From Haliclystus octoradiatus (taxonomy: Eukaryota; Cnidaria; Staurozoa; Stauromedusae; Haliclystidae), in contig OU744447.1 of NCBI GenBank assembly GCA_916610825.1, positions 13,313,751 to 13,377,750 of the forward strand: a stretch of DNA of 64,000 nt, read 5' to 3'. Position numbers and translations under genes: made by a program. Shown piece after piece: positions 1 to 64,000 of the stretch; the stretch's first letter is position 1, and the number at the start of each line of letters is the position of its first letter. A model generated the notes under the pieces. The model was given only the letters and a program-made list of their open reading frames with translations. It was not told the origin of the DNA and searched no databases.

Positions 1-736
1 CAACTAGTTAGCATACTAATTTTATCATTTGTGACTCAAATACTTCTGAGAACTTTAACAAATACTTGGCTCACGTAATTTGATCATTTGTGATCTAACT
101 TCGACAAGATGTAAACAGCAAGGCCACGGGATCGATCATATATACAAGCTTTTACTGAGCCAAATTTAATGACATGGATATTGTTAAAGTACAGTGAAAA
201 AAGTGTGCGTTTTGGAATAAATTAAGTGCGAATTATATTATGTATTATAGTGCGATATTGATACAGTGCTAAAAATATATTTGCTGTACTCCATTGTTTA
301 AGTGCGGAGTTAAATGTGGCATTAAATACAAACCATAATAAATTAATAAATAATTAACCATATTACGTGCAATTTCATCTATTTGAGCTCGATTGGTAAA
401 ATTGCACCAAAAGGAACTGGAACCCTTACCTATCGATTAATATCATTAACTAGATCATGCCTCGAGAAATTTCTCTCTCGTAGTAGAGAAAACTGCATTG
501 AGTACTGGATTTATTTCTATCAATTCAGGGTGCTATAGAGCTCATACTGTTGACATATTTGTAAGCATCTGAAATCCAAATAGAATGTATAATACATACC
601 ATAGTGAAAATAACAACTGTTGTCATAGATTTAGACTTCATACTCTGTAAAAAGCATAAAACAAACACTTTATTAATTAACTTTAAGGCTGATATGAAGC
701 CAAGGGGGTAATTCCATATAGGCGCTATACGGGGAT

Positions 737-900
737 TTGCATAATGCTCGATTAGATGCTGTAATGACGCGATTAAATAAAATTGGAGCTAAATTAAATA
801 AACAAAAATGTAAAATTGTTCAAACTCAGTTACATTATTTGGGTCATATTATTTCCTCTAAAGGTTTAGCACCGGATACTGACAAAATAACGGAGGCGTT
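737..900 (+). pseudogene. Ty3/gypsy-type reverse transcriptase fragment
   Basis: About 55 codons translate to the end of a retroviral-type RT palm/thumb. It reads H-N-A-R-L-D-A-V-M-T-R-L, then L-N-K-Q-K-C-K, then Y-L-G-H-I-I-S, then G-L-A-P-D-T-D-K-I. In Ty3/gypsy pol this is the stretch after the YxDD box ('H..hl..vf.rL...gl.ln..KC.f....v.fLGh.is..Gi..d..K'). The catalytic YxDD, the protease, RNase H, integrase and LTRs are not seen. The frame ends in unrelated AT-rich sequence, so this is a dead scrap. Confidence in the family is good; clade is not assignable. Confidence 0.7.
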
Positions 901-921
901 AAGATTTTTAATTTTTTTAAT

Positions 922-1020
922 GCTTGGGTGATTGTTGAGGTATTCGTCAGTCCAATCTATAGAAGTTGGAATACATTTTTCAAAGTAATTTCCAATTAAT
1001 TTAGCTTTTTCTTTAGCAGA
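922..1020 (-). pseudogene. possible non-LTR retrotransposon scrap
   Basis: On the minus strand an open stretch of 33 codons reads S-A-K-E-K-A-K-L-I-G-N-Y-F-E-K and so on to N-N-H-P-S. It resembles the linker between endonuclease and RT in LINE ORF2 proteins ('..kA..f..yF..vf'). It directly abuts the plus-strand gypsy fragment. It is too short for firm assignment. Confidence 0.3.
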
Positions 1021-1033
1021 CTACTACACCTAC

Positions 1034-1110
1034 TATTACTTGACTACCTACTTGACTATTACTTGACTACCTACTTGACTATTACTTGACTACCTACTTG
1101 ACTATTACAC
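1034..1110 (+). repeat. 23-bp tandem repeat, three copies
   Basis: The unit tattacttgactacctacttg plus ac starts at 1034, 1057 and 1080 and is followed by a partial fourth copy. The copies are identical, so the array is young or homogenised. It is made of the sub-motif 'cttgactac'. Confidence 0.9.
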
Positions 1111-1976
1111 CTACTCTTCAAAAAAAGATTGCACTAATAATAATAATACAAATAATCCTGAACCTTTTTCTAATGAAGTACAACGTGTTACTATAGATAG
1201 TACGCGTGTTCAAACCACCATTAAGATTGGATCCTTCTGATAAATCTACTTTATAATAATGTTATCTTATTCTATGTCATAGTTTTAAGATTAAATAATA
1301 CCGGTTGATTTGAACATTAAATTGATTTTATTTTAGATTTTTAATGTTGTAATCCGATATCTTAACTTTTATTTTAGAAGAAAAGAGTTTCGTGCCTCAT
1401 TTTCATGTAAAGGTGCCGCCTCTCTTCTATGTATATAAATAGCTCGGTAATCAGTAATGTAGGACAGTCTCACTCTGGTATGTACTCTAACGCTATCAAT
1501 TGAATTATACTGAATTACTGTTAATACTTTGTTGTCAGTTATTGAGTCACAACAGTATGCTGCGGCAGAAGAAAAGATCCACTTATTTTGTTCGTTCGAG
1601 TCACCGATTGGCGAGTTGGCTGAAAAAAAACAATTGACACCCCCACGTGGTAGTTTTGACATACAAAATTTGAGGGAAACTGTGCCTGTGTGTCAGGTTA
1701 TAATTTTCAAAATATGTTCGCGAGACTGTTCGCAGAAATTGCACGCTTTTGATATCTGATTGGATAAATTCAAAGTAGCTTCACATGGCGCTTCTAGATA
1801 GTTCTGCAGTTTTTTTTAACAGTCTTGTTTTCGTGTGACTATCAGCGTGGAAGCATCAGAACAAGTTGAAGCAACTTTACAAACCATGTTTATTGTAATG
1901 GCCATGAAGAATATATTATTTATTTTATGAAAGCTTTCCTCGAATTATTACCAATTGATTCCCATATTGGAAAAAA
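1111..1976. other. no gene recognised
   Basis: AT-rich sequence with only short open frames on both strands. Overlapping frames at about 1.37-1.76 kb lack domain signal, splice context or codon bias. I see no supported feature. Confidence 0.5.
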
Positions 1977-2142
1977 TTGAGACAAAGATGAGGCAAAGCC
2001 TTTCCGTAACTCCAAATTTTACGTGTTTATTTCACGATCATCATGCAGACGGTATCATACGATCATCATACCGTCTGATGATCGTGAAATAAAAACGTGA
2101 AACTTGGAGTTACGGAAAGTATTTGCCTCGTCTTTGTCTCAA
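1977..2142. mobile_element. foldback (palindromic) element, copy 1
   Basis: The two ~80-bp arms are near-perfect inverted repeats with almost no loop. The left arm starts ttgagacaaagatgaggcaa and the right arm ends ttgcctcgtctttgtctcaa. The centre carries gatcatcatgcagacggtat and its complement. There is no coding capacity, so it is a non-autonomous foldback or MITE. A relative at 48935-49004 shares the arm ends and also about 35 bp of right flank ('gctctgtttta.caaacattgag'). The mobile unit therefore probably extends right to about 2200. Confidence 0.85.
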
Positions 2143-2200
2143 TAATATATTATGCTCTGTTTTAACAAACATTGAGCACTTTCACATATATGTGTTGTAC

Positions 2201-3862
2201 CTCATATTACATTATTACAAGAATTATATTGGACATTGTACAAGCTGATAGAGAACTTGGAGAAGGCAATGTGTAAGTACATCTGTTATATTAATAATGT
2301 TGCTTATATCATTGTTCGTATATGTTGCTTTTCAACCTGAACTCAATTGTGTTACATTTTCTTCTAAGGTCAACAAAGAATAAATCAATCTGAACATGGA
2401 CAAAAGCTACCACTAGGGCAAAGTCAGATGAACCGTTACAAACCCTCATTTATATTTGAAATAAATGTGGTTGTAGTTTTGATTTGATATAATTATGACT
2501 ATATCAAGAATGAAATTCAAAATGCGTGTATCGAAAGTGTTATTTTTCGTATTCAAGTGCCTGTTAAGTGTTCAGAGCATTTTGCTGTTGCAAATTGATT
2601 TAAATATGTAATATCAAAATTGGTTTATCGAAATTACAAAGCAAGGCAAGTCCACCCCATTGTTGATATAAAAAATGGGGGCAATACGGAAAACGCGATG
2701 CTGTTACTTTGAATCTAATATAACAATTAGTTTCGATTTTTGCTTAGAAAAATATTATGGTCTTTATCTACCTTACAAAAGTCGTCCATGGAATCATGCT
2801 GGAATAAACAATTTAGCCTTGTGGATTTCTTGTCAAAGAAGTCACTCACTTCCTATACCAGGACGAAGGACTTCTAATAATGTGGAACATTTTTAATCAA
2901 TATAAATTCACCAATCTGAGTGATACGATACTAAATCCCTTTAAATGTACATAATCATAGGAGGCCTACGTTCATACAAATATTGCTTAATTGTGGATTG
3001 TCATTTTTCAATATTGCAGATTGCACCTGAAGTTCGATATAATTATATATTTATACTTAAAATAATCATTTCAATTTAGTATTTATTGTAAGTTTACTAT
3101 TATCATTATGTGATTCTTTCACTGACTCGTTTCTTCTTGCTCAATCTTTCTTTGATATACAAAATCGGCGTAGTCAAAAGTTGGCGTGGCAAGTGTCGTA
3201 ATTAATTTTGACACCTATAAAGTAATTCCTGGATCCGCGCCTGGCTGCAGCTAATTTTTACATTAAGCAAAGTTTTGTCACAGATATATATTTTACACAT
3301 TTAGATTAGAATCACCGCTGCTGCTGTCAATTCCTGGTCAACATTACAGCCTTGAATCATTTTCAGCAAAAACAACCAGAAAACTATAACAGATCAGACA
3401 AAGGTTTACTAATTTAAGTAATGTTTACTTGTTTCAGGCACAAACAAACAGAAATCATTAATGAATTAAGTAAAAATTTATCAATTATTAGTAAATTTAT
3501 TGTCTGGTACATTTACTTAACATTTGGTTGAAACAAGTAAAAGTTTGCTTATGATTAGAATCTGATTTTTGAGATATGCATTATTTAACTATCAAAGAAA
3601 AATTTCATTGGCGATTTTTTATTCGTGTGATTGAAACAATCATTATGTGGATACAATTAAGAGATAAAAACAGTTTCAGTTGTTGTTCCAATCAAATATC
3701 TACTTTTAGATAGTGCTTACGACATGGAAATAATTCCGCTGTTCTCTTTCTTCCCAGAATGAGGCTGTTAATCCTCGCTTTGTATCAATGATTAATCCAG
3801 CATCTGCTCATTATCACATTTTGGCAAACTAAAATAATACACACGCGCATACACACACTTAC
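2201..3862. other. non-coding, probably receptor-gene intron
   Basis: This lies 3' of coding exon 2 of the minus-strand Cys-loop receptor gene, so it should be intron 2. I looked for the short next exon typical of nicotinic receptors ('DE.nQ...tn.WL') and did not find it. A plus-strand open frame at 2675-2896 has no recognisable domain. Otherwise the sequence is AT-rich with nothing supported. Confidence 0.45.
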
Positions 3863-4657
3863 CAATCCAGTGATCTCTTCAAGTGCAATAGCAAGTCCTA
3901 TTTCAACAGGGTCATGAACATTTATTACTGGTCTTGTTAAAACAGAATAACTTTGATTGTTAAAGAGCATGTCGTGGACTTTAGCTTCTTCAGTATTACC
4001 ATTTATCAAAGTTAAAAATACTGCAACATAAGAAAGTGAGCACATATATAGTTAGAAACATGGAGAATTCTTCTTCGCTCCAAAATCCACACTATACAAA
4101 ATAAGCATTTACATACAAGGCCTTTTAAATATCGTCAAAAAAAGAAGAATAGATTTCTTAATTTATAGAATGCCATTCATCACAGAATTGGACTCAGTCT
4201 TAAAAGCAATCTGGGTCTATAAGGACAAAACGATTATCCATGTTTGTAGTGTGTTATGTTTCCTTACATCCACACAGTTACGAACTCAAATAAAATAACA
4301 CACACACACACAGAGTCTGACGAAAGGTTTTGTGGAATACTTGAGCATTTTAACGTTTTCTTCCAATTTAATTTTGGCCTATATATCATAACATAATCAC
4401 CATGAGATGATCAAGAAAGACAAACCCAAAGAAAGTGTCTTTCTAGACATTATCATTATTACTATTTACGCTCTGTTATTCATTCGTACGCTATTCAATT
4501 GTCAATATCAAATTTTATTATTTTCTAATATTATCATTACATATTCTGGCTTGTAAATTGAAATATTTAACAAGAATATCTCCTCACAGTTAAATCTTAT
4601 ATATATAGATATATTACCTGAAGACAGAATGAAGATGACACCACAACTTATCATCAT
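3863..4657 (-). CDS. nicotinic-type (Cys-loop) receptor subunit, 5' two coding exons
   Basis: This is the start of a pentameric ligand-gated ion channel subunit of the plasma membrane. Exon 1 (4618-4657) encodes MMISCGVIFILSS and ends in a GT donor, phase 1. Exon 2 (3863-4020) follows a pyrimidine-rich AG, completes a hydrophobic signal peptide (V-F-L-T-L-I-N-G), then gives N-T-E-E-A-K-V-H-D-M-L-F-N-N-Q-S-Y and R-P-V-I-N-V-H-D-P-V-E-I-G-L-A-I-A-L. This is the N-terminal helix and first beta strand of the nicotinic ligand-binding domain ('e..L..dLf.nY...vRPv.n...pv.v.l...L.qI'). It ends at a GTAAGT donor, phase 0. The intron is 597 bp. The Cys loop, TM segments and remaining exons are not in the window, so the gene must continue leftward. 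Ligand and ion selectivity cannot be told. Confidence 0.85.
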
Positions 4658-5018
4658 GCACGATTATATTTGTATCTTCTGGCCACAAGCGAATTTTGAT
4701 TTGAATGAATGACTTAGCAGTACTGCGACTTGCTACATTTGAATGATATCTGCATATTTTACATTGTTCTTTCCTCTTAGTACTGCATGACAACGAGTCA
4801 AATAACAACAATATCACATGCTATTGATTTACTAACAAGTATCCCACAGCTTTATCCATTTTTAGCCTACTTAATCAGTCTGATGTTTGTTGCAGCCAAT
4901 CTACTCGAATACAGAATCAGAAAACTCGTAACTGGTATACCATCTAAATCATTATATTTTAAACCATGCTACTGATCGTTGTTTTTGGCCCTTATAAATT
5001 GAAATAAATTGTGTCAAA
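4658..5018. other. upstream of receptor gene; nothing recognised
   Basis: This is the presumed promoter side of the minus-strand receptor gene. No TATA box stands at a sensible distance from the ATG at 4657. Short open frames here have no support. Confidence 0.4.
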
Positions 5019-5213
5019 ATCTATCAAAACTCGATGCTACTGTTACCTTTTTACTGATCTACTGTTACCCGTTACAGGCTTGTTACCTTTACAGGATTTG
5101 TTGAAAAATGAACGTGCAATTAATTAATTGGAGGGACGAAACACGTGTCCGGCATGTCAGTTCTTCATCAATAGATTAAGAAACCACGTATAGATACTTA
5201 GACGGGACAGCGG
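5019..5213 (+). repeat. dispersed direct repeat, copy 1
   Basis: About 195 bp starting atctatcaaaactcg and ending cttagacgggacagcgg. It matches 5983-6153 closely, including ttaattggagggacgaaaca and cagttcttcatcaatagat. Copy 1 has an extra ~25 bp (a duplicated gttacc motif) near its start. There is no coding content. The two copies lie 964 bp apart in the same orientation. Confidence 0.85.
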
Positions 5214-5982
5214 ATGAGAACGATCTATCGATGTTACGCTCTATACAATTCTTTAGTGGGATTTATGGTTTGGGTTGGATGGCTGACGACACGACATCAG
5301 ATTCAGAAAGGTCCTTTGGTGAGTCGCCAATTGGCAAGAATGAAACACGTGTCAATCCAGCCACCCTACCAGTTAAATAATTAATTAAATAAGAATGTAT
5401 ATATACCATAAGGCTAATATTTATATTAAATTATCTCTAAGTTAATACTTATTAATTTATGTATGACCACTGTGACCATTGTGTGCTGGCTAGACATTAC
5501 AATAACTGTTTGGGTATGTGACGAACTGTCGATATTGTTTTGGGTAAATTGTAAACAGGTCTATTTCCACTATTTTACGTTCACTTTCCTATATAGATAG
5601 TGATCCCAAACAATGGACTTATTTTTTGCTTCTTTTTTGCATCATGGTCATGAGTTTCATTTCCGTGGTTTCTGCACAGGAGCACTCACAATAGAATAGA
5701 GTTTTATCCTAATTTTTAAGTATTTTATCAAAATAATAAATACTTTGATCTTTGAATTAAGGAATATATTTTCTCAATAAAGAAACATTGGTCAATGCAG
5801 AAAATGAATGATTTATGGAGAACGTCGTATTAATTTCTATAATCAAAAATATTTCTCTATCTTTCTTGGAAATTTCTTGTTATCATGTTTGTTGAATTAT
5901 AAATTGCATGCCATTTTTTAATGCCATGAAATTTTCTAAGAAAAAATAAGATAATTTAAAATCAATATTGTATTTATGAATT
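5214..5982. other. spacer between direct repeats
   Basis: About 770 bp of AT-rich sequence with no open frame of note. No gag, pol or primer-binding features are seen, so the flanking repeats are not shown to be LTRs. Confidence 0.4.
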
Positions 5983-6153
5983 ATCTATCAAAACTCGTTG
6001 CTACTGTCCATATAGTGGCTAGTTACCTTTACAGGATTTGTTGAAAAATGAACGCCCAATTAATTAATTGGAGGGACGAAACACGTGTCCAGCATGGCAG
6101 TTCTTCATCAATAGATTAAGCAACCTCGTATAGATACTTAGACGGGACAGCGG
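5983..6153 (+). repeat. dispersed direct repeat, copy 2
   Basis: 171 bp with a clear match to 5019-5213. The first ~15 bp and the last ~125 bp align almost without gaps. Differences are scattered substitutions, suggesting an old duplication or two insertions of one family. Confidence 0.85.
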
Positions 6154-6191
6154 TATTAGTATAATCAGTACAAATGCGTTCGTATGAAATA

Positions 6192-6360
6192 CAGCCAAAC
6201 TCGGTTAATATCCCCTCTTTTAATATCCCACATTGCTTAATATCCCCACGTAAATCTGATTTCCCTTTTCCATTCTCCATACAAAATCTCATAATCCTAT
6301 CTCGCATTATGTCTCGCTTTTCATCTGTACCAGAGGGGAGATATTAAGCAAGTTCGACTG
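6192..6360. mobile_element. pogo/Tigger-like MITE with TA duplication
   Basis: The ends are imperfect inverted repeats of about 28 bp. The left reads cagccaaactcggttaatat; the right end, reversed, reads cagtcgaacttgcttaatat. Both are flanked by TA (6190-6191 and 6361-6362), the Tc1/mariner/pogo target duplication. At 169 bp it has no transposase. The open frame on its minus strand is an artefact of the repeat. Confidence 0.8.
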
Positions 6361-6933
6361 TACAGATATTGGAGATCTGATTTTGGTTCTACTTCTATGG
6401 TAACATAATTATGAATTGGAAACATTTTCAAACATATAAAGATTAGTGACTGGGGAAGATTTGGAGATTGATTATGCCATGAAAACAGCGTGAGAGCTAT
6501 TTTATCATCGTTGATATAGTGAGGTATATATTATATCGAAATAATTAATTAAAAAGGAATTAAACTTCAATACAGTCTTTTCGTCTTGACAGTCTTTTTG
6601 AGCAAAGTCGAACAGCAGTTGCATTTGATGTTTTCTCCAGAATGCTAAAAATTAAGATTTTGATTGTAGATTTGAATAAACAGAGGACAGGACAAATTCT
6701 GAATTAATTTGTTTGCATTGAAGATTAGATGTGAGAGATTCTCCTATTTTAAAGCTTCAAAATCAGTGAGCAATTAAGGATCTCGTTAAAATGACATCTC
6801 ATTAACTCACAGGAAATATTTTTTGACTAATAATACATATAATACTATACCAATGTGTATAATATAGTCCTATTTGTGAAACGTCGTCTTACTGATTGGA
6901 CTTTGGGCTCAATGCAAAATATAGCAGAGCTTA

Positions 6934-7098
6934 AATAATAATTGTCAGAGAATCAGACAGTCATTTTTGCTACTTGAAGTTTCACGCCGAGGCGATCATC
7001 AGGCAATCTATTCAAAGAATAAAATTGATTGCTTGATGATCGCCTCTGCGTAAAACTTCAAGTAGCAAACATGACTGTCTGATTCTCTGACTATTATT
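6934..7098. mobile_element. foldback element
   Basis: Arms of about 65-70 bp are inverted copies. Left: aataataattgtcagagaatcagacagtcat and on to gcgatcatcaggcaatc. Right: gattgcttgatgatcgcctc and on to gactgtctgattctctgac. The loop is only ~20 bp. There is no coding capacity. It resembles in style, not sequence, the element at 1977-2142. Confidence 0.85.
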
Positions 7099-7106
7099 AA
7101 TATAGT

Positions 7107-9975
7107 CCTACAGTCCTATCGTATTACAAGTTCAGAAACTGGTGAGGTGTCACGGCTACCAGCTCCCCTTTTGATTCGTCCTTTCAAACTCTGGATGGAA
7201 AAGTTGGAAAGAAAGTAGCTTAAATCCATTTGTAGATAAAGTCCAGGGTTGTTTAAATTTGGGAGATTATATGCACCAATCCTTAAAGTTGGACTATAGT
7301 TTGTTTATTTCCTTAATAGTAACTATTATTGAGATGTTCGTCTCACTAACAGTAGTACTATGTTTTTAAGTCTCAATTTCCCTCACAGGAAAGGGCATTA
7401 TATATACATCTGCATAAATGACAAAAATGAGTATATTGACTTCAATAATAAAAATTCTTGATTTAAGCAATAGTTTACTTGATATAAATTTTTTAGTAAA
7501 ATTTGACTTGCTTTAAGTAAAATAATTCTACTCAAGTAAAACATTACTTGTTTTGAGCAAAATTAGTCTACCCTAGAATCTGATTTTTTGCAGTATGCAC
7601 TAAAAGATGAAAATCCCATACATAGTAGATTCCAATTCGTTTAGCATGATGGCGTAATTTTTTCCTCGATCCAGCAATTCGTTCTTGGTCAAAATTACAT
7701 TCAAAGGGGTGTTTTGGACCAAATGTCGCTTAGCCGAATGTCGCTTAACAAGTCCTGGACCCTACTATATGACGTCAAAGAGGCTTGTCTAACATCGACT
7801 TGTTTAGCGTTATTTCAGTGGAAATGTTGCTGACGACACTAGAAAGGCTAGTATGTGCACCAATCCTCAATTATTAAAATCATAAATTGGACGAAAACTA
7901 TTGATTGCGCGTACCAGATTCTGGAGATGTTTTAACAATCACAATCATGCAATTAATTAATATATAATTATTTATAATGAATTAATATCATATAACAAAA
8001 CATCTGAGAATAATATATTGATACACATGCAATATAGTGTACAATTATTATCGTATATATATATACATATTTAAATCATGATTAAATTATACTATTTTAA
8101 ATATCATCAAGATATATATTTTTATAATTGGTTTTGAACCATTTTATATAATTGACTTTTATACTATATATATAAACACTATATATGACTTGTTAATAAT
8201 TCTAATCTTTTATGGCACTTTCAAGCACCTATACTTATATAATATAAACCCTAACGACATAATAATACTCCAATTATGCATATAGCAATGCAGTGTGGCA
8301 AATGCGCTATAGACTCCATAGTGCTAGAAACATGTCGAATCAGTCTTGGTTATAACAACAAACTTTAATCTAGCTAATTGAATTATGTTTCGTGAATCTA
8401 AAACAACAAAAATATTATAAATAACACATATTAATTAAAATAATATATTATTGACTCCATCAAATAATATTCCCAGGGGGTCTTCAGACAATTGTTTGTG
8501 GAGTTTGTCATTTTAATATCTGCGATGGATCGTAAAATTTCACTACAAAGCCAGAGTTAAGACCTATAAAATTGGAGCCACTTGGAGAAATCAATTTAAA
8601 GCTTCTAATTCTAGGACTATTTGCATGGTTTTAATTGAATCCTGTAGTATAGTTTTATGGTTGTATGCCAAATTTTCTGAAGCCTATTAGTGAAATAAAA
8701 GTGAATCCCCCCGGGACAGGAGGACACATTAAATAAGGGAATTGCATTATTCGACTTACATAATATTTTCAATATACCTTTATATTAATTAGGCTTTCTC
8801 TTCTTTTTTTAAAAATTTATCATTGGGCGTTCCTTGTTCCATCCAAAGACCTGAATAATTTAAAAATAACAATAGCAAGAAATTACAAAATTAAACAGAA
8901 TGACATGCAAGTATGAAGTCTATGTCTTAATTGATGTGTTTCAATCATTTGTAAGCAATGAAGCAGTGAAATTAACACAGCTGTGTCAGACTATAATTTA
9001 GAAGTACACAATCATGAATGTTTTAACAAAGTTGATGTGCTCGTTTAATTCGACACCTTGTGAAACTTTATATCGATAATGAAACCTATATGAAAGTAAT
9101 ACAGTTGAAACATTTTTTTTTCGTGTAAGGTGAAACAGAAAGCGATTCTAATGATAATCAATATCTTTCGCTTGGTACATCTTTCACAGTAGTATCACGC
9201 ATTGCACAAAATTAATAGTTTACAGAAGAGACATTTGCATGCGTATTTAATCCTTTACTTTAAAATAATCAATAACTATATGTAATTGGATATACCTTTA
9301 TTCAAAATTTCAATGCATGGCTGTTTATTTATGCTGCCTTTTCTAAATCAAATGTGTATTGTCATTATTCTGCTGTAATACATCTTTTTAATTCATTACC
9401 TTTGTCGTTTAATTACTCGTTCAGTGATAAATTTACAGATCTTTAAATCTAGACTTAAATCTGAGGACTTATCAAACTATCTTGAATATAATTAATTTGT
9501 AAATAATCACATTTCTTTAAGTAATCCACAGTCATGGTTGTTTTACAGGAATAAAAAAAAATCAAATTCAACAAAGGGTTCGATCATCGTTGGCGTGTCT
9601 TCATCTATATAATTTGCATGATCAATCAATCTATAAAGTAACTATATAATTCGACCATTTCAGGATCTCTTTGGATTTGGCTACACTACCAACTATATAC
9701 TCTGTATTATGTAAATCATATCATCTACCTACAATTTCAAAATAATGTATCCTCCTTGATATGATTTGGTAATTAATCAAGATCAGGCTACAGTTATATA
9801 CTTACTAGGTGGTCTATTTGAGACTCTTTCACTAAAATGGATCCCTCCTGCTGACGGCGATTTCTGGAATCATAATATCAAGATTAAACCAATCAAATTG
9901 CAACAAACAGAAATCCTAACGGACCTAGCTACAAATTTTTTCAAGAATTAAAAAAACTGGTAAAATAGTACTGCA
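7107..9975. other. no gene recognised
   Basis: AT-rich sequence. A plus-strand open frame at 9766-9951 and a possible 62-nt minus-strand terminal exon at 8789-8850 were considered and not accepted. No repeat with clean ends was seen. Confidence 0.4.
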
Positions 9976-10308
9976 TTATAATTTCCTGAAAAATTTATAA
10001 ATTACAAACTGTTTGGCGACAAATTGTAATAAAAGTGGCAGTTTGCAACTCTTTTCTTCAGCAGTGGAGAAAAAGTCCATAAGAAATTTTATGAAGCACA
10101 CCCTTGGATCGGTGTAGAACTGATCGTGTCTGTTATAAAGGCACATGAAATAGGCATGGCTCATGAAAAGCACCGCGTATAACCCAGGCCTAGCTCTCCG
10201 ATTATTATTTATACACAGTTGAGTAATCTTCAGAAGGATTACGTCATATTGGTCGTCATGTAACTGCATATCATCGTTGTATAGAAGTAGCAGCGTCTTT
10301 ATCGACGG
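9976..10308 (-). CDS. unidentified coding-like segment (110 codons)
   Basis: The minus strand is open from an AG at 10309-10310 through 110 codons to TAA at 9976-9978. The translation looks protein-like: well-mixed residues, leucine-rich amphipathic stretches, and fragments such as L-L-L-L-Y-N-D-D and M-S-H-A-Y-F-M-C-L-Y-N-R-H-D-Q-F. Its base composition is less AT-rich than its flanks. I recognise no domain. An internal ATG lies at 10267-10269. It sits 3' of the adhesion GPCR on the same strand, with no linking exon or polyadenylation signal identified. It could be a terminal exon, a retropseudogene or a fragment of a mobile element. Confidence 0.3.
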   Translation of the reverse strand, partial: PSIKTLLLLYNDDMQLHDDQYDVILLKITQLCINNNRRARPGLYAVLFMSHAYFMCLYNRHDQFYTDPRVCFIKFLMDFFSTAEEKSCKLPLLLQFVAKQFVIYKFFRKL

Positions 10309-10693
10309 CTATCTATCATCCTAATGATGCGGTAATTTATGTTTCTCTCAGTCTAGCCTTGTGAAGGTACAACTCTATACTCTAGATGGATTTTCCTAAG
10401 GGTACAATATTAATAAATATGGTAGAAAAATGTAAGGGTAACATTGCAGATGAAATCCAAATTTATCCATCCTGTTTCTCATGTGATGATAAATGGGTAA
10501 TTCCCTGAGGGTAATTCCCTGAGTAAAATCACAATTCTCTATAAATAGGAGCGTGATACGTGCACCTTTGATTTTTTAATACCATCACTATACCATATAC
10601 GTCATATAAAAAGTATCATTTCAATTAGAGGGAAGTATGATTTACTCTGAATTGGTTATTGAATGTTCTCGATAAACTTTCCAATGAAGTTGT

Positions 10694-10699
10694 TTTATT
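10694..10699 (-). terminator. polyadenylation signal of the adhesion GPCR
   Basis: AATAAA on the minus strand, 78 nt past the stop codon at 10777-10779. It is the first hexamer downstream of the last exon. In AT-rich DNA chance matches are common. Confidence 0.55.
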
Positions 10700-10776
10700 T
10701 TTGCTAATATATTACTAATATCTTAAATTGCCTTTAAACATTCATAAAATTAACTTGAGAATCCATTATCAATTCA

Positions 10777-12260
10777 TCATACCTCTCCTTCTTCTTTCAG
10801 AGATTTGAAATCGACAACAATCATTTGTTTGTTTGACATTAACGATTTTGTTCGACGTACTTCGATCTTTAATGTTGATCTATCATTTTCTCCGTGAGGT
10901 ATTAGTGATGTGGGTGATGATGGCAACGAATCAGTGCTTTTGATTGTGTTGAGTGATTCAGAGCTAGGCTCTTGTATAATGCTAAGCGGTGATATCGTGT
11001 TCTCATCAAAGGGTCGTGATCGACTAGATCTCAACGGTCGTTTGTTATTGCTTTCTGATGATAGTTTCTCTAACCGTTCTAGGAACTCCAAGTTTGTAGT
11101 TTCTGTATCAGTTATTGTCGTTTGCTGAAATAAACTTTCTATCGAACCTTCTTTTAAGCGTTCAAAATGAATCGATCCCCTATCGGCTAAATATGTTTCT
11201 TTGCAAAGGCTCTCAAGAGAAAAGCGGTGTCTAAGAGGCACATGAGATCCTCTTTTTGATTGCTCTTCATTGGTAGATGCAGTGTTATCACGTGGGCATA
11301 TTTCCGGCACATCTTGATGATCGGGTACATAGTTTTCAGATTCATTGAGATCTGGTAAATCATCGAATGTCAATACAACGGGTTCATCACTATCATTTTG
11401 AAGTTGTAATTGTGAATGTCGTAACTCTGGTGTGGGTGTTGATGCCATGGGTAAAAGAGGATGTGAATCAGAATGAGCTTCACTGCAACTTGATGCGGCT
11501 TGATCCATACTTATATTTTCGTCATCTACAAAAATGATAGATCGTAGTAGCATTAAAAAAATTTAGAGACGAGAGGTGCCAATTAGCTCTTCAAATAAAG
11601 GTGTAACCTAAACATGACACTAAAGTAAGAAAAAATACTTATCAAATCTGAATAATGCATGATATTTTGAAAGTAGATCATTTGAAAGTATACAAATTCG
11701 TTTTTAAAAGTTCTTAAGCCCAGACATCAAGCCCAGACATTAAGCTCTGGCATTTCCATATTGACATGAACTCCAACCACGTTGAAGCAAGCCACTGGTG
11801 GAATCATAGCACTGTTTCTATATACTTACATGTTAATGGCATGGACTGTGAATAATCTTCACATGTGGCACTCTCCTGGAAAACAGGAAATCAAATGTAG
11901 GAATTATTGAAATAGATTGGAGCAAAAATGATGCAAATTTATCTGATAAGTTTATATCCATGCAATCTTTCCGTTGCGCGATACACTCACAGTGAATCTA
12001 TTGTTATAATTAAAATTATAACCGCAGCATCTTAAATTTCCATTTAATGCATTACTCACATTGGCATTGCGATCCTTGTCTCTGTCTGTTGTTGCTTGCC
12101 TTCTTTTCTTTCCACCGTAGCTACTAGCTGATCTATCCATTGAATTGCTTGCTGATTTATTACTGAATTTACGAAAACGAAGAGATGACGTATAGCCTGC
12201 CTTTTCATTGTATTCATGGCGTGGTTGGCATTTCAAAATGCGACAATATTCAGCACGAAC
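10777..12260 (-). CDS. adhesion GPCR exons 27-29: long cytoplasmic tail
   Basis: Exons 12060-12260 (phase 0-0), 11830-11875 (phase 0-1) and 10777-11525 encode residues 1199-1529. The tail starts V-R-A-E-Y-C-R-I-L-K, has a basic K-K-R-R-Q stretch, and becomes low-complexity and Ser/Thr/acid-rich with many possible phosphosites (R-H-R-F-S-L-E-S-L, R-R-T-K-S-L). It ends K-E-E-G-E-V, which is not a standard PDZ ligand. The final GAGAG|GTATGA could serve as a splice donor just before the TGA, so a longer isoform is conceivable. Confidence 0.85.
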
Positions 12261-15200
12261 CTATAAATGGTTGTGAACAAATTATGAGAATCGATTTGCT
12301 TATTGACGATCTATCTAATCAGAAGTATGCAAGTGGAATGTCAATGTAGACTACTTACTCTTGAGTCGATCAAGCAATGGAAGATAAAAATAAATAAACC
12401 CTAAAAATAGAAATGTTATTATTGTTAATTGGAACATGATATTTGAAGGAACTGATACAGGACTATACGTATTATGTCATGAAAGCCATTTGATGGAGTG
12501 ATGTACTGTATTAAACTAATACCATGTTTACAAGAACGAAGATCAATCTTCTATTGCAGATACTATGTACGGACAGCAAATAATCCGTGTTTATAAGGGG
12601 GCTGTGAGTTTTGTTGAGGGAGGTTTTGCAAACCTGTGCATTATCTACTTTTAAATTCAATTCTAACGTATAGTTTCTGTTTGTGATAAATCTTAGTATG
12701 GTTCTCATTGGTTGTTGACCGGTATGGATCAGAGCCATATATTTACAAGAGTTGGGACAGTCTTTCATGTGCCGCTCTCGGCTTCCATCGGACAGTTCCA
12801 GTCACATGATTAATTAATTCGAAAAACTTTTTATTCGAAAGAAAAATATGGTTTTCAATGGAACGAAAGTGAGAATTTTCGAGCCCCAAAAGTAGCATGT
12901 CCCAACCCTTACAAATATAAGGCTCTGGTATGAATATGTATCATGATTCTTGAAAGTACAGAATTCTTGTACGTAATTAAATATAGCTAATGTACATCCA
13001 TACATATCTCACCTGCAATGCATTGCAAATATTGAAGAGATAAGCAAAGACAATAGTACTGCCATTAACATAAAACAAACCAAATATCCATGTAATACCA
13101 AGAAGACAGGTTAGTACATTACATCCCTTAAGCCAGTACCTTCAATACATACAAAAATAATGATTACAAAAAGAAAAAGAAAGACAATTTCATACATAGC
13201 ATGTATGATGAAAACTGACATTGCTTAATATCCTCCTCTATAGAGCAGATCAAAAAGAGGGAAACTGTCGACGATGTAGAGAATGAGAGTTTTATGGAGA
13301 ATGGAATCTATAAACAAGTTACATGTGGGGACATCAATCAATCTTGCTGTACATTAATATATGCTATTAAAGGTTCAAAACTTATATTGGCCGCCCTTAC
13401 AGGTTAACTGTAAATGTGATATAATTGTATATTCGATTTTGTCCTTTTGCCTCTGATTGCGTATTTTAAAATTACTTAGAACATTTGGATCTCATACTAA
13501 CCAAGTCTCTCGAGCTACATCCAAGTCTTTTGATTTCTTTCGTTGTGCCATAACACAAAATGCCTGTGCCATGACAATAACGTTCATCTATAAATAAAGC
13601 GAGGAAAACGTTATCTATGGTTACTATGGTCTATCTAAGGGCTTTGGTAGATGAATATCGTGGTTGATTATTTTGCATGAGGGTCATAAACTTCGTTCTG
13701 ATATTTGAAGGGCTGTAAGACTAGATCTAAGAAGATTTGTAGATGACATTTTATTGCCGTCAGGAAATTCATCCATTCATCAAACGTCAGAGGGGCTACT
13801 GCCATACTTTCGGTATACGGGGACGTTCAAATACTAAACATTATATTTCAAATTCAGAACATTTTTAGGGTATTCTCTACAATAAATACTCTTTGATTTC
13901 AGTGAAGTTTTTACTCAAATTTTTGTAATTACTTGGCAATCTTTCTCATGATCTGAAACTTTGCTACGCTCATTCTGCCAAAGTTCTATTTGATCAACCC
14001 CGTCGAAGCGCAATGGAAGCTACTCCCGGGGAGTAAAGGTGAACACCGTTTATTTGAAAGTCTCATTTCTAAGTCAAACGATAAATGATTTACCACCTGC
14101 AATTCTCTGATAATAAGAATAGTATCCACCTACATTATAATGGCAATACATACTAATACCCGATCAAAATAATTAGAAAAATACAAAATATCGTAATTTA
14201 TCCTGTTATAGACCGTGTAGTATTAGTATACGCACTGTGTGCCTTCTACACGAATACTCTTTTTGTTGGATTTTAATCCCAATAAAGATACATGATGATG
14301 ATGATGAATACATACGCGAACAAAATATTTACATACCATCAAAATGACGACGATTGGTCCAACGAAAGCCCAAATGAAACCATCAACAGTTGAAAGCCAA
14401 CAGCTGCAATATTCCAACATAATAATGTTATTAGAGATTATTTATTTCGTTACCTGAAAGAGGTTAAATCTGGTAGATCTTATTCGATTTCATTTGGTGT
14501 ATTTAATCCCAAACTCTCAGCCTTTTGCTTATGGAATTGCTCAAATATGAAAGATGCTTTTCTCAAAACGCGATCAAGGATGCCACTATTCATCTAATGA
14601 CATTCTTTGAGCTTACATGGCTCTAATATAATGATGATAAATTATTTTTAGACTCTTTGCATGTGGCTGAAAAACTCCAAAAACAGATTATTAATGACAT
14701 TAAATCGATACATAAACCTGGACATCATTACTTTACACCATCAATAGTACTAAAGAAGATGGCCATTGGAATAGTTTTTCAAAAAATTGGATAAACACAG
14801 TGCTTCGGTTTTGCAGCCACCATTTCAAATAAGTCACAAAGTCTCAAAATCATGTATCTTTATTTGGGTTATTCTGAGTCAAAAGATTAGTCTCTCTGCC
14901 GAGCAATTTATCAGATTGCATATAAGTGGAAGTTTGTCTAGTGAATACAAATTTAACTAAAGCTGGTTACACTGTTAGCAGAATCCCTGAATAAGCAGCT
15001 GTGTCATAATCCTCAATCCATACGTAAATCCAAACTAAAACGACAGTATTTTATAACCACAGATATAAACATAAGTATATACTTACAAATCAGAAGTCCC
15101 ATAGCCATTCTGTTTAATTCCTGCGAGTACTCCGACATATAACGCAGGAACAACTATTTGAATAAAATAAACATAGATACAAAAAATTAAGATATCGTAT

Positions 15201-18200
15201 CATAATTATATCATATCATTATTAAATCATATCATTACTATATCATATCATTATTACAGGACATTACATCGTTATTATATCCTATTATTATTATATCATA
15301 CCATTATTATATCTTGAACAAAAGTTTCTCCGTAAAACATTTCAGAGTAAAAGATAGCGACAAAATACTACAAATTTTTCAACAATCACTACTTGTAGTT
15401 TTTTGTTGCTATCTTTTACATTATTATATCATATCATTACTATATCATATCCCTATTAATATAATATCATTATTATATCATATCATTTTTATATTATATC
15501 ATTGTTATATCATATCATTATTATATCATATCATTACTATATCATAACTATAATGATCAATACTATAACACTGACGTTAAGTTAAGACTTTTCAGACACA
15601 CGATAGAACCTGTTCTATTATATGCATCTGAAACGTGGGTTCTATCAACCTCACTATTGACCCGACTGGACTCAGCTTATGACGCCATGCTTCGGCATGC
15701 TTTAGGAGTACATTGGCCCAACTTACTGTCTACTGCTAAACTTAGAAAACTTTCCCCTTCTGCCTCTGCTATTGCTCACCAACGTCAGATGTCTTTTTTA
15801 GGTCACATCGAAAGATCAAAGACGTATGCCCCTCAACCGCTGCATGACATCCTTCATTGGCAACCGAAGGAGATGCTTCGACGGGGCTATGGGAGAGTAG
15901 TATGTTTTCATAATGTTTTGTATCGTGAATTGTGTTATTTAAAAGTTTCTTTGTCAGCTATGTCTGACCGTGTTTTGTGACGTTCTTTGTGTAGCAAATA
16001 TGTAAGGCGTAAGAGGGACGGCACATTCCTATAATGTGACTGTCTATACTACTACTACTACTATTACTACTACTACTACTATATCATACCATTATTATAT
16101 CATATCATTACTCTATCATATCATCATTATATCATATCATCATTATATCAGATCATTATTATATCATATCATTATTGTAATTAAAAGGTTATTTTGTTAT
16201 TATCATAAGAGCAAGTCGAAACGTCGGAACAAATTTAATTGGAATTTTTTGTCTCGATCTTTTATCTAAAATATCATTATTGTATATTTAAAAGTCGAAT
16301 TACATAAATAGACTTACTCCAACATAGAGATTGGCAAAGCTTTCCCTTCATAAACTTTCGATCTGAGAATATCTTCTTGAGCATAAAATAGAGCATTAAC
16401 CCTTCCATTGCCATCCAAACAAACGCAACAAGAAAAAAGTAATGGAGAAGAATGGCAATAACTTTGCATACAATCTGAGAGACATATAAAAAAGAAAAAC
16501 GTGTTAGAAAAAGGAAAATAAAATAAATTGTTTTATAACAGACACTTATAAAAAGACGATAAATAGCATTCAATAGTTTTGAATGCATAATTCGATTATC
16601 TGAATGGTTTAAAAATACTAACCGCATTTTCAGTGCGTTCGATGCCAAATATAAACAGACCGTTGGCTAGAATTAGAGCCACAACGAGATTTTTATGATA
16701 AACTACCCTCGGCGATTGTAAAAATCTAAAAGAAAGAAAAATATGTTTTTCAATTAACTTTGAAATAGAGAAATATATAATGTTAATCGGTTCGTTAAAA
16801 AACCGACCTGAGTTAACTTCTAAAATACCTCCTCGTAATACTGTTAACGTTAATGTCAATGGCTACATATAGGTATCATAGAAGCAGTGTAATGTGAAAC
16901 TTATTAATAATAATAATATTACATTTGGCAGCAATGACTGACAAGTGCTTATTTATTGGGGGGACATTAACAAATCTACATTATACAAATGATTACTATA
17001 ACGATAAACATGTGTGCACCGACGAGGAATTGAATCCCGGCCTACCGCACAGACCCACTGCCACTGAGCTACCAGTAAATATTAATAATAAACTGCATCA
17101 TAACAACAGTACTGTCTGCATTAGTAACATCTTACCTGAATATCATGAATGATAAAAGTGCAAGAATCAATGCAGCCAATGAAATGAAGAGACAAACATA
17201 AGATATGATACGAAGGTATGAAGCATGCATCTTCAGCTAAACAACAAATAACAGGAAAATGGATTAACATAATGCACTTGGAATAGAAACGAGCTAGATT
17301 GTGCCCAGTGCAGTACATAATTTTTTGCATTCTGGTTTCTGATTGGTCAATCTATCCCAGTCTATTTATCAATAGATGCATACTGAAAATTTCAGAGAAT
17401 TTGAAAAACAAGAACGAGAGACGAGAATGTTTTACTTTAACTAGTTACTTTCGTTTTTGTGAATAGTTACATCTTGTTTAAACTTTATACTCTACATCAT
17501 ACTTTACCTCAGGTGTCATTGGAATATCACTGACTGTCATCAAAACAGCAAAGCTGGTTAAATGATAACAATGACAAGTTGTTTCAAGTAATCCTGTTTT
17601 GTTTACAAAGCAACCTTCAGAGGACCATTCCCCGTTGGTACTGAAATAGCAGAAATAGACAAAAGTTATTAGTAATAGTGCGTGAGAACAGTATAAATAC
17701 TATCATTTATCAAACATCAAAATTATACTGGTAGTATTGCATGGACATATAAATATTTGTTTTCATTTATTCTTACCTTTTGCTTTCATCCCAATATACA
17801 CATGAAGTATTGATTGACTTTTCAGGCTTGAAAAAAAAAGCATCGTCATCTTGATTATTTGACATAATTCGAACTCTAAATATCCATACTTGTGAATATA
17901 GACTTTCCAATAAGTGTGCAAAAAGGCTCGATATAAGTCAACGCTCAGCTAGTGCATATTTAACATACCTTTGAATGTTGAAATGATAACTGAAGGGGTT
18001 TCTTTGTAAATTTCATAGCGTCTACACCAATCACAGTGACACTCATGACTTGAGAATTAACAAATGATGATATTGACGATGAATGTCCATCATTATGTTT
18101 ATGAGATGTACTAATTACAAACAAAGGTACAATATAAAATCAAGAATTTAACTACAGAACTAAACAGAAATTTCGAGATAGAAAAAATGTAATTATCATA

Positions 18201-21200
18201 TGCCGTCAGAATTTATCGCTCATATATGTAATGCCACTTACAAATCTGAATGTTGTTACAAAATGAGATATATGATCACATCATGCAACCGTCTAATCAT
18301 TTCAAATGGCTGTCAATTAAAGCCTCTAATAAAGACACATACACTTTCATAACAATACTGAGACCCACATATGGATACAAGGAAGATGGGAACATAGCAA
18401 ATTCATTGAGATGAGAATACGGGAACATCTTGAAAAGGTTTGCGGGGCATCATATTTTTAAATGTCCTATACTGTTTGAGAAGTGATATACATTTTCAAT
18501 AACAACTGCACTGAAAGAGTGCCTCGTTGGCTCTGTTCAATATTTCCAGTTTTCAGTCTACACTTTCCTCCCAGGGTGTTTTTTTTTTCGAATATTGAAC
18601 ATTTCTCTTATTACCATTGCAGAAAGAGATATTTTGGATAAAAGACAATTAATTTTTGTCATAAAGAGAAAAATGTTAAATTGTAGAAATCTCAAATGAT
18701 CTAGCTCTACGATATTATAAAGAGAACATTGCTATTTTGCGATAGGATCACGGAATAAAATCAACATAAAATCAACATAAAAACTACATGTATAGCCCGA
18801 AACTAGTTGACATTTCTGTTTTACTGGAAAATTTGCACTCGCAATCAAAATAAAGTTCAACATTTCAGATACTCCCCCCAGCCAATAGCAGATAGTTGAT
18901 TGAAACGCATCAAAATAGTTGAAATTTCTGTTTAAATCAAATTTTCCTCGCTACGCTCGCAGAAACACAGCTTTATATGAAGTGACGTTTCATATCAATA
19001 TCATTTTCACTCAAGTAATCAGAAAACGATTTCCTTTCTAAACCATCCTCTCGATAATATAAATTTAATATACGCGCATATTTTACTCCTGATACCCTCC
19101 ACGCATATTTTTGGGGCAAGCTATTCAACAACCCCGACCCTCAAGACTGTTTCACTGAGTCTTATACTATCAATCTCTTACATGGGCTTCTCCAACAAAT
19201 CGTTGATGTTCTTATACATAACAAACGAGGCTGTCGCATCAGACTGACCTATAAAATAAAATATCCATTATCCATAGTAATCAATCATTTCCCGTCAAAT
19301 CACCTAGCATAGCAATATATCATCTGAATAGTATCATATATATTTGTAGTATTATGTAGTGAAATCAATATAAATACTGTAACTGTTTTTAGAAGCCGAA
19401 AACGTGAAGAAGACCTTTAAGACGTCGCGAAGGAAAGCCTGAGGTAGTTACCAAACATCTTTATGCATATCAATATAAATGAGACTCGTGTGACGCAAGC
19501 TATATAGGCCATACCAAAAATTCACTATACGAGAAGATTAAAACACACTGTTCGGTATCTTCTGCAATTGGTAAGCACATAAAAAATGCACAATCAAACC
19601 ATTGATGAGTTAACCAGTCGCTTTTAAGTACTACGCCATTGTAAATCCAAGCGGGACTGAATTCATATATGAAATACTTTTCGTAAGAGACTTGAAACCA
19701 ACCTAAATTCGCAGATGGATTCAATACGCTCTGTATTAATTTGAATTTAATTTCAAAGAATGTAAATTACAATAATTTGATTATGAGTTTTAGAATATTT
19801 ATTTTCAAACTTCACTCTTGAAATAGATGTTACAACAGGGAGCTACAAAATATACTTGTGCATGCGACCAATTTTTTCCTTTTCAAAGTGTGTGAAAGTT
19901 GCTTAGGTTACTGACTTACTTATGAAACGACACTGTTTTAGTGAGAATAACATCGATTGAAGTATGTTTAGAATTTATAACAGTTACCAAGTCAGAAATA
20001 TCTGCAGTAATAATTCAAAATGAAGAAATTTGTGCAGTTTCAAAAGTTGTGCTATTGTGCTCAAAATGTGCCTGCGACCAACGGTCCAAGTGGTCCCCAT
20101 TTTATTGAGCTCTGAGGATGTATAGGAGATATCCAAGGCGTTGAGCATGAAAATAAAATTAGAAAATTGTTGCTATTGACTTTTGCTGTCAAATAATATC
20201 ATTATATACCATACCTGTATTGGAGAGGTGTTCTTTAACAGGCAAAATAATAGAGTTGAATAATTTTTTGCCTGCAGGCTGCAATTGAGTTGTATTGGGT
20301 GAGAAAGAATCCATCTTAATGGTGATATCTGTGCTACTTCGGCTTACAATAAAGTCTGTTGATCGATAAAAAGCATTTTACTTCAACTACACTGAAACCA
20401 TTGCATATACCGTCTATAATATTTTTCATTCACCCAGATGGTTGAATGAGAGTGGACTGAATGACTGAGTGAATGACTTACCAATATTATTTTGTTTTGA
20501 AATGAATGACTGCGATGGGGAAAGATTTTCACTGACAAAGTCTGCTACTACATCCATAGATTTCATCAGTTCCTCAGCTTGTAATGTTCTGTTAAGCTAG
20601 AAAAATCAATACCAAATTTAACAAAGTATAGGCAGAACTGTAATGATAATATATATAGCATGAACAAGTTTTATGTAGCAAGGAAGGCGGTGACCCTAAA
20701 TGTAAGCATCATCTTTCAAGATAATCTATTAACTAACAAATGATAAAAATGCTATCAAGACGATTATATAATGCTGGCATAACAGCTACTGTTCTTGTTT
20801 TTCAACTGGATTAATTTTTGGTCTGATGTGATGGCTGAATGTTGGCCACATTCTAGGTTCCATTTAGGGAGGAAAGCTAACATAACTGATAAATCGATTT
20901 GGTAAAAATACAGCTTGAGCGTGCTAATAAGTAAAGTGTTTTGTGCTTATCTGCATTGCTAGGAATCGATTCAAACCATCATTATCATCATCATCATTAT
21001 CTGCATTACTAGGAATGGATCGATTCACATAGTTTTGAGGTTCCGGACTAATTTTACCTTTGGTATATCTTTCCATGCTCTTGCATTGAGTATCTCTAAT
21101 AGGTTACTTCCAACACCAACCAAATCCTGATCATAACATACAAATGAATTAAATCGATATAAACACTTCATTGGAACAAAGAAAAGTATTTTGATGAGGG

Positions 21201-24200
21201 GATATGATAAGTGGCTTACTCGTGCTATTTCTGATGGTGAAGTTGTTGTGTTATCTAGCTTCAATTTCTCCTTTAAAATAATAGGTATGTACGTAATACT
21301 ATTGATGATGTCCCCACCAAACAAGTGATGAGACTGTGTTGCATTCCAAAGATCATGAGCCAATGTAAATGCGCTGATACGAGGATCTTTCATCTGAAAA
21401 TGAAATAGTATGACAGATCAGATGTAAATGTGCTCCTTTGTTGGAGCTGACATTCATGCGTTAATCTACAGTCCTCTTTACAAGAAATTGTGAATATCTC
21501 GTCTGTCTGCTGACAAAAATGTCAACTAAATTATTTGTTGGAATATGTTACCAACTTACGATTCGACTTCAAGTCCTACTGCATGCGATTTTCTTTTTAA
21601 AAGATACATATAATACATATAATAATATATATAATATAATATACAGATATGTTTTGGGCTAACTGTATAGATACATTATATATTTATATACATTGCCTGT
21701 GTTGTAAATTAATTATTCAACTGTTTTAGACAGTGCACATTTTCTGCAGTAATGCCTAAATTGCTTGCATAGATTCATATTCATTTTTCTGTATGTAACT
21801 CTAAGTGCGTTGGGGTGTCATTTTCATCAAAATCAATAATTAAAATTGTGACCTACTGCATATACGACTTAAATTGACATTTTCAAATATTATTCAATTA
21901 ACCTATCAATAATTGATAAAGAATAGTGACATATACTGCATAGTACGACAACATACCTTCTGTAACAATGAGTTGCCTCTATGTGATACACAACCAGATA
22001 AATCAGCTTCATAGTAAAATGCTCTTTGACTGGATGAACTCTTTTGGCAGTAACTAGTGGCAAAGCCTTTTATAAAGAGATAAGTAAGACATATAGATGA
22101 TCATTGATCAATTATATCCTGAATTTTATAACGAATCAAGAGAATCATCATCATAAAATTAGTGAAAATGCATATAAACGGCATGTAATCGCTGTCTAGA
22201 CTTATGATATATAGTATGATGCATCACCCTAGAATTCCGAGTGCATAATCAAGTATATCATACCATGGGAAGCCATATTACATTATAGGTAGCAATAATT
22301 AAATTGGTTAAATATTGATTTACTCGAATCACGTAGAATCGAATAGGAGTTAAATATGATTTTTAAACTTGTAAATAATATTATAGAAATTCAAAATGAC
22401 ATATTTAAGTTACGATTAATTGACCATCAACTTCGTTTCAAAAATCAATTGTTTCAATTCCGAATGTTCACAGTTATAACCATTTCACTTGAATGTTGGG
22501 AACATTACCGAGATACGAGACAGTCTGGATTAAAAACACCTTGTGAACCTTGTCCGTGTTGCCAACTATAGTATAGTAGACTTCCTTTTCATTAAATGAA
22601 AAATTTGTTTTATAGATACCTGTTGATCCAGTTGGGCATTTAATTATTGCTGTTTCGCCGTTGTAGATTCTAGGCCAGATTATTCCAGTCGAATGAGTTT
22701 GGGATGAACAAAAAACGCCTTCGCCAGCATGTGAGGGAATGGCTAACAATAAATCCAAAAAAATAATAGTAATCTTTATTTTAATCATATTTGAATATTA
22801 CATATGTTAACGACGTTCACTTCTTCAAGCACAAGTACTTGATTCTATTTTCGGGATGAGCGATTTCTAATTAACAATGAGTTACAATTGATAATTGCAA
22901 AAAATTGCATGCGCACTGGCAAGGAATCGAAACTCAGTCTTCAGTAGCTATCAGTGTCCAATGATTCCTGAAAATTCAATATACCGTTGCAATTTCTTTA
23001 ACACACACAAAACGCTAGCTATTGTATCCGCTCGCATAAAATATTAGTAGTAATTCACGAATACAAAATAAATGAAAGTATATCAATCGCATACTATCTT
23101 GGCTTTTTGACAGATTTGTTCTGCATTTCCTCGGTATAGCAGTTGCATGCACATGTCATGATTATTAAATTGGAAGCAATGACGCCTTATTATTCCATGT
23201 TCTTTACTTTAGAAAAAATGTTATCCACACGGTCTTAAACTTGGATGGAAACCAAGGAAAAGGGAGGGTGCGGTGCCTCTGATAAAGTAGCTACAGCGCT
23301 AATATTCACGGAAGCTATATTGTGAATCAAATAACCTTCAAACAATGACTCAAATTTTAATTTTGATCCAATACATATGATTTACAAACCTCTGCATCGA
23401 TAACCATCACCATAGAACCCCCCTTTGCAAAGACAGAAGTATGACCCATTGGTATCAAGGCAGTCGGCATTGGCATCACATAAATTATCCCATGGATCTG
23501 CGCATTCATTGTAATCTTGAAAAATAAATGAAATGTCAATATTAGTTTGTGATTATCAAATGCGATATATAAGGGATTTGATTAATCCAGAGAACGTGTC
23601 ATCCAAAGGAGGAAATCAATTATTATTATGTGACTGTGTTAGTAATAGAAACAAACAATATATCTATAGCAAAGTTGGGTGTGAAATTGATAAGTTTGTG
23701 AAAGACCCTATTAAAATAGCAGACAATATGAACTATGAGTATCTAATGATAAAGACCAAAGGTTAAAAGGTTTCCTCTCCATATAGTGGATGAATGGAAC
23801 ATCCCTCATTTGAATATGACCAACTGTTAAACAGTTCAAAAGGTCATGCCCTATATAATACATTAATAATTTACACACTATTTAAATTGTAAGAAACATG
23901 TAATGGTAACACATACCAGGTGTAAAGGCATATATAGGGATATCGAGTGGTGGGCCATGCCCCATTGATGATACTGCTCTGATGTTGATGGAATAGACAT
24001 CGTTTTCTTTCATTCCATGGATTGTTGTATTTGTACCATTTGCAATGACTGATTTCTTCCATATTAAATCAACAGCACTTACATCAATTTTATAGACAAC
24101 ACTACTTGCAATCTCATAGCCTGCCAATGGCTTCCAGGATAATGAAATTGATTCCCATGTTATCTTGGTCACTTTTAATCCACTGACATTTCTCTTTGGA

Positions 24201-27200
24201 GCTATGAATAAAAAGAAATTGTGAACTGATGTTATGTTTTCTTTATCCTGATAAGATCTATTTATTTCTCTCTCACGGCATACGTAAGTATTTAGATATT
24301 CATTACAGCCAAACCTATTTTAACGGCCACCTCTATACAGCGTCCACTTGTCTATAGTGATCACCCTTGAAATATCTAAGATAGTATTTTCTATTGAGAT
24401 AGCTCTGTATATAAAGACCACCGGCATATAGTGGTCAACTTATCTACTTCTCATAGCTGGTTGATTGTTATATCTATAGATTTCACTGTTCACTTGCATT
24501 AAAACTCGGATGTTGTTTTAGAAATAATATATCTGAAATGGATGATCATAAACCATCCACTGCAGTGCATCCGCATTATAAAAGAAATCGCAGAAAGTCG
24601 ATTTTAATTAATTACATTCAAGGTAAACTAAATATAATTTGCCTGTATAGTTAAGTAATTAGACAAAGTTTAAATGGAGAATGCACTAAAGAAGGAGAAT
24701 TGCGTCGCTTTTTATTTTAATCAAAACATTTTCACAAGTATACGACGTTCAATAGCATGCATGAACTCAAAATTGAAATAAAAAAATTAGAATATTGAGG
24801 TAAACACCACTAATGGATTTAGAGTTGACGATAAAGTTATGATTGGTAAGCCTAATAGCTCGTGGTAAGGATTTTTTTTTTTTTTACAAGAGGGCCAGTT
24901 ACATGATGGTGTCAGTCATAGCCGATGATAAAGGTTTTGATATATTGACCAACTTCTATAATCTCAAAAATAAGCTTGATTTAATCAGATTGATAGTTCA
25001 TACCTTCGACTAGCATCGTAACATCAATAGTTTTCATTTCACTAACACCCATTTTACCAACACTACGAACAGTCATTCTATAAGTTCGACCAGTGATGCC
25101 AGGAATTTTGAAATTGTATTCACTGTTGGCACCTACATAATTTTGCGTTGTGTTGACTATGACTTTACCATCGTAGACGTCAATCACACAAAACTACAAA
25201 ATAAAATCCTTCAATAGATTAGATGGAATTCAAAATTAATTCAACTCGAAGAAAGCAAACATATTTATAATGAGGCGCTAATTTGAAAATTCTTTCTGAA
25301 TGGTTCACCCTACTCAAAAGATAGATATTAATTCTTGCCCCAGATTAATCTGTACAAGTGAAATAGATAATCAAAATAAACCTAAAATCTACTTTTCTAT
25401 TACGTATAATCTATAAATAATATTCTCTTATTAAATGGCGAGAAACTGTGCATGATGAGCTTGTTATTAGCATAGTCAATTGGTTTGCTCCAATAGGATT
25501 GATCGGATAACTTTAATATGATTGACTATAATGGTTGTTAAGAGGCGGAGGAAACTTGTTTAAATCTCCTTATGCAAAATAATGTATAAACATGGCAGCA
25601 TAATTCTATAAGTTTGCTATCAAAATAATAATTAATCAGATCATTATCGTAGTAAACGCTGCTCTCTGCTAATAAGTAAATTGTATCATAATAAGCTCTA
25701 AGCTAATTTTGTAGAAATTGAATATTAAGCAGGCAATATATGATAAATTTAAAATCACATCAACGGATTCCCTTACAATAAAATGAACAATTAGAGCATT
25801 GGGGATGCTAGGCGCCTTCCATGTGACCGAAGCAGAAGTAGGACCATCACTCTTTGCAGTCAGGTCAGATGGTGGATTGGGAACTAGGAAAAAAGAAAAA
25901 CAATTTTTATTACAGTTGATCTTATCGATGATTAGCAAGAGAAGATAAGTCATGCAATTACGGCCATAACTTTATGATTTCAGTAAATATTTAAACTAGC
26001 ATATTGCAAGACAAAGTACAACATATATCCATATAATAAGATAACGTCAATAACGTCGTAGAAACCATCTCTTGATCTAGCTTCGAATATTTATAAATTG
26101 ATTGTAACTGTGTAGCCCCGAGTGTAGCCCTTAAAAAATATGTTTCTGCGTTTCTGCTATTTTGTTCTAAAGCATTTTTAATTTTCGACTTAGTTATCCT
26201 TCATATGTTTTCATTTTAAAATTCACGTTCATTTTCCCAGTATCATTTAAGACAATACTGTCGGTGTCAACTCGTGTACGTAAGTGGGAACTTAACTTTA
26301 TTCCTTGCGTTTTCTAATTATTTTGAATTACTTTAAAAATGTATATGATACCTCTATATGTGTATAGTGCACTGTGTTTACCATATGCGTGATAAATTAG
26401 CTGATCTGATTTTATGAATAATGAAAATGTGGAACGTCATCTGTTCTTTTCCTCGTAAATAATACTAATACTGTATCCGGAAATTCTCAAGTCACATTGA
26501 GTGATAAGGCCATAAAGCCAACTTTAGGGTCTTTTAGATCGGAATACCAATGAATAAAATTACAAATCAATGCTATAAGTTGATATTTGCAACATTATTA
26601 ATGCATATTTAATGAGACTCACTTCCGTCTGTTGTTGTACAAGTGACCTTCTCCGATCTGAATTCTTTTTGATGCTTTAAAACTACTTCGACCCACAGAG
26701 AGTAAGAGGACAAAGGTTCTAATAAACAAAACAATACAAAATACATGAACTATGTGCTATCTATATAAACTTGCTATATACGTTATAGCGTCAATCCTAT
26801 TTTAAATGAGTTGATCCTCTCAGTGTGGCTGTTTGCAATTGATTTCCTATATGGATATGAGACATATGGATAATAACATTTTTTGACCCCTTAGAACATC
26901 CAATTTTATTCTAGAAATCATATTTTTAAAATGTGCTACTTTATAAGACCATATATCGACATATAACTGTATATCTTGACCTATAAAATAGAGTTTCCAA
27001 AATCGTTTGTTCATCCATCAGTTTGTCATTTTTCAACCAAATATTTTGTACATAGCATTATCAGAGCCGCTGATATTTGAACTAGGTTATCGGATAGCTT
27101 TCTTTTGCGGCTCCTGACCGCAACCTAGCAAAAACAAAGGTCTACCCTCATTCAATTTCCAAAGCAACGGCATGCATCATTGATCATGCACACAAGACTG

Positions 27201-30200
27201 AAAAAATATCTGCTCAATTTAGTTTTAGCTCAAGGTAATTTTACTCTGCTCAAAGTAGCCCAGCAATGCGAGAACCTTATTGCTAGTTACTTATAAGGTG
27301 ATATGGGGGATCGAGTTGTATATATAGTAAGCCTGCTTTATTGCATTATGTAATATTACATATACTCATGATTACATAATTATTTTCGTTTTCATAAGCT
27401 TACCTAAGCCAGAGACACAGGTGGAAGTTACTGATTTCGATGACGGCTGCGTGTTGATGAGTTTTGCACCTGCTTTTTGATAAAGAACTGATAAAGCGGT
27501 GACTGCATTAAAATGATCTTCAGGCATTTTCCAATAGATACAAATTGAAGAGGCATTAGAGCGGCAATCACGGTAGATATTTAATGTTGCTACAAAAAGG
27601 AAAGAATTAAACTTATTATAAGTGATTTACGGAATGTATGCTTCATCATCATCATTCGTCATCATTTATTCATAAATTTTTAAGTTACATACTTTTTATT
27701 AAGGACTGATTAATTACTAAAATATCATACAGGGTAAATCGAACGGGAAACAGACATTTATACAGCGTTTTGAAACAGACATATAGGTAACAGAACAATA
27801 AATAAGTGTCGTAGCGTCCTGTAATATTCGACCGCATGCAATTTGACCGGCTAAACAGGGAAGTTGTAAGTAGGGAGCAATTTCAACATGCTAAGCTGAG
27901 CTGTCTGTAAGAGGGACTTAAGAATAATAATTAACCAATACCAGTTAATAATGATGACATACCTACAACAGAAGTGTATACAGCTGCTGCATCCTTTTCA
28001 GAAATTGCTTCATCCCATATCGCTAGTTCATCAAAATCAGCATCAATGAGATATTTCTCATGCCCAATTCTCAGCATATTCAATTCTTTAGGTGATTTGG
28101 TAGTAGAAGCAGCAGTATCCCGCTTTGATCGACCAGTGTTGTTATTGGCTTTCACTAGCTGCTGTCCATCAAGATAAACAGCAACCATTCTGTCTCCATT
28201 CCATGTGATCAGATGATGAACCCACTTCTGTGGTGGGGCAGGGTAAGCCATATTTACACTGAATGTTTTCATTTTAAAATTCACGTTCATTTTCCCAACT
28301 CGATCTCTTGAAATAACAAATCCTTCAGCACTTCCAATTACATCTTTATTACCTACAAAATACTGTCTCACACCTGGCCCATTTCTAAATCGTAACCAAA
28401 ACGAGATTGTCAGCCCAGCAGAGCATTTCTCTGAATCTCCACAACAGTCTACAAACCGTCCTAAATTTAAGCTAGCGCCAGTGCCTTGTAACGTTAGAAA
28501 GTTATTTCTAGACCTCAAGCCATTACTCTGTAACTTAGCACCAATTCCTCCAACAGTACTTTGAACTCCCGTTACAGAATCAGCTACCAAGAATAGCTCA
28601 CTTGCCAAATCAAAACTCCATTTGTGAGCTAAGCGAGTTTGAACTAATGAGAAAAACAATTAATGCATTGTGAATTTCGATACTAATGTATAAATTAGAT
28701 ATCAAACAGATATACCTAAAACAGATGTGTAATCATTTGCGCTCTCTTTTCATATATGACAAATATAAGTGAAATAGAAAATTCAATTCAGTGCCCGGGG
28801 GAGGGGACTTAGATATTTTTTGGATGAGTTCTGCCATCTTTAGAAAACAGGGACGACTGTAAAATTTCACAGCAAGCGAGGATTGAGAAGTTACAGTTTC
28901 GTGTATTTAAATTGAAATTGACACGGTAAAATGTAACAATAATCTGGAAAAGGCACCCCTTAAAAAGAGTACGTCCCCGGATAAACGATGTGTCGAAGAC
29001 CTTCCCCCTGGTATTCGTTGTTTGTTAATTTACTTCTTAAGAAGCTTATTAATAAGATAGTTTATCATGCAAATAACCCATGCAATCATTTGGAGCATAA
29101 GTAGAAGCGTGACTTCATTATTTTTTTATCTCATAATGCTTCAATATTATTACATCAACATCAAGCATGATGGTAACAGCTTGGTCGGTCATCCTTCATT
29201 CATAGCAGATTATATCACTTTCATAAAAATTCATGGTCAGAAACTATTAAGTGCTAAGAGCTATATAAAATGTAAATGTTATGTAAATTATAGTTTGATA
29301 TATATAGTTCTAGAGGGAAACAGTGTATATATACATATATCATTGAGATTGTATGTGTGAATCTGAGAGAGTCAAGGAACATATGATAGCAGATGACATT
29401 ATGAAAGTTTATGTAACATCACAAGAGAATATAAACGTGGATTTTGTTTTAGTTTGAAACAGTACAAAATGTTAGAACAAAACTTAGAAAGAAATTTGGG
29501 CTAACCCGAATTCCTAATCACTCTAAATGTCAATGGCTACATATTTTGATTTATAGCACGTTGTGACATGGATGTGATACCGAACTTATCCGACTGCTGT
29601 CCTTGTGACATCTCGACATGGCCCTTGTGAACGGACCCATCCCCGAAATTGATCTTATGAACGGACCCATCCCGACATCGATCTTATGAGCGGACCCAGC
29701 CCAACTTTGATCCTATGAACGAACCCATCCTGACATGCCCCCTAGATATGATATCGACATTAAGGCCCAAATGTTTCTTGCCAGATGTCTGTGATCACAA
29801 TGAAGCAGTTTAAGCACTTTAAATTCTTCAACATTTCTTGTGAAATTTAAGAATATGATCTTACTGTTTTTGTAGAAAGTCTCAGCAGAGGAAATACAGC
29901 TCAAAGCAACAATCACTAGAAATAAAACAAGATCAGAATAAAATTAAAAGATTTGAATAAAGATGTCAAAGATAGGGAATTAAATATTCAGATAATAGAT
30001 TATGCATAAGGACTATTAGCTGTAAGACTGTATCCATATGCGAAGAACAATTAAAATATCAATACAGTAACGGTCACTACATGCAGTACTGTATAAATAA
30101 TCAGACGTGGGAAAATTTCTACCAGATTAGAGATCATTATTTATCTGTCTTTAGTACCGTTATAATTAAATCAGGATGTAGAAAAACATTTTAATTATAG

Positions 30201-33200
30201 TATACTGTATAGGATATCGGATAATCACACAGCAACATCGTTCCTAACTAAATAAAGTGTACACGTTAGACTCAAGTTGAAGTCAGCAGCCTCATTGTCA
30301 AAATGAGTGGAAAAGTCTAAGAGAATTTGTGCCCACCATAAGAAAATGTTTTATTCGTGTTTTGAGCAAAAATGTGTTCGTTTTAAGAAAATATTGTTTT
30401 GCTTTAAACACAATCATTTTCGGTAAATAGATGTTGAATTTGTTGCTATATTTCATATATCTCATTTCTCATATATGATCACTTGACAGTCTACGGTCTG
30501 AGCCTACGCGTTTGTATTAAGAGCTATACAGCATAAGAGTTATATTACTATGGTACACGTCAATGTGAAGACAGGCAGGCAATGTTATCGAGTTTAGGGA
30601 ATCTAACACACAGCCACAAATATTCAGATGGTCAGAAAATGAGAAAATGAGTTTGGACATTCAACAGCTAAAAACTACCAAAGAGCTAAATGAATATTGA
30701 ATTTAAATTTAAACTTTAAAATTGAACAATCCCAAATTATCCAGAGTGCTAAAAAGTCCTTGTATTTCACGATATATTATGAGTCTATATTATCTGATGA
30801 GTAAAGTAGGAGATGTATAGTTATTTTGATAGGGCGGTGAAATCGGTGTAAATAAAGTCGGTGAAGTTTATGTCTCTCGTGGATTCAAGCTGCTGGCTAG
30901 CAATCAGCGTGGGCTTCAAAAGCGTTTAAAGTATTTGATAAGAACTGAATGAGGCAATTCCCAAATGACAACACAACCAAAGATTTTCACACGGCTACAA
31001 GGCAATCAGGAAACTTTTAGAAAATCAACGTTTTTAAACAATCACTTATAGAAATTCAATATTTTGTTGGCGGCACTTTTTCAATTCAGAGACAAGACGT
31101 CAAAGTCACATAAGTAAACGTTTAAAGAGACAATAAATAAAATTTAGCATTGGAAATAATAAGAAAAATTCATCTTTCGATAATTGACAAATTAAACAAA
31201 AGGGATAACAGTAGGAAATTGCATGTGTCAGCATGTGGATTGCATTATAAAAGTTTTGCTGAGTAGTTTAACCAAAGCACCAAAGTAAGACAAAATAAGC
31301 AAATGGGAAGGAAATTTATATTCAGCTATAACAATGACAATTTACTATACTAAAGTGTTTGACTTTAAATGTTGCAATTCCCCTGTTTCTCTAGCCTGCT
31401 CGCAGACTCACTGTCAAATGTAATCTTGGTAAACAGTAGACTGATTAAGAGTAGTTCTACTGTTTACCAAATTTATATTTTGACAGCAGCAGAAAATCTT
31501 GGCGTCGAATCACAGCCCTTGCAGGACAATAGTTTTTACACCTTTCCACGCCCGGTGCTGATTCAGCAAAGGCAAGCTTTTGACCTTGAGTTAGCTGACT
31601 CTACTGTTTACCAAATTTACATTTTGACAGTGAGTCTGCGAGCAGGCTACTGTTTCTCACATTGAGAAATGACTAAGAAAACGGCGTTAAGGCTGGACCA
31701 CACACATTACCTACATACTGAAGCCAGATTCTGAAAATACCATCAGTTCTATATTTGAAAACTTTTAAAAAGCATAAATTTGTCCATTGTGGACTAAAAG
31801 TTGAAAAGTGAATGCTATTTCTCAAGCCACAAATGGATGAATGTGACCTGTAGTGGATCAGTGCATGACGCACACGCACGATATTCGAATACTGACCGCA
31901 GAAATCGCCGGCCCCGAAATACAAAATTGCATGAATAACTGAGTTCTATCGAGGATGAAAAATTAAAACTAGAGCTTTATGACTTGAGTATAAGATTAGC
32001 AACTTCTATAAAATGATATACATGCGTTTTGACACTGCTGGCACTCCATTATAACCTCAAAAACCAATCCTCCGTTTTATTTGGAATGAGTGTATATTGC
32101 TCTGTCTGGTTAAAAATGTCATGCCTTTAAGACGACGAACTTTATTGAATTCTACCATACAAACTATATATTAAGCTGCTATATTGATCAAGTTCGTTCA
32201 ATCACTTTACTACAATTACGTATTAAATAAATCCGACTTATTGAATGGTTTAAAACTTCAACCTGTCCTCAGTAATACATTTCCAGATGATTAATTCGCA
32301 AAATTCATTTTCCGTGAATTTGAACCAATTATGGCTTCTTTTCCGCTTTTGCAGAAGCCATAATTATATAATGAAGTAGGACATATAGGCCTTACTTAAT
32401 AGAGGGTTTAAGTGAAAAGTGAAAACATAACGCGCTTGGGAAAACTATCATTGGCATGACATCACATTAAATATGGGATCTGGCAGCAAAATCTCAGTTA
32501 ATTTTGAAGTATAAGTGCAACTTGTTCTTTACAGCTTAATAGACAGTAAATATATCTTACAATAAATGAAAAGGGAATTAAGACATATGATTAGGCTAAT
32601 TGAAATGAGATTGTGAAAATGTATACAAACATATTTGAACTGATAGCACTACAATTAATCCGAACCTTTGTAAAAGATAATCCGCATAATTAGCTATAGA
32701 ATTGAGGGTTTCAAAAATATGAAATATAGAATTAGTATAAAGCATAACAGAGTTAAACATTTCTTTAAACTTAGAAAGCAGCGGTACCCGCCCGCAGAGA
32801 GTAGCTAATTAAGATTCAGATAATGTAGCTCATAGAAAAAAAAAGGAAACTATTTCATTGTAATAAGAAAGAAAATAGAACTGTTGGGTATTTTCAGAAC
32901 ACAAACACATGAACATTCGTTATTGTATAGAAAATATTTGCGAAGACGCGGGTTAAGAATTATTTTGAATTTGAGCATGATTTGAGCAAAACAAATGTAC
33001 AATGTATACAATAAATATATAACGATAATGTTTATGTTTATGTTTATGAAAATGCAAAAAAATAATAAAGTGTAGTGTATAGATAGATACTTGGATATGG
33101 CGGGTGAAGAACAAAATTGATTATATTGTGAAAATTTTGAAAAATCGTCAATTCTGAATAGTGAACAAAATAATGAGCTCATTGAAATATTGATAAGATG

Positions 33201-35285
33201 TGTAGACAGTACTGAATTCTCAAAGGACAGATTCTTTTGGATTTCAAATAATTCACCTTGACGATATTGGTCAACGATAATTTTAAATCAGAAAGTTTGA
33301 CGAAAGTTTGAAAAGACGAAAACGCACAACGGAAAAACAGTATTGTTCTCGTGAACAATTGCGAATAAAATATCTAGAAGAGCCGACCCGATCGTTGTTG
33401 ATTGCAGCATTTCATTACCTAAATATAGACTATGAAAATTCCCACAAATTAATGTTGTTAAAAGTGAAGATAGATTTTAATTGCTGCTATTGAACAATAC
33501 AAATTGCATCGATCGTTATAAAAATACTAAAATATGCAACAATGATACGGAACGACGAATAAGAATAGCAAATTCATGTTTATTAAAGACACGTTATATT
33601 AGCTGTTGCCAATATATTGGATTAGATTCCATCTGCTACTGCTTCATAAAATATAGATTCAATGTTTTCATATATTGGTATAATCAAGGTGTAAATTACG
33701 TCATATTACAAATTAGTTATATTAAAAGTAGATAAGTATATCCAATATATAGACCATAGGTACAAACTTGAATATATTATATTGCATCGAGAGAAATATA
33801 TTCATCGGTTGGCATTATATCAACTCGCGATAAAGCACGATCATATTATTAGAATGATCTTTACGTGAATTTGAAAAATTGTGCAGTGTTTTTTATTAAT
33901 TGTTTTTATTTATTTCTGTAAACAACAATGACAATGAATTACTTACAGAAAATGTTCAAGATTTTTTGACAAATCCTCAGATTTAAGTGTAGTTTTAAAC
34001 ATATGTACATTTTTCGCTGAGCGAGTAATTACAGATATAGTGAATTATAAATATTTATGCAGAGTACAGCAAAAGAATGACAGTACACATTTGATTTAGA
34101 AAGAGGCATAAGTGTTGTCAAAATGTATACATACGGTCGACAGTTAGTTTTGGTGAATAGTATCTGATATCCCAGGATAAATCAGCATTTGTAAATAATC
34201 TATTTCTAAACAATCAATGAAGCGAATCTAGGTATAATAATTTATAAAGCACAGATATCATCTGCATTTCAAATAAGTATATTGTACCATCCAGATAGAT
34301 GATTAGTGCAAGAAAATAAAGAAAAATGTATATGATTGGAAAAGAAAATCCAAATTAAATTTTGACTTAATTATTTTGTTTGGATATTAGATTGGTATGA
34401 CAGGATAAACGTACTATTTGTATTTAACAGCTGCTACTAGGAAAATTCAACCTAAATATATTAGTTGTAATAAATATCAATAAACCTAAACTGCGTAAAT
34501 GTGGGAATGCATAAGATAAATGTTGGATTACAAAGCCACATGTGTTGGAGACATATTTACATGTACATATAATAGTACAATAGTATATACTGATTGTTTC
34601 AGTTAGAGATTAATTTAGATTAGACACAAAAATAAGAATTTTTTTATCGATATAGTCAAAATGAATTCGTGAGATTTTTAAGATAAATTGTTGTTGTTTT
34701 CAAGGTACTACTAGATATACGGCTAAAATCAATAGGAACAGATAATAGCAGCTGGAATAGTGAGCTACTCACAAACACGTACGACCCCTTCAAAACAACT
34801 CTCTCTACTATCTCTTGGTAAATTATCTATGTATTATATGATAATATTGATAATGAAATATACGGATAATTATATAAGAGACATACTGTAATACTATACA
34901 ACATAAGAAGAAAATAATAACATAATAAATGATAGTATAGTAATAAACGATATGAAATTTGGCGTTTTAGAATTGTCTTAATGAATTCCATACCGAAATG
35001 CAATGCCCACGCTTTTCAGAAATATAATGTCTGTCTTGGAGAGATTATAATCCAAAAAAAACTGGAAACACGATATATTGTCGATTGATCAGTTAGGTTA
35101 TATTCAAGTATACTACATAGATATTATAATATAATATGAGAATTGTGATATTGTATAAGCAAATGACCACAATTCTGCAATATAGCAACAACAACAACTA
35201 TTACACAAAAATAAAACAGCAATCTTCAATGATGACACAACATACCAATGATGAAAACATTCAACAAACATTTCCAAATTGTCAT
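10777..35285 (-). CDS. adhesion G-protein-coupled receptor, complete, 29 coding exons
   Basis: A cell-surface receptor expected to self-cleave and be activated by its tethered 'Stachel' peptide. Exons in transcript order: 35285-35246, 29915-29865, 28643-27963, 27589-27404, 26718-26623, 25883-25777, 25193-25004, 24201-23917, 23515-23390, 22742-22620, 22066-21957, 21393-21220, 21126-21058, 20596-20482, 20355-20215, 19248-19182, 18110-17969, 17826-17777, 17640-17508, 17236-17136, 16725-16623, 16474-16318, 15153-15087, 14403-14337, 13587-13502, 13139-13013, 12260-12060, 11875-11830, 11525-10777. All junctions are GT-AG, phases match throughout, and the sum is 4,590 nt (1,529 residues plus stop). 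Order: signal peptide, LamG-like, FN3 x3, cbEGF, HRM, GAIN/GPS, 7TM, long tail. HRM, GAIN and 7TM place it in the adhesion class. The N-terminal order matches no vertebrate subfamily I know, so no symbol is given. Exon calls are by eye; alternative exons are possible. Confidence 0.92.
13013..17236 (-). CDS. adhesion GPCR exons 20-26: seven-transmembrane domain
   Basis: Exons 17136-17236, 16623-16725, 16318-16474, 15087-15153, 14337-14403, 13502-13587 and 13013-13139 encode residues 963-1198. TM1: V-C-L-F-I-S-L-A-A-L-I-L. TM2: H-K-N-L-V-V-A-L-I-L-A-N. TM3: H-Y-F-F-L-V-A-F-V-W-M-A-M-E-G-L. TM4: V-P-A-L-Y-V-G-V. TM5: F-I-W-A-F-V-G-P-I-V. TM6: L-L-G-I-T-W-I-F-G-L. TM7: F-A-Y-L-F-N-I-C-N-A-L-Q. 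C1033 (TM3) and C1106 (ECL2, in Y-G-T-S-D-F-C-W-L) should form the conserved disulfide. All are class B2 hallmarks. Confidence 0.95.
13217..13345. mobile_element. decayed relative of the pogo-like MITE
   Basis: Read on the minus strand this region follows the element at 6192-6360: 'ccattctccata.aaa.ctca', a pyrimidine run near 'tccctctttt', and the end 'ggatattaagcaa'. It begins with gacattgcttaatatcctcc. Terminal ~10 bp and TA duplications are not recognisable. It lies in an intron of the adhesion GPCR. Confidence 0.5.
13802..14031 (+). repeat. dispersed repeat family R1, copy 1
   Basis: It shares ends with 39674-39872. The start is ccatactttcggtatacggg followed by gacgttcaaa. The end is accccgtcgaagcgcaatgg followed by aag.ta. 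The middle is more diverged. Same orientation in both copies. This copy sits in an intron of the adhesion GPCR. Its family is not recognised. Confidence 0.7.
14284..14306 (+). repeat. short (ATG)n microsatellite
   Basis: Four to five catgatgatgatgatgaat units next to exon 24 of the GPCR. A longer one lies at 39612-39655 beside repeat R1 copy 2. Confidence 0.7.
15185..15556 (+). repeat. AT-rich minisatellite, left part
   Basis: Degenerate tandem copies of a ~15-16-bp unit built on atatcatatcattatt, interrupted by a hairpin element (15346-15421). The same unit resumes at 16076-16180 on the far side of a LINE fragment. The frames seen here are simple-repeat artefacts. Confidence 0.85.
15346..15421. 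mobile_element. small hairpin element in the minisatellite
   Basis: Arms of ~28 bp, gtaaaagatagcgacaaaat with actacaa and its inverted copy ttgtagttttttgttgctat with cttttac, surround an 18-bp loop. Its sequence differs entirely from the repeat around it, so it looks like an inserted MITE or a remnant of one. Confidence 0.6.
15574..15980 (+). pseudogene. LINE reverse transcriptase C-terminal fragment
   Basis: Continuous frame giving P-V-L-L-Y-A-S-E-T-W-V-L-S, L-D-S-A-Y-D-A-M-L-R-H-A-L-G-V-H-W, R-Q-M-S-F-L-G-H-I-E-R and R-R-G. This is the post-RT region of many LINEs ('LLYg.EtW.l', 'lR..lGv.w', 'lGHi.R'). The RT core is absent. After R-R-G-Y-G the frame runs into a 3' UTR-like sequence and a (ACT)n tail near 16045-16080. 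It splits an AT-rich minisatellite and lies in the GPCR intron between exons 22 and 23. Confidence 0.75.
16076..16180 (+). repeat. AT-rich minisatellite, right part
   Basis: Continuation of the atatcatatcattatt array beyond the inserted LINE fragment. Confidence 0.8.
16914..17079 (-). mobile_element. tRNA-derived SINE (family S2) in GPCR intron
   Basis: Read on the minus strand the 5' end is ctggtagctcagtggcagtg and then g-t-c-t-g. It has a pol III A box (TAGCTCAGTGG) and a B box (GGATTCAATTCC, near 17024-17035). The body runs about 100 bp and ends in aatgtaatatt. The flanks are a 12-bp direct repeat tattaataataa (16902-16913 and 17080-17091), interpreted as the target-site duplication, though its low complexity weakens that. 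No proper acceptor stem forms, so it is not a functional tRNA. Confidence 0.7.
17508..21393 (-). CDS. adhesion GPCR exons 12-19: GAIN domain with GPS
   Basis: Exons 21220-21393, 21058-21126, 20482-20596, 20215-20355, 19182-19248, 17969-18110, 17777-17826 and 17508-17640 encode residues 666-962. The helical half is seen in L-A-H-D-L-W-N-A and L-L-E-I-L-N-A-R. The beta half is in A-S-F-V-M-Y-K-N-I and V-N-S-Q-V-M-S-V-T-V. The GPS has both tryptophans (913, 923) and all four cysteines (910, 928, 940, 942). The autoproteolysis triad is intact as H-L-T at 944-946, so cleavage is expected between L945 and T946. The exposed tethered agonist would begin T-S-F-A-V-L-M. Confidence 0.92.
19489..19606 (+). 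pseudogene. Penelope-like element GIY-YIG fragment
   Basis: Plus strand, antisense to the host gene: C-D-A-S-Y-I-G-H-T-K-N-S-L-Y-E-K-I-K, then S-A-I-G-K-H-I-K-N, then S-N-H and TGA. The 'Y-I-G-x-T' box, basic helix and 'sai..H......H' pattern match the C-terminal GIY-YIG endonuclease of Penelope-like retroelements. The RT part is absent. It lies in the GPCR intron between exons 15 and 16. The minus-strand open frame here is a shadow. Confidence 0.65.
21957..22742 (-). CDS. adhesion GPCR exons 10-11: hormone-receptor motif (HRM)
   Basis: Exon 10 (22620-22742, phase 1 to 1) and exon 11 (21957-22066, phase 1 to 0), residues 588-665. The run G-I-I-W-P-R-I-Y-N-G-E-T-A, then K-C-P-T-G-S-T-G-F-A-T-S-Y-C is the HRM signature ('G..WP.t..G....  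CP.g..G...R.C'). A further cysteine follows in S-G-C-V-S-H-R. The domain sits directly before GAIN, as in latrophilins and CELSRs. An upstream ATG at 22786-22788 in the same frame lies in the intron and is not the start. Confidence 0.85.
23390..23515 (-). CDS. adhesion GPCR exon 9: calcium-binding EGF domain
   Basis: A 126-nt phase 1-1 exon, residues 546-587. It encodes D-Y-N-E-C-A-D-P, C-D-A-N-A-D-C-L-D-T-N-G-S-Y-F-C-L-C and G-F-Y-G-D-G-Y-R-C. Six cysteines, the D-x-N/D-E-C start and the D-T-x-G-S-Y/F motif (Asp hydroxylation and Ca binding) are all present. Another frame stays open here and is a shadow. Confidence 0.95.
23917..24201 (-). CDS. adhesion GPCR exon 8: FN3 domain 3
   Basis: A single 285-nt exon, phase 1 to 1, residues 451-545. 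It opens A-P-K-R-N-V-S-G-L-K-V, carries W-E-S-I-S-L-S-W-K-P-L, and closes with D-V-Y-S-I-N-I-R-A-V-S-S-M-G-H-G-P-P-L. Unlike FN3 domain 2 it has no internal intron, as expected for a cassette that can move by exon shuffling. Confidence 0.9.
24306..24446. mobile_element. pogo/Tigger-like MITE remnant
   Basis: Starts after TA with cagccaaacctattttaacg then gccacctctatacagcg and tctatagtgatca, and ends near accggcatatagtggtcaac in inverted sense. The same terminal sequence occurs at 45077-45140. These ends are typical of pogo/Tigger DNA transposons. No transposase is present. It lies in a GPCR intron. Confidence 0.65.
25004..25883 (-). CDS. adhesion GPCR exons 6-7: FN3 domain 2
   Basis: Exon 6 (25777-25883, phase 1 to 0) gives N-P-P-S-D-L-T-A-K, S-A-S-V-T-W-K-A-P-S-I-P-N. 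Exon 7 (25004-25193, phase 0 to 1) gives V-I-D-V-Y-D-G-K, then I-P-G-I-T-G-R-T-Y-R-M-T-V-R-S-V-G-K-M-G-V-S. This is a textbook FN3 with the P-P-x-x-L start, the core W and the L/I-x-G-x-T-x-Y-x-x-x-V-R-S-V F strand. The mid-domain intron in phase 0 is common for FN3. Residues 352-450. Confidence 0.88.
26205..26239 (-). repeat. 35-nt perfect copy of LamG exon sequence in an intron
   Basis: 35 bases identical to and in the same orientation as 28263-28297 inside exon 3 (coding for G-K-M-N-V-N-F-K-M-K-T on the minus strand). The match stops abruptly on both sides. It sits in the intron between exons 5 and 6, about 2 kb 3' of the source. Confidence 0.9.
26623..27589 (-). CDS. adhesion GPCR exons 4-5: FN3 domain 1
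   Basis: Exon 4 (27404-27589, 186 nt) and exon 5 (26623-26718, 96 nt), all phase 1, encode residues 258-351. The core tryptophan sits in I-C-I-Y-W-K-M-P-E and the late strands in P-L-S-S-Y-S-L-W-V-E-V-V-L, ending T-C-T-T-T-D-G. The tyrosine-containing S-Y-S-L-W-V strand is the usual FN3 F strand. The domain is more divergent than the other two. Confidence 0.75.
27963..28643 (-). CDS. adhesion GPCR exon 3: LamG-like jelly-roll domain
   Basis: One 681-nt exon (residues 31-257, phase 1 to 1) encodes a concanavalin-like/LamG-type domain of the kind found in pentraxin-like and LamG_3 families. Visible landmarks are H-K-W-S-F-D near the start, G-L-T-I-S-F-W-L-R-F, E-G-F-V-I-S-R-D, K-W-V-H-H-L-I-T-W-N-G and V-A-V-Y-L-D-G-Q, and near the end I-D-A-D-F-D-E-L-A-I-W-D. 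A cysteine cluster D-C-C-G-D-S-E-K-C sits in a loop. R-S-K-R-D (202-206) is a furin-like site inside a loop, which may cleave or open the domain. In this protein class such domains bind extracellular ligands. The ligand is unknown. Confidence 0.9.
28707..28752 (-). pseudogene. relic of a duplicated LamG exon 3' end
   Basis: On the minus strand this reads S-A-N-D-Y-T-S-V-L followed by a G|GTAT donor-like site. It closely parallels the real end of exon 3 (A-A-A-V-Y-T-S-V-V, then G|GTATGT). Roughly 22 of 25 bases match around the splice site. No further LamG sequence is seen upstream. Confidence 0.55.
29611..29730 (+). repeat. ~30-bp degenerate tandem repeat, four copies
   Basis: The unit is about gacatcgatcttatgaacgg followed by acccatccc. 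It repeats with substitutions and is GC-richer than its surroundings. It lies in the intron after exon 2 of the GPCR. Confidence 0.8.
29865..29915 (-). CDS. adhesion GPCR exon 2: end of signal peptide
   Basis: A 51-nt exon, phase 1 to 1, after a TTTCTAG acceptor and before GTAAGA. It encodes V-I-V-A-L-S-C-I-S-S-A then E-T-F-Y-K-N. The first codon is completed by the G of exon 1, and the last (A|TT, Ile) by exon 3. Confidence 0.85.
31392..31649. mobile_element. Mutator-like MITE with ~50-bp TIRs and 9-bp TSD
   Basis: A 258-bp element. Its ends are ~50-bp inverted repeats starting tagcctgctcgcagactcac then tgtcaaa; left and right differ by one indel and about two bases. It is flanked by the perfect direct repeat ctgtttctc (31383-31391 and 31650-31658). 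A second, internal copy of the inner TIR occurs at about 31456-31487. There is no transposase. A 9-bp duplication with long TIRs is characteristic of Mutator-like elements. It lies in GPCR intron 1. Confidence 0.9.
31660..35245. other. remainder of GPCR intron 1
   Basis: AT-rich intron sequence. Open frames at 32.85-33.18 and 33.3-33.7 kb are AT-driven, with no domain, bias or splice support. I see no exon or intact mobile element. Confidence 0.5.
35246..35285 (-). CDS. adhesion GPCR exon 1: start codon and signal peptide
   Basis: ATG at 35285 begins MTIWKCLLNVFII and ends in G plus a GTATGT donor, phase 1. Joined to exon 2 it gives a classic signal peptide: a charged residue, a hydrophobic core of about 15 residues and a likely cut after S-C-I-S-S-A (residue ~24). 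No other in-frame ATG lies near. Intron 1, 5.3 kb, is the longest in the gene. Confidence 0.85.
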
Positions 35286-35302
35286 GGTTGAAATTAAGAA
35301 GG

Positions 35303-35311
35303 CTTTATATA
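35303..35311 (-). promoter_or_regulatory. TATA-like box upstream of the GPCR start
   Basis: The minus strand reads TATATAAAG ending 17 nt before the ATG. If it is functional, transcription would start at or just past the ATG at 35285. Either the true 5' UTR lies further upstream or this is a chance AT-rich match. Confidence 0.25.
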
Positions 35312-36992
35312 GTTGATCAGATGACAAGGTATAAGTAATTCTTTAATACTATTTTCATCATCTCCGCATCATTAGATCGGTATAAACCACGTAACAGACA
35401 GATGCTGAGGCATTTTCAACATATAACAACAACAGAAGAGTTCAACAAATATGATTTTTTTAAGCGACAGTGCGTGGTTCGTCTATGATTGTGTTATTCG
35501 CATTGTCTAAGATCCGGAGTTAGTAACACTACAATGAACAGCATTAAAATACAACACACAGCCGTTTTCATCTTTATCTCGATGCAAGGCCATCTATTAT
35601 GTTGCTAGGCACCCATTTGACGCGCCGGTTATCCGTGCGGGTGATAACCAATACATTTTCATTGGTTGAAAAATGAGCAATAGACTATAACTGTGATGGA
35701 CCCATGTACGTAAAAAGAACATGGAAATTAAAAACACAACATGCACAGTTTGGCAACAAACACACACAGGACATATAAACAAATAACACATTTTACTGTA
35801 CTAAAAGACCACTTATTTTATATTGTAGTCATTATAAAATTGAGATGTCCATTACACGTTTATTACACTCTTAGTCTAAATATCTCATTCCCGTAAGAAG
35901 TTGTATGGACTATAGAGAGAAAAGTTATTATATTGCACATTTTACAATTATGGTTCTTACACATCAGAAATGACTAAAATATTTAAAATGCTGTTCATTA
36001 TTCTACTTTCTCCGAATTTCAACTCAAATTTACCAACTCTTCTCAAATATTCACACATTTTCTCACGGGAAGATGGATACAGATAATTAAGGAAACATTG
36101 TTCTAATTCCTTTGCTATCTCTAGTTGTGTTTTGTTTTGTTTATATTAGACATGATTTAGATCGCTAATTATAATTATAGGAAACAATCGATGTTACACT
36201 ACTTTAGTTATACACATGCATTATATCGTCTATAAATTACTGGAGGATAACTCCATATGGCTGTTATTGAGAGTAAAAATATATGCTTGTCTGTTATACT
36301 ACTTTTACTTTTATATAGAATCGGGATTTCGAAGCATTTAGACCCGGGAGAGAGAGGGGTATAATTCTTGCACGTAGTATATCGAACAATTTTGCTCATT
36401 GAAAAACAACATTATCGCACGGTGCACATTAATCGCACACACATCATCATGGTCTTGTAAAATGTTTTGGTTTGCATTTCAGAATGTTCACAATATGTAG
36501 GATATTGTTTCAATAAGCAAAATTGTGTACGATAAACTACGGACAAACAAAATGTATAAATCAATTGTTAATAAATAAACGTAAAACCCAGACATTCATA
36601 TCTTGCGTTTATTTATTATTAAGCAGCTCTGTATTTGTCACATCGAGCACTATTAAAACAGTAAACACCATATAAGAACTTGAATATTATAAATCAATTA
36701 TTAAATATAATGAATTAGTGAACAATATTTGAGGTATAAAAATGAGTATGAATGTACGATATATGAATACGATTTCATGTTCATAATTAACTACGTGATA
36801 CTGTGTCCCGCAGTAAGCTCAGATGCGTTTTTATGTTGGAAACTTATCGACATTCATATTCATAATCCGTCATTGAATCATTAAAGTGACGTTCCTGATT
36901 TACACCCCTGTCTCTCTCTCTCGGGTCAAATGCTTCGAAATCGTAATTCTATGGCCTGCAACAACGAAATATTACATGAAAAATTCTTACGT
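35312..36992. other. upstream region of the GPCR; no gene recognised
   Basis: AT-rich sequence with no recognisable exon and no element with clean ends. Any distal promoter elements cannot be told by eye. Confidence 0.4.
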
Positions 36993-37155
36993 TACTGCAT
37001 GGTTACTGTAAATGCTGAGCTTTCTCACATCGGTACTGCATGGTTACTGTAAATGCTGAGCTTTCTCACATCGGTACTGCATGGTTACTGTAAATGCTGA
37101 GCTTTCTCACATCGGTACTGCATGGTTACTGTAAATGCTGAGCTTTCTCACATGG
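36993..37155 (+). repeat. 41-bp tandem repeat, four near-identical copies
   Basis: The unit starts tactgcatggttactgtaaa then tgctgagctttctcacatcgg. Copies start at 36993, 37034, 37075 and 37116. The first three are identical and the fourth ends catggg. The identity implies recent expansion. Confidence 0.95.
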
Positions 37156-37879
37156 GCCACGTTGGTGTTCCATAACGATACATCCCGGGTTCGTGGTCAA
37201 TTCAAATACAACACAAGGGTTAAAATCTCTTCTATAAATAATTATCAAAGAATTCATTGTGTTCTTGTGAAAAAGCTCTATTGTGATCTAAGCCTTTGGT
37301 ATCAGTTAAATACTAGCATTGGGACGGATAGCGTCAAGATATGTTTTCAACTCCTTGAAGTTTCTAATTATTTTTCATAGTGTGCAAATTTTCATACCAC
37401 TGGGGAAATTGTGATCTAAATGTTGATACCAAACATATCAAATTTCGAAGGTGGAGCCGGCAGCCTGACTATTTAGTAAATCAACAACTTCAACATGTAC
37501 TACATTAAAACTGCTATAGATGGATTCAAAGTAGATAGGAAAACTTTCAATCACAAAGTGCAAATTACTTAGCTATAATTGAACCCCCGACATATTGCAT
37601 TCCCATCTGGGGACATGCACTAAACTTTAATACACTGACGGGAGATCATTCCACTGTTCTAAAATCAACCAACATTTAAAAGTCAGAAGACCTCTATTTA
37701 CTAAAAATATTTTCTTTGTTACATTAAATCCTTCTCAATAAAATTCCAGAAATAATGCATTCTAACTATACATGTAAATGAATAAATCATAACGTTTTCC
37801 TCATTCCTTTTGTCACAGTCAGCTTTTCTCAGAACGTATAGTTAACTATCGGAGTTCCATTTCATTGGAATAGAATAAA

Positions 37880-38067
37880 GGGTTACCACATACTTGCCAT
37901 GTTTGTATTCATATTTACTAAACGAGAAAATGTTGGGAGACACGAGTGAAGCGCTAAAAAATCACGAGCTCCGAGCGAGTGATTTTTAGCTTCCCGAGTG
38001 TCTCCCAACATTTTCGAGTTTAGTAAATATGAATACAAACATTTGCAAGCATGTGGTAACCCTTTTC
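37880..38067. mobile_element. foldback element with possible 9-bp TSD
   Basis: About 85-bp arms: gggttaccacatacttgc and on to gttgggagacacgagtgaag, mirrored by cttcccgagtgtctcccaac and on to gcaagcatgtggtaaccc. The loop is about 15-20 bp. The repeat tagaataaa (37871-37879 and 38068-38076) flanks it, with five extra bases at the right end. Other open frames here are artefacts of the palindrome. Confidence 0.85.
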
Positions 38068-38076
38068 TAGAATAAA

Positions 38077-39673
38077 ACAAATGTCGGAATCTCATTCGAC
38101 GGCAAATTTTCAATTCATGAATTCACAATTTAAAATTCAATTTCAATTCATAAACCAAGCATGAAGAGAATCCCACAACAAGATAGATTTTGTCAAATAA
38201 AGAAAGACATATACAAGAACGTCTGTAATACAAGTGGTACAATAGTTCTTTAGCAAATTAATGCAGTAATTGTTATTTAAATTTTAGGTTTACCTTGAAA
38301 CAGCGTAGCCTATAATTGTCTTTCATTATGTGATTTTATTTTCCATGTTACACGACCAATAACTCATTTACCACGCTTTTCGATAAATAAAAACATTTTG
38401 AGCTAAATGTCGTTTTGTAAATCGTAGCCATTATTGAGATATTTATTGGATTGTTATCAAAATGTTATAAATTCTGTATTTTATCACAGATCAAAAACTT
38501 TTTGAAGCTTGCGGTTTTTCCCGGTTTTCGGAGCCATGTTTTACCCTAGGATTTCATGCACGCTCTTTCGACCAATCAGATCGCAGAAAACCTTCGTGAT
38601 ATTTTAGAAAACAACTTCATACACGTTGATAGTAATTCCTCAGCAAACTTAAAAACCGTTAAAGCTACTTTGTTTACTTACAGGACTTACAATTACTGTA
38701 TGTGCACAATTCAGATTGCTATATATGTTTGTAATAATATGCTGTCGACAATTTCTGAAACTCAACTGTATGACAACATATTATAATACAATCTTCTTCA
38801 GCCACTCTAGCATAAATTCACACATCCATACTTGTATCCTTCTTTCTTCGAATCTTGATTTTTCTAAATTTTTCTATTAAATCATGTATTATCTATATTA
38901 TATAATCTTATCAATATTATTATTATCTTTATTTAAATGAATAAATGATTAAATAAGAAGCTTGGAATGTATTCATTTTGTATGAAAGACGACGCAAGTA
39001 ATTTTATATTTATCAACACTCAACAGCGATTCGGATTTCTACTGAATCCACTTTGAAGTTAAAAAGGAATTTACAAATTATCTATATTTATGAATAGCAA
39101 ATCTACAAAATAGAAACGCATTTCGTAGATTTTACAATGATTGTGGCAATGCCGAAAGAAGGTAACATTGTCAAAACTCTTGTTGATGTTGCTGCCCTGG
39201 TGTAACCTTCCTCATGTGCAATTATTATGTAGTTTTGATTTCTTTTTTGCATTCAAGATTGATGAGCGACTCACATGTGTGATAGATTAATAGATGTGCC
39301 CCTCCAAGATAAATGACCATTTACCGTCGCTGTCTGTTGAATGAGTTTATTCAGCAAGATGACTCTTATAAGAAGAGATTTCCCAATATTGATCATATAC
39401 AAATTTGATTTAGGCTGTTGTAAGCAGAGCCTTTGTAATTGTAAATTGTAAATAGATGGCTCTGATTGTAAAGACATAAAGATGGCCATCGCGACTTGCG
39501 GACTCAAACTTGAAAAATTAATGACATTTCTCATTTGAATAATATTTTATTAGATCTATTTGAACTGTTTTCAGTTTATGTAACCCTATCAGGTACAGTG
39601 TTCCCGAGTAAATGATGATGATGATGATTATGATGCTGATTATGATGCAGCTCTGAATCCCGGGAGGCTTCGC
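38077..39673. other. no gene recognised
   Basis: AT-rich intergenic sequence. An (ATG)n microsatellite occurs at about 39612-39655. No supported coding segment. Confidence 0.4.
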
Positions 39674-39872
39674 TCCATACTTTTGGTAAACGGGGACGTT
39701 CAAACATTAAACTTTTTCTCAAATTTTGTTTTTTGCTCAAAATTTTTTCTTTCTATTTTTAAGGTCAACACCGACGTTAACCTGCGTCACAGACCAAAAC
39801 ATTTTTAGAAAGTTAGGACCTAAGTTCTATTTGAGCGACCCCGTTGAAGTGCAATGGAAGTTATACCTGGGC
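39674..39872 (+). repeat. dispersed repeat family R1, copy 2
   Basis: The partner of 13802-14031: it starts ccatacttttggtaaacggg then gacgttcaaa and ends accccgttgaagtgcaatgg then aagtta. Same orientation as copy 1. Confidence 0.7.
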
Positions 39873-42032
39873 TTTGGATATTAAGAAATTTTCAACAAAC
39901 TTTAAGTTATAATACTACAGCCTTTGCTCGCTACTTGTCAAAGGAAGAGGAATAGTTAATTGTGTTGTGAGATTTTCTCTATACTCATTGCAAGATAGTT
40001 TTGTGAAAAAGCTTGCTGTACAGGCTCAATATATGTAAATAATAAATGAAGAATATTCACATATTCCTCTCTGCACCTGTATGAGATATCACAGAGAAAT
40101 TTATTGCTCGACGCGTATAATTATATCATGAGATGTTTTTTTAATTTAATCCGATGCACATGCATCTTTATTATTTCTTTAAAACTCCTAAAAACTAAAA
40201 TACATTGTGATAAAGTTATTTGTTGGCATAATAATAATGACGTATATGAAGGGTTTTGCTCAGTTTGCGGTTTATAGATACTCTAAATATATGAAATCAA
40301 TTGCAACTATATATATACACATAAGAATTATGACGTTGGTTACTATTATATAAAAAGACTAGTTACACACTCACGGCCGTTTATCTTGAGGGTGTGAGTG
40401 GGTGTGTGGGCTACTCCCAAATAAAAGTTTTGAGTTAAATTTTGTTAAATTTTGAGACGAATAATTTCAAAACTGATGAAAAGATTTTATAGTATTGTAG
40501 CTCCCAAATATGCGAATACAATACCACGCCTTCTTTTTCTTTCAGGCAAAATTGACAAAAAACCCTTTCCGTCAAAGCATGCCGGTATATAGTTACGGTC
40601 GTGGACATAGTCTATTAAATATTAAATTCCAATACTGAGATATTGAGTAGAAAATTACAATCTATATATTAGTAGTTTAGGTATAATATTATAAACGAGA
40701 TGTTTTCTCCGTTACTCAGAGTTTCGCGCGGCAATGCTCCTCAGACGGTTTTATTCATCTAAAAAACATTTCTAAATTTACCAAAGATATATACATGATT
40801 AAAGTTTACACGCCTATATTGATTGATTAAATTGTTGGTATGTTGTTATTTGCTGCTATGTTAGTTTCCGTAAGAAATTATTATATGCCATGGTTCTATT
40901 TATGTTTTGTCTTCCTTGAAGTTTTTCAAATAAAATTTAATAATATATATTATTAGTAGTATATATAGATAAGTAATATTTCAAGTGGAATATGAAGTTG
41001 TTTTTGATTTCAATCTTGATGTTCATAGACGGAAATGCGTATTTTGATGTGATCGCCGCGTTACTTTAATTAATATCATGTCGGGACAGTTGACGCAGTT
41101 TAAAAATGTTTCGCTCTTTTACTTCTCAACAATAACATTACGTGTCACATAATTTTATACAAGCATTTGCAGTAAAAATACAAACTAAGACGATATCGGC
41201 CTACAAAAGCCAATTCATCTTTTCTAGAATTGTATTGAAAAATAGTAATTAGAAGAGAGCATTTTATCTATTTATAATAAGTTGTTTTGTAAGTATATGG
41301 TAAGCATTTTGACATACTTTTTATCACCATAAAGGCTAAAACTCCTATTACTGTATAATAATTGGTTAGTATACTTGAAATCCATCTCCCATCCCATGTC
41401 AGCTGCAAATAGATTTGGGCAAATTAATACTTACATTATTTATTTGATTTATTTATTTACGAATTATACATATGGTACATACTATACTACAGTATTCACA
41501 TTTTATATTTCTCAACTCCAACGGAAGAGAATTCCAAAGCATTGGAGCAACATATGAAAAACTTCTTAGCCCTATACATTCGCAACGATATTTGTAAAGT
41601 GCAGCTGTCTTCATACTGTGCATATAACTAGAAATCTAGAATCTACATTAATCATAAATCTTAGGTCACTACTTCGTTATAGTTTGAGCATTCAGGTATC
41701 ACATGTAGATGTTTTTTAAAATTATTAATTTGTAACCATTTTTCTAGAATCTTGACCTATAGATGTCATGGGGCGAGGTCAATCCCTCGTTCTTGGTTTT
41801 GGTTTTATCCATTGGCAATATTCATTAGCATAGTCATACAGCAGAAACAAGTACTTGTCTGCTACAAACATGCTTAGAACATAATTTCATTAATTTTTTT
41901 ATTGGAATTTAGATAGTTATCATTTCAAAGATTTATACTGGTAATAATTAAAACATTATTGTTTTACCTATATATGCATTTACCTTTCAATGATAACATA
42001 ATGTATTGACAAGAAGCCGCTGGTTTTATACA
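39873..42032. other. no gene recognised
   Basis: AT-rich sequence with short accidental frames only. A GT-rich hairpin near 40366-40412 (acacactcac with gtgagtgggtgtgt) is the only structure seen. Confidence 0.4.
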
Positions 42033-42251
42033 TTTAATAACAAAATTCAAACTCAATGGCACCAGATTTTAATTCATAGTTATTACCTGGTCAGTGATCA
42101 CTATCTGTCAGCGTTTCTGACGTCGTCATCAGATGCTTTTAAAATTAATCGAACTGTAAATAAAATTAATTTTAAAACCACCTGATAATGATGTTCAAGA
42201 AACGTAGTGAATATAAATAAAAATCTGTTAACATTGAATTTTGTTATTAAA
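42033..42251. mobile_element. imperfect inverted-repeat element
   Basis: The outer arms tttaataacaaaattcaa and ttgaattttgttattaaa are inverted copies. Pairing continues inward with gaps through cagattttaattcatagt and gtttctgacgtcgtcatcag versus a mirrored cctgataatgatgttcaaga then aac. No coding capacity and no clear target duplication. Probably a MITE or two half-elements head to head. Confidence 0.6.
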
Positions 42252-42999
42252 TAATATAATACTTCATTTTTATGATACGTAAAGTAAAATTATGCTTCTC
42301 TGAGATCACCTCATGTATATATAATAGCTAACAGTATTATAAATATCACCAAATTAAGTTATAACTCCTACAATATGTTTCAAATTCATCAAATAGTTAG
42401 TTACATGATTTATGATGTATACGGTTGTTGAATAATTCAATAGGGATGTCAATAAATCTATCTAAAAAGTTTGGATTTAACCATAATAAACAATGTGACA
42501 GATAATGTAATAGCGTTGACATATCAATTGATCACTATTGATGATAGCATTGGTTTCATATAGCAACAATGAAATATATTAGTCATAAGTTAACATTGAC
42601 ATTATATATCCCACACAGAATTATAAGGACTGATAAACATTTGAAATTGTTCAACTTTAGGATGAACTTTTGCCCGTGATTTATACCACATAGCGGTAAA
42701 GCATAAAGGTTATAATAATAAATTCGACTTACCTTCGAAAAACATTCCTGAAGTAAATAAAAGCTGTTCTTTTTTCATCCTAAACTTTTTGCATTCCAAG
42801 AGTTACCGCGGTGTTAACCAAAAGCCGATTTCTTATTATTTGAAATTTGGAATAAAATGAAATTGAATATATACGGCATTATCAAATGTTAATCTCGCTG
42901 TTACTCGTTGGTCTTTTTACTGAGATAAAACCATAAAACCAATGGTATTATGTATAATACTGTTGATTTACTGACAGGCTCTCACAGGGTATCAGTGTT

Positions 43000-43440
43000 G
43001 TAAGGAGGAAGTGATCATTTATAGGGGGCGAATCATATCCAAACAACATTGACAACTTTAGCCAGCCCTCTCGCTCTTTGATCAAATGAAACATACATAG
43101 CCTCGTCTGGCAGTTAGCAAGACAGTATGGCCCTTGGTGACCTTGAGGGCTTCATTGTTTGGCCGAGTAGGACCGCCGAGAGGGTGGGGTAAGCGATGTA
43201 ATTGCCCCGGGGCCCGTTCAATTTAGAGGTTTTCCCTCGTACATTTTTATTGTGAATGTGAGCCTATGTCGCGGATGTATTTTGCAAAAACTTCGCATGG
43301 GAGTGAAAAAACATTCTTTTCAGGGCTTTATTTGCAAAACCTCCATTGACCGAATACTTCTACGGCCCTTTACCCGAGACTGGCCGAGGGTCGACTGATT
43401 TGGATGTGTACCATCGTTTCATCTGAAGACGGTATCGTTT
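43000..43440. other. GC-rich island, function unknown
   Basis: About 440 bp clearly richer in G+C than the surroundings (for example gttcattgtttggccgag-like, ggccgagggtcgactg and ccccggggcccg stretches). No long open frame. The ends atcatatccaaaca and tttggatgtgtaccat are weakly inverted, so it may be an unrecognised transposon. It could equally be a CpG-type promoter or an exon-poor gene part. Confidence 0.35.
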
Positions 43441-43599
43441 CTTGACTTTAACTACTTTAACTCAACATGCCTTTCGCGTGTTACCAATTGATAGTAGGAA
43501 AATAATAATGCCGTTCTAACAACATATATGTGATCGAAGTAAACAGATTCAGCTATATCATTATGTTTAGATATACCCCTGGGAAACTCTAAATTATGG

Positions 43600-43916
43600 T
43601 TATCTTTCACTTTCATCAACTACGGCTGTATCACTTGCTGACGTTGCCAAAATGTTACGGCCGTGCAATGCAAATGGTAACATGAATGGTTTGTGATCCG
43701 AGTTGTGATCATCATATTGTCCACACCCATGTCCACCACACCACATACAGGAAGAACCAGGCGTTTCATTTCTATGATCATGTGTCAACTTCGCAGTTCT
43801 ATGTTTTCGTGATAATACTGCAGACTTCGATTGAAGATGGAAAGCAAAATCAGAAAACTTGAAAACATCAAATAGCATCCGAATAGACTGGGTGGCTGGA
43901 TGACGCGTAATCAAAT
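43600..43916 (-). CDS. possible terminal exon, unidentified
   Basis: From an AG at 43917-43918 the minus strand is open for 105 codons to a stop at 43600-43602. The translation is hydrophilic and unlike AT-driven noise: S-I-R-M-L-F-D-V-F-K-F-S-D-F, then C-M-W-C-G-G-H-G-C-G-Q-Y (four close cysteine/histidine residues), then H-K-P-F-M-L-P-F-A-L-H-G-R-N. I recognise no family. No upstream exon in a matching phase was found. The neighbouring open stretch at 44092-44155 has an incompatible phase. Confidence 0.3.
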
Positions 43917-44889
43917 CTGTCAAGATCATTCATAGAAATATGAAATCATATCCCTAACAGTAGCCTATACAGCTGTGTTAGCCATATTAGCTGTGATATC
44001 AGATGCTTTTTATTTAAATAAGAAGCATATTGGTCAATTGAGAAAATATTTCTTGCCAATTTAAATTTAAAATGAATCTAAATGACTCACGCCTGCCGAA
44101 AGCGGGGTTGAAAGCTTTTCATAAAGTCGATACATCAAGTAAGAAGGCGGTCTCCATTCAAGTGTATTTCAAGTTTCTGGATTTCAAAAATATTTTGTGA
44201 ATATTTAGTGTTCGACACTCTAAACTGTGTCCCTTATATGCTGCACGTGTCGTTATGGGCTGCGGTTGGATAAATGTACCATGTAAGGTAAACACTCGGT
44301 GTACTACGAAATTTCAGATCCGATACAGCTTCACCACTTTAATATATTTGATTGATTCACTTACAACCCACTCATATAATGAGTTACAAAATATAAAATT
44401 AATTGTTCTTGTAGGAATCACTAATAAATATTTAACGCATATCATACTTATCATACTATACTTATCATAGGATAGCTGGAGCCACCAGGAGGTTACATTA
44501 TATAATTAAATACACGAAAAAGTAGAATACTACACAATGTTAAATGGTAAAAATTATCATAGATTAAATAACTTCTTGGGGATTTCTTTTCAAAGTATTG
44601 AATAATGTAGGAATAAATTTATAATAGCTTGTGTAATTGTAGTTTAGACCATAATGTAGTGTAGAGACCGTAACAGAGACTATAATTTTAAAATTGTCAG
44701 CTGTGACATCGCCAAAAAAGATTTTGTCAAAGTGGCCGGTGCAGACAGGGGATTGTTTGTTTGTTCGATTTAATTCACACAGAATTTGAAAAGTTAAATA
44801 TATGCAAGAAATAGTTAAACTATGTGAATCAGGCAAGTATTGGCTACTGCAGCACTTACATAAAGCCTCATTTAGAAGCATTTACAGAA

Positions 44890-45020
44890 TTTGGATAAAT
44901 CAATCAATTTCAGTTCATTTTTGAATAATTTAAAGGATTTAATAGATATAAGGGAATTTTGTAGGAAATTCCATGGTTCAATTACACGTAATGAGAAGGA
45001 ATGGCAACGATAATCTTTTT
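44890..45020 (-). pseudogene. LINE ORF2 extreme C-terminus
   Basis: The minus strand encodes H-S-F-S-L-R-V-I-E-P-W-N-F-L-Q-N, then K-S-F-K-L-F-K-N-E-L. This is the conserved end of many non-LTR polyproteins ('fF..RvI..WN.Lp..vv...s...FK..ld'). Nothing else of the element remains. Confidence 0.6.
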
Positions 45021-45076
45021 TTCCGGTTGATACGTTTTTTAATTTTTTAATAATTACTTTAACACTTTTTATTGTA

Positions 45077-45140
45077 CAGTCAAACATGTCATAACGGTCA
45101 CCTCTATACAGCGGTCTCCTGTCTATAGTGGTCATTCTAT
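45077..45140. mobile_element. pogo/Tigger-like terminal sequence
   Basis: After TA it reads cagtcaaacatgtcataacg then gtcacctctatacagcggtc and tctatagtggtca. It is the same family as 24306-24446. Only one end is recognisable. Confidence 0.65.
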
Positions 45141-45633
45141 TGAATAAACCATGTATGCAAGGGCTGTCTGCATAAATAGTTCACTGGTTCATGGTCTTGA
45201 ACAGATTCCACTGTGATAATAAAATACATCCATTACGTAATATGGCAATCTGTCCAATACATATACTATGATAATGCTTCCAAATGCAATGGCATGACTA
45301 CTTAGACTACATTCAATTGATTATAACTAGATGAATTGAGTTGCTGTTTTTAAAATTACAAAATGTCATCATAATCTGTAAATTCTATATTAAATGTTAT
45401 ATTAACTGATTGGTTTTCAGAGTTATATGGTGTCATTTCCTTTACTTATAAAATACTTCAAAAAAAAAATGCTTTATCATTTCTCTCTAATCAGTTGGAG
45501 TTTGTTAATCATTACATTTAGATTAATTAATAAAATACTGAGGAACATACTTTTTATTTATAATTTCACATAGGCGGGGCTTAAATGTATAAAAGGATAA
45601 CTCACGACGCCAAACATTATTATAACATACTAC

Positions 45634-46265
45634 CAGGGTCCGACAAAAGTAGTGATCCTGGAATCGTAGATTCTGAAAGGTTGGAGCAAATTCAGATGTT
45701 TAGGTTTTTTTAGTCAAACTTCAACAAGATTCAACCGTTTGGATTCCTAGAAGTATTTCAACTTTTTCTTCTGAAATGGTTGTTGGGGCTTTGGGCTATA
45801 AATCAGAAAAATATCAATTTTGTTTTGAATTTGTTCCAACCTTCAGGGGTGATTAGCTCAGATGGTAGAGCAACCGATCTTCAGATCGTATCATATCTGA
45901 TCGACTGTGGTTCAAATCCCCCGAAATTCAACTCAGCCTTCACTTTATCTGAAATATCAAATGAGTACCATCTAAGGATGGCGGATGGAATGGTTCAGCA
46001 GAAATTGTATTGCGAGTAGCTGCGGCGCATCGTTGCACATTGAAAATCAAGGCCTATCTGCCATGAAATCTGTTGAAATTGATCTGCAGTGTCGCGGCTG
46101 AGATCTAAGGAGCGTTTAACATCATTGCTCTTAGCGAAAAGAGCCATTCTTCTAGAAATAGAGGAGTGGTACGGGTGCCTTCGGTAGGGCGACACCATCT
46201 ACATTACTATTTTACAACCTTCAGGGATACAGGATTGCAGGATTACTACTTTTTGTCAGAACCTA
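45634..46265. mobile_element. hAT-type MITE copy 1, split by a SINE
   Basis: The left end reads cagggtccgacaaaagtagt then gatcctggaatcgtagattc and aaaggttgga. If the SINE at 45849-46214 and one copy of its 12-bp duplication are ignored, the right arm is an inverted copy extending at least 60 bp, degenerating only at its tip. Copy 2 is at 48272-48442. The left flank (from 45569, cataggcggggc) is also shared with copy 2. Confidence 0.75.
45849..46214 (+). mobile_element. tRNA-derived SINE (family S1), 366 bp, 12-bp TSD
   Basis: It starts gtgattagctcagatggtag, with a pol III A box at 45854-45865 and a B box (ggttcaaatcc) at 45909-45919. It is followed by an unrelated ~280-bp body and a short T/A-rich tail. 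The perfect duplication caaccttcaggg flanks it (45837-45848 and 46215-46226). The head lacks a proper anticodon stem and acceptor pairing, so it is a SINE and not a tRNA gene. The body is open in part on both strands but has no coding support. Confidence 0.85.
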
Positions 46266-46849
46266 CATTTCACGCATTACGACATAACCTTATATGCAGA
46301 TCCGTAATTATATAACCATCTTCCTGTGTTAATTGAGCAACCTCCGACTATTTTACGATAGAAAGAATATGATTGGCAAATTATGATTAAAATTGATTGG
46401 CATTGTTCCATTTCTATTACTGTAATAAATAATAAATGCAGTTAAAAGGTACCATTGATTGAAATTGATTGATACTTCACATTTAAATCTGAACGGGATC
46501 TCATACATAACCTTTTCTCTTATAAAAAGCTTCTTTGGTGTTGATTTAATAAGAAAAGTCAACTAAAAAATGTTTAAATTTTTATTCATATTAACAAACA
46601 ACGTTTGGATTGCATCATGCAATCATTTTCAAGTTAAAGGGTAAAATTTATTATAGGACTACTTTATAAGGGCTAATTTAATACAATATACATAGAACAA
46701 TAATACAATATACAAAGGATAATAATATAGTAATACAAAATAAAGAATAAATAAAATTGACAAGAAATATCTATTTAAACACTAGGGACTTTAAAGAATC
46801 CTTTTGTGTGTTAAGCGACGGTTTAATTTTTGCAATGAATACCATCTCT
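46266..46849. other. 3' flank of the ankyrin-repeat gene
   Basis: AT-rich, no supported feature. Contains simple ataatacaatatac-type repeats near 46.68-46.74 kb. Confidence 0.4.
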
Positions 46850-46855
46850 TTTATT
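46850..46855 (-). terminator. polyadenylation signal of the ankyrin-repeat gene
   Basis: AATAAA on the minus strand, 88 nt past the stop at 46943-46945. No nearer hexamer is seen. Confidence 0.5.
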
Positions 46856-46942
46856 AAGCAGTCAAATTTAGTTTCAGCACGAGATAAAACTTTAAAAAAT
46901 GGTAAAATGTCATTGTTTTTTACATACAAACCTTTTCTCTGT

Positions 46943-47677
46943 CTAACTGTTATACAGTACTTCACGGACAATAGAGGGTGCCATCGGCGTTATTACTCCA
47001 ATCTTTCGTCGTCTCCTTTGAGATGTCGATGGAATTATTCTTTTATTTTCATCGATAGCAGGTAAGTTCTTTTTCCATTCGCTGGTTTTCTTTTTGCGTT
47101 TCTTATTGATTTCTTTTGGTTTAGGCTGTGTCACTCCATCTCGATAAGACAAAGATGAATAAATTGTTTTCAATTTGAAAATATCGAGAAGATAACTGTC
47201 GCAAGGTGAACGTGTAAACTCTTTAGAAGAACATCTATGATGATTCTTTGATTGACGAAGAACAGAAGAGCAAGGGCTCAAATTTAAATTTATTGAAATA
47301 GCGTTTAATCTTCTATCCTTATCTTCCAACAAATAGGATCGGCTTCCAAACAATCCTTTTCTGACGATCTCTGCACAAATATTGTGATTTAGTGATCGGC
47401 AATACTCATATAGTGATGTACCATTGTATGTCAGATAGACTAGAGAAAACATTTGATTTTGAAAACAACGGAATACATGACGAAAAAATCCACAATCACC
47501 AGAATCGATGGCTAAAAATAATGGAGTTTTTCCATGTTGATCTTCTCTAGAAAAATCAACTTTTAATGTTGATCGATTCTTAAAATAATAGTCAAATTCA
47601 ATCTTGTTTCCTCTGAGGCATACGACATGGACAATAGAATCTACTTTATTAATTTGTTTCTTATTTTCTCTTCTCAT
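46943..47677 (-). CDS. ankyrin-repeat protein, single exon, 244 residues
   Basis: An uninterrupted frame from ATG to stop. Residues 45-68 (D-Q-H-G-K-T-P-L-F-L-A-I-D-S-G-D) are a clear ankyrin repeat. Flanking stretches (I-V-H-V-V-C-L-R-G-N, and N-G-T-S-L-Y-E-Y-C-R-S-L-N-H) look like weaker repeats, so about three helical pairs near the N-terminus. The C-terminal half is basic, with K-K-R-K-K-K and Q-R-R-R-R-K-I stretches that could act as nuclear localisation signals. It ends S-I-V-R-E-V-L-Y-N-S. The partner and role are unknown. A TATA tract lies about 60-80 nt upstream and a polyadenylation signal follows. Lack of introns and the short repeat array make a retrogene or small scaffold protein possible. 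Confidence 0.75.
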   Translation of the reverse strand: MRRENKKQINKVDSIVHVVCLRGNKIEFDYYFKNRSTLKVDFSREDQHGKTPLFLAIDSGDCGFFRHVFRCFQNQMFSLVYLTYNGTSLYEYCRSLNHNICAEIVRKGLFGSRSYLLEDKDRRLNAISINLNLSPCSSVLRQSKNHHRCSSKEFTRSPCDSYLLDIFKLKTIYSSLSYRDGVTQPKPKEINKKRKKKTSEWKKNLPAIDENKRIIPSTSQRRRRKIGVITPMAPSIVREVLYNS

Positions 47678-47738
47678 GTTGTAATTACTCTCGTTCTGAA
47701 TTAACTGTCAGTCTAACAATCTGTACACTTCAATAGGA

Positions 47739-47755
47739 CATATATATATATATAT
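47739..47755 (-). promoter_or_regulatory. TATA tract upstream of the ankyrin-repeat gene
   Basis: Alternating TA for ~16 bp, 62 nt upstream of the ATG at 47677. That leaves room for a transcription start about 30 nt downstream and a 5' UTR of some 35 nt. It could also be a plain (TA)n repeat. Confidence 0.4.
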
Positions 47756-48204
47756 GCTATCCTCTTATCATCATTTTTGGCTTATCAATCAAAGTCAGAA
47801 AACACCTGTCCAAAATGCACACAATGTAAAGTTTAGTGTTTGATAAAATTAGAAAAATATGACATTGAATTTGTTTTTGGATAAAAGTAGCGGTAATACT
47901 TTCAAGTAAAAACATAAACTATGTAAATAAGATTTTTTTTCAATCTCCAGTTGAGTATACTCAAACAAATTAATTCTCAGTTGAAGGTGGATGAATTTTG
48001 CAGAATATACCTGGGCACTGCCGTAAATCCCTTAAGGATGGAGGGTTTGAGACACCCCCAGTTAATATTGTGAAAAAAATCGGGCAATTGCTACTGAGTT
48101 AGTACTGAAGCCTCCAGTGGAGCATATGCCACGCCCATTTTGTCTAGGAACATTAGAAATACGAAATACCCCCAATCAGGATCAGGTAGCTATGGCCGTG
48201 TTTG
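47756..48204. other. no gene recognised
   Basis: Spacer between the ankyrin gene and the shared hAT flank. No open frame or repeat of note. Confidence 0.4.
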
Positions 48205-48271
48205 CATAGGCGGGGCACTGCAGTGCATAAAAACATAGCTCACGACGCGAAACATTACCCTAAGATACTAC

Positions 48272-48442
48272 AAGGGTCCGACAAAAGCAGAGATCCTGGA
48301 ATCGTAGATTCTAAAGGTTAGAGCAAATTCATAAGAAGTTATATTTTTATGATTAATTGGTCAAACTTCAACAAGAAAATTCAGAAGAAAATCCTGAACT
48401 GCCTCTAGGATTCCAGAAGGCTGAACCTTTTGTCGGGCCCTG
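48272..48442. mobile_element. hAT-type MITE copy 2, 171 bp, 8-bp TSD
   Basis: The ends are inverted: left aagggtccgacaaaagcag, right cttttgtcgggccctg. Inner matches include gatcctggaatcgtagattc against ctaggattccagaaggctga. It is flanked by the perfect 8-bp repeat gatactac (48264-48271 and 48443-48450). An 8-bp duplication with CAGGG-type ends fits hAT; the first left base is A instead of C. The ~60-bp left flank (from 48205) matches that of copy 1. Confidence 0.85.
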
Positions 48443-48934
48443 GATACTACTAGTTCGTTTTTATTGCCAAACCTTCTTATAACAGTAGATTAAGCTATAA
48501 GAGCATTCAATAAATTTTGGCATCGACATGTGGGTGCATTTAAATAATAAAGATTTTGTCTAGTCTTAAAAAACTTGAATGGCTATGGTGTGGAAACTCA
48601 ATAATATCTCATCAGATAAATATATATTTATTCGAATATTATTAAAATCTATATTATATTGCTATAGGTATTTTTAATGACCTTTTAAATGACAATATTA
48701 CATTTTCCTGCTACAGTAATAAGAACATGATAATTTTGCACCACATAACTTTTTAACAGTCCAACTGAAATCTATGCAGAACTACAATAAAATAAATAAC
48801 TAGATGGTATGGCTACATTCCCTACATACCACATTTAAATTATATTCAATATTTTTGTTATACTATTGCATATAAATTATAAAACTTATATTTATTATTT
48901 TTATTGAAATGATTCACATATTTCATGTAGAATA

Positions 48935-49050
48935 CGAGACAAGATAAGGCAAAAGTCGAAGTTTTCCTTTTTAAGGAAAAAGACTTTTGCCTCATCTTTG
49001 TCTCTTATCTATACTGCTCTGTTTTATCAAACATTGAGTAATTTCATATG
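48935..49050. mobile_element. foldback element, copy 2 (short)
   Basis: The arms cgagacaagataaggcaaaa and ttttgcctcatctttgtctc enclose a smaller ggaaaa hairpin. The right flank gctctgttttatcaaacatt then gag matches that of 1977-2142. It ends about 120 bp 3' of the SLC46-like stop, inside or next to its 3' UTR. Confidence 0.75.
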
Positions 49051-49069
49051 AATATAATATGTATCGGAG

Positions 49070-49080
49070 TTTATTTTATT
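49070..49080 (-). terminator. polyadenylation signals of the SLC46-like gene
   Basis: Two overlapping AATAAA hexamers on the minus strand, about 90-100 nt past the stop at 49170. Confidence 0.55.
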
Positions 49081-49169
49081 CAATATAATTAAATTTTTAA
49101 TTTATTATTCATATATATTTCATATAAATAATGAATTAAATTCCAAACTGTCTAATATTTTGTCTATAA

Positions 49170-50618
49170 CTATTGATCTTCTGTGTCAGATAATTCATTT
49201 TGTAATAATGTCTCTGTTTCATCATTTTCAAGGTTACCTAATTTTCTACCTTCAATTTTAATCAAATAAATAAAAATCAATAATGCCATTAATGATAACA
49301 TTGATAATATAATATAAACTGAACCACTATATAATCCAACTGTTTGTTGATAAATTGATGAAACAGATAATGCGGCTAATATTGAAGCAACAACATCGAT
49401 AAATTCAAAAATGGATATCACAGTGCATTGATTATCACCATGAAAAAACTTTGATATTAATGATCGTACAACAGGATATGGTTGACCATAACCAAACCCA
49501 ATAATTGCTACTAAAAACAACATTGTTGTATTAACTGATATAGCAGTAAATAATAATGTTAACATTTGACTTATAACACCAATTATAGCTAATGAATAAT
49601 CAGATAAATTGAAAAATCGTACACCAATTTGACTTAATATAAGCATACCCAATGCTCTGATGGTATTCACAGTAGCAATGTAATAACTTGTTTGTGTTGG
49701 ACTTAATAAAAATGGATCATTTTTAACATATAATACCATAATATCAAGTTCACCAACAACAACCATCAACAATAAACCAAAACAGATTAATAAGGGTAAT
49801 AATATAGCACGGTCTTTATTACGTAGCCATATTAAATCATATGTATGTTGTATTATATCACGTGGATTGATACTTGGTAAGGTTAATGAACGTCTGCTTG
49901 GAGATTCACCAATATCTCTTAGCTCATCATCACTTATGGTATCTTCATTATCATAGTGGTTTTTACGATCCATTAAACCAGATTGACTTGGTAAAAAGAA
50001 TATGACATATAACATATTCATAACGTGTATACAAAATGTGGCAATAAATACTTGAGAAAATCCAAGATATTGGATGCAAAATCCTACTGCAATGACTGCT
50101 GGGAAACTTGCAAAGTAAAGACAAGATTCTAATATAGTCATACGCATTGTTCTCTCTTTGTGATTAGTTGAAGATGCCATATAACCATATGCAAATGATA
50201 GTACACCTTGAAATTCACCATACATTGATGATATCCAAGAACCAAAAAATAAATAACTCATATGACTATCTGATATTGAACATAGGAAATATATACAACT
50301 TTGTACCGAACCAACAATTGGTGGAATAATCATAGCACGTGATCTACCAATACGATCAGCCATTGGTCCCCAGAATAATACTGTAAATAATGAGGGTACT
50401 AGTTGTGATAGTAAAATACCAAGATTCCATATTGCAGCATCACCAAATATCACATCACGTAATGCACTGTTTGTATGGTTTTGTAGATTATCACAAGTTA
50501 ATATGTTGTGTGAATTAAGACAGACTTTGTGGATGATTAATTGGGGCAATGCTGTCAAGTGAGCAATGAATACCATTGTATAGAGAAAGAGATAAATATC
50601 AGATGAAAAGAACGCCAT
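49170..50618 (-). CDS. SLC46-like major facilitator transporter, 482 residues
   Basis: An intact intronless frame with about 12 hydrophobic segments in two halves of six, split by an acidic, Ser-rich cytoplasmic loop (roughly residues 215-250). MFS motif A is clear at 84-94 (G-P-M-A-D-R-I-G-R-S-R). TM1 is followed by an extracellular loop with two cysteines (33, 42) and N-H-T-N. Length and layout fit SLC46 (the proton-coupled folate transporter and its A2/A3 relatives), as does the short acidic tail (E-N-D-E-T-E-T-L-L-Q). The substrate cannot be told from sequence. Residues 426-470 form TM11-12. An AG acceptor 12 nt upstream of the ATG suggests a 5' UTR intron or a spliced leader. Confidence 0.85.
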   Translation of the reverse strand: MAFFSSDIYLFLYTMVFIAHLTALPQLIIHKVCLNSHNILTCDNLQNHTNSALRDVIFGDAAIWNLGILLSQLVPSLFTVLFWGPMADRIGRSRAMIIPPIVGSVQSCIYFLCSISDSHMSYLFFGSWISSMYGEFQGVLSFAYGYMASSTNHKERTMRMTILESCLYFASFPAVIAVGFCIQYLGFSQVFIATFCIHVMNMLYVIFFLPSQSGLMDRKNHYDNEDTISDDELRDIGESPSRRSLTLPSINPRDIIQHTYDLIWLRNKDRAILLPLLICFGLLLMVVVGELDIMVLYVKNDPFLLSPTQTSYYIATVNTIRALGMLILSQIGVRFFNLSDYSLAIIGVISQMLTLLFTAISVNTTMLFLVAIIGFGYGQPYPVVRSLISKFFHGDNQCTVISIFEFIDVVASILAALSVSSIYQQTVGLYSGSVYIILSMLSLMALLIFIYLIKIEGRKLGNLENDETETLLQNELSDTEDQ

Positions 50619-50630
50619 TCTTTAATGTAT

Positions 50631-50632
50631 CT
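50631..50632 (-). other. probable 3' splice site before the SLC46-like start
   Basis: The minus strand reads tttttatttatttatgcag, then 12 nt, then ATG (50618). A pyrimidine-rich tract plus AG so close to the start implies a 5' UTR intron with its first exon beyond, or trans-splicing of a spliced leader. The donor exon was not identified. Confidence 0.5.
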
Positions 50633-50765
50633 GCATAAATAAATAAAAACAAAACAATAAAATAACATTAACAGTGAAAAAAGCAATATCTATAATGGTT
50701 TCTTTATTTACAAAATAATGAAATTTATTTATTCATTTTTTTTTCATTTTACCACAAACTTGGCA

Positions 50766-50940
50766 AGCCATTAGCTTTTTTACCGGGTTGGTTGGTTAAT
50801 TAGTGGATTTTGAATAGTATGTAAGTTTGAATGGCCGAATGCCCTCCCTGACGCCAACCAATAGCACTCCTGCCAGGGATTGAACCCAAGACCCTGCGAT
50901 CCGAGGTCAAACACCCTAACCACTACATTAAGGCCCTACA
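50766..50940 (-). mobile_element. tRNA-derived SINE (family S3)
   Basis: On the minus strand: tgtagtggttagggtgtttg, then gacctcggatcgcagggtct and tgggttcaatccctgg. The A box is near 50911-50925 and the B box near 50876-50886. A ~100-bp non-tRNA body follows, ending in A-rich sequence near 50740-50760. The anticodon arm does not form well. Its head differs from S1 and S2. No target duplication was defined. Confidence 0.7.
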
Positions 50941-51360
50941 TTAACGTTTACAAAACGTACTCTATGGTACTACACATATCCAATTTGGTCATTCTTTGTC
51001 TAATTAGAGTGGTCAATTATCTGATATTTTGGATCTGTTAGAACATGCTGACAGTGTAATGGTTAAGACATGCTCCAAACATTGGTCCTCTTGTATGATA
51101 AATCCATTTGTTAAACTTCATAGATATCCTTGCCTTTACTAAGTTTGAAAAATTATCTAAGAAGTACAGAGAAACAACTGCAGAATGGTTTTATATGCTA
51201 CCATGATAAATACTGGGATGATACATGAGTTCATGAACAGTTCATGAACCGACGCATGATCATGAATGTGATTTGCAGCAGTTCTTTCAAGGCAACACTT
51301 CTCTAATGACTATCCCCCTGCCCTTCTCCAGCAAATTAGTTAGTATAAATTAACAATTTA

Positions 51361-51545
51361 TTTCAGCCTTGGTGATTCTGCTTTTCTTTTGAAAACGTTC
51401 ACGAGAAAACTCTTTGGTAGTGCAAATGTTACAACAAAACAGAGATATTTTTATTATCGATTGAGTCGTACAAGAATCGTTGCGGAAAGTGCTTTAGGCA
51501 ACTGAATAGGAGATGGAGATTTCTTGTGAATAGATCTAAAGGGGA
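51361..51545 (+). pseudogene. PIF/Harbinger transposase C-terminal fragment
   Basis: L-G-D-S-A-F-L-L-K-T-F, then Y-F-Y-Y-R-L-S-R-T-R-I-V-A-E-S-A-L-G in one frame. A one-base shift near 51502 leads to Q-L-N-R-R-W-R-F-L. This matches the end of the Harbinger nuclease domain (DDE_Tnp_4: 'GDsay.l', 'fN..ls..R..vE.afG.lk.Rw.iL'), with the last catalytic E in V-A-E. The frameshift and missing 5' part make it dead. The open frame on the minus strand is a shadow. Confidence 0.7.
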
Positions 51546-52089
51546 AGTGTTTGGGACAAAATAGCCCCACTGGCATTTGTTGTACCCCAAAACGTGTTGA
51601 CCAGTTGTCGCCTGGACTAGACAGATCAGTAGACCCAGCTACTATAAACAGAAGGGATGGTATAAAAGCAGAGGAAATTCTTCTACTCATTACGCACAGG
51701 TCAACTGTAGATTATCGGAGAAAGCGTAGGGAGAGTACAATAACTGTTTAACAACAACTGTTGCATAGCCAGCTCAATTAAATAGATATCAAGCTCTCGT
51801 GCCACTGTTGCAAACTTTACAGCATCTGCCAACAGTACAATCTGTCCAACATCAGTTGCTTAACAACATGCAAAATCCATCTACCATTACTAACTTCAAA
51901 TGAAATCTTCAATTCCTTTTGCATCCCATGAAATTGATCTCCTCCTCAGAATGGAAAATCAGACTCATATCTCATGTCTGGTTGATCTTTTTAAGGCCAA
52001 GGGGTGCCTCAAGTAATCTTGAACAAAGGCAAGGATATAACTGATAGAAGTTCAAATTCAAAGTGTAGCGCTAATAGTGATGAACTATG

Positions 52090-53735
52090 TAGGATACCAG
52101 CCAAAGATCAATTTTAAAGTGCTATTATTTCAATGCTCGCTCTATTGCTAATAAACTCATCAATTTAGAGTTTCTATTAGCAACCAATTTGTCTGATAAT
52201 ATATTTATTTCCAAGGCCTGGTTGACAAAGGAAATTCCTGATTCTATTTTAACTAGTCAAAGTGGTTATTCATGTAACAGTTGTTGATATTCCATGTGAT
52301 TTTTCAAGTTTGAAAAGTATCGTAGTTGATATACCTTTTACAGCAAATTTACAGTATAGAATGGTTTGCTAATATCATCATCCTTCTAAAGCCACTTCAT
52401 CATTTCATACAGAGGAGCTTGGTTCCTTTACAGACTTCCGTACGAAAAAATAAAATATGGATCTGGTCTCCATCAGGTAGTATCCATCGAAACACATTCA
52501 GATCATTTTTGTGATTGATATCCAATATGTTGTATGTACATAATATTGATATTGTTGAAGCTTTTATTCAGACGTGTGATCATAACACTATCAATTTTTA
52601 TAAATATACCATACTCTACTACTCTACTACACCTGGAAAATCTAACTACAGTAAGAAATTAGATTTTAGAAAGCCTAATTACGAAGACATCCCAAAAGTG
52701 ATTGCAAGAAAACAGACTTCTGTGTTACAAAACTTAAATGGTGATGTTGAATCTTTATGGGGATCAATCTGTTCAGTTTTAGATACTTGTATCAATTCAT
52801 TTGTAGGCCTATCATTACCAATCGTAAGCCCTATAAAATTCAATAGCCAAAGAACATTCGTTCACCTGCATTAAGAAACATCAATAAAGAAGTTTGAATT
52901 TAAAGCACACTATCTAAATGTAGCAAAAGCATATGACTCAGCTGTTAAAAGCTACAGCATTAACAAGATAAAAGCATTTTAACTATCTGATTCTTCTATA
53001 AGCTGTTTCTATTCATTTGTTAGCAAGAAAATAAATTCTTAAAGTACTATTTCATCAAATGAAATCTGTCAAATCAATCAGATAAGGAGATCTTGAACTC
53101 ATATACAAGCGGTGCCGTGAAAGTAGCTTATTAGTGAACACATCAAAATCACAAATCATGTTGATTGGCCATCCAAGAATAATCAAAGCATATGACTCAA
53201 CAAGAATTTAAATGAACAATACAGTTCTCGATATGAACGAATCTTGTAGAAATCTAGGGGTGCCGTTTGACTCCGACTTATCCTTCAAAGTAAACGTAGG
53301 CAATATTATACGCACTGCCAGACGCCGTCTATCAAACATCAGTAAAATTGCTAAAGATATACCACCTGACGTATTAAAAGTTGTTGTTGAATCCAAAATA
53401 ATTAATCCTGCTCTTTATGCCCTACCTGTCTGGTCATCCTGCAGTATAACCTTACAGCAAGATCTGCAACGACAAATATTGAACTGGGCTGCGAGAATCC
53501 TATCAGGCAGACGAAAGTTCGACCACATCAGTGATGTGACAAAAGAACTAGAATGGCTACCAATTTCAGATGAGAAAACGCTGCAGTTGTCTGTAACTGC
53601 CCACAAAGCTTGTAAGACGAATTCAAATTCACCATTAAAATCATATTTTAATTACAATTCAACATGTCTTTCACAATTAAAAATCCACGGACCAGTCATA
53701 GTCAAAGGCGCTTTAGTTCAACTGGTTCAATATTA
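52090..53735 (+). pseudogene. LINE A (CR1-like), internally deleted
   Basis: The APE endonuclease start is visible at about 52110-52290: Y-Y-F-N-A-R-S-I-A-N-K-L, S-K-A-W-L, G-Y-S-C-N; the catalytic E of the usual T-E-T-W-L is replaced. A middle part (52515-53050) is broken by stops and includes F-V-S-K-K-I-N-S. The RT core is missing. From 53212 the C-terminus is continuous: C-R-N-L-G-V-P-F-D, A-L-P-V-W-S-S-C, L-Q-R-Q-I-L-N-W-A-A-R-I-L-S-G, K-E-L-E-W-L-P-I. The final open part continues in another frame at 53664-53876, indicating a frameshift. Confidence 0.75.
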
Positions 53736-54129
53736 TTAAATAAATACAATGCAGATCAAGGGCAAACAATAGCACAGTTCAAACAGCGCCTGCGGAATAA
53801 ATTATTAGACATTGCTGATAAGCTGTTTAGAAGTTATGTTAATACTGTTAATAATAATAACAAAAAAATAATTTAAAAAAAAGTAATAAATAAAACAATA
53901 ATAATAAAATATATAAATCTTTTCTACTTTTAGTTAGTAATTATTCAAATATATCTGTTTCCTCTGTCAGACATCAAAAAACGGCAACAGTTATAGCCTT
54001 ACTTTGGTTGTAATATAATACTCTGTATTAGCATATTCTATATCTAGTCAGTAATTATGTAAGCCCGCTTATGTGTCTTAAATACATCTGTCTACATCTA
54101 CCATTTCATCTGTAAAAACGGCAATGGGG

Positions 54130-55420
54130 ATACTATTATTCATACAAATGAGGAAGTAAATTTCTTAAATTTAAATCGGATCTCACTGATCGGAAGCAGT
54201 TTGTGCATATAAATGATTCAAGATCTTCAATTAAAAAACTACACTGTGAAGTACCCCAAGGATCTGTCCTCGGACCAATTCTGTATCTTTTGTACACTTC
54301 CCCTATTGGTGATATCCTACGGAAGCATAACATTCCATTTCATTTGTATGCTGATGACATCCAATTATTTGTTACTTTTAAACCCTCTGTTGATGGTGAA
54401 ATTCAGTCTGCCATTCATCAAATAGAAACTTGTGCTGCTGAAATTGATTCTTGGATGTCTGTTAATAAGTTAAAACTTAACAAAGATAAAACTGAACTTA
54501 TACATCTTACTTCTCGTTTCAGTCACTATCCAACAAAGTTTAATATCAACTTTAATGGTGAATACATAGCTCCTACTTCATCTGCACGTAATATTGGTGT
54601 TATTTTTGATAAAGATTTGTCAATGGTTGAACATATTAATTCAGTTTGCAAGTCATCTTTTTACAATCTACGTCGTATTTCGAAAATTAGAAGGTACCTT
54701 GATATGGGGACAACCAAGATTTTAGTCCATGCATTTATTACATCAAAATTAGACAATTGTAACTCCCTATATTATGGTCTACCAAAATATCTAATAAAGA
54801 AATTACAACGCATTCAAAATGCAGCAGCTAAACTTGTAATGTGCGCTAACAAATATGATCATGTATCACCTCTTTTATATTCACTTCATTGGCTTCCAGT
54901 TGAGCAACGCATCATCTTCAAAGTTTTATTATTGACTTACAAATGTTTACATAATCTTGCTCCGAATTATTTGAAAGAACTTTTAACTCCTTACAAACCT
55001 CAACGCTGTCTTCGATCATCATCAGAAACTTTATTAACTGTAGTTTCAAGCAATTTAAAATCCTATGGAGATAAGGCATTTTCAGTGGCGGCACCTATTT
55101 TGTGGAACAAGTTACCGGAAGTAGTTAGATGGAGTGCATCATTAGATGTGTTCAAAAGTAAATTGAGAACACATTTGTTTTGTATAGCTTTTGGCAGTTA
55201 ATAACTCAACTTTATTTTATTGACACTATATTTTAGGCACATAAATGTGTATTAATCATTAGCGTTTACCTTTACTTTTTAATTTTACTAAAGTTCGAAA
55301 CTAATATGATGTTAATTGTAAATTTTTATTATTTTTTTTTACACTTAGATATTGTAAAGCGCTTAGAGCAAATGATATAGGCGCTATAAAAATTTATTAT
55401 TATTATTATTATTATTAAAA
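54130..55420 (+). pseudogene. LINE B (CR1/L2-like), 3' half with poly-(TTA) tail
   Basis: Near-intact 3' part of ORF2 (54203-55201). It opens within the RT palm: P-Q-G-S-V-L-G-P-I-L, then the catalytic box Y-A-D-D, then N-K-L-K-L-N-K-D-K-T-E. The thumb and end follow: L-D-N-C-N-S-L-Y-Y-G-L-P, I-Q-N-A-A-A-K-L-V, L-H-W-L-P-V, and F-K-S-K-L-R-T-H-L-F. The 3' UTR carries aagcgcttagagcaaatgat then aggcgctataaa and ends in (TTA)n at ~55392-55418, the usual CR1/L2-like terminus. It lacks the endonuclease and RT fingers (5' truncation). It is the least decayed element in the window. Confidence 0.85.
55392..55418 (+). repeat. (TTA)n tail of LINE B
   Basis: About eight tta units directly after the conserved gcgctataaa motif, marking the exact 3' end of the retrotransposon. 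Confidence 0.85.
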
Positions 55421-55440
55421 AATACTTGTCGAGAGTTTTT

Positions 55441-55790
55441 ACGCAAGGCGATTCCAAACGTACCTTACAAAGAAAGATTCCAATAGGTTTCTCACATTTA
55501 TTAACTTTTCTCCTAAGGATGACTACTTAGCGTTAGGAAAACTTCCAAACAAAGCCTCAAGATCGCCGGATTGATATCCTGCTTACTTTCTCAAACCACT
55601 TGCACTTGATATTGTTATTCCTTCTTTAACTTTAGTTTATGAACCGTTATTACCGGTAATGACTGGAAAGATCCCTGAGATATGGAGAACAGCCTTCATT
55701 GCTCCTTTACTATAAAAGGGGAAATCTTCATTGTGTAAAAATAGCTGTCCTATTTCGTTAACATGTGCATTTGCAAAGTTATGGAGGCTG
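55441..55790 (+). pseudogene. LINE C, RT N-terminal (fingers) fragment
   Basis: Read with a few stops it gives Y-F-L-K-P-L-A-L-D-I-V, I-P-E-I-W-R-T-A-F-I-A-P-L, K-G-K-S-S-L-C-K-N and P-I-S-L-T. This matches the LINE RT start ('iP..fK..a......W..a.i.PlfKkG......nYRPISLt'). It directly follows the tail of LINE B and could belong to the LINE A family. The minus-strand frame is a shadow. Confidence 0.65.
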
Positions 55791-55990
55791 TGATTGTAGT
55801 TATCATATAGTATGACGTCATTGTAACACGACAATGACAGGTAAACGTATACAAGAGTATTCTTATTGATACATTATACTGTATATAAAATATCACTCAC
55901 TATCATTGGGTATTGATTTGTCTCATCATACATTGTTGATTATTACATGACGTCATTGATAGGATCTATTCAACTATACTCACAACTATA

Positions 55991-56035
55991 ATATATCTTG
56001 ATAATATATTATATATTATATATATATATAATATA
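55991..56035. repeat. (TA)n-rich tract
   Basis: Alternating tatata/atatat sequence over about 45 bp. It separates LINE C from LINE D. Confidence 0.6.
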
Positions 56036-56199
56036 GTTTGAGCTAGTATGCCAAACAAACGAGGAATTCCTTAAGACTTGGCTCAGAATGATGTCAATGA
56101 AGATATTACAAACAATGAGAGGAATAGTCAATCTGATAGCAGCCTCGATAATAGTATAAAATTATTCCTTCATGGGTAGAGGATATATAATCAAGCAGT

Positions 56200-58980
56200 A
56201 ACATGCGAGCATGTTCTATGTTGCAATCATCCAAAGCCCGAGAAAATCAACTACTGAAACACACCGAGATGTCAGTAAGCCGGCTGAAGCCGGACACTCT
56301 TTCGGTGAACAAACCATGTGGCACATCACGTTATTTAGCACCGACACCACCATCGCAACTGGCAACAACAACCACTTGTCCTGAGTTCCAAACGTGGCAA
56401 GAACAATGGCACAAACAATGGAAAAAAACGTAGTTGTTTAAACGCCGACATGAGAGATATGTTATTGTACTCTCTAGGTGTCCACGACAAATGAGATATT
56501 ACTTCTCAAGAAAAGCATTATCGTTTGAAACAAAATATATTCATTGACAGGGTGGCCTTTCAATTGCAAACAGCAAAATGGCGAACTGATTAATGATTTT
56601 TTAGTTAAAACAAAAACATTGGCGAACAATGCTGACCTCCTGCAAACCTGTAGTGTAGACCAAATTGATACTCATCATCAAGTATCTGAAGCTATATCGC
56701 TCATATGCGGAAGCTTAAAAAAAATGCGGCGAAAATAAACATAACAACCGCAAGTCTTGCCTCGCCTCCAAAACAAGGTGCACTTTCACAGATGGCATAA
56801 CAATGGAAACTGTCGATTTGGAGACAGATGCAAATTCATACATCGACAAACTGAAATTGGAAAACCATTGGAGGGTACCAAATATGAAACAACTAATACA
56901 TCAGCTGGGATGGAAGCCATGTATAAGGAAGCAATTGCACAGAGATGCATACTGGAAAATTGACAAAAAGGATGGGAAGAAATGCAAGAAAAAATAAATC
57001 AAGCACTGCATGAGACAATTATCAAAGCTGTACAACAGCAAATACAGGAGGAGATACAAGGATTCAAGACTGATGTAAGGCAACAGCAAAGGGGGAACAC
57101 CGCCAGTACGTGGCAGCTTATGCAGCAACCTATGTATCCAATATATAGAACAATGCCGCTACAGCAACAATGACAACATGTGAAACAGACAATGGAAAAC
57201 CAAAAGGTGCAAACAGGGAATAAAAACAATCACAAACGGAGGAGAAGGAGAAAAACAATAGAAAAAAACTTAAACTCGTTGAAAATATACTATGTAAATA
57301 TCAGAGGATTGAAATCAAAACATGACAATCTATCTGAAATAATACAAAGCATTGACACAGATATTATCGGTATAATAGAAACAATACTAGTAATACAGAC
57401 AAGATAGAAATGGAAGGATATCACATATAGAGAAATGATAGAAATGATGATGGAGAAGGAGTGTTGATAGCTGTGAAGAAAAAATATGAAAATGTCACAA
57501 TGGAGGTAAACAAAACAGAGAGCAGCATGGAAAGTCTGTGGATTACAGTTGATACCAAGACTAAATATCGAGTAGGAGTTGCATATTTCCCTAAAGATGA
57601 TCAAGAAAAAAAGAAAACACTCAAATCTCAGTATGAAGTTCTAAAAAGAGAAATCAACAAAGGTCAAGATTACGGGCAAAGAATAATTTTAATGGGATAT
57701 TTTAATTGTAGAGTTGGTGAAATAATAACTGGAAACTACAGAGAGATAACCAAGGGTGGACGACTGATAAAAACATTGATGATAGATTGTGAACTTGCGA
57801 TGGTAAACAGCTGGAGTAAATGCAAAGGAGTTTGGACAACAGTAGAAGGAGCTAAGATTAAAAACATTGTTAAACAAGGCACTGTGTATGGCCCTCAGCT
57901 ATGTTGTGTCAGCACTGATCTGATAAATGTTATTGGTAAACCAGCAACTACAATAGTAACACCAAATTTATTATTAAAATCATTGATTTATGTTGATGAC
58001 ATTGCAGCTGCAGGGAACAAATATACCATAGAAACAATAGGAGAAAACCTGGGAATAATGGAAAAGAAAAAAAAGTTTACTTTTAGTATCGATAAAACAA
58101 GCTACATGATAATAAAATCAGGAAGAAAAAAGGCAGAAGAAGTAGTAATTAAGTTGAAAAACGGAAACATCAGTGAAACAAAAGAATATAAATACCTTGG
58201 AAATTGGATGACAAGTAAAGGAACTGCAGACAGTAAAGTAAAGGAAGACAAATTGGCCAAATGGAAAAGAATATTCATGGAATTATTTTAAAGAATTGAA
58301 AAGAATAGGCAAAGAGGAACATCTGGGTAAATACAGCACTAGCGCACAGTTACTCATGTACGAAAAACTGCAGTGCCAACCATTATTTATAATCTAGAGG
58401 TATGGACTATCCTAAGAAAGGTACACATGGAAAAAAGTAGAACAAATACAATCAGTGGCATTGAAAAGAATTTTGCAGTTACCCAAATAGCACGCCTTAC
58501 TGGGACATCTTAAAAGAAACAGGTATTTGGCCGATAACTATGCACATAAACTATCAGCACATCATATTATTACAAAGCAAATTGACATCAGATAGCGAAA
58601 GATTGGATAAGAAAGAATGGAAAGAGATAGTAAAAGGAAAGATTCAAGCAGCAGTACAAAGAACACCTATAGATAAGGAGATTGTAATGAAAAAGTTAAG
58701 ACACCAAAAGCAGCAGAAGTATCAAAGGCAAACGTATTTAAATTCAGTAGTAATAAATGAGGCCAGTGAGTTAATGAGATTGAGACTAGAAATGTATGAC
58801 GTTGCAAGCAATTTTGGGAAAGAGAGACTACGTTGTTGTGGTATAGAACTAGAGAATATAGAACATTTAATAGAATGCCCTGACGTGAAGAACTTAAGTA
58901 AAACTGGCCGGGAAGTAGACACTGATCATCCAACAATCATCCACCATCCAATGATGACAAACAAGTTTGTAAAAATGTAG
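56200..58980 (+). pseudogene. LINE D with CCCH-finger ORF1, internally deleted
   Basis: ORF1 remains in three broken frames (56203-56433, 56544-56738, 56757-56963). The last carries G-N-C-R-F-G-D-R-C-K-F-I-H, a CCCH zinc finger with its first Cys replaced, then coiled-coil-like Q-rich sequence to ~57173. ORF2 starts near 57270: Y-Y-V-N-I-R-G-L-K-S-K-H-D, I-I-G-I-I-E-T. It continues (57461-58291) through L-M-G-Y-F-N-C-R-V-G, where the endonuclease Asp is Tyr. It then jumps in frame to late RT: K-Q-G-T-V-Y-G-P, Y-V-D-D-I, Y-K-Y-L-G. A terminal C-C-G-I-E-L-E-N-I-E-H-L-I-E-C finger is at ~58830-58880. An in-frame deletion removed the end of EN and the RT fingers. Confidence 0.8.
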
Positions 58981-59312
58981 GCCTACATAGAAATGAGGAA
59001 CAAAAACAATTACTGAAAAAGAATAAAACATTTGAAAAAAGATATATGTTTAAAATTGTTCAAATAAAAAAAATATAATAATAAAATAAAGGTACATAGT
59101 TTAAGTAGTAAATAAAATTTAACAATTTATACAAAAAAAAAGTAAATTTAGCCTTGCACTCATTATATTATGATGTGCTTGCCAATCAACAATCCACCAC
59201 AGTACCACTAAACGTGTTTCAATTCAGACAATGCACAAAAATACTAACAATGCTATGAAAGCATACACTATTGTTGCTGATGTCTCATTATTTACATTTA
59301 CTACAAAGATTA

Positions 59313-59415
59313 TGTGTGTGTCAGCGGCTTTCCCCGAACCTCCGGGCTCCCAAGTGGATTAGTTGAGTTTTGCTAAGAAATGGATCTCCACCGGGAAAGC
59401 CGCTGATACACACAT
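59313..59415. mobile_element. hairpin element with ~22-bp arms
   Basis: tgtgtgtcagcggctttcccc and gggaaagccgctgatacaca are inverted copies about 55 bp apart. The interior has a weaker pairing. No coding content or clear target duplication. It may be a short MITE or the terminus of a larger element. Confidence 0.5.
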
Positions 59416-59829
59416 TAGCATCAATGGCAACCTGACACTGGAGCAGATATATCCCTTGCTAATTCGTTTTTCTTGGAGTAACCTCAATGTTCACCATTCT
59501 AATATTGCAATTTTCCATACTCGATTTAAGATTTTCTCAGTCAATAATTAAATAATAAATTGCAAAGATTTTCTTGAAGTATCACTGAATTCCATGACAA
59601 CTCAGCAACTACTTGAGTTTCCGAGCATGTAAAGAGCTTGGACTACTTCCAAACATCAAAGGTCAAAACATAACAGTCCCGCAAATCCGCAATTACAGAA
59701 AGTTACCATGTCAAAAGACTCACACACTTCTCAGTTTATCGAGGCTGGTACTTTTGCCAATCTGCCTTGTCCAACCCTATCTGATCTCTCAGATGCCGAA
59801 AAATTATTGCAGTGATGCGTATTCAAATA

Positions 59830-60050
59830 AAAAATATCTCCTTCAACACAACTTGCTTACAAAAGATCAATATGATATTTTGGAGAAACGCTTGACTTGA
59901 CCTGTATGCAATTACTGTCAACACTACACATACCCAAACAAACAGCAAACAAATATTTATCAACAGTGTATATTTTGATGCTAGTAAGGCTTTTGAAACT
60001 GTGTGACACAGAAAACTAATTACAGTATAAAATGTTCAACAAAATAGATT
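59830..60050 (+). pseudogene. LINE E, RT motif A fragment
   Basis: Shortly after L-L-T-K-D-Q-Y-D and beyond a stop, V-Y-F-D-A-S-K-A-F-E-T-V, stop, H-R-K-L-I-T-V is read at 59968-60027. This is RT motif A of LINEs ('vyfDfsKAFDtV.H..Ll'), with the catalytic Asp kept. Stops and frameshifts show it is dead. Preceding sequence (59613-59830) is open but not recognised. Confidence 0.6.
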
Positions 60051-60054
60051 TAAA

Positions 60055-60110
60055 ATAATCTATAGTGTTGACTATACGCTATACCTCATTCGTTTGGCAG
60101 GGGGATATAT
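60055..60110 (+). repeat. ~60-bp direct repeat, left copy
   Basis: Reads aatctatagtgttgactata then cgctatacctcattcgtttg and gcag. It matches 63028-63085 with about 75-80% identity in the same orientation. The two copies bracket the P-element-like pseudogene. Confidence 0.55.
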
Positions 60111-61192
60111 CAGAGCCTTCTATGTAAAACTATGTAAAAGAGTTGAGCCAAGTCATTAAGAGGCCGCAAAAATGGTCCAACTGAAAGTGAGGCAGGCAAC
60201 GCACAAGGTGCACAAAAACTGTAAAAACCGCACTTTTGCAACAGCTGCCGATCACTCAGTAATCACGCAGAAAAGTCTTACAAGTGAAACTGTTTCTTTT
60301 ACACATATTCTTTTCCAATGTAAGGATTTCTATTTAATTGATTGAATGGAAATTTTTTTTAACTGAACTGGATCCGCTTATATAGCTTTTGAGGAGTTTA
60401 AAACTTGCATTTTCCGGAGAATGTTTCAAGACTTATTGATTCCATTCGAGTTCTACGTTATGGCTTATTTCAAACGTATCTAAAACTATAGACAGCAGCA
60501 GCTCAACAGTATATTATGAAACCTTGAATCAAATTTTATAGTAACTACTCGGAGAAATGAGGAATATTTTATATTTTTACATTATGTTTAACTATACTTG
60601 TGTGAAGGGAAGATAGATTTCAGAGACAAGGAGAACGTTGATTTTCACTGTTCATCAATAGATTAGTAATTTATTTCAACCAAACTGTTTTGACTTCTTT
60701 TAAAATCAACTAGGAGACCAGGAAAGAGCTGGATAAAGAATAGAAAATCGAATCAAAGAGGTATGATTAGATATTCGAAGGCAATTATTTGTTTTAAATT
60801 GTTTTCTATATACAATTCAAGTAATAACAATTAATAATGTTGAAATGAAACAAAATATGTATTTGATTCAAATAAGTCTAATTGATTGATCTAATGAGTC
60901 TATGAATATGTACAGAGAATCAGAGATCATTTTGTATATTCCCTCATTGCCACAGATCGTGAGGCTTCGTAGCTGGTGTCTTCTTCCATGTCTGTTTCAA
61001 TTTCTTTGTAAATGTATTAATTTTCACATGAAAAAATGTTAAATTAAATTAGATAAAATTAAACTAACTAGACTTCTAGGGCGTTGTCTAGTTAGTCCCT
61101 CCCATTGGTCGTTTGCCTGCTATATAGCTGGTGTTGTTGCAGCCTCTAGCATTATTGATGTTTGACGAGGCCATAAGTTTGACGACTATCTG
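60111..61192. other. no gene recognised; 3' flank of P-like element
   Basis: AT-rich. Around 61068-61103 a short hairpin pairs aactaactagac with gtctagttagt, close to the 3' end of the transposase pseudogene. It may be a decayed terminal structure of that element. Confidence 0.35.
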
Positions 61193-62925
61193 TTATTCAA
61201 TGACTTTTGCCATTAAATTACCTTCATTAGTAGTGAAAACTTTCTCTGCTGTTTTGAGTAAATCGATTACATTTTCTTTGCATCTAGTCAAACTACTTGG
61301 TGTATATTCACGTAGGTCAATTAGCGACTTGGTTTGGTTTCCTTGAAAACGTTTTGTAATTGACCCTATACATTTCTTGCATGATCTATTACACTTTTTA
61401 AACTGAGTGACACAGTATCCTGCTAACATTTCAAGCGTCTGACATGTGGTTTCAATTCAACTCAATTCAACATCATTTATATTAATCGAATCTGGGATAT
61501 TCTCATCTTCTAATGTTCCGGCATGATCTTTCTGTTGCTTGGACTGGGAACTTAGAAGAGAGAGGTACCCGACTGATTCATCAGGAGTGTATGACCCTGT
61601 TGCTTTAGTCTTCATGCATTGAGACACTGTTATTATTCTCAGGGTATTTTTAAACTCAAGTGCTGTTGGCACAGGGTTTTTAAAACGTGCAGTTGAGAAC
61701 AAGTTTTCCAGTGCATCCTGGCTAAACCTGCTCATCAACACCATTTTCTAGTCTTTGTTGACAAGTAGGCATTCTTGCAACTCCAAGACACTGAAAGTTG
61801 AGAGAATAATGCCAGACTGCACTGGTTTCCAAACTGGATTAATTCCGTCCTCAATGCCAAGTTTATAAAACAGTTCAATGATTTCTCTTAAGAAAGAAAC
61901 CACCTCTTCATGCTTAGTAGTGTCAAATGGACTGAAAGCCATTGCTGGCGATCTCGATGTCATGAAGTCGAACCATTTACCAATTGCTCACAAAAACAAG
62001 CAGTTATTATACAGCACAATGGTAATATTTCTTGTTGAACCAAAATTCGAAATGCTGCCCCCGTTTTTTGGAAAACAAATTTGCAGTAAGGCTGACTTTC
62101 ATTTTCTCAAAATGACTGGGGTATAAAGACTTTTCTGTTAGATGTGGGGCAACTTCCAGGCTGTTTGCTGCATCAAACTCAATCAACTGCTCAAAATCAG
62201 AGGATGATACCATGTTTGTCGGTAACTTGTATTTATCGATTATATTTGCTGGCAAAAATATTGTCTGTCCACGGGTGAGATGATTTCTCAAACTTTTTAA
62301 TAGATGTAGAACATCTGGCATAAAATTTAAAATCTCATTTTCCATCACAGGGTGCAAACAAGAATACTGCAACTTTCGTTTGATCACTTCACGTTTGACG
62401 TCATTCGGTTCTAAAAATTCCATAGAAGAAACATCTTTAATATTTTAACTAATCAAATCAATAATATTTCACTTTTTGATATTACTATCAAATGAACAGC
62501 TATGCATAAATCACCTCCATGTCTCCTTTTCCTCTTTTCTACTTTACAGGATATTCCGAACTCCCTAAGCACAGCCTGGTTCCCACCTCCCATGTCCATG
62601 GTGACGTTTGGAACTCTCAGTCCTGCCTCGTGTGCTTCTTTGATAATTTTTTTGATGATAGTTTTCACAGAGAAAGGGCAAAATGAATCTCCTGTGAAGT
62701 CGTATGCGACCACTTGCTTCCATCTGGTTGTTAATCCACATAACATGAAAACAAGTGCATGTGTAGCCATGGTTTGACTATTGCCACCTGAACTTGGTTT
62801 GATTGTACAATTTCCGATGATGGATCCTGATCTCTGATAAAAGTCAATGGATGGTTGGATGGCCATTTCATCTAGCAGCATGACACAATCTTTTTCTTGA
62901 ATGCTCATTGAATGTGACTAAATAG
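61193..62925 (-). pseudogene. P-element/THAP9-like transposase pseudogene
   Basis: The 5' part (62453-62908, from an AG at ~62926) gives L-L-D-E-M-A-I-Q, A-L-V-F-M-L-C-G-L-T-T-R-W-K-Q-V-V-A-Y, and V-T-M-D-M-G-G-G-N. Next (62007-62423): D-V-L-H-L-L-K-S-L-R-N-H-L and A-P-H-L-T-E. Then W-F-D-F-M-T-S-R-S, W-K-P-V-Q-S-G-I-I-L-S-T, S-R-F-S-Q-D-A-L-E-N-L-F-S, and M-L-A-G-Y-C-V-T with C-x2-C. These are the ordered landmarks of the P/THAP9 family: RNase H-like core with GTP-binding insertion. From ~61963 to 61193 one frame holds two in-frame stops (TAG at 61748-61750, TGA at 61457-61459). One gap (62424-62525) may be an intron. The N-terminal THAP finger was not found. Confidence 0.8.
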
Positions 62926-64000
62926 ATTAATATCAGTATTGATGCAGGCTAGCTGTTAGATGTGCTAAGAAAGCTGTAATCTTATATTTTAATCTATCAT
63001 TATTGTATCAATTTGCATCTAATCATAGATTAAGTATAGTGTTGAATATAGTCTATAACCCATTCCGTTGGCAGTGAGTGATATAGGTGTAGGTACCACA
63101 GCGTATGGTGGGTCATATACATCGTATATCGACCACCTACATTCCAGCTAATGTAAGCATCATCAGGACTCTGCATTGCTAGAGCTTACTAGCTGAGCTG
63201 CTTCAAGGTGGGCGTCCGGCTATTAAACGCACACAAGCTTGCTTCAAAATCTATATACAAATAGAGATCCGTGCGTGCCTGTGTGTATGTATGTGTTCTT
63301 TTCACGCGTTTATTAATCTATGAAATGTGACAAACTATAGCTTAAAATGATCGTCGTTATCCAAACAGCGAGCTGCGCTTATAATTTATCCTAGATTTTT
63401 ATTGTATGAAGAGATATTAACGATTATCTACAAAAAAGTAGGATATATACAACGCCAGAGTGTCGTTCTTTTTGTCAAGTAGGTGTCCGTTTCTCTGTTG
63501 TCATGGTGTTCCGACGATCGTCGCCGCTGCTATTGTTTTAATGTAAACAGGTTTAGAATGACATGGATGTATTTATATAAAGGGCCTTGGAAATAATAAA
63601 ATGTTAGTTAAAATGTTTAGAAATTGCACAGCTACAGTGGACTTATTGTTCAGGAGTTTATTCTGCTGAATCCAAGTTTTTTAATTTAACTGGACTTTGC
63701 GAGGAGTTTACGATTGACAAGGAACCGTCTATTTACTTCTCAGTGTCAAATTTCAATGATCTATGTCGACTATTCATGTCTACAAGCATAGTGCTAAGTG
63801 GAGCGAAAGTTCACATTTACTAACACACACATGAGCTGCGCAAAAAGTACCCAGGATTGTGTTGAGAAGAAGAAATATCAATAATCAATGTCATCAATAC
63901 AAACTAGCCATTTGCTTTGTCCTGCTTATTCATGTATCACATGTTCAAGTATGTCCAGCAATTGCGTGAGCATATTATATTAGCACGACAGGAGCAAGAC
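62926..64000. other. right edge of window; no gene recognised
   Basis: Contains the right copy of the 60-bp direct repeat at 63028-63085 (agtatagtgttgaatatagt then ctataacccattccgttggc). A GT/GTAT-rich stretch lies near 63275-63300. No THAP domain exon or other coding segment was recognised. Confidence 0.4.

Follow-up and report, generated by a model that had tools for sequence, protein, structure and literature searches.

A Haliclystus octoradiatus adhesion GPCR with a laminin-G, fibronectin, and EGF head and a core that is probably sister to that of the bilaterian latrophilins

Much of the work on latrophilins has centered on their lectin head and on its partner, teneurin. Two sources report teneurins to be missing from cnidarians (PMC6510184 and PMC6297184), and a third states that diploblast latrophilin homologs, for example Nv24490 from Nematostella, must be teneurin-independent (PMC6428715). 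A further study (PMC4302439) assigns Nv24490 to the node that unites human groups I and II; this protein may or may not belong to the family described below. The nine vertebrate adhesion GPCR subfamilies are listed in PMC13197933, and the genome of Haliclystus octoradiatus is described in PMC9975415 as comprising 262 Mb in 33 scaffolds, with chromosomes of about 34% GC.

Here, we analyze a stretch of 64,000 nucleotides from this genome (the window; 33.1% GC). We consider it likely that the gene it contains encodes a cnidarian adhesion GPCR with an HRM-GAIN-7TM core that is sister to that of the bilaterian latrophilins (ADGRL1-3/Cirl), with a head of LamG, three FN3, and EGF at the position held in latrophilins by a rhamnose-binding lectin and an olfactomedin domain, and with GAIN cleavage and a tethered agonist as the working model.

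A multi-exon adhesion GPCR gene spans 10777-35285 on the minus strand. The original prediction had placed such a receptor in this interval, and Pfam matches to 7tm_2 (181.6 bits), GAIN (82.6 bits), and GPS (50.8 bits) bear this out. The exons were joined by hand from the sequence and then corrected against related proteins, denoted below by P numbers. As rebuilt, the gene reads from 35285 to 10777 and comprises 30 coding exons, which encode 1,543 residues and a single terminal stop. All 29 introns are of the GT-AG type with matching phases (13 of phase 1, 11 of phase 0, and 5 of phase 2), the one after exon 1 measuring 5,330 bp, and the gene is real and well formed. Its exons are as follows.

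Exon 1, 35246..35285, minus: start Met and first part of the signal peptide (MTIWKCLLNVFII); ATG, GT donor, phase 1 out; 3/12 vs P0001
Exon 2, 29865..29915, minus: remaining signal peptide; 4/16 vs Clytia, weak
Exon 3, 27963..28643, minus: laminin-G-like (ConA-like jelly-roll) domain; Laminin_G_3 49 bits; 81/223 identical vs P0001; AlphaFold2 pLDDT 83.7
Exon 4, 27404..27589, minus: FN3-1, first part; exon chain, Pfam, relatives' alignment
Exon 5, 26623..26718, minus: FN3-1, second part; exon chain, Pfam, relatives' alignment
Exon 6, 25777..25883, minus: FN3-2, first part; exon chain, Pfam, relatives' alignment
Exon 7, 25004..25193, minus: FN3-2, second part; exon chain, Pfam, relatives' alignment
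Exon 8, 23917..24201, minus: FN3-3, single-exon domain, phase 1-1; best Pfam fn3 stretch, 456-535
Exon 9, 23390..23515, minus: EGF domain (calcium-binding type by eye); EGF_3 33.1 bits; 23/41 identical vs Rhopilema
Exon 10, 22620..22742, minus: HRM, first part; HRM 18.3 bits, under cut-off; Cys conserved
Exon 11, 21957..22066, minus: HRM, second part; Pfam, relatives' alignment
Exon 12, 21220..21393, minus: GAIN; Pfam GAIN 82.6 bits
Exon 13, 21058..21126, minus: GAIN; exon chain, relatives' alignment
Exon 14, 20482..20596, minus: GAIN; exon chain, relatives' alignment
Exon 15, 20215..20355, minus: GAIN; exon chain, relatives' alignment
Exon 16, 19182..19248, minus: GAIN; direct junction to exon 15; GAIN 74.6 to 82.6 bits without two candidate exons
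Exon 17, 17969..18110, minus: GAIN; exon chain, relatives' alignment
Exon 18, 17777..17826, minus: GPS, first part (CVYWDESK); exon chain, five-protein alignment
Exon 19, 17508..17640, minus: GPS, HL/T triad and presumed tethered agonist TSFAVLM; GPS 50.8 bits; H944-L945-T946 invariant
Exon 20, 17136..17236, minus: TM1; 7tm_2
Exon 21, 16623..16725, minus: TM2; 7tm_2
Exon 22, 16318..16474, minus: TM3; 7tm_2, overlapping the 7tm_2 genome match 16343-16594; 39/52 identical vs P0001
Exon 23, 15087..15153, minus: TM4 / ECL2; exon chain, relatives' alignment
Exon 24, 14337..14403, minus: ECL2 / TM5; exon chain, relatives' alignment
Exon 25, 13502..13587, minus: TM5 / ICL3; exon chain, relatives' alignment
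Exon 26, 13013..13139, minus: TM6-TM7; 31/42 identical vs P0001
Exon 27, 12359..12400, minus: end of TM7 (GLFIFIFHCLIDSR); 14/14 vs Rhopilema and P0001
Exon 28, 12060..12260, minus: juxtamembrane cytoplasmic tail, EYNEKAGY common to P0001 and Rhopilema; 32/65 identical vs Rhopilema
Exon 29, 11830..11875, minus: cytoplasmic tail; phase-consistent; 3/7 vs Rhopilema, weak
Exon 30, 10777..11525, minus: cytoplasmic tail and stop codon; 39/224 vs Rhopilema

The matching phases claimed originally hold, but the count of 29 exons and 1,529 residues does not. Exactly these numbers are reproduced by leaving out exon 12400-12359 alone, so the earlier model very probably lacked the end of TM7. The product of this 42-bp exon, GLFIFIFHCLIDSR, is identical at 14 of 14 positions to both Rhopilema and P0001. 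Homology gives weak backing to the two signal-peptide exons (35285-35246 and 29915-29865; 3/12 and 1/7 against P0001, 2/6 and 4/16 against Clytia), and it is thin for the tail exon 11875-11830 (3/7 against Rhopilema); the last exon is also weakly conserved (39/224 identical to Rhopilema). A plain Viterbi gene finder had skipped most short exons, giving 15 exons and 786 residues, and was dropped in favor of hand assembly. The first hand model had 32 exons and 1,575 residues. Two of its exons, 20001-19934, whose gtgtcg donor is weak, and 19730-19703, did not align to P0001-P0004 and were removed, whereupon the GAIN score rose from 74.6 to 82.6 bits. The solved-structure comparison and the relatives search with residues 1-1300 described below used this first 1,575-residue model.

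Several other features were noted in the window. Intron 1 holds, at 31392-31649, a structure resembling a small non-autonomous DNA element, with perfect 27-bp repeats in inverted orientation, separated by 204 bp, and further inner repeats, and the TM3-TM4 intron holds a 171-residue frame (15465-15980, plus strand), retroelement-like by eye and without a Pfam match at E 0.01, set among ATATC-type simple repeats. Upstream of the receptor gene lies a perfect 41-bp tandem repeat of 3.9 copies (36993-37153). Farther away are a 254-residue frame that is ankyrin-like by eye, with no Pfam match at E 0.01 (46943-47707, minus), an uninterrupted 483-residue frame for a Major Facilitator Superfamily transporter (49170-50621, minus; MFS_1, 95.3 bits), a reverse transcriptase fragment representing a retroelement remnant (54152-55201, plus; RVT_1, 51.7 bits), and a transposase-like fragment (62453-62917, minus; TNP-like RNase H N-terminal domain, 90.6 bits).

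A Pfam scan of the 1,543-residue protein finds Laminin_G_3 at residues 104-248 (49 bits), three fn3 stretches (71 bits), EGF_3 at 557-586 (33.1 bits), GAIN at 675-880 (82.6 bits), GPS at 909-951 (50.8 bits), and 7tm_2 at 969-1202, the last scoring 181.6 bits against a cut-off of 20.6, as expected of a class B2 bundle. The proposed order of LamG, three FN3, cbEGF, HRM, GAIN, and 7TM is thus recovered, and EGF_3 passes its cut-off, with two weaker elements among those originally named: EGF_CA reaches 22.8 bits (cut-off 27), the calcium-binding consensus in exon 9 being our presumptive match by eye, and HRM, at 598-656, reaches 18.3 bits (cut-off 26.2). We accept an HRM-like domain as present in spite of its score, because the region aligns with relatives whose HRM passes. 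This is the case for 6 of 16 relatives (P0003 27.6, P0004 31.4, P0006 30.1, P0109 29.1, P0117 34.3, and P0118 27.4 bits), while HRM is under the cut-off or unlisted in the other 10.

The catalytic GPS triad H944-L945-T946 and the GPS residues C910, W913, W923, C928, C940, and C942 are intact, as had been claimed, and are invariant in all five aligned proteins (query included); the agonist residues are likewise intact. The ectodomain contains 14 N-X-S/T sites. AlphaFold2 predicts a jelly roll for the LamG exon (mean pLDDT 83.7), and a fold search with this exon matched jelly rolls of a generic kind at 10-16% identity. Entries of bacterial toxin binding domains made up most of the 50 listed (of 1,287); these matches would indicate the fold class only and imply no relation. 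Pfam finds no SUEL/rhamnose-binding lectin domain, no olfactomedin domain, and no cadherin repeats (the mark of CELSR/ADGRC) in the receptor protein. From the signal peptide to the HRM, every one of the six borders between domains (signal peptide/LamG, LamG/FN3-1, FN3-1/2, FN3-2/3, FN3-3/EGF, and EGF/HRM) is in phase 1, in agreement with the original prediction. Its statement that the order is unlike the nine vertebrate subfamilies is also supported: to our knowledge of their ectodomains, LamG-FN3x3-EGF-HRM-GAIN-7TM matches none of them.

The same set of domains recurs in other cnidarians, among them corals, jellyfish, and a sea anemone. Among 7,988 candidates, at least 44 proteins matched residues 1-1300 at E 0.001 or better, the best being P0001 and proteins from Rhopilema, Nematostella, Montipora (two), and Acropora. 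P0001 covers 97% of these residues at E 4.1e-227 (with the 1,575-residue model as query), and judging by the alignment this is not a chance match; its prediction lacks TM1 and most of TM2. The alignment gives 28-34% identity for P0001-P0004. A search with the HRM-7TM part found 522 proteins, of which the 120 listed add Clytia, Hydractinia, Oculina, and Porites and otherwise consist mostly of bilaterian latrophilins or latrophilin-like proteins. Laminin_G_3 and fn3 occur together in 12 of these 120 (precomputed domains), and the nine that carry a species name are all cnidarian.

When 16 relatives were scanned with Pfam, 13 matched Laminin_G_3, fn3, EGF, GAIN, GPS, and 7tm_2, each with an E value of 0.001 or less; the 10 of these with a species name are all cnidarian, and they represent seven genera (Nematostella, Montipora, Oculina, Porites, Clytia, Hydractinia, and Rhopilema). 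Those sharing both the domain set and the clade described below include Nematostella LOC5518271 (P0003), Clytia P0109, Rhopilema LOC135694494 (P0002), the Montipora 'LAT-2-like' protein (P0004), and proteins from Oculina (P0112, P0117), Porites (P0115), and Hydractinia (P0119). Their build is not uniform. LamG scores under the Pfam cut-off of 27.6 in four of the 13 (P0002, P0004, P0111, and P0112; 20.6 to 27.5 bits), and exactly three fn3 stretches together with an HRM match (E 0.01 or better) are found in eight. The Hydractinia relative has seven EGF_CA and a single fn3 stretch; HRM is unmatched both there and in the Rhopilema prediction, from which the beginning of LamG is missing. Montipora P0114 and P0116 have 9 and 10 fn3, some of which precede LamG, unlike the three of the query, which could be either a true gain of modules or a merged gene prediction. 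The full set is absent from P0005 (no EGF), P0006 (no LamG and no EGF), and P0118 (932 residues, no LamG).

With its LamG, fn3, EGF, GAIN, GPS, and 7TM and its place in the clade, the receptor belongs to what we define here as the cnidarian LamG-FN3-EGF family, whose members carry only the database names 'uncharacterized', 'latrophilin-like', or 'ADGRL-/ADGRE-like'. Among the 64 listed matches of a five-protein profile search, which were mainly FN3-rich proteins, we recognized no new member, a result that is silent on absence elsewhere. We found no description of a LamG-FN3-EGF-HRM family in the available main text of the literature on sponge, cnidarian, and latrophilin adhesion GPCRs; figures, supplements, and most subscription papers lie outside that scope, and this is not proof of novelty.

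For phylogenetic analysis, 49 of 221 returned proteins were combined with the query and eight single-exon receptors from the same genome (58 rows). The latter carry the whole 7TM in one open frame of 743-1014 residues, unlike the many-exon receptor; seven of them lie in two clusters (sites at C8 15.93-15.95 Mb, C8 9.60 Mb, and C2 24.80-24.82 Mb), and they match the GPS and 7TM of the query at 40-56 bits. The GPS+7TM tree left out these eight as well as P0196, P0013, and P0171 (47 rows). This phylogeny of the 7TM part, which the original prediction had called for, places the query and 12 cnidarian rows in one clade (100/99), and groups the cnidarians with the latrophilins at 91/42, the latrophilins not being one clade and the outgroup rows not falling together. 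The HRM-GAIN-7TM tree has 43 rows, P0110, P0015, P0014, and P0221 having also been dropped once the first tree was known, and is rooted on two ADGRG6 rows. It again recovers the cnidarian clade (100/99), unites bilaterian latrophilins with molluscan C-type-lectin forms (100/99), and makes the cnidarian clade the sister of the bilaterian latrophilins (95/87), outside them rather than nested within. The rows with the query that we take to be medusozoan (87/81) separate from those that we take to be anthozoan (93/87), and the latter form two groups. In AU tests, with groups chosen post hoc from the tree, uniting cnidarians with BAI was rejected (p 0.006), as was uniting latrophilins with BAI to the exclusion of cnidarians (p 0.005). 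Among the sampled families, the receptor thus stands beside the latrophilins.

These results bear on how the receptor arose. The phase-1 borders, six of six, and an order absent from the vertebrate subfamilies as we know them would suit a lineage-specific receptor built by exon shuffling in the Haliclystus line, as originally proposed. We consider this highly improbable, however, since a conserved family with the same domains, the module numbers varying, is what we found, and such a family is what the original prediction had named as refuting it: 13 of the 16 relatives, including P0001 and members of the seven cnidarian genera, have the set, and the cnidarian rows are one clade in both trees (100/99). 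Sequence comparison suggests that the receptor is of old cnidarian stock, related to the latrophilins, and not an isolated novelty; phase-1 shuffling may still be the origin of its build, though it would then predate the cnidarian radiation. We give equally little credence to a split in which the LamG, FN3, and EGF exons form one transcript or gene and those for HRM, GAIN, and 7TM another. Although the exon chain is read from genomic sequence, and some predicted relatives are partial (P0005, P0006, and P0118), the chain is single and phase-consistent, both halves are joined in one predicted protein in seven cnidarian genera, and the P0001 match runs across both.

A more serious question is to which vertebrate group the family is closest. 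Since neither tree includes ADGRE, ADGRL4, or ADGRD1, ADGRL plus ADGRE, and not ADGRL alone, may prove to be the sister group. The family might then be related to the stem that groups I and II (ADGRL plus ADGRE) share, or to ADGRL4, with the link to ADGRL1-3 a sampling effect, and the reported position of Nv24490 at the node of these groups would fit if that protein is a member. We regard this as unlikely on two grounds. Among the 60 of 121 solved-structure matches listed, those to 7TM-spanning chains some 280-350 residues long are led by ADGRL3 and ADGRL2 (L2 220, L3 216 and 212 bits), about 50 bits ahead of ADGRE5 (167 and 161), ADGRE1 (162), and an ADGRL4 fusion in its 7TM part (161), with ADGRD1 also lower (163, 159, and 155). 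In addition, the query has an HRM-like domain, whereas ADGRL4 is said in PMC6428715 to lack HRM. We retain a sister relationship to the bilaterian latrophilins as the probable placement.

We also looked for lectin-headed latrophilins in the same genome, which has at least 105 SUEL and at least 77 7tm_2 matches. None was seen among the matches listed, though a longer intron could hide one: comparing 76 of the 105 listed SUEL matches with the 77 listed 7tm_2 matches, the nearest pair is 60.5 kb apart on opposite strands, and the other 29 listed SUEL matches are on C5, more than 500 kb from any listed 7tm_2 match on C5. Dense SUEL-lectin arrays occur at C5 5.59-5.64 Mb and C1 18.60-18.72 Mb. Elsewhere, the latrophilin-like P0173 from Branchiostoma lanceolatum has SUEL lectin, C-type lectin, and Laminin_G_3 listed together, giving, by these domains, yet another head arrangement for a core of latrophilin type. 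Because cnidarians are reported to be without teneurin, teneurin is unlikely to be the ligand of the receptor described here.

By analogy with adhesion GPCR biology, we expect cleavage, mechanical or ligand activation, and coupling to a G protein. The LamG-FN3-EGF head would project from the cell and bind the matrix or a neighboring cell. The GAIN domain would cut itself at His944-Leu945/Thr946, with the two fragments staying joined, until ligand binding and a pull expose the tethered agonist starting TSFAVLM, which would enter the 7TM bundle and activate the G protein. The juxtamembrane tail, common to the nearest relatives, would provide the connection to the cell interior.

Beyond correcting a gene model by one missed 42-bp TM7 exon, the analysis illustrates that a domain order that is odd against the vertebrate subfamilies can be ordinary across a phylum. 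A conserved cnidarian sister family with another head, in animals reported to be without teneurin, would suggest that the latrophilin signaling core is separable from that ligand. We are more tentative, giving it somewhat less than an even chance, about the family being the cnidarian co-orthologue of the latrophilins, such that the core in the cnidarian-bilaterian ancestor predates the teneurin-binding lectin head, or that cnidarians swapped the head. If this is true, cnidarians keep a teneurin-independent latrophilin with a LamG-FN3-EGF readout, and the ancestral function is directly testable, since Nematostella, Clytia, and Hydractinia are tractable holders of the family in which knockouts are possible.

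Among described receptors, ADGRB (BAI) resembles the query in GPS and 7TM (237 and 250 bits), but it has thrombospondin repeats among its listed domains, and its grouping with the cnidarians is rejected by the AU test. ADGRD2 (GPR144) has a LamG/pentraxin-type head, GPS, and 7tm_2 as in the query (precomputed domains), yet no FN3, EGF, or HRM is among its listed domains, and its two rows fall outside the group of latrophilins and cnidarians. The latrophilins (ADGRL1-3, Cirl, and LAT-1) have the same HRM-GAIN-GPS-7TM core, the HRM of the query being taken as present at its score under the cut-off, and are the nearest bilaterian group in the HRM-GAIN-7TM tree; where they carry a SUEL lectin head, with olfactomedin added in vertebrate members, the Haliclystus receptor has LamG, three FN3, and EGF instead.
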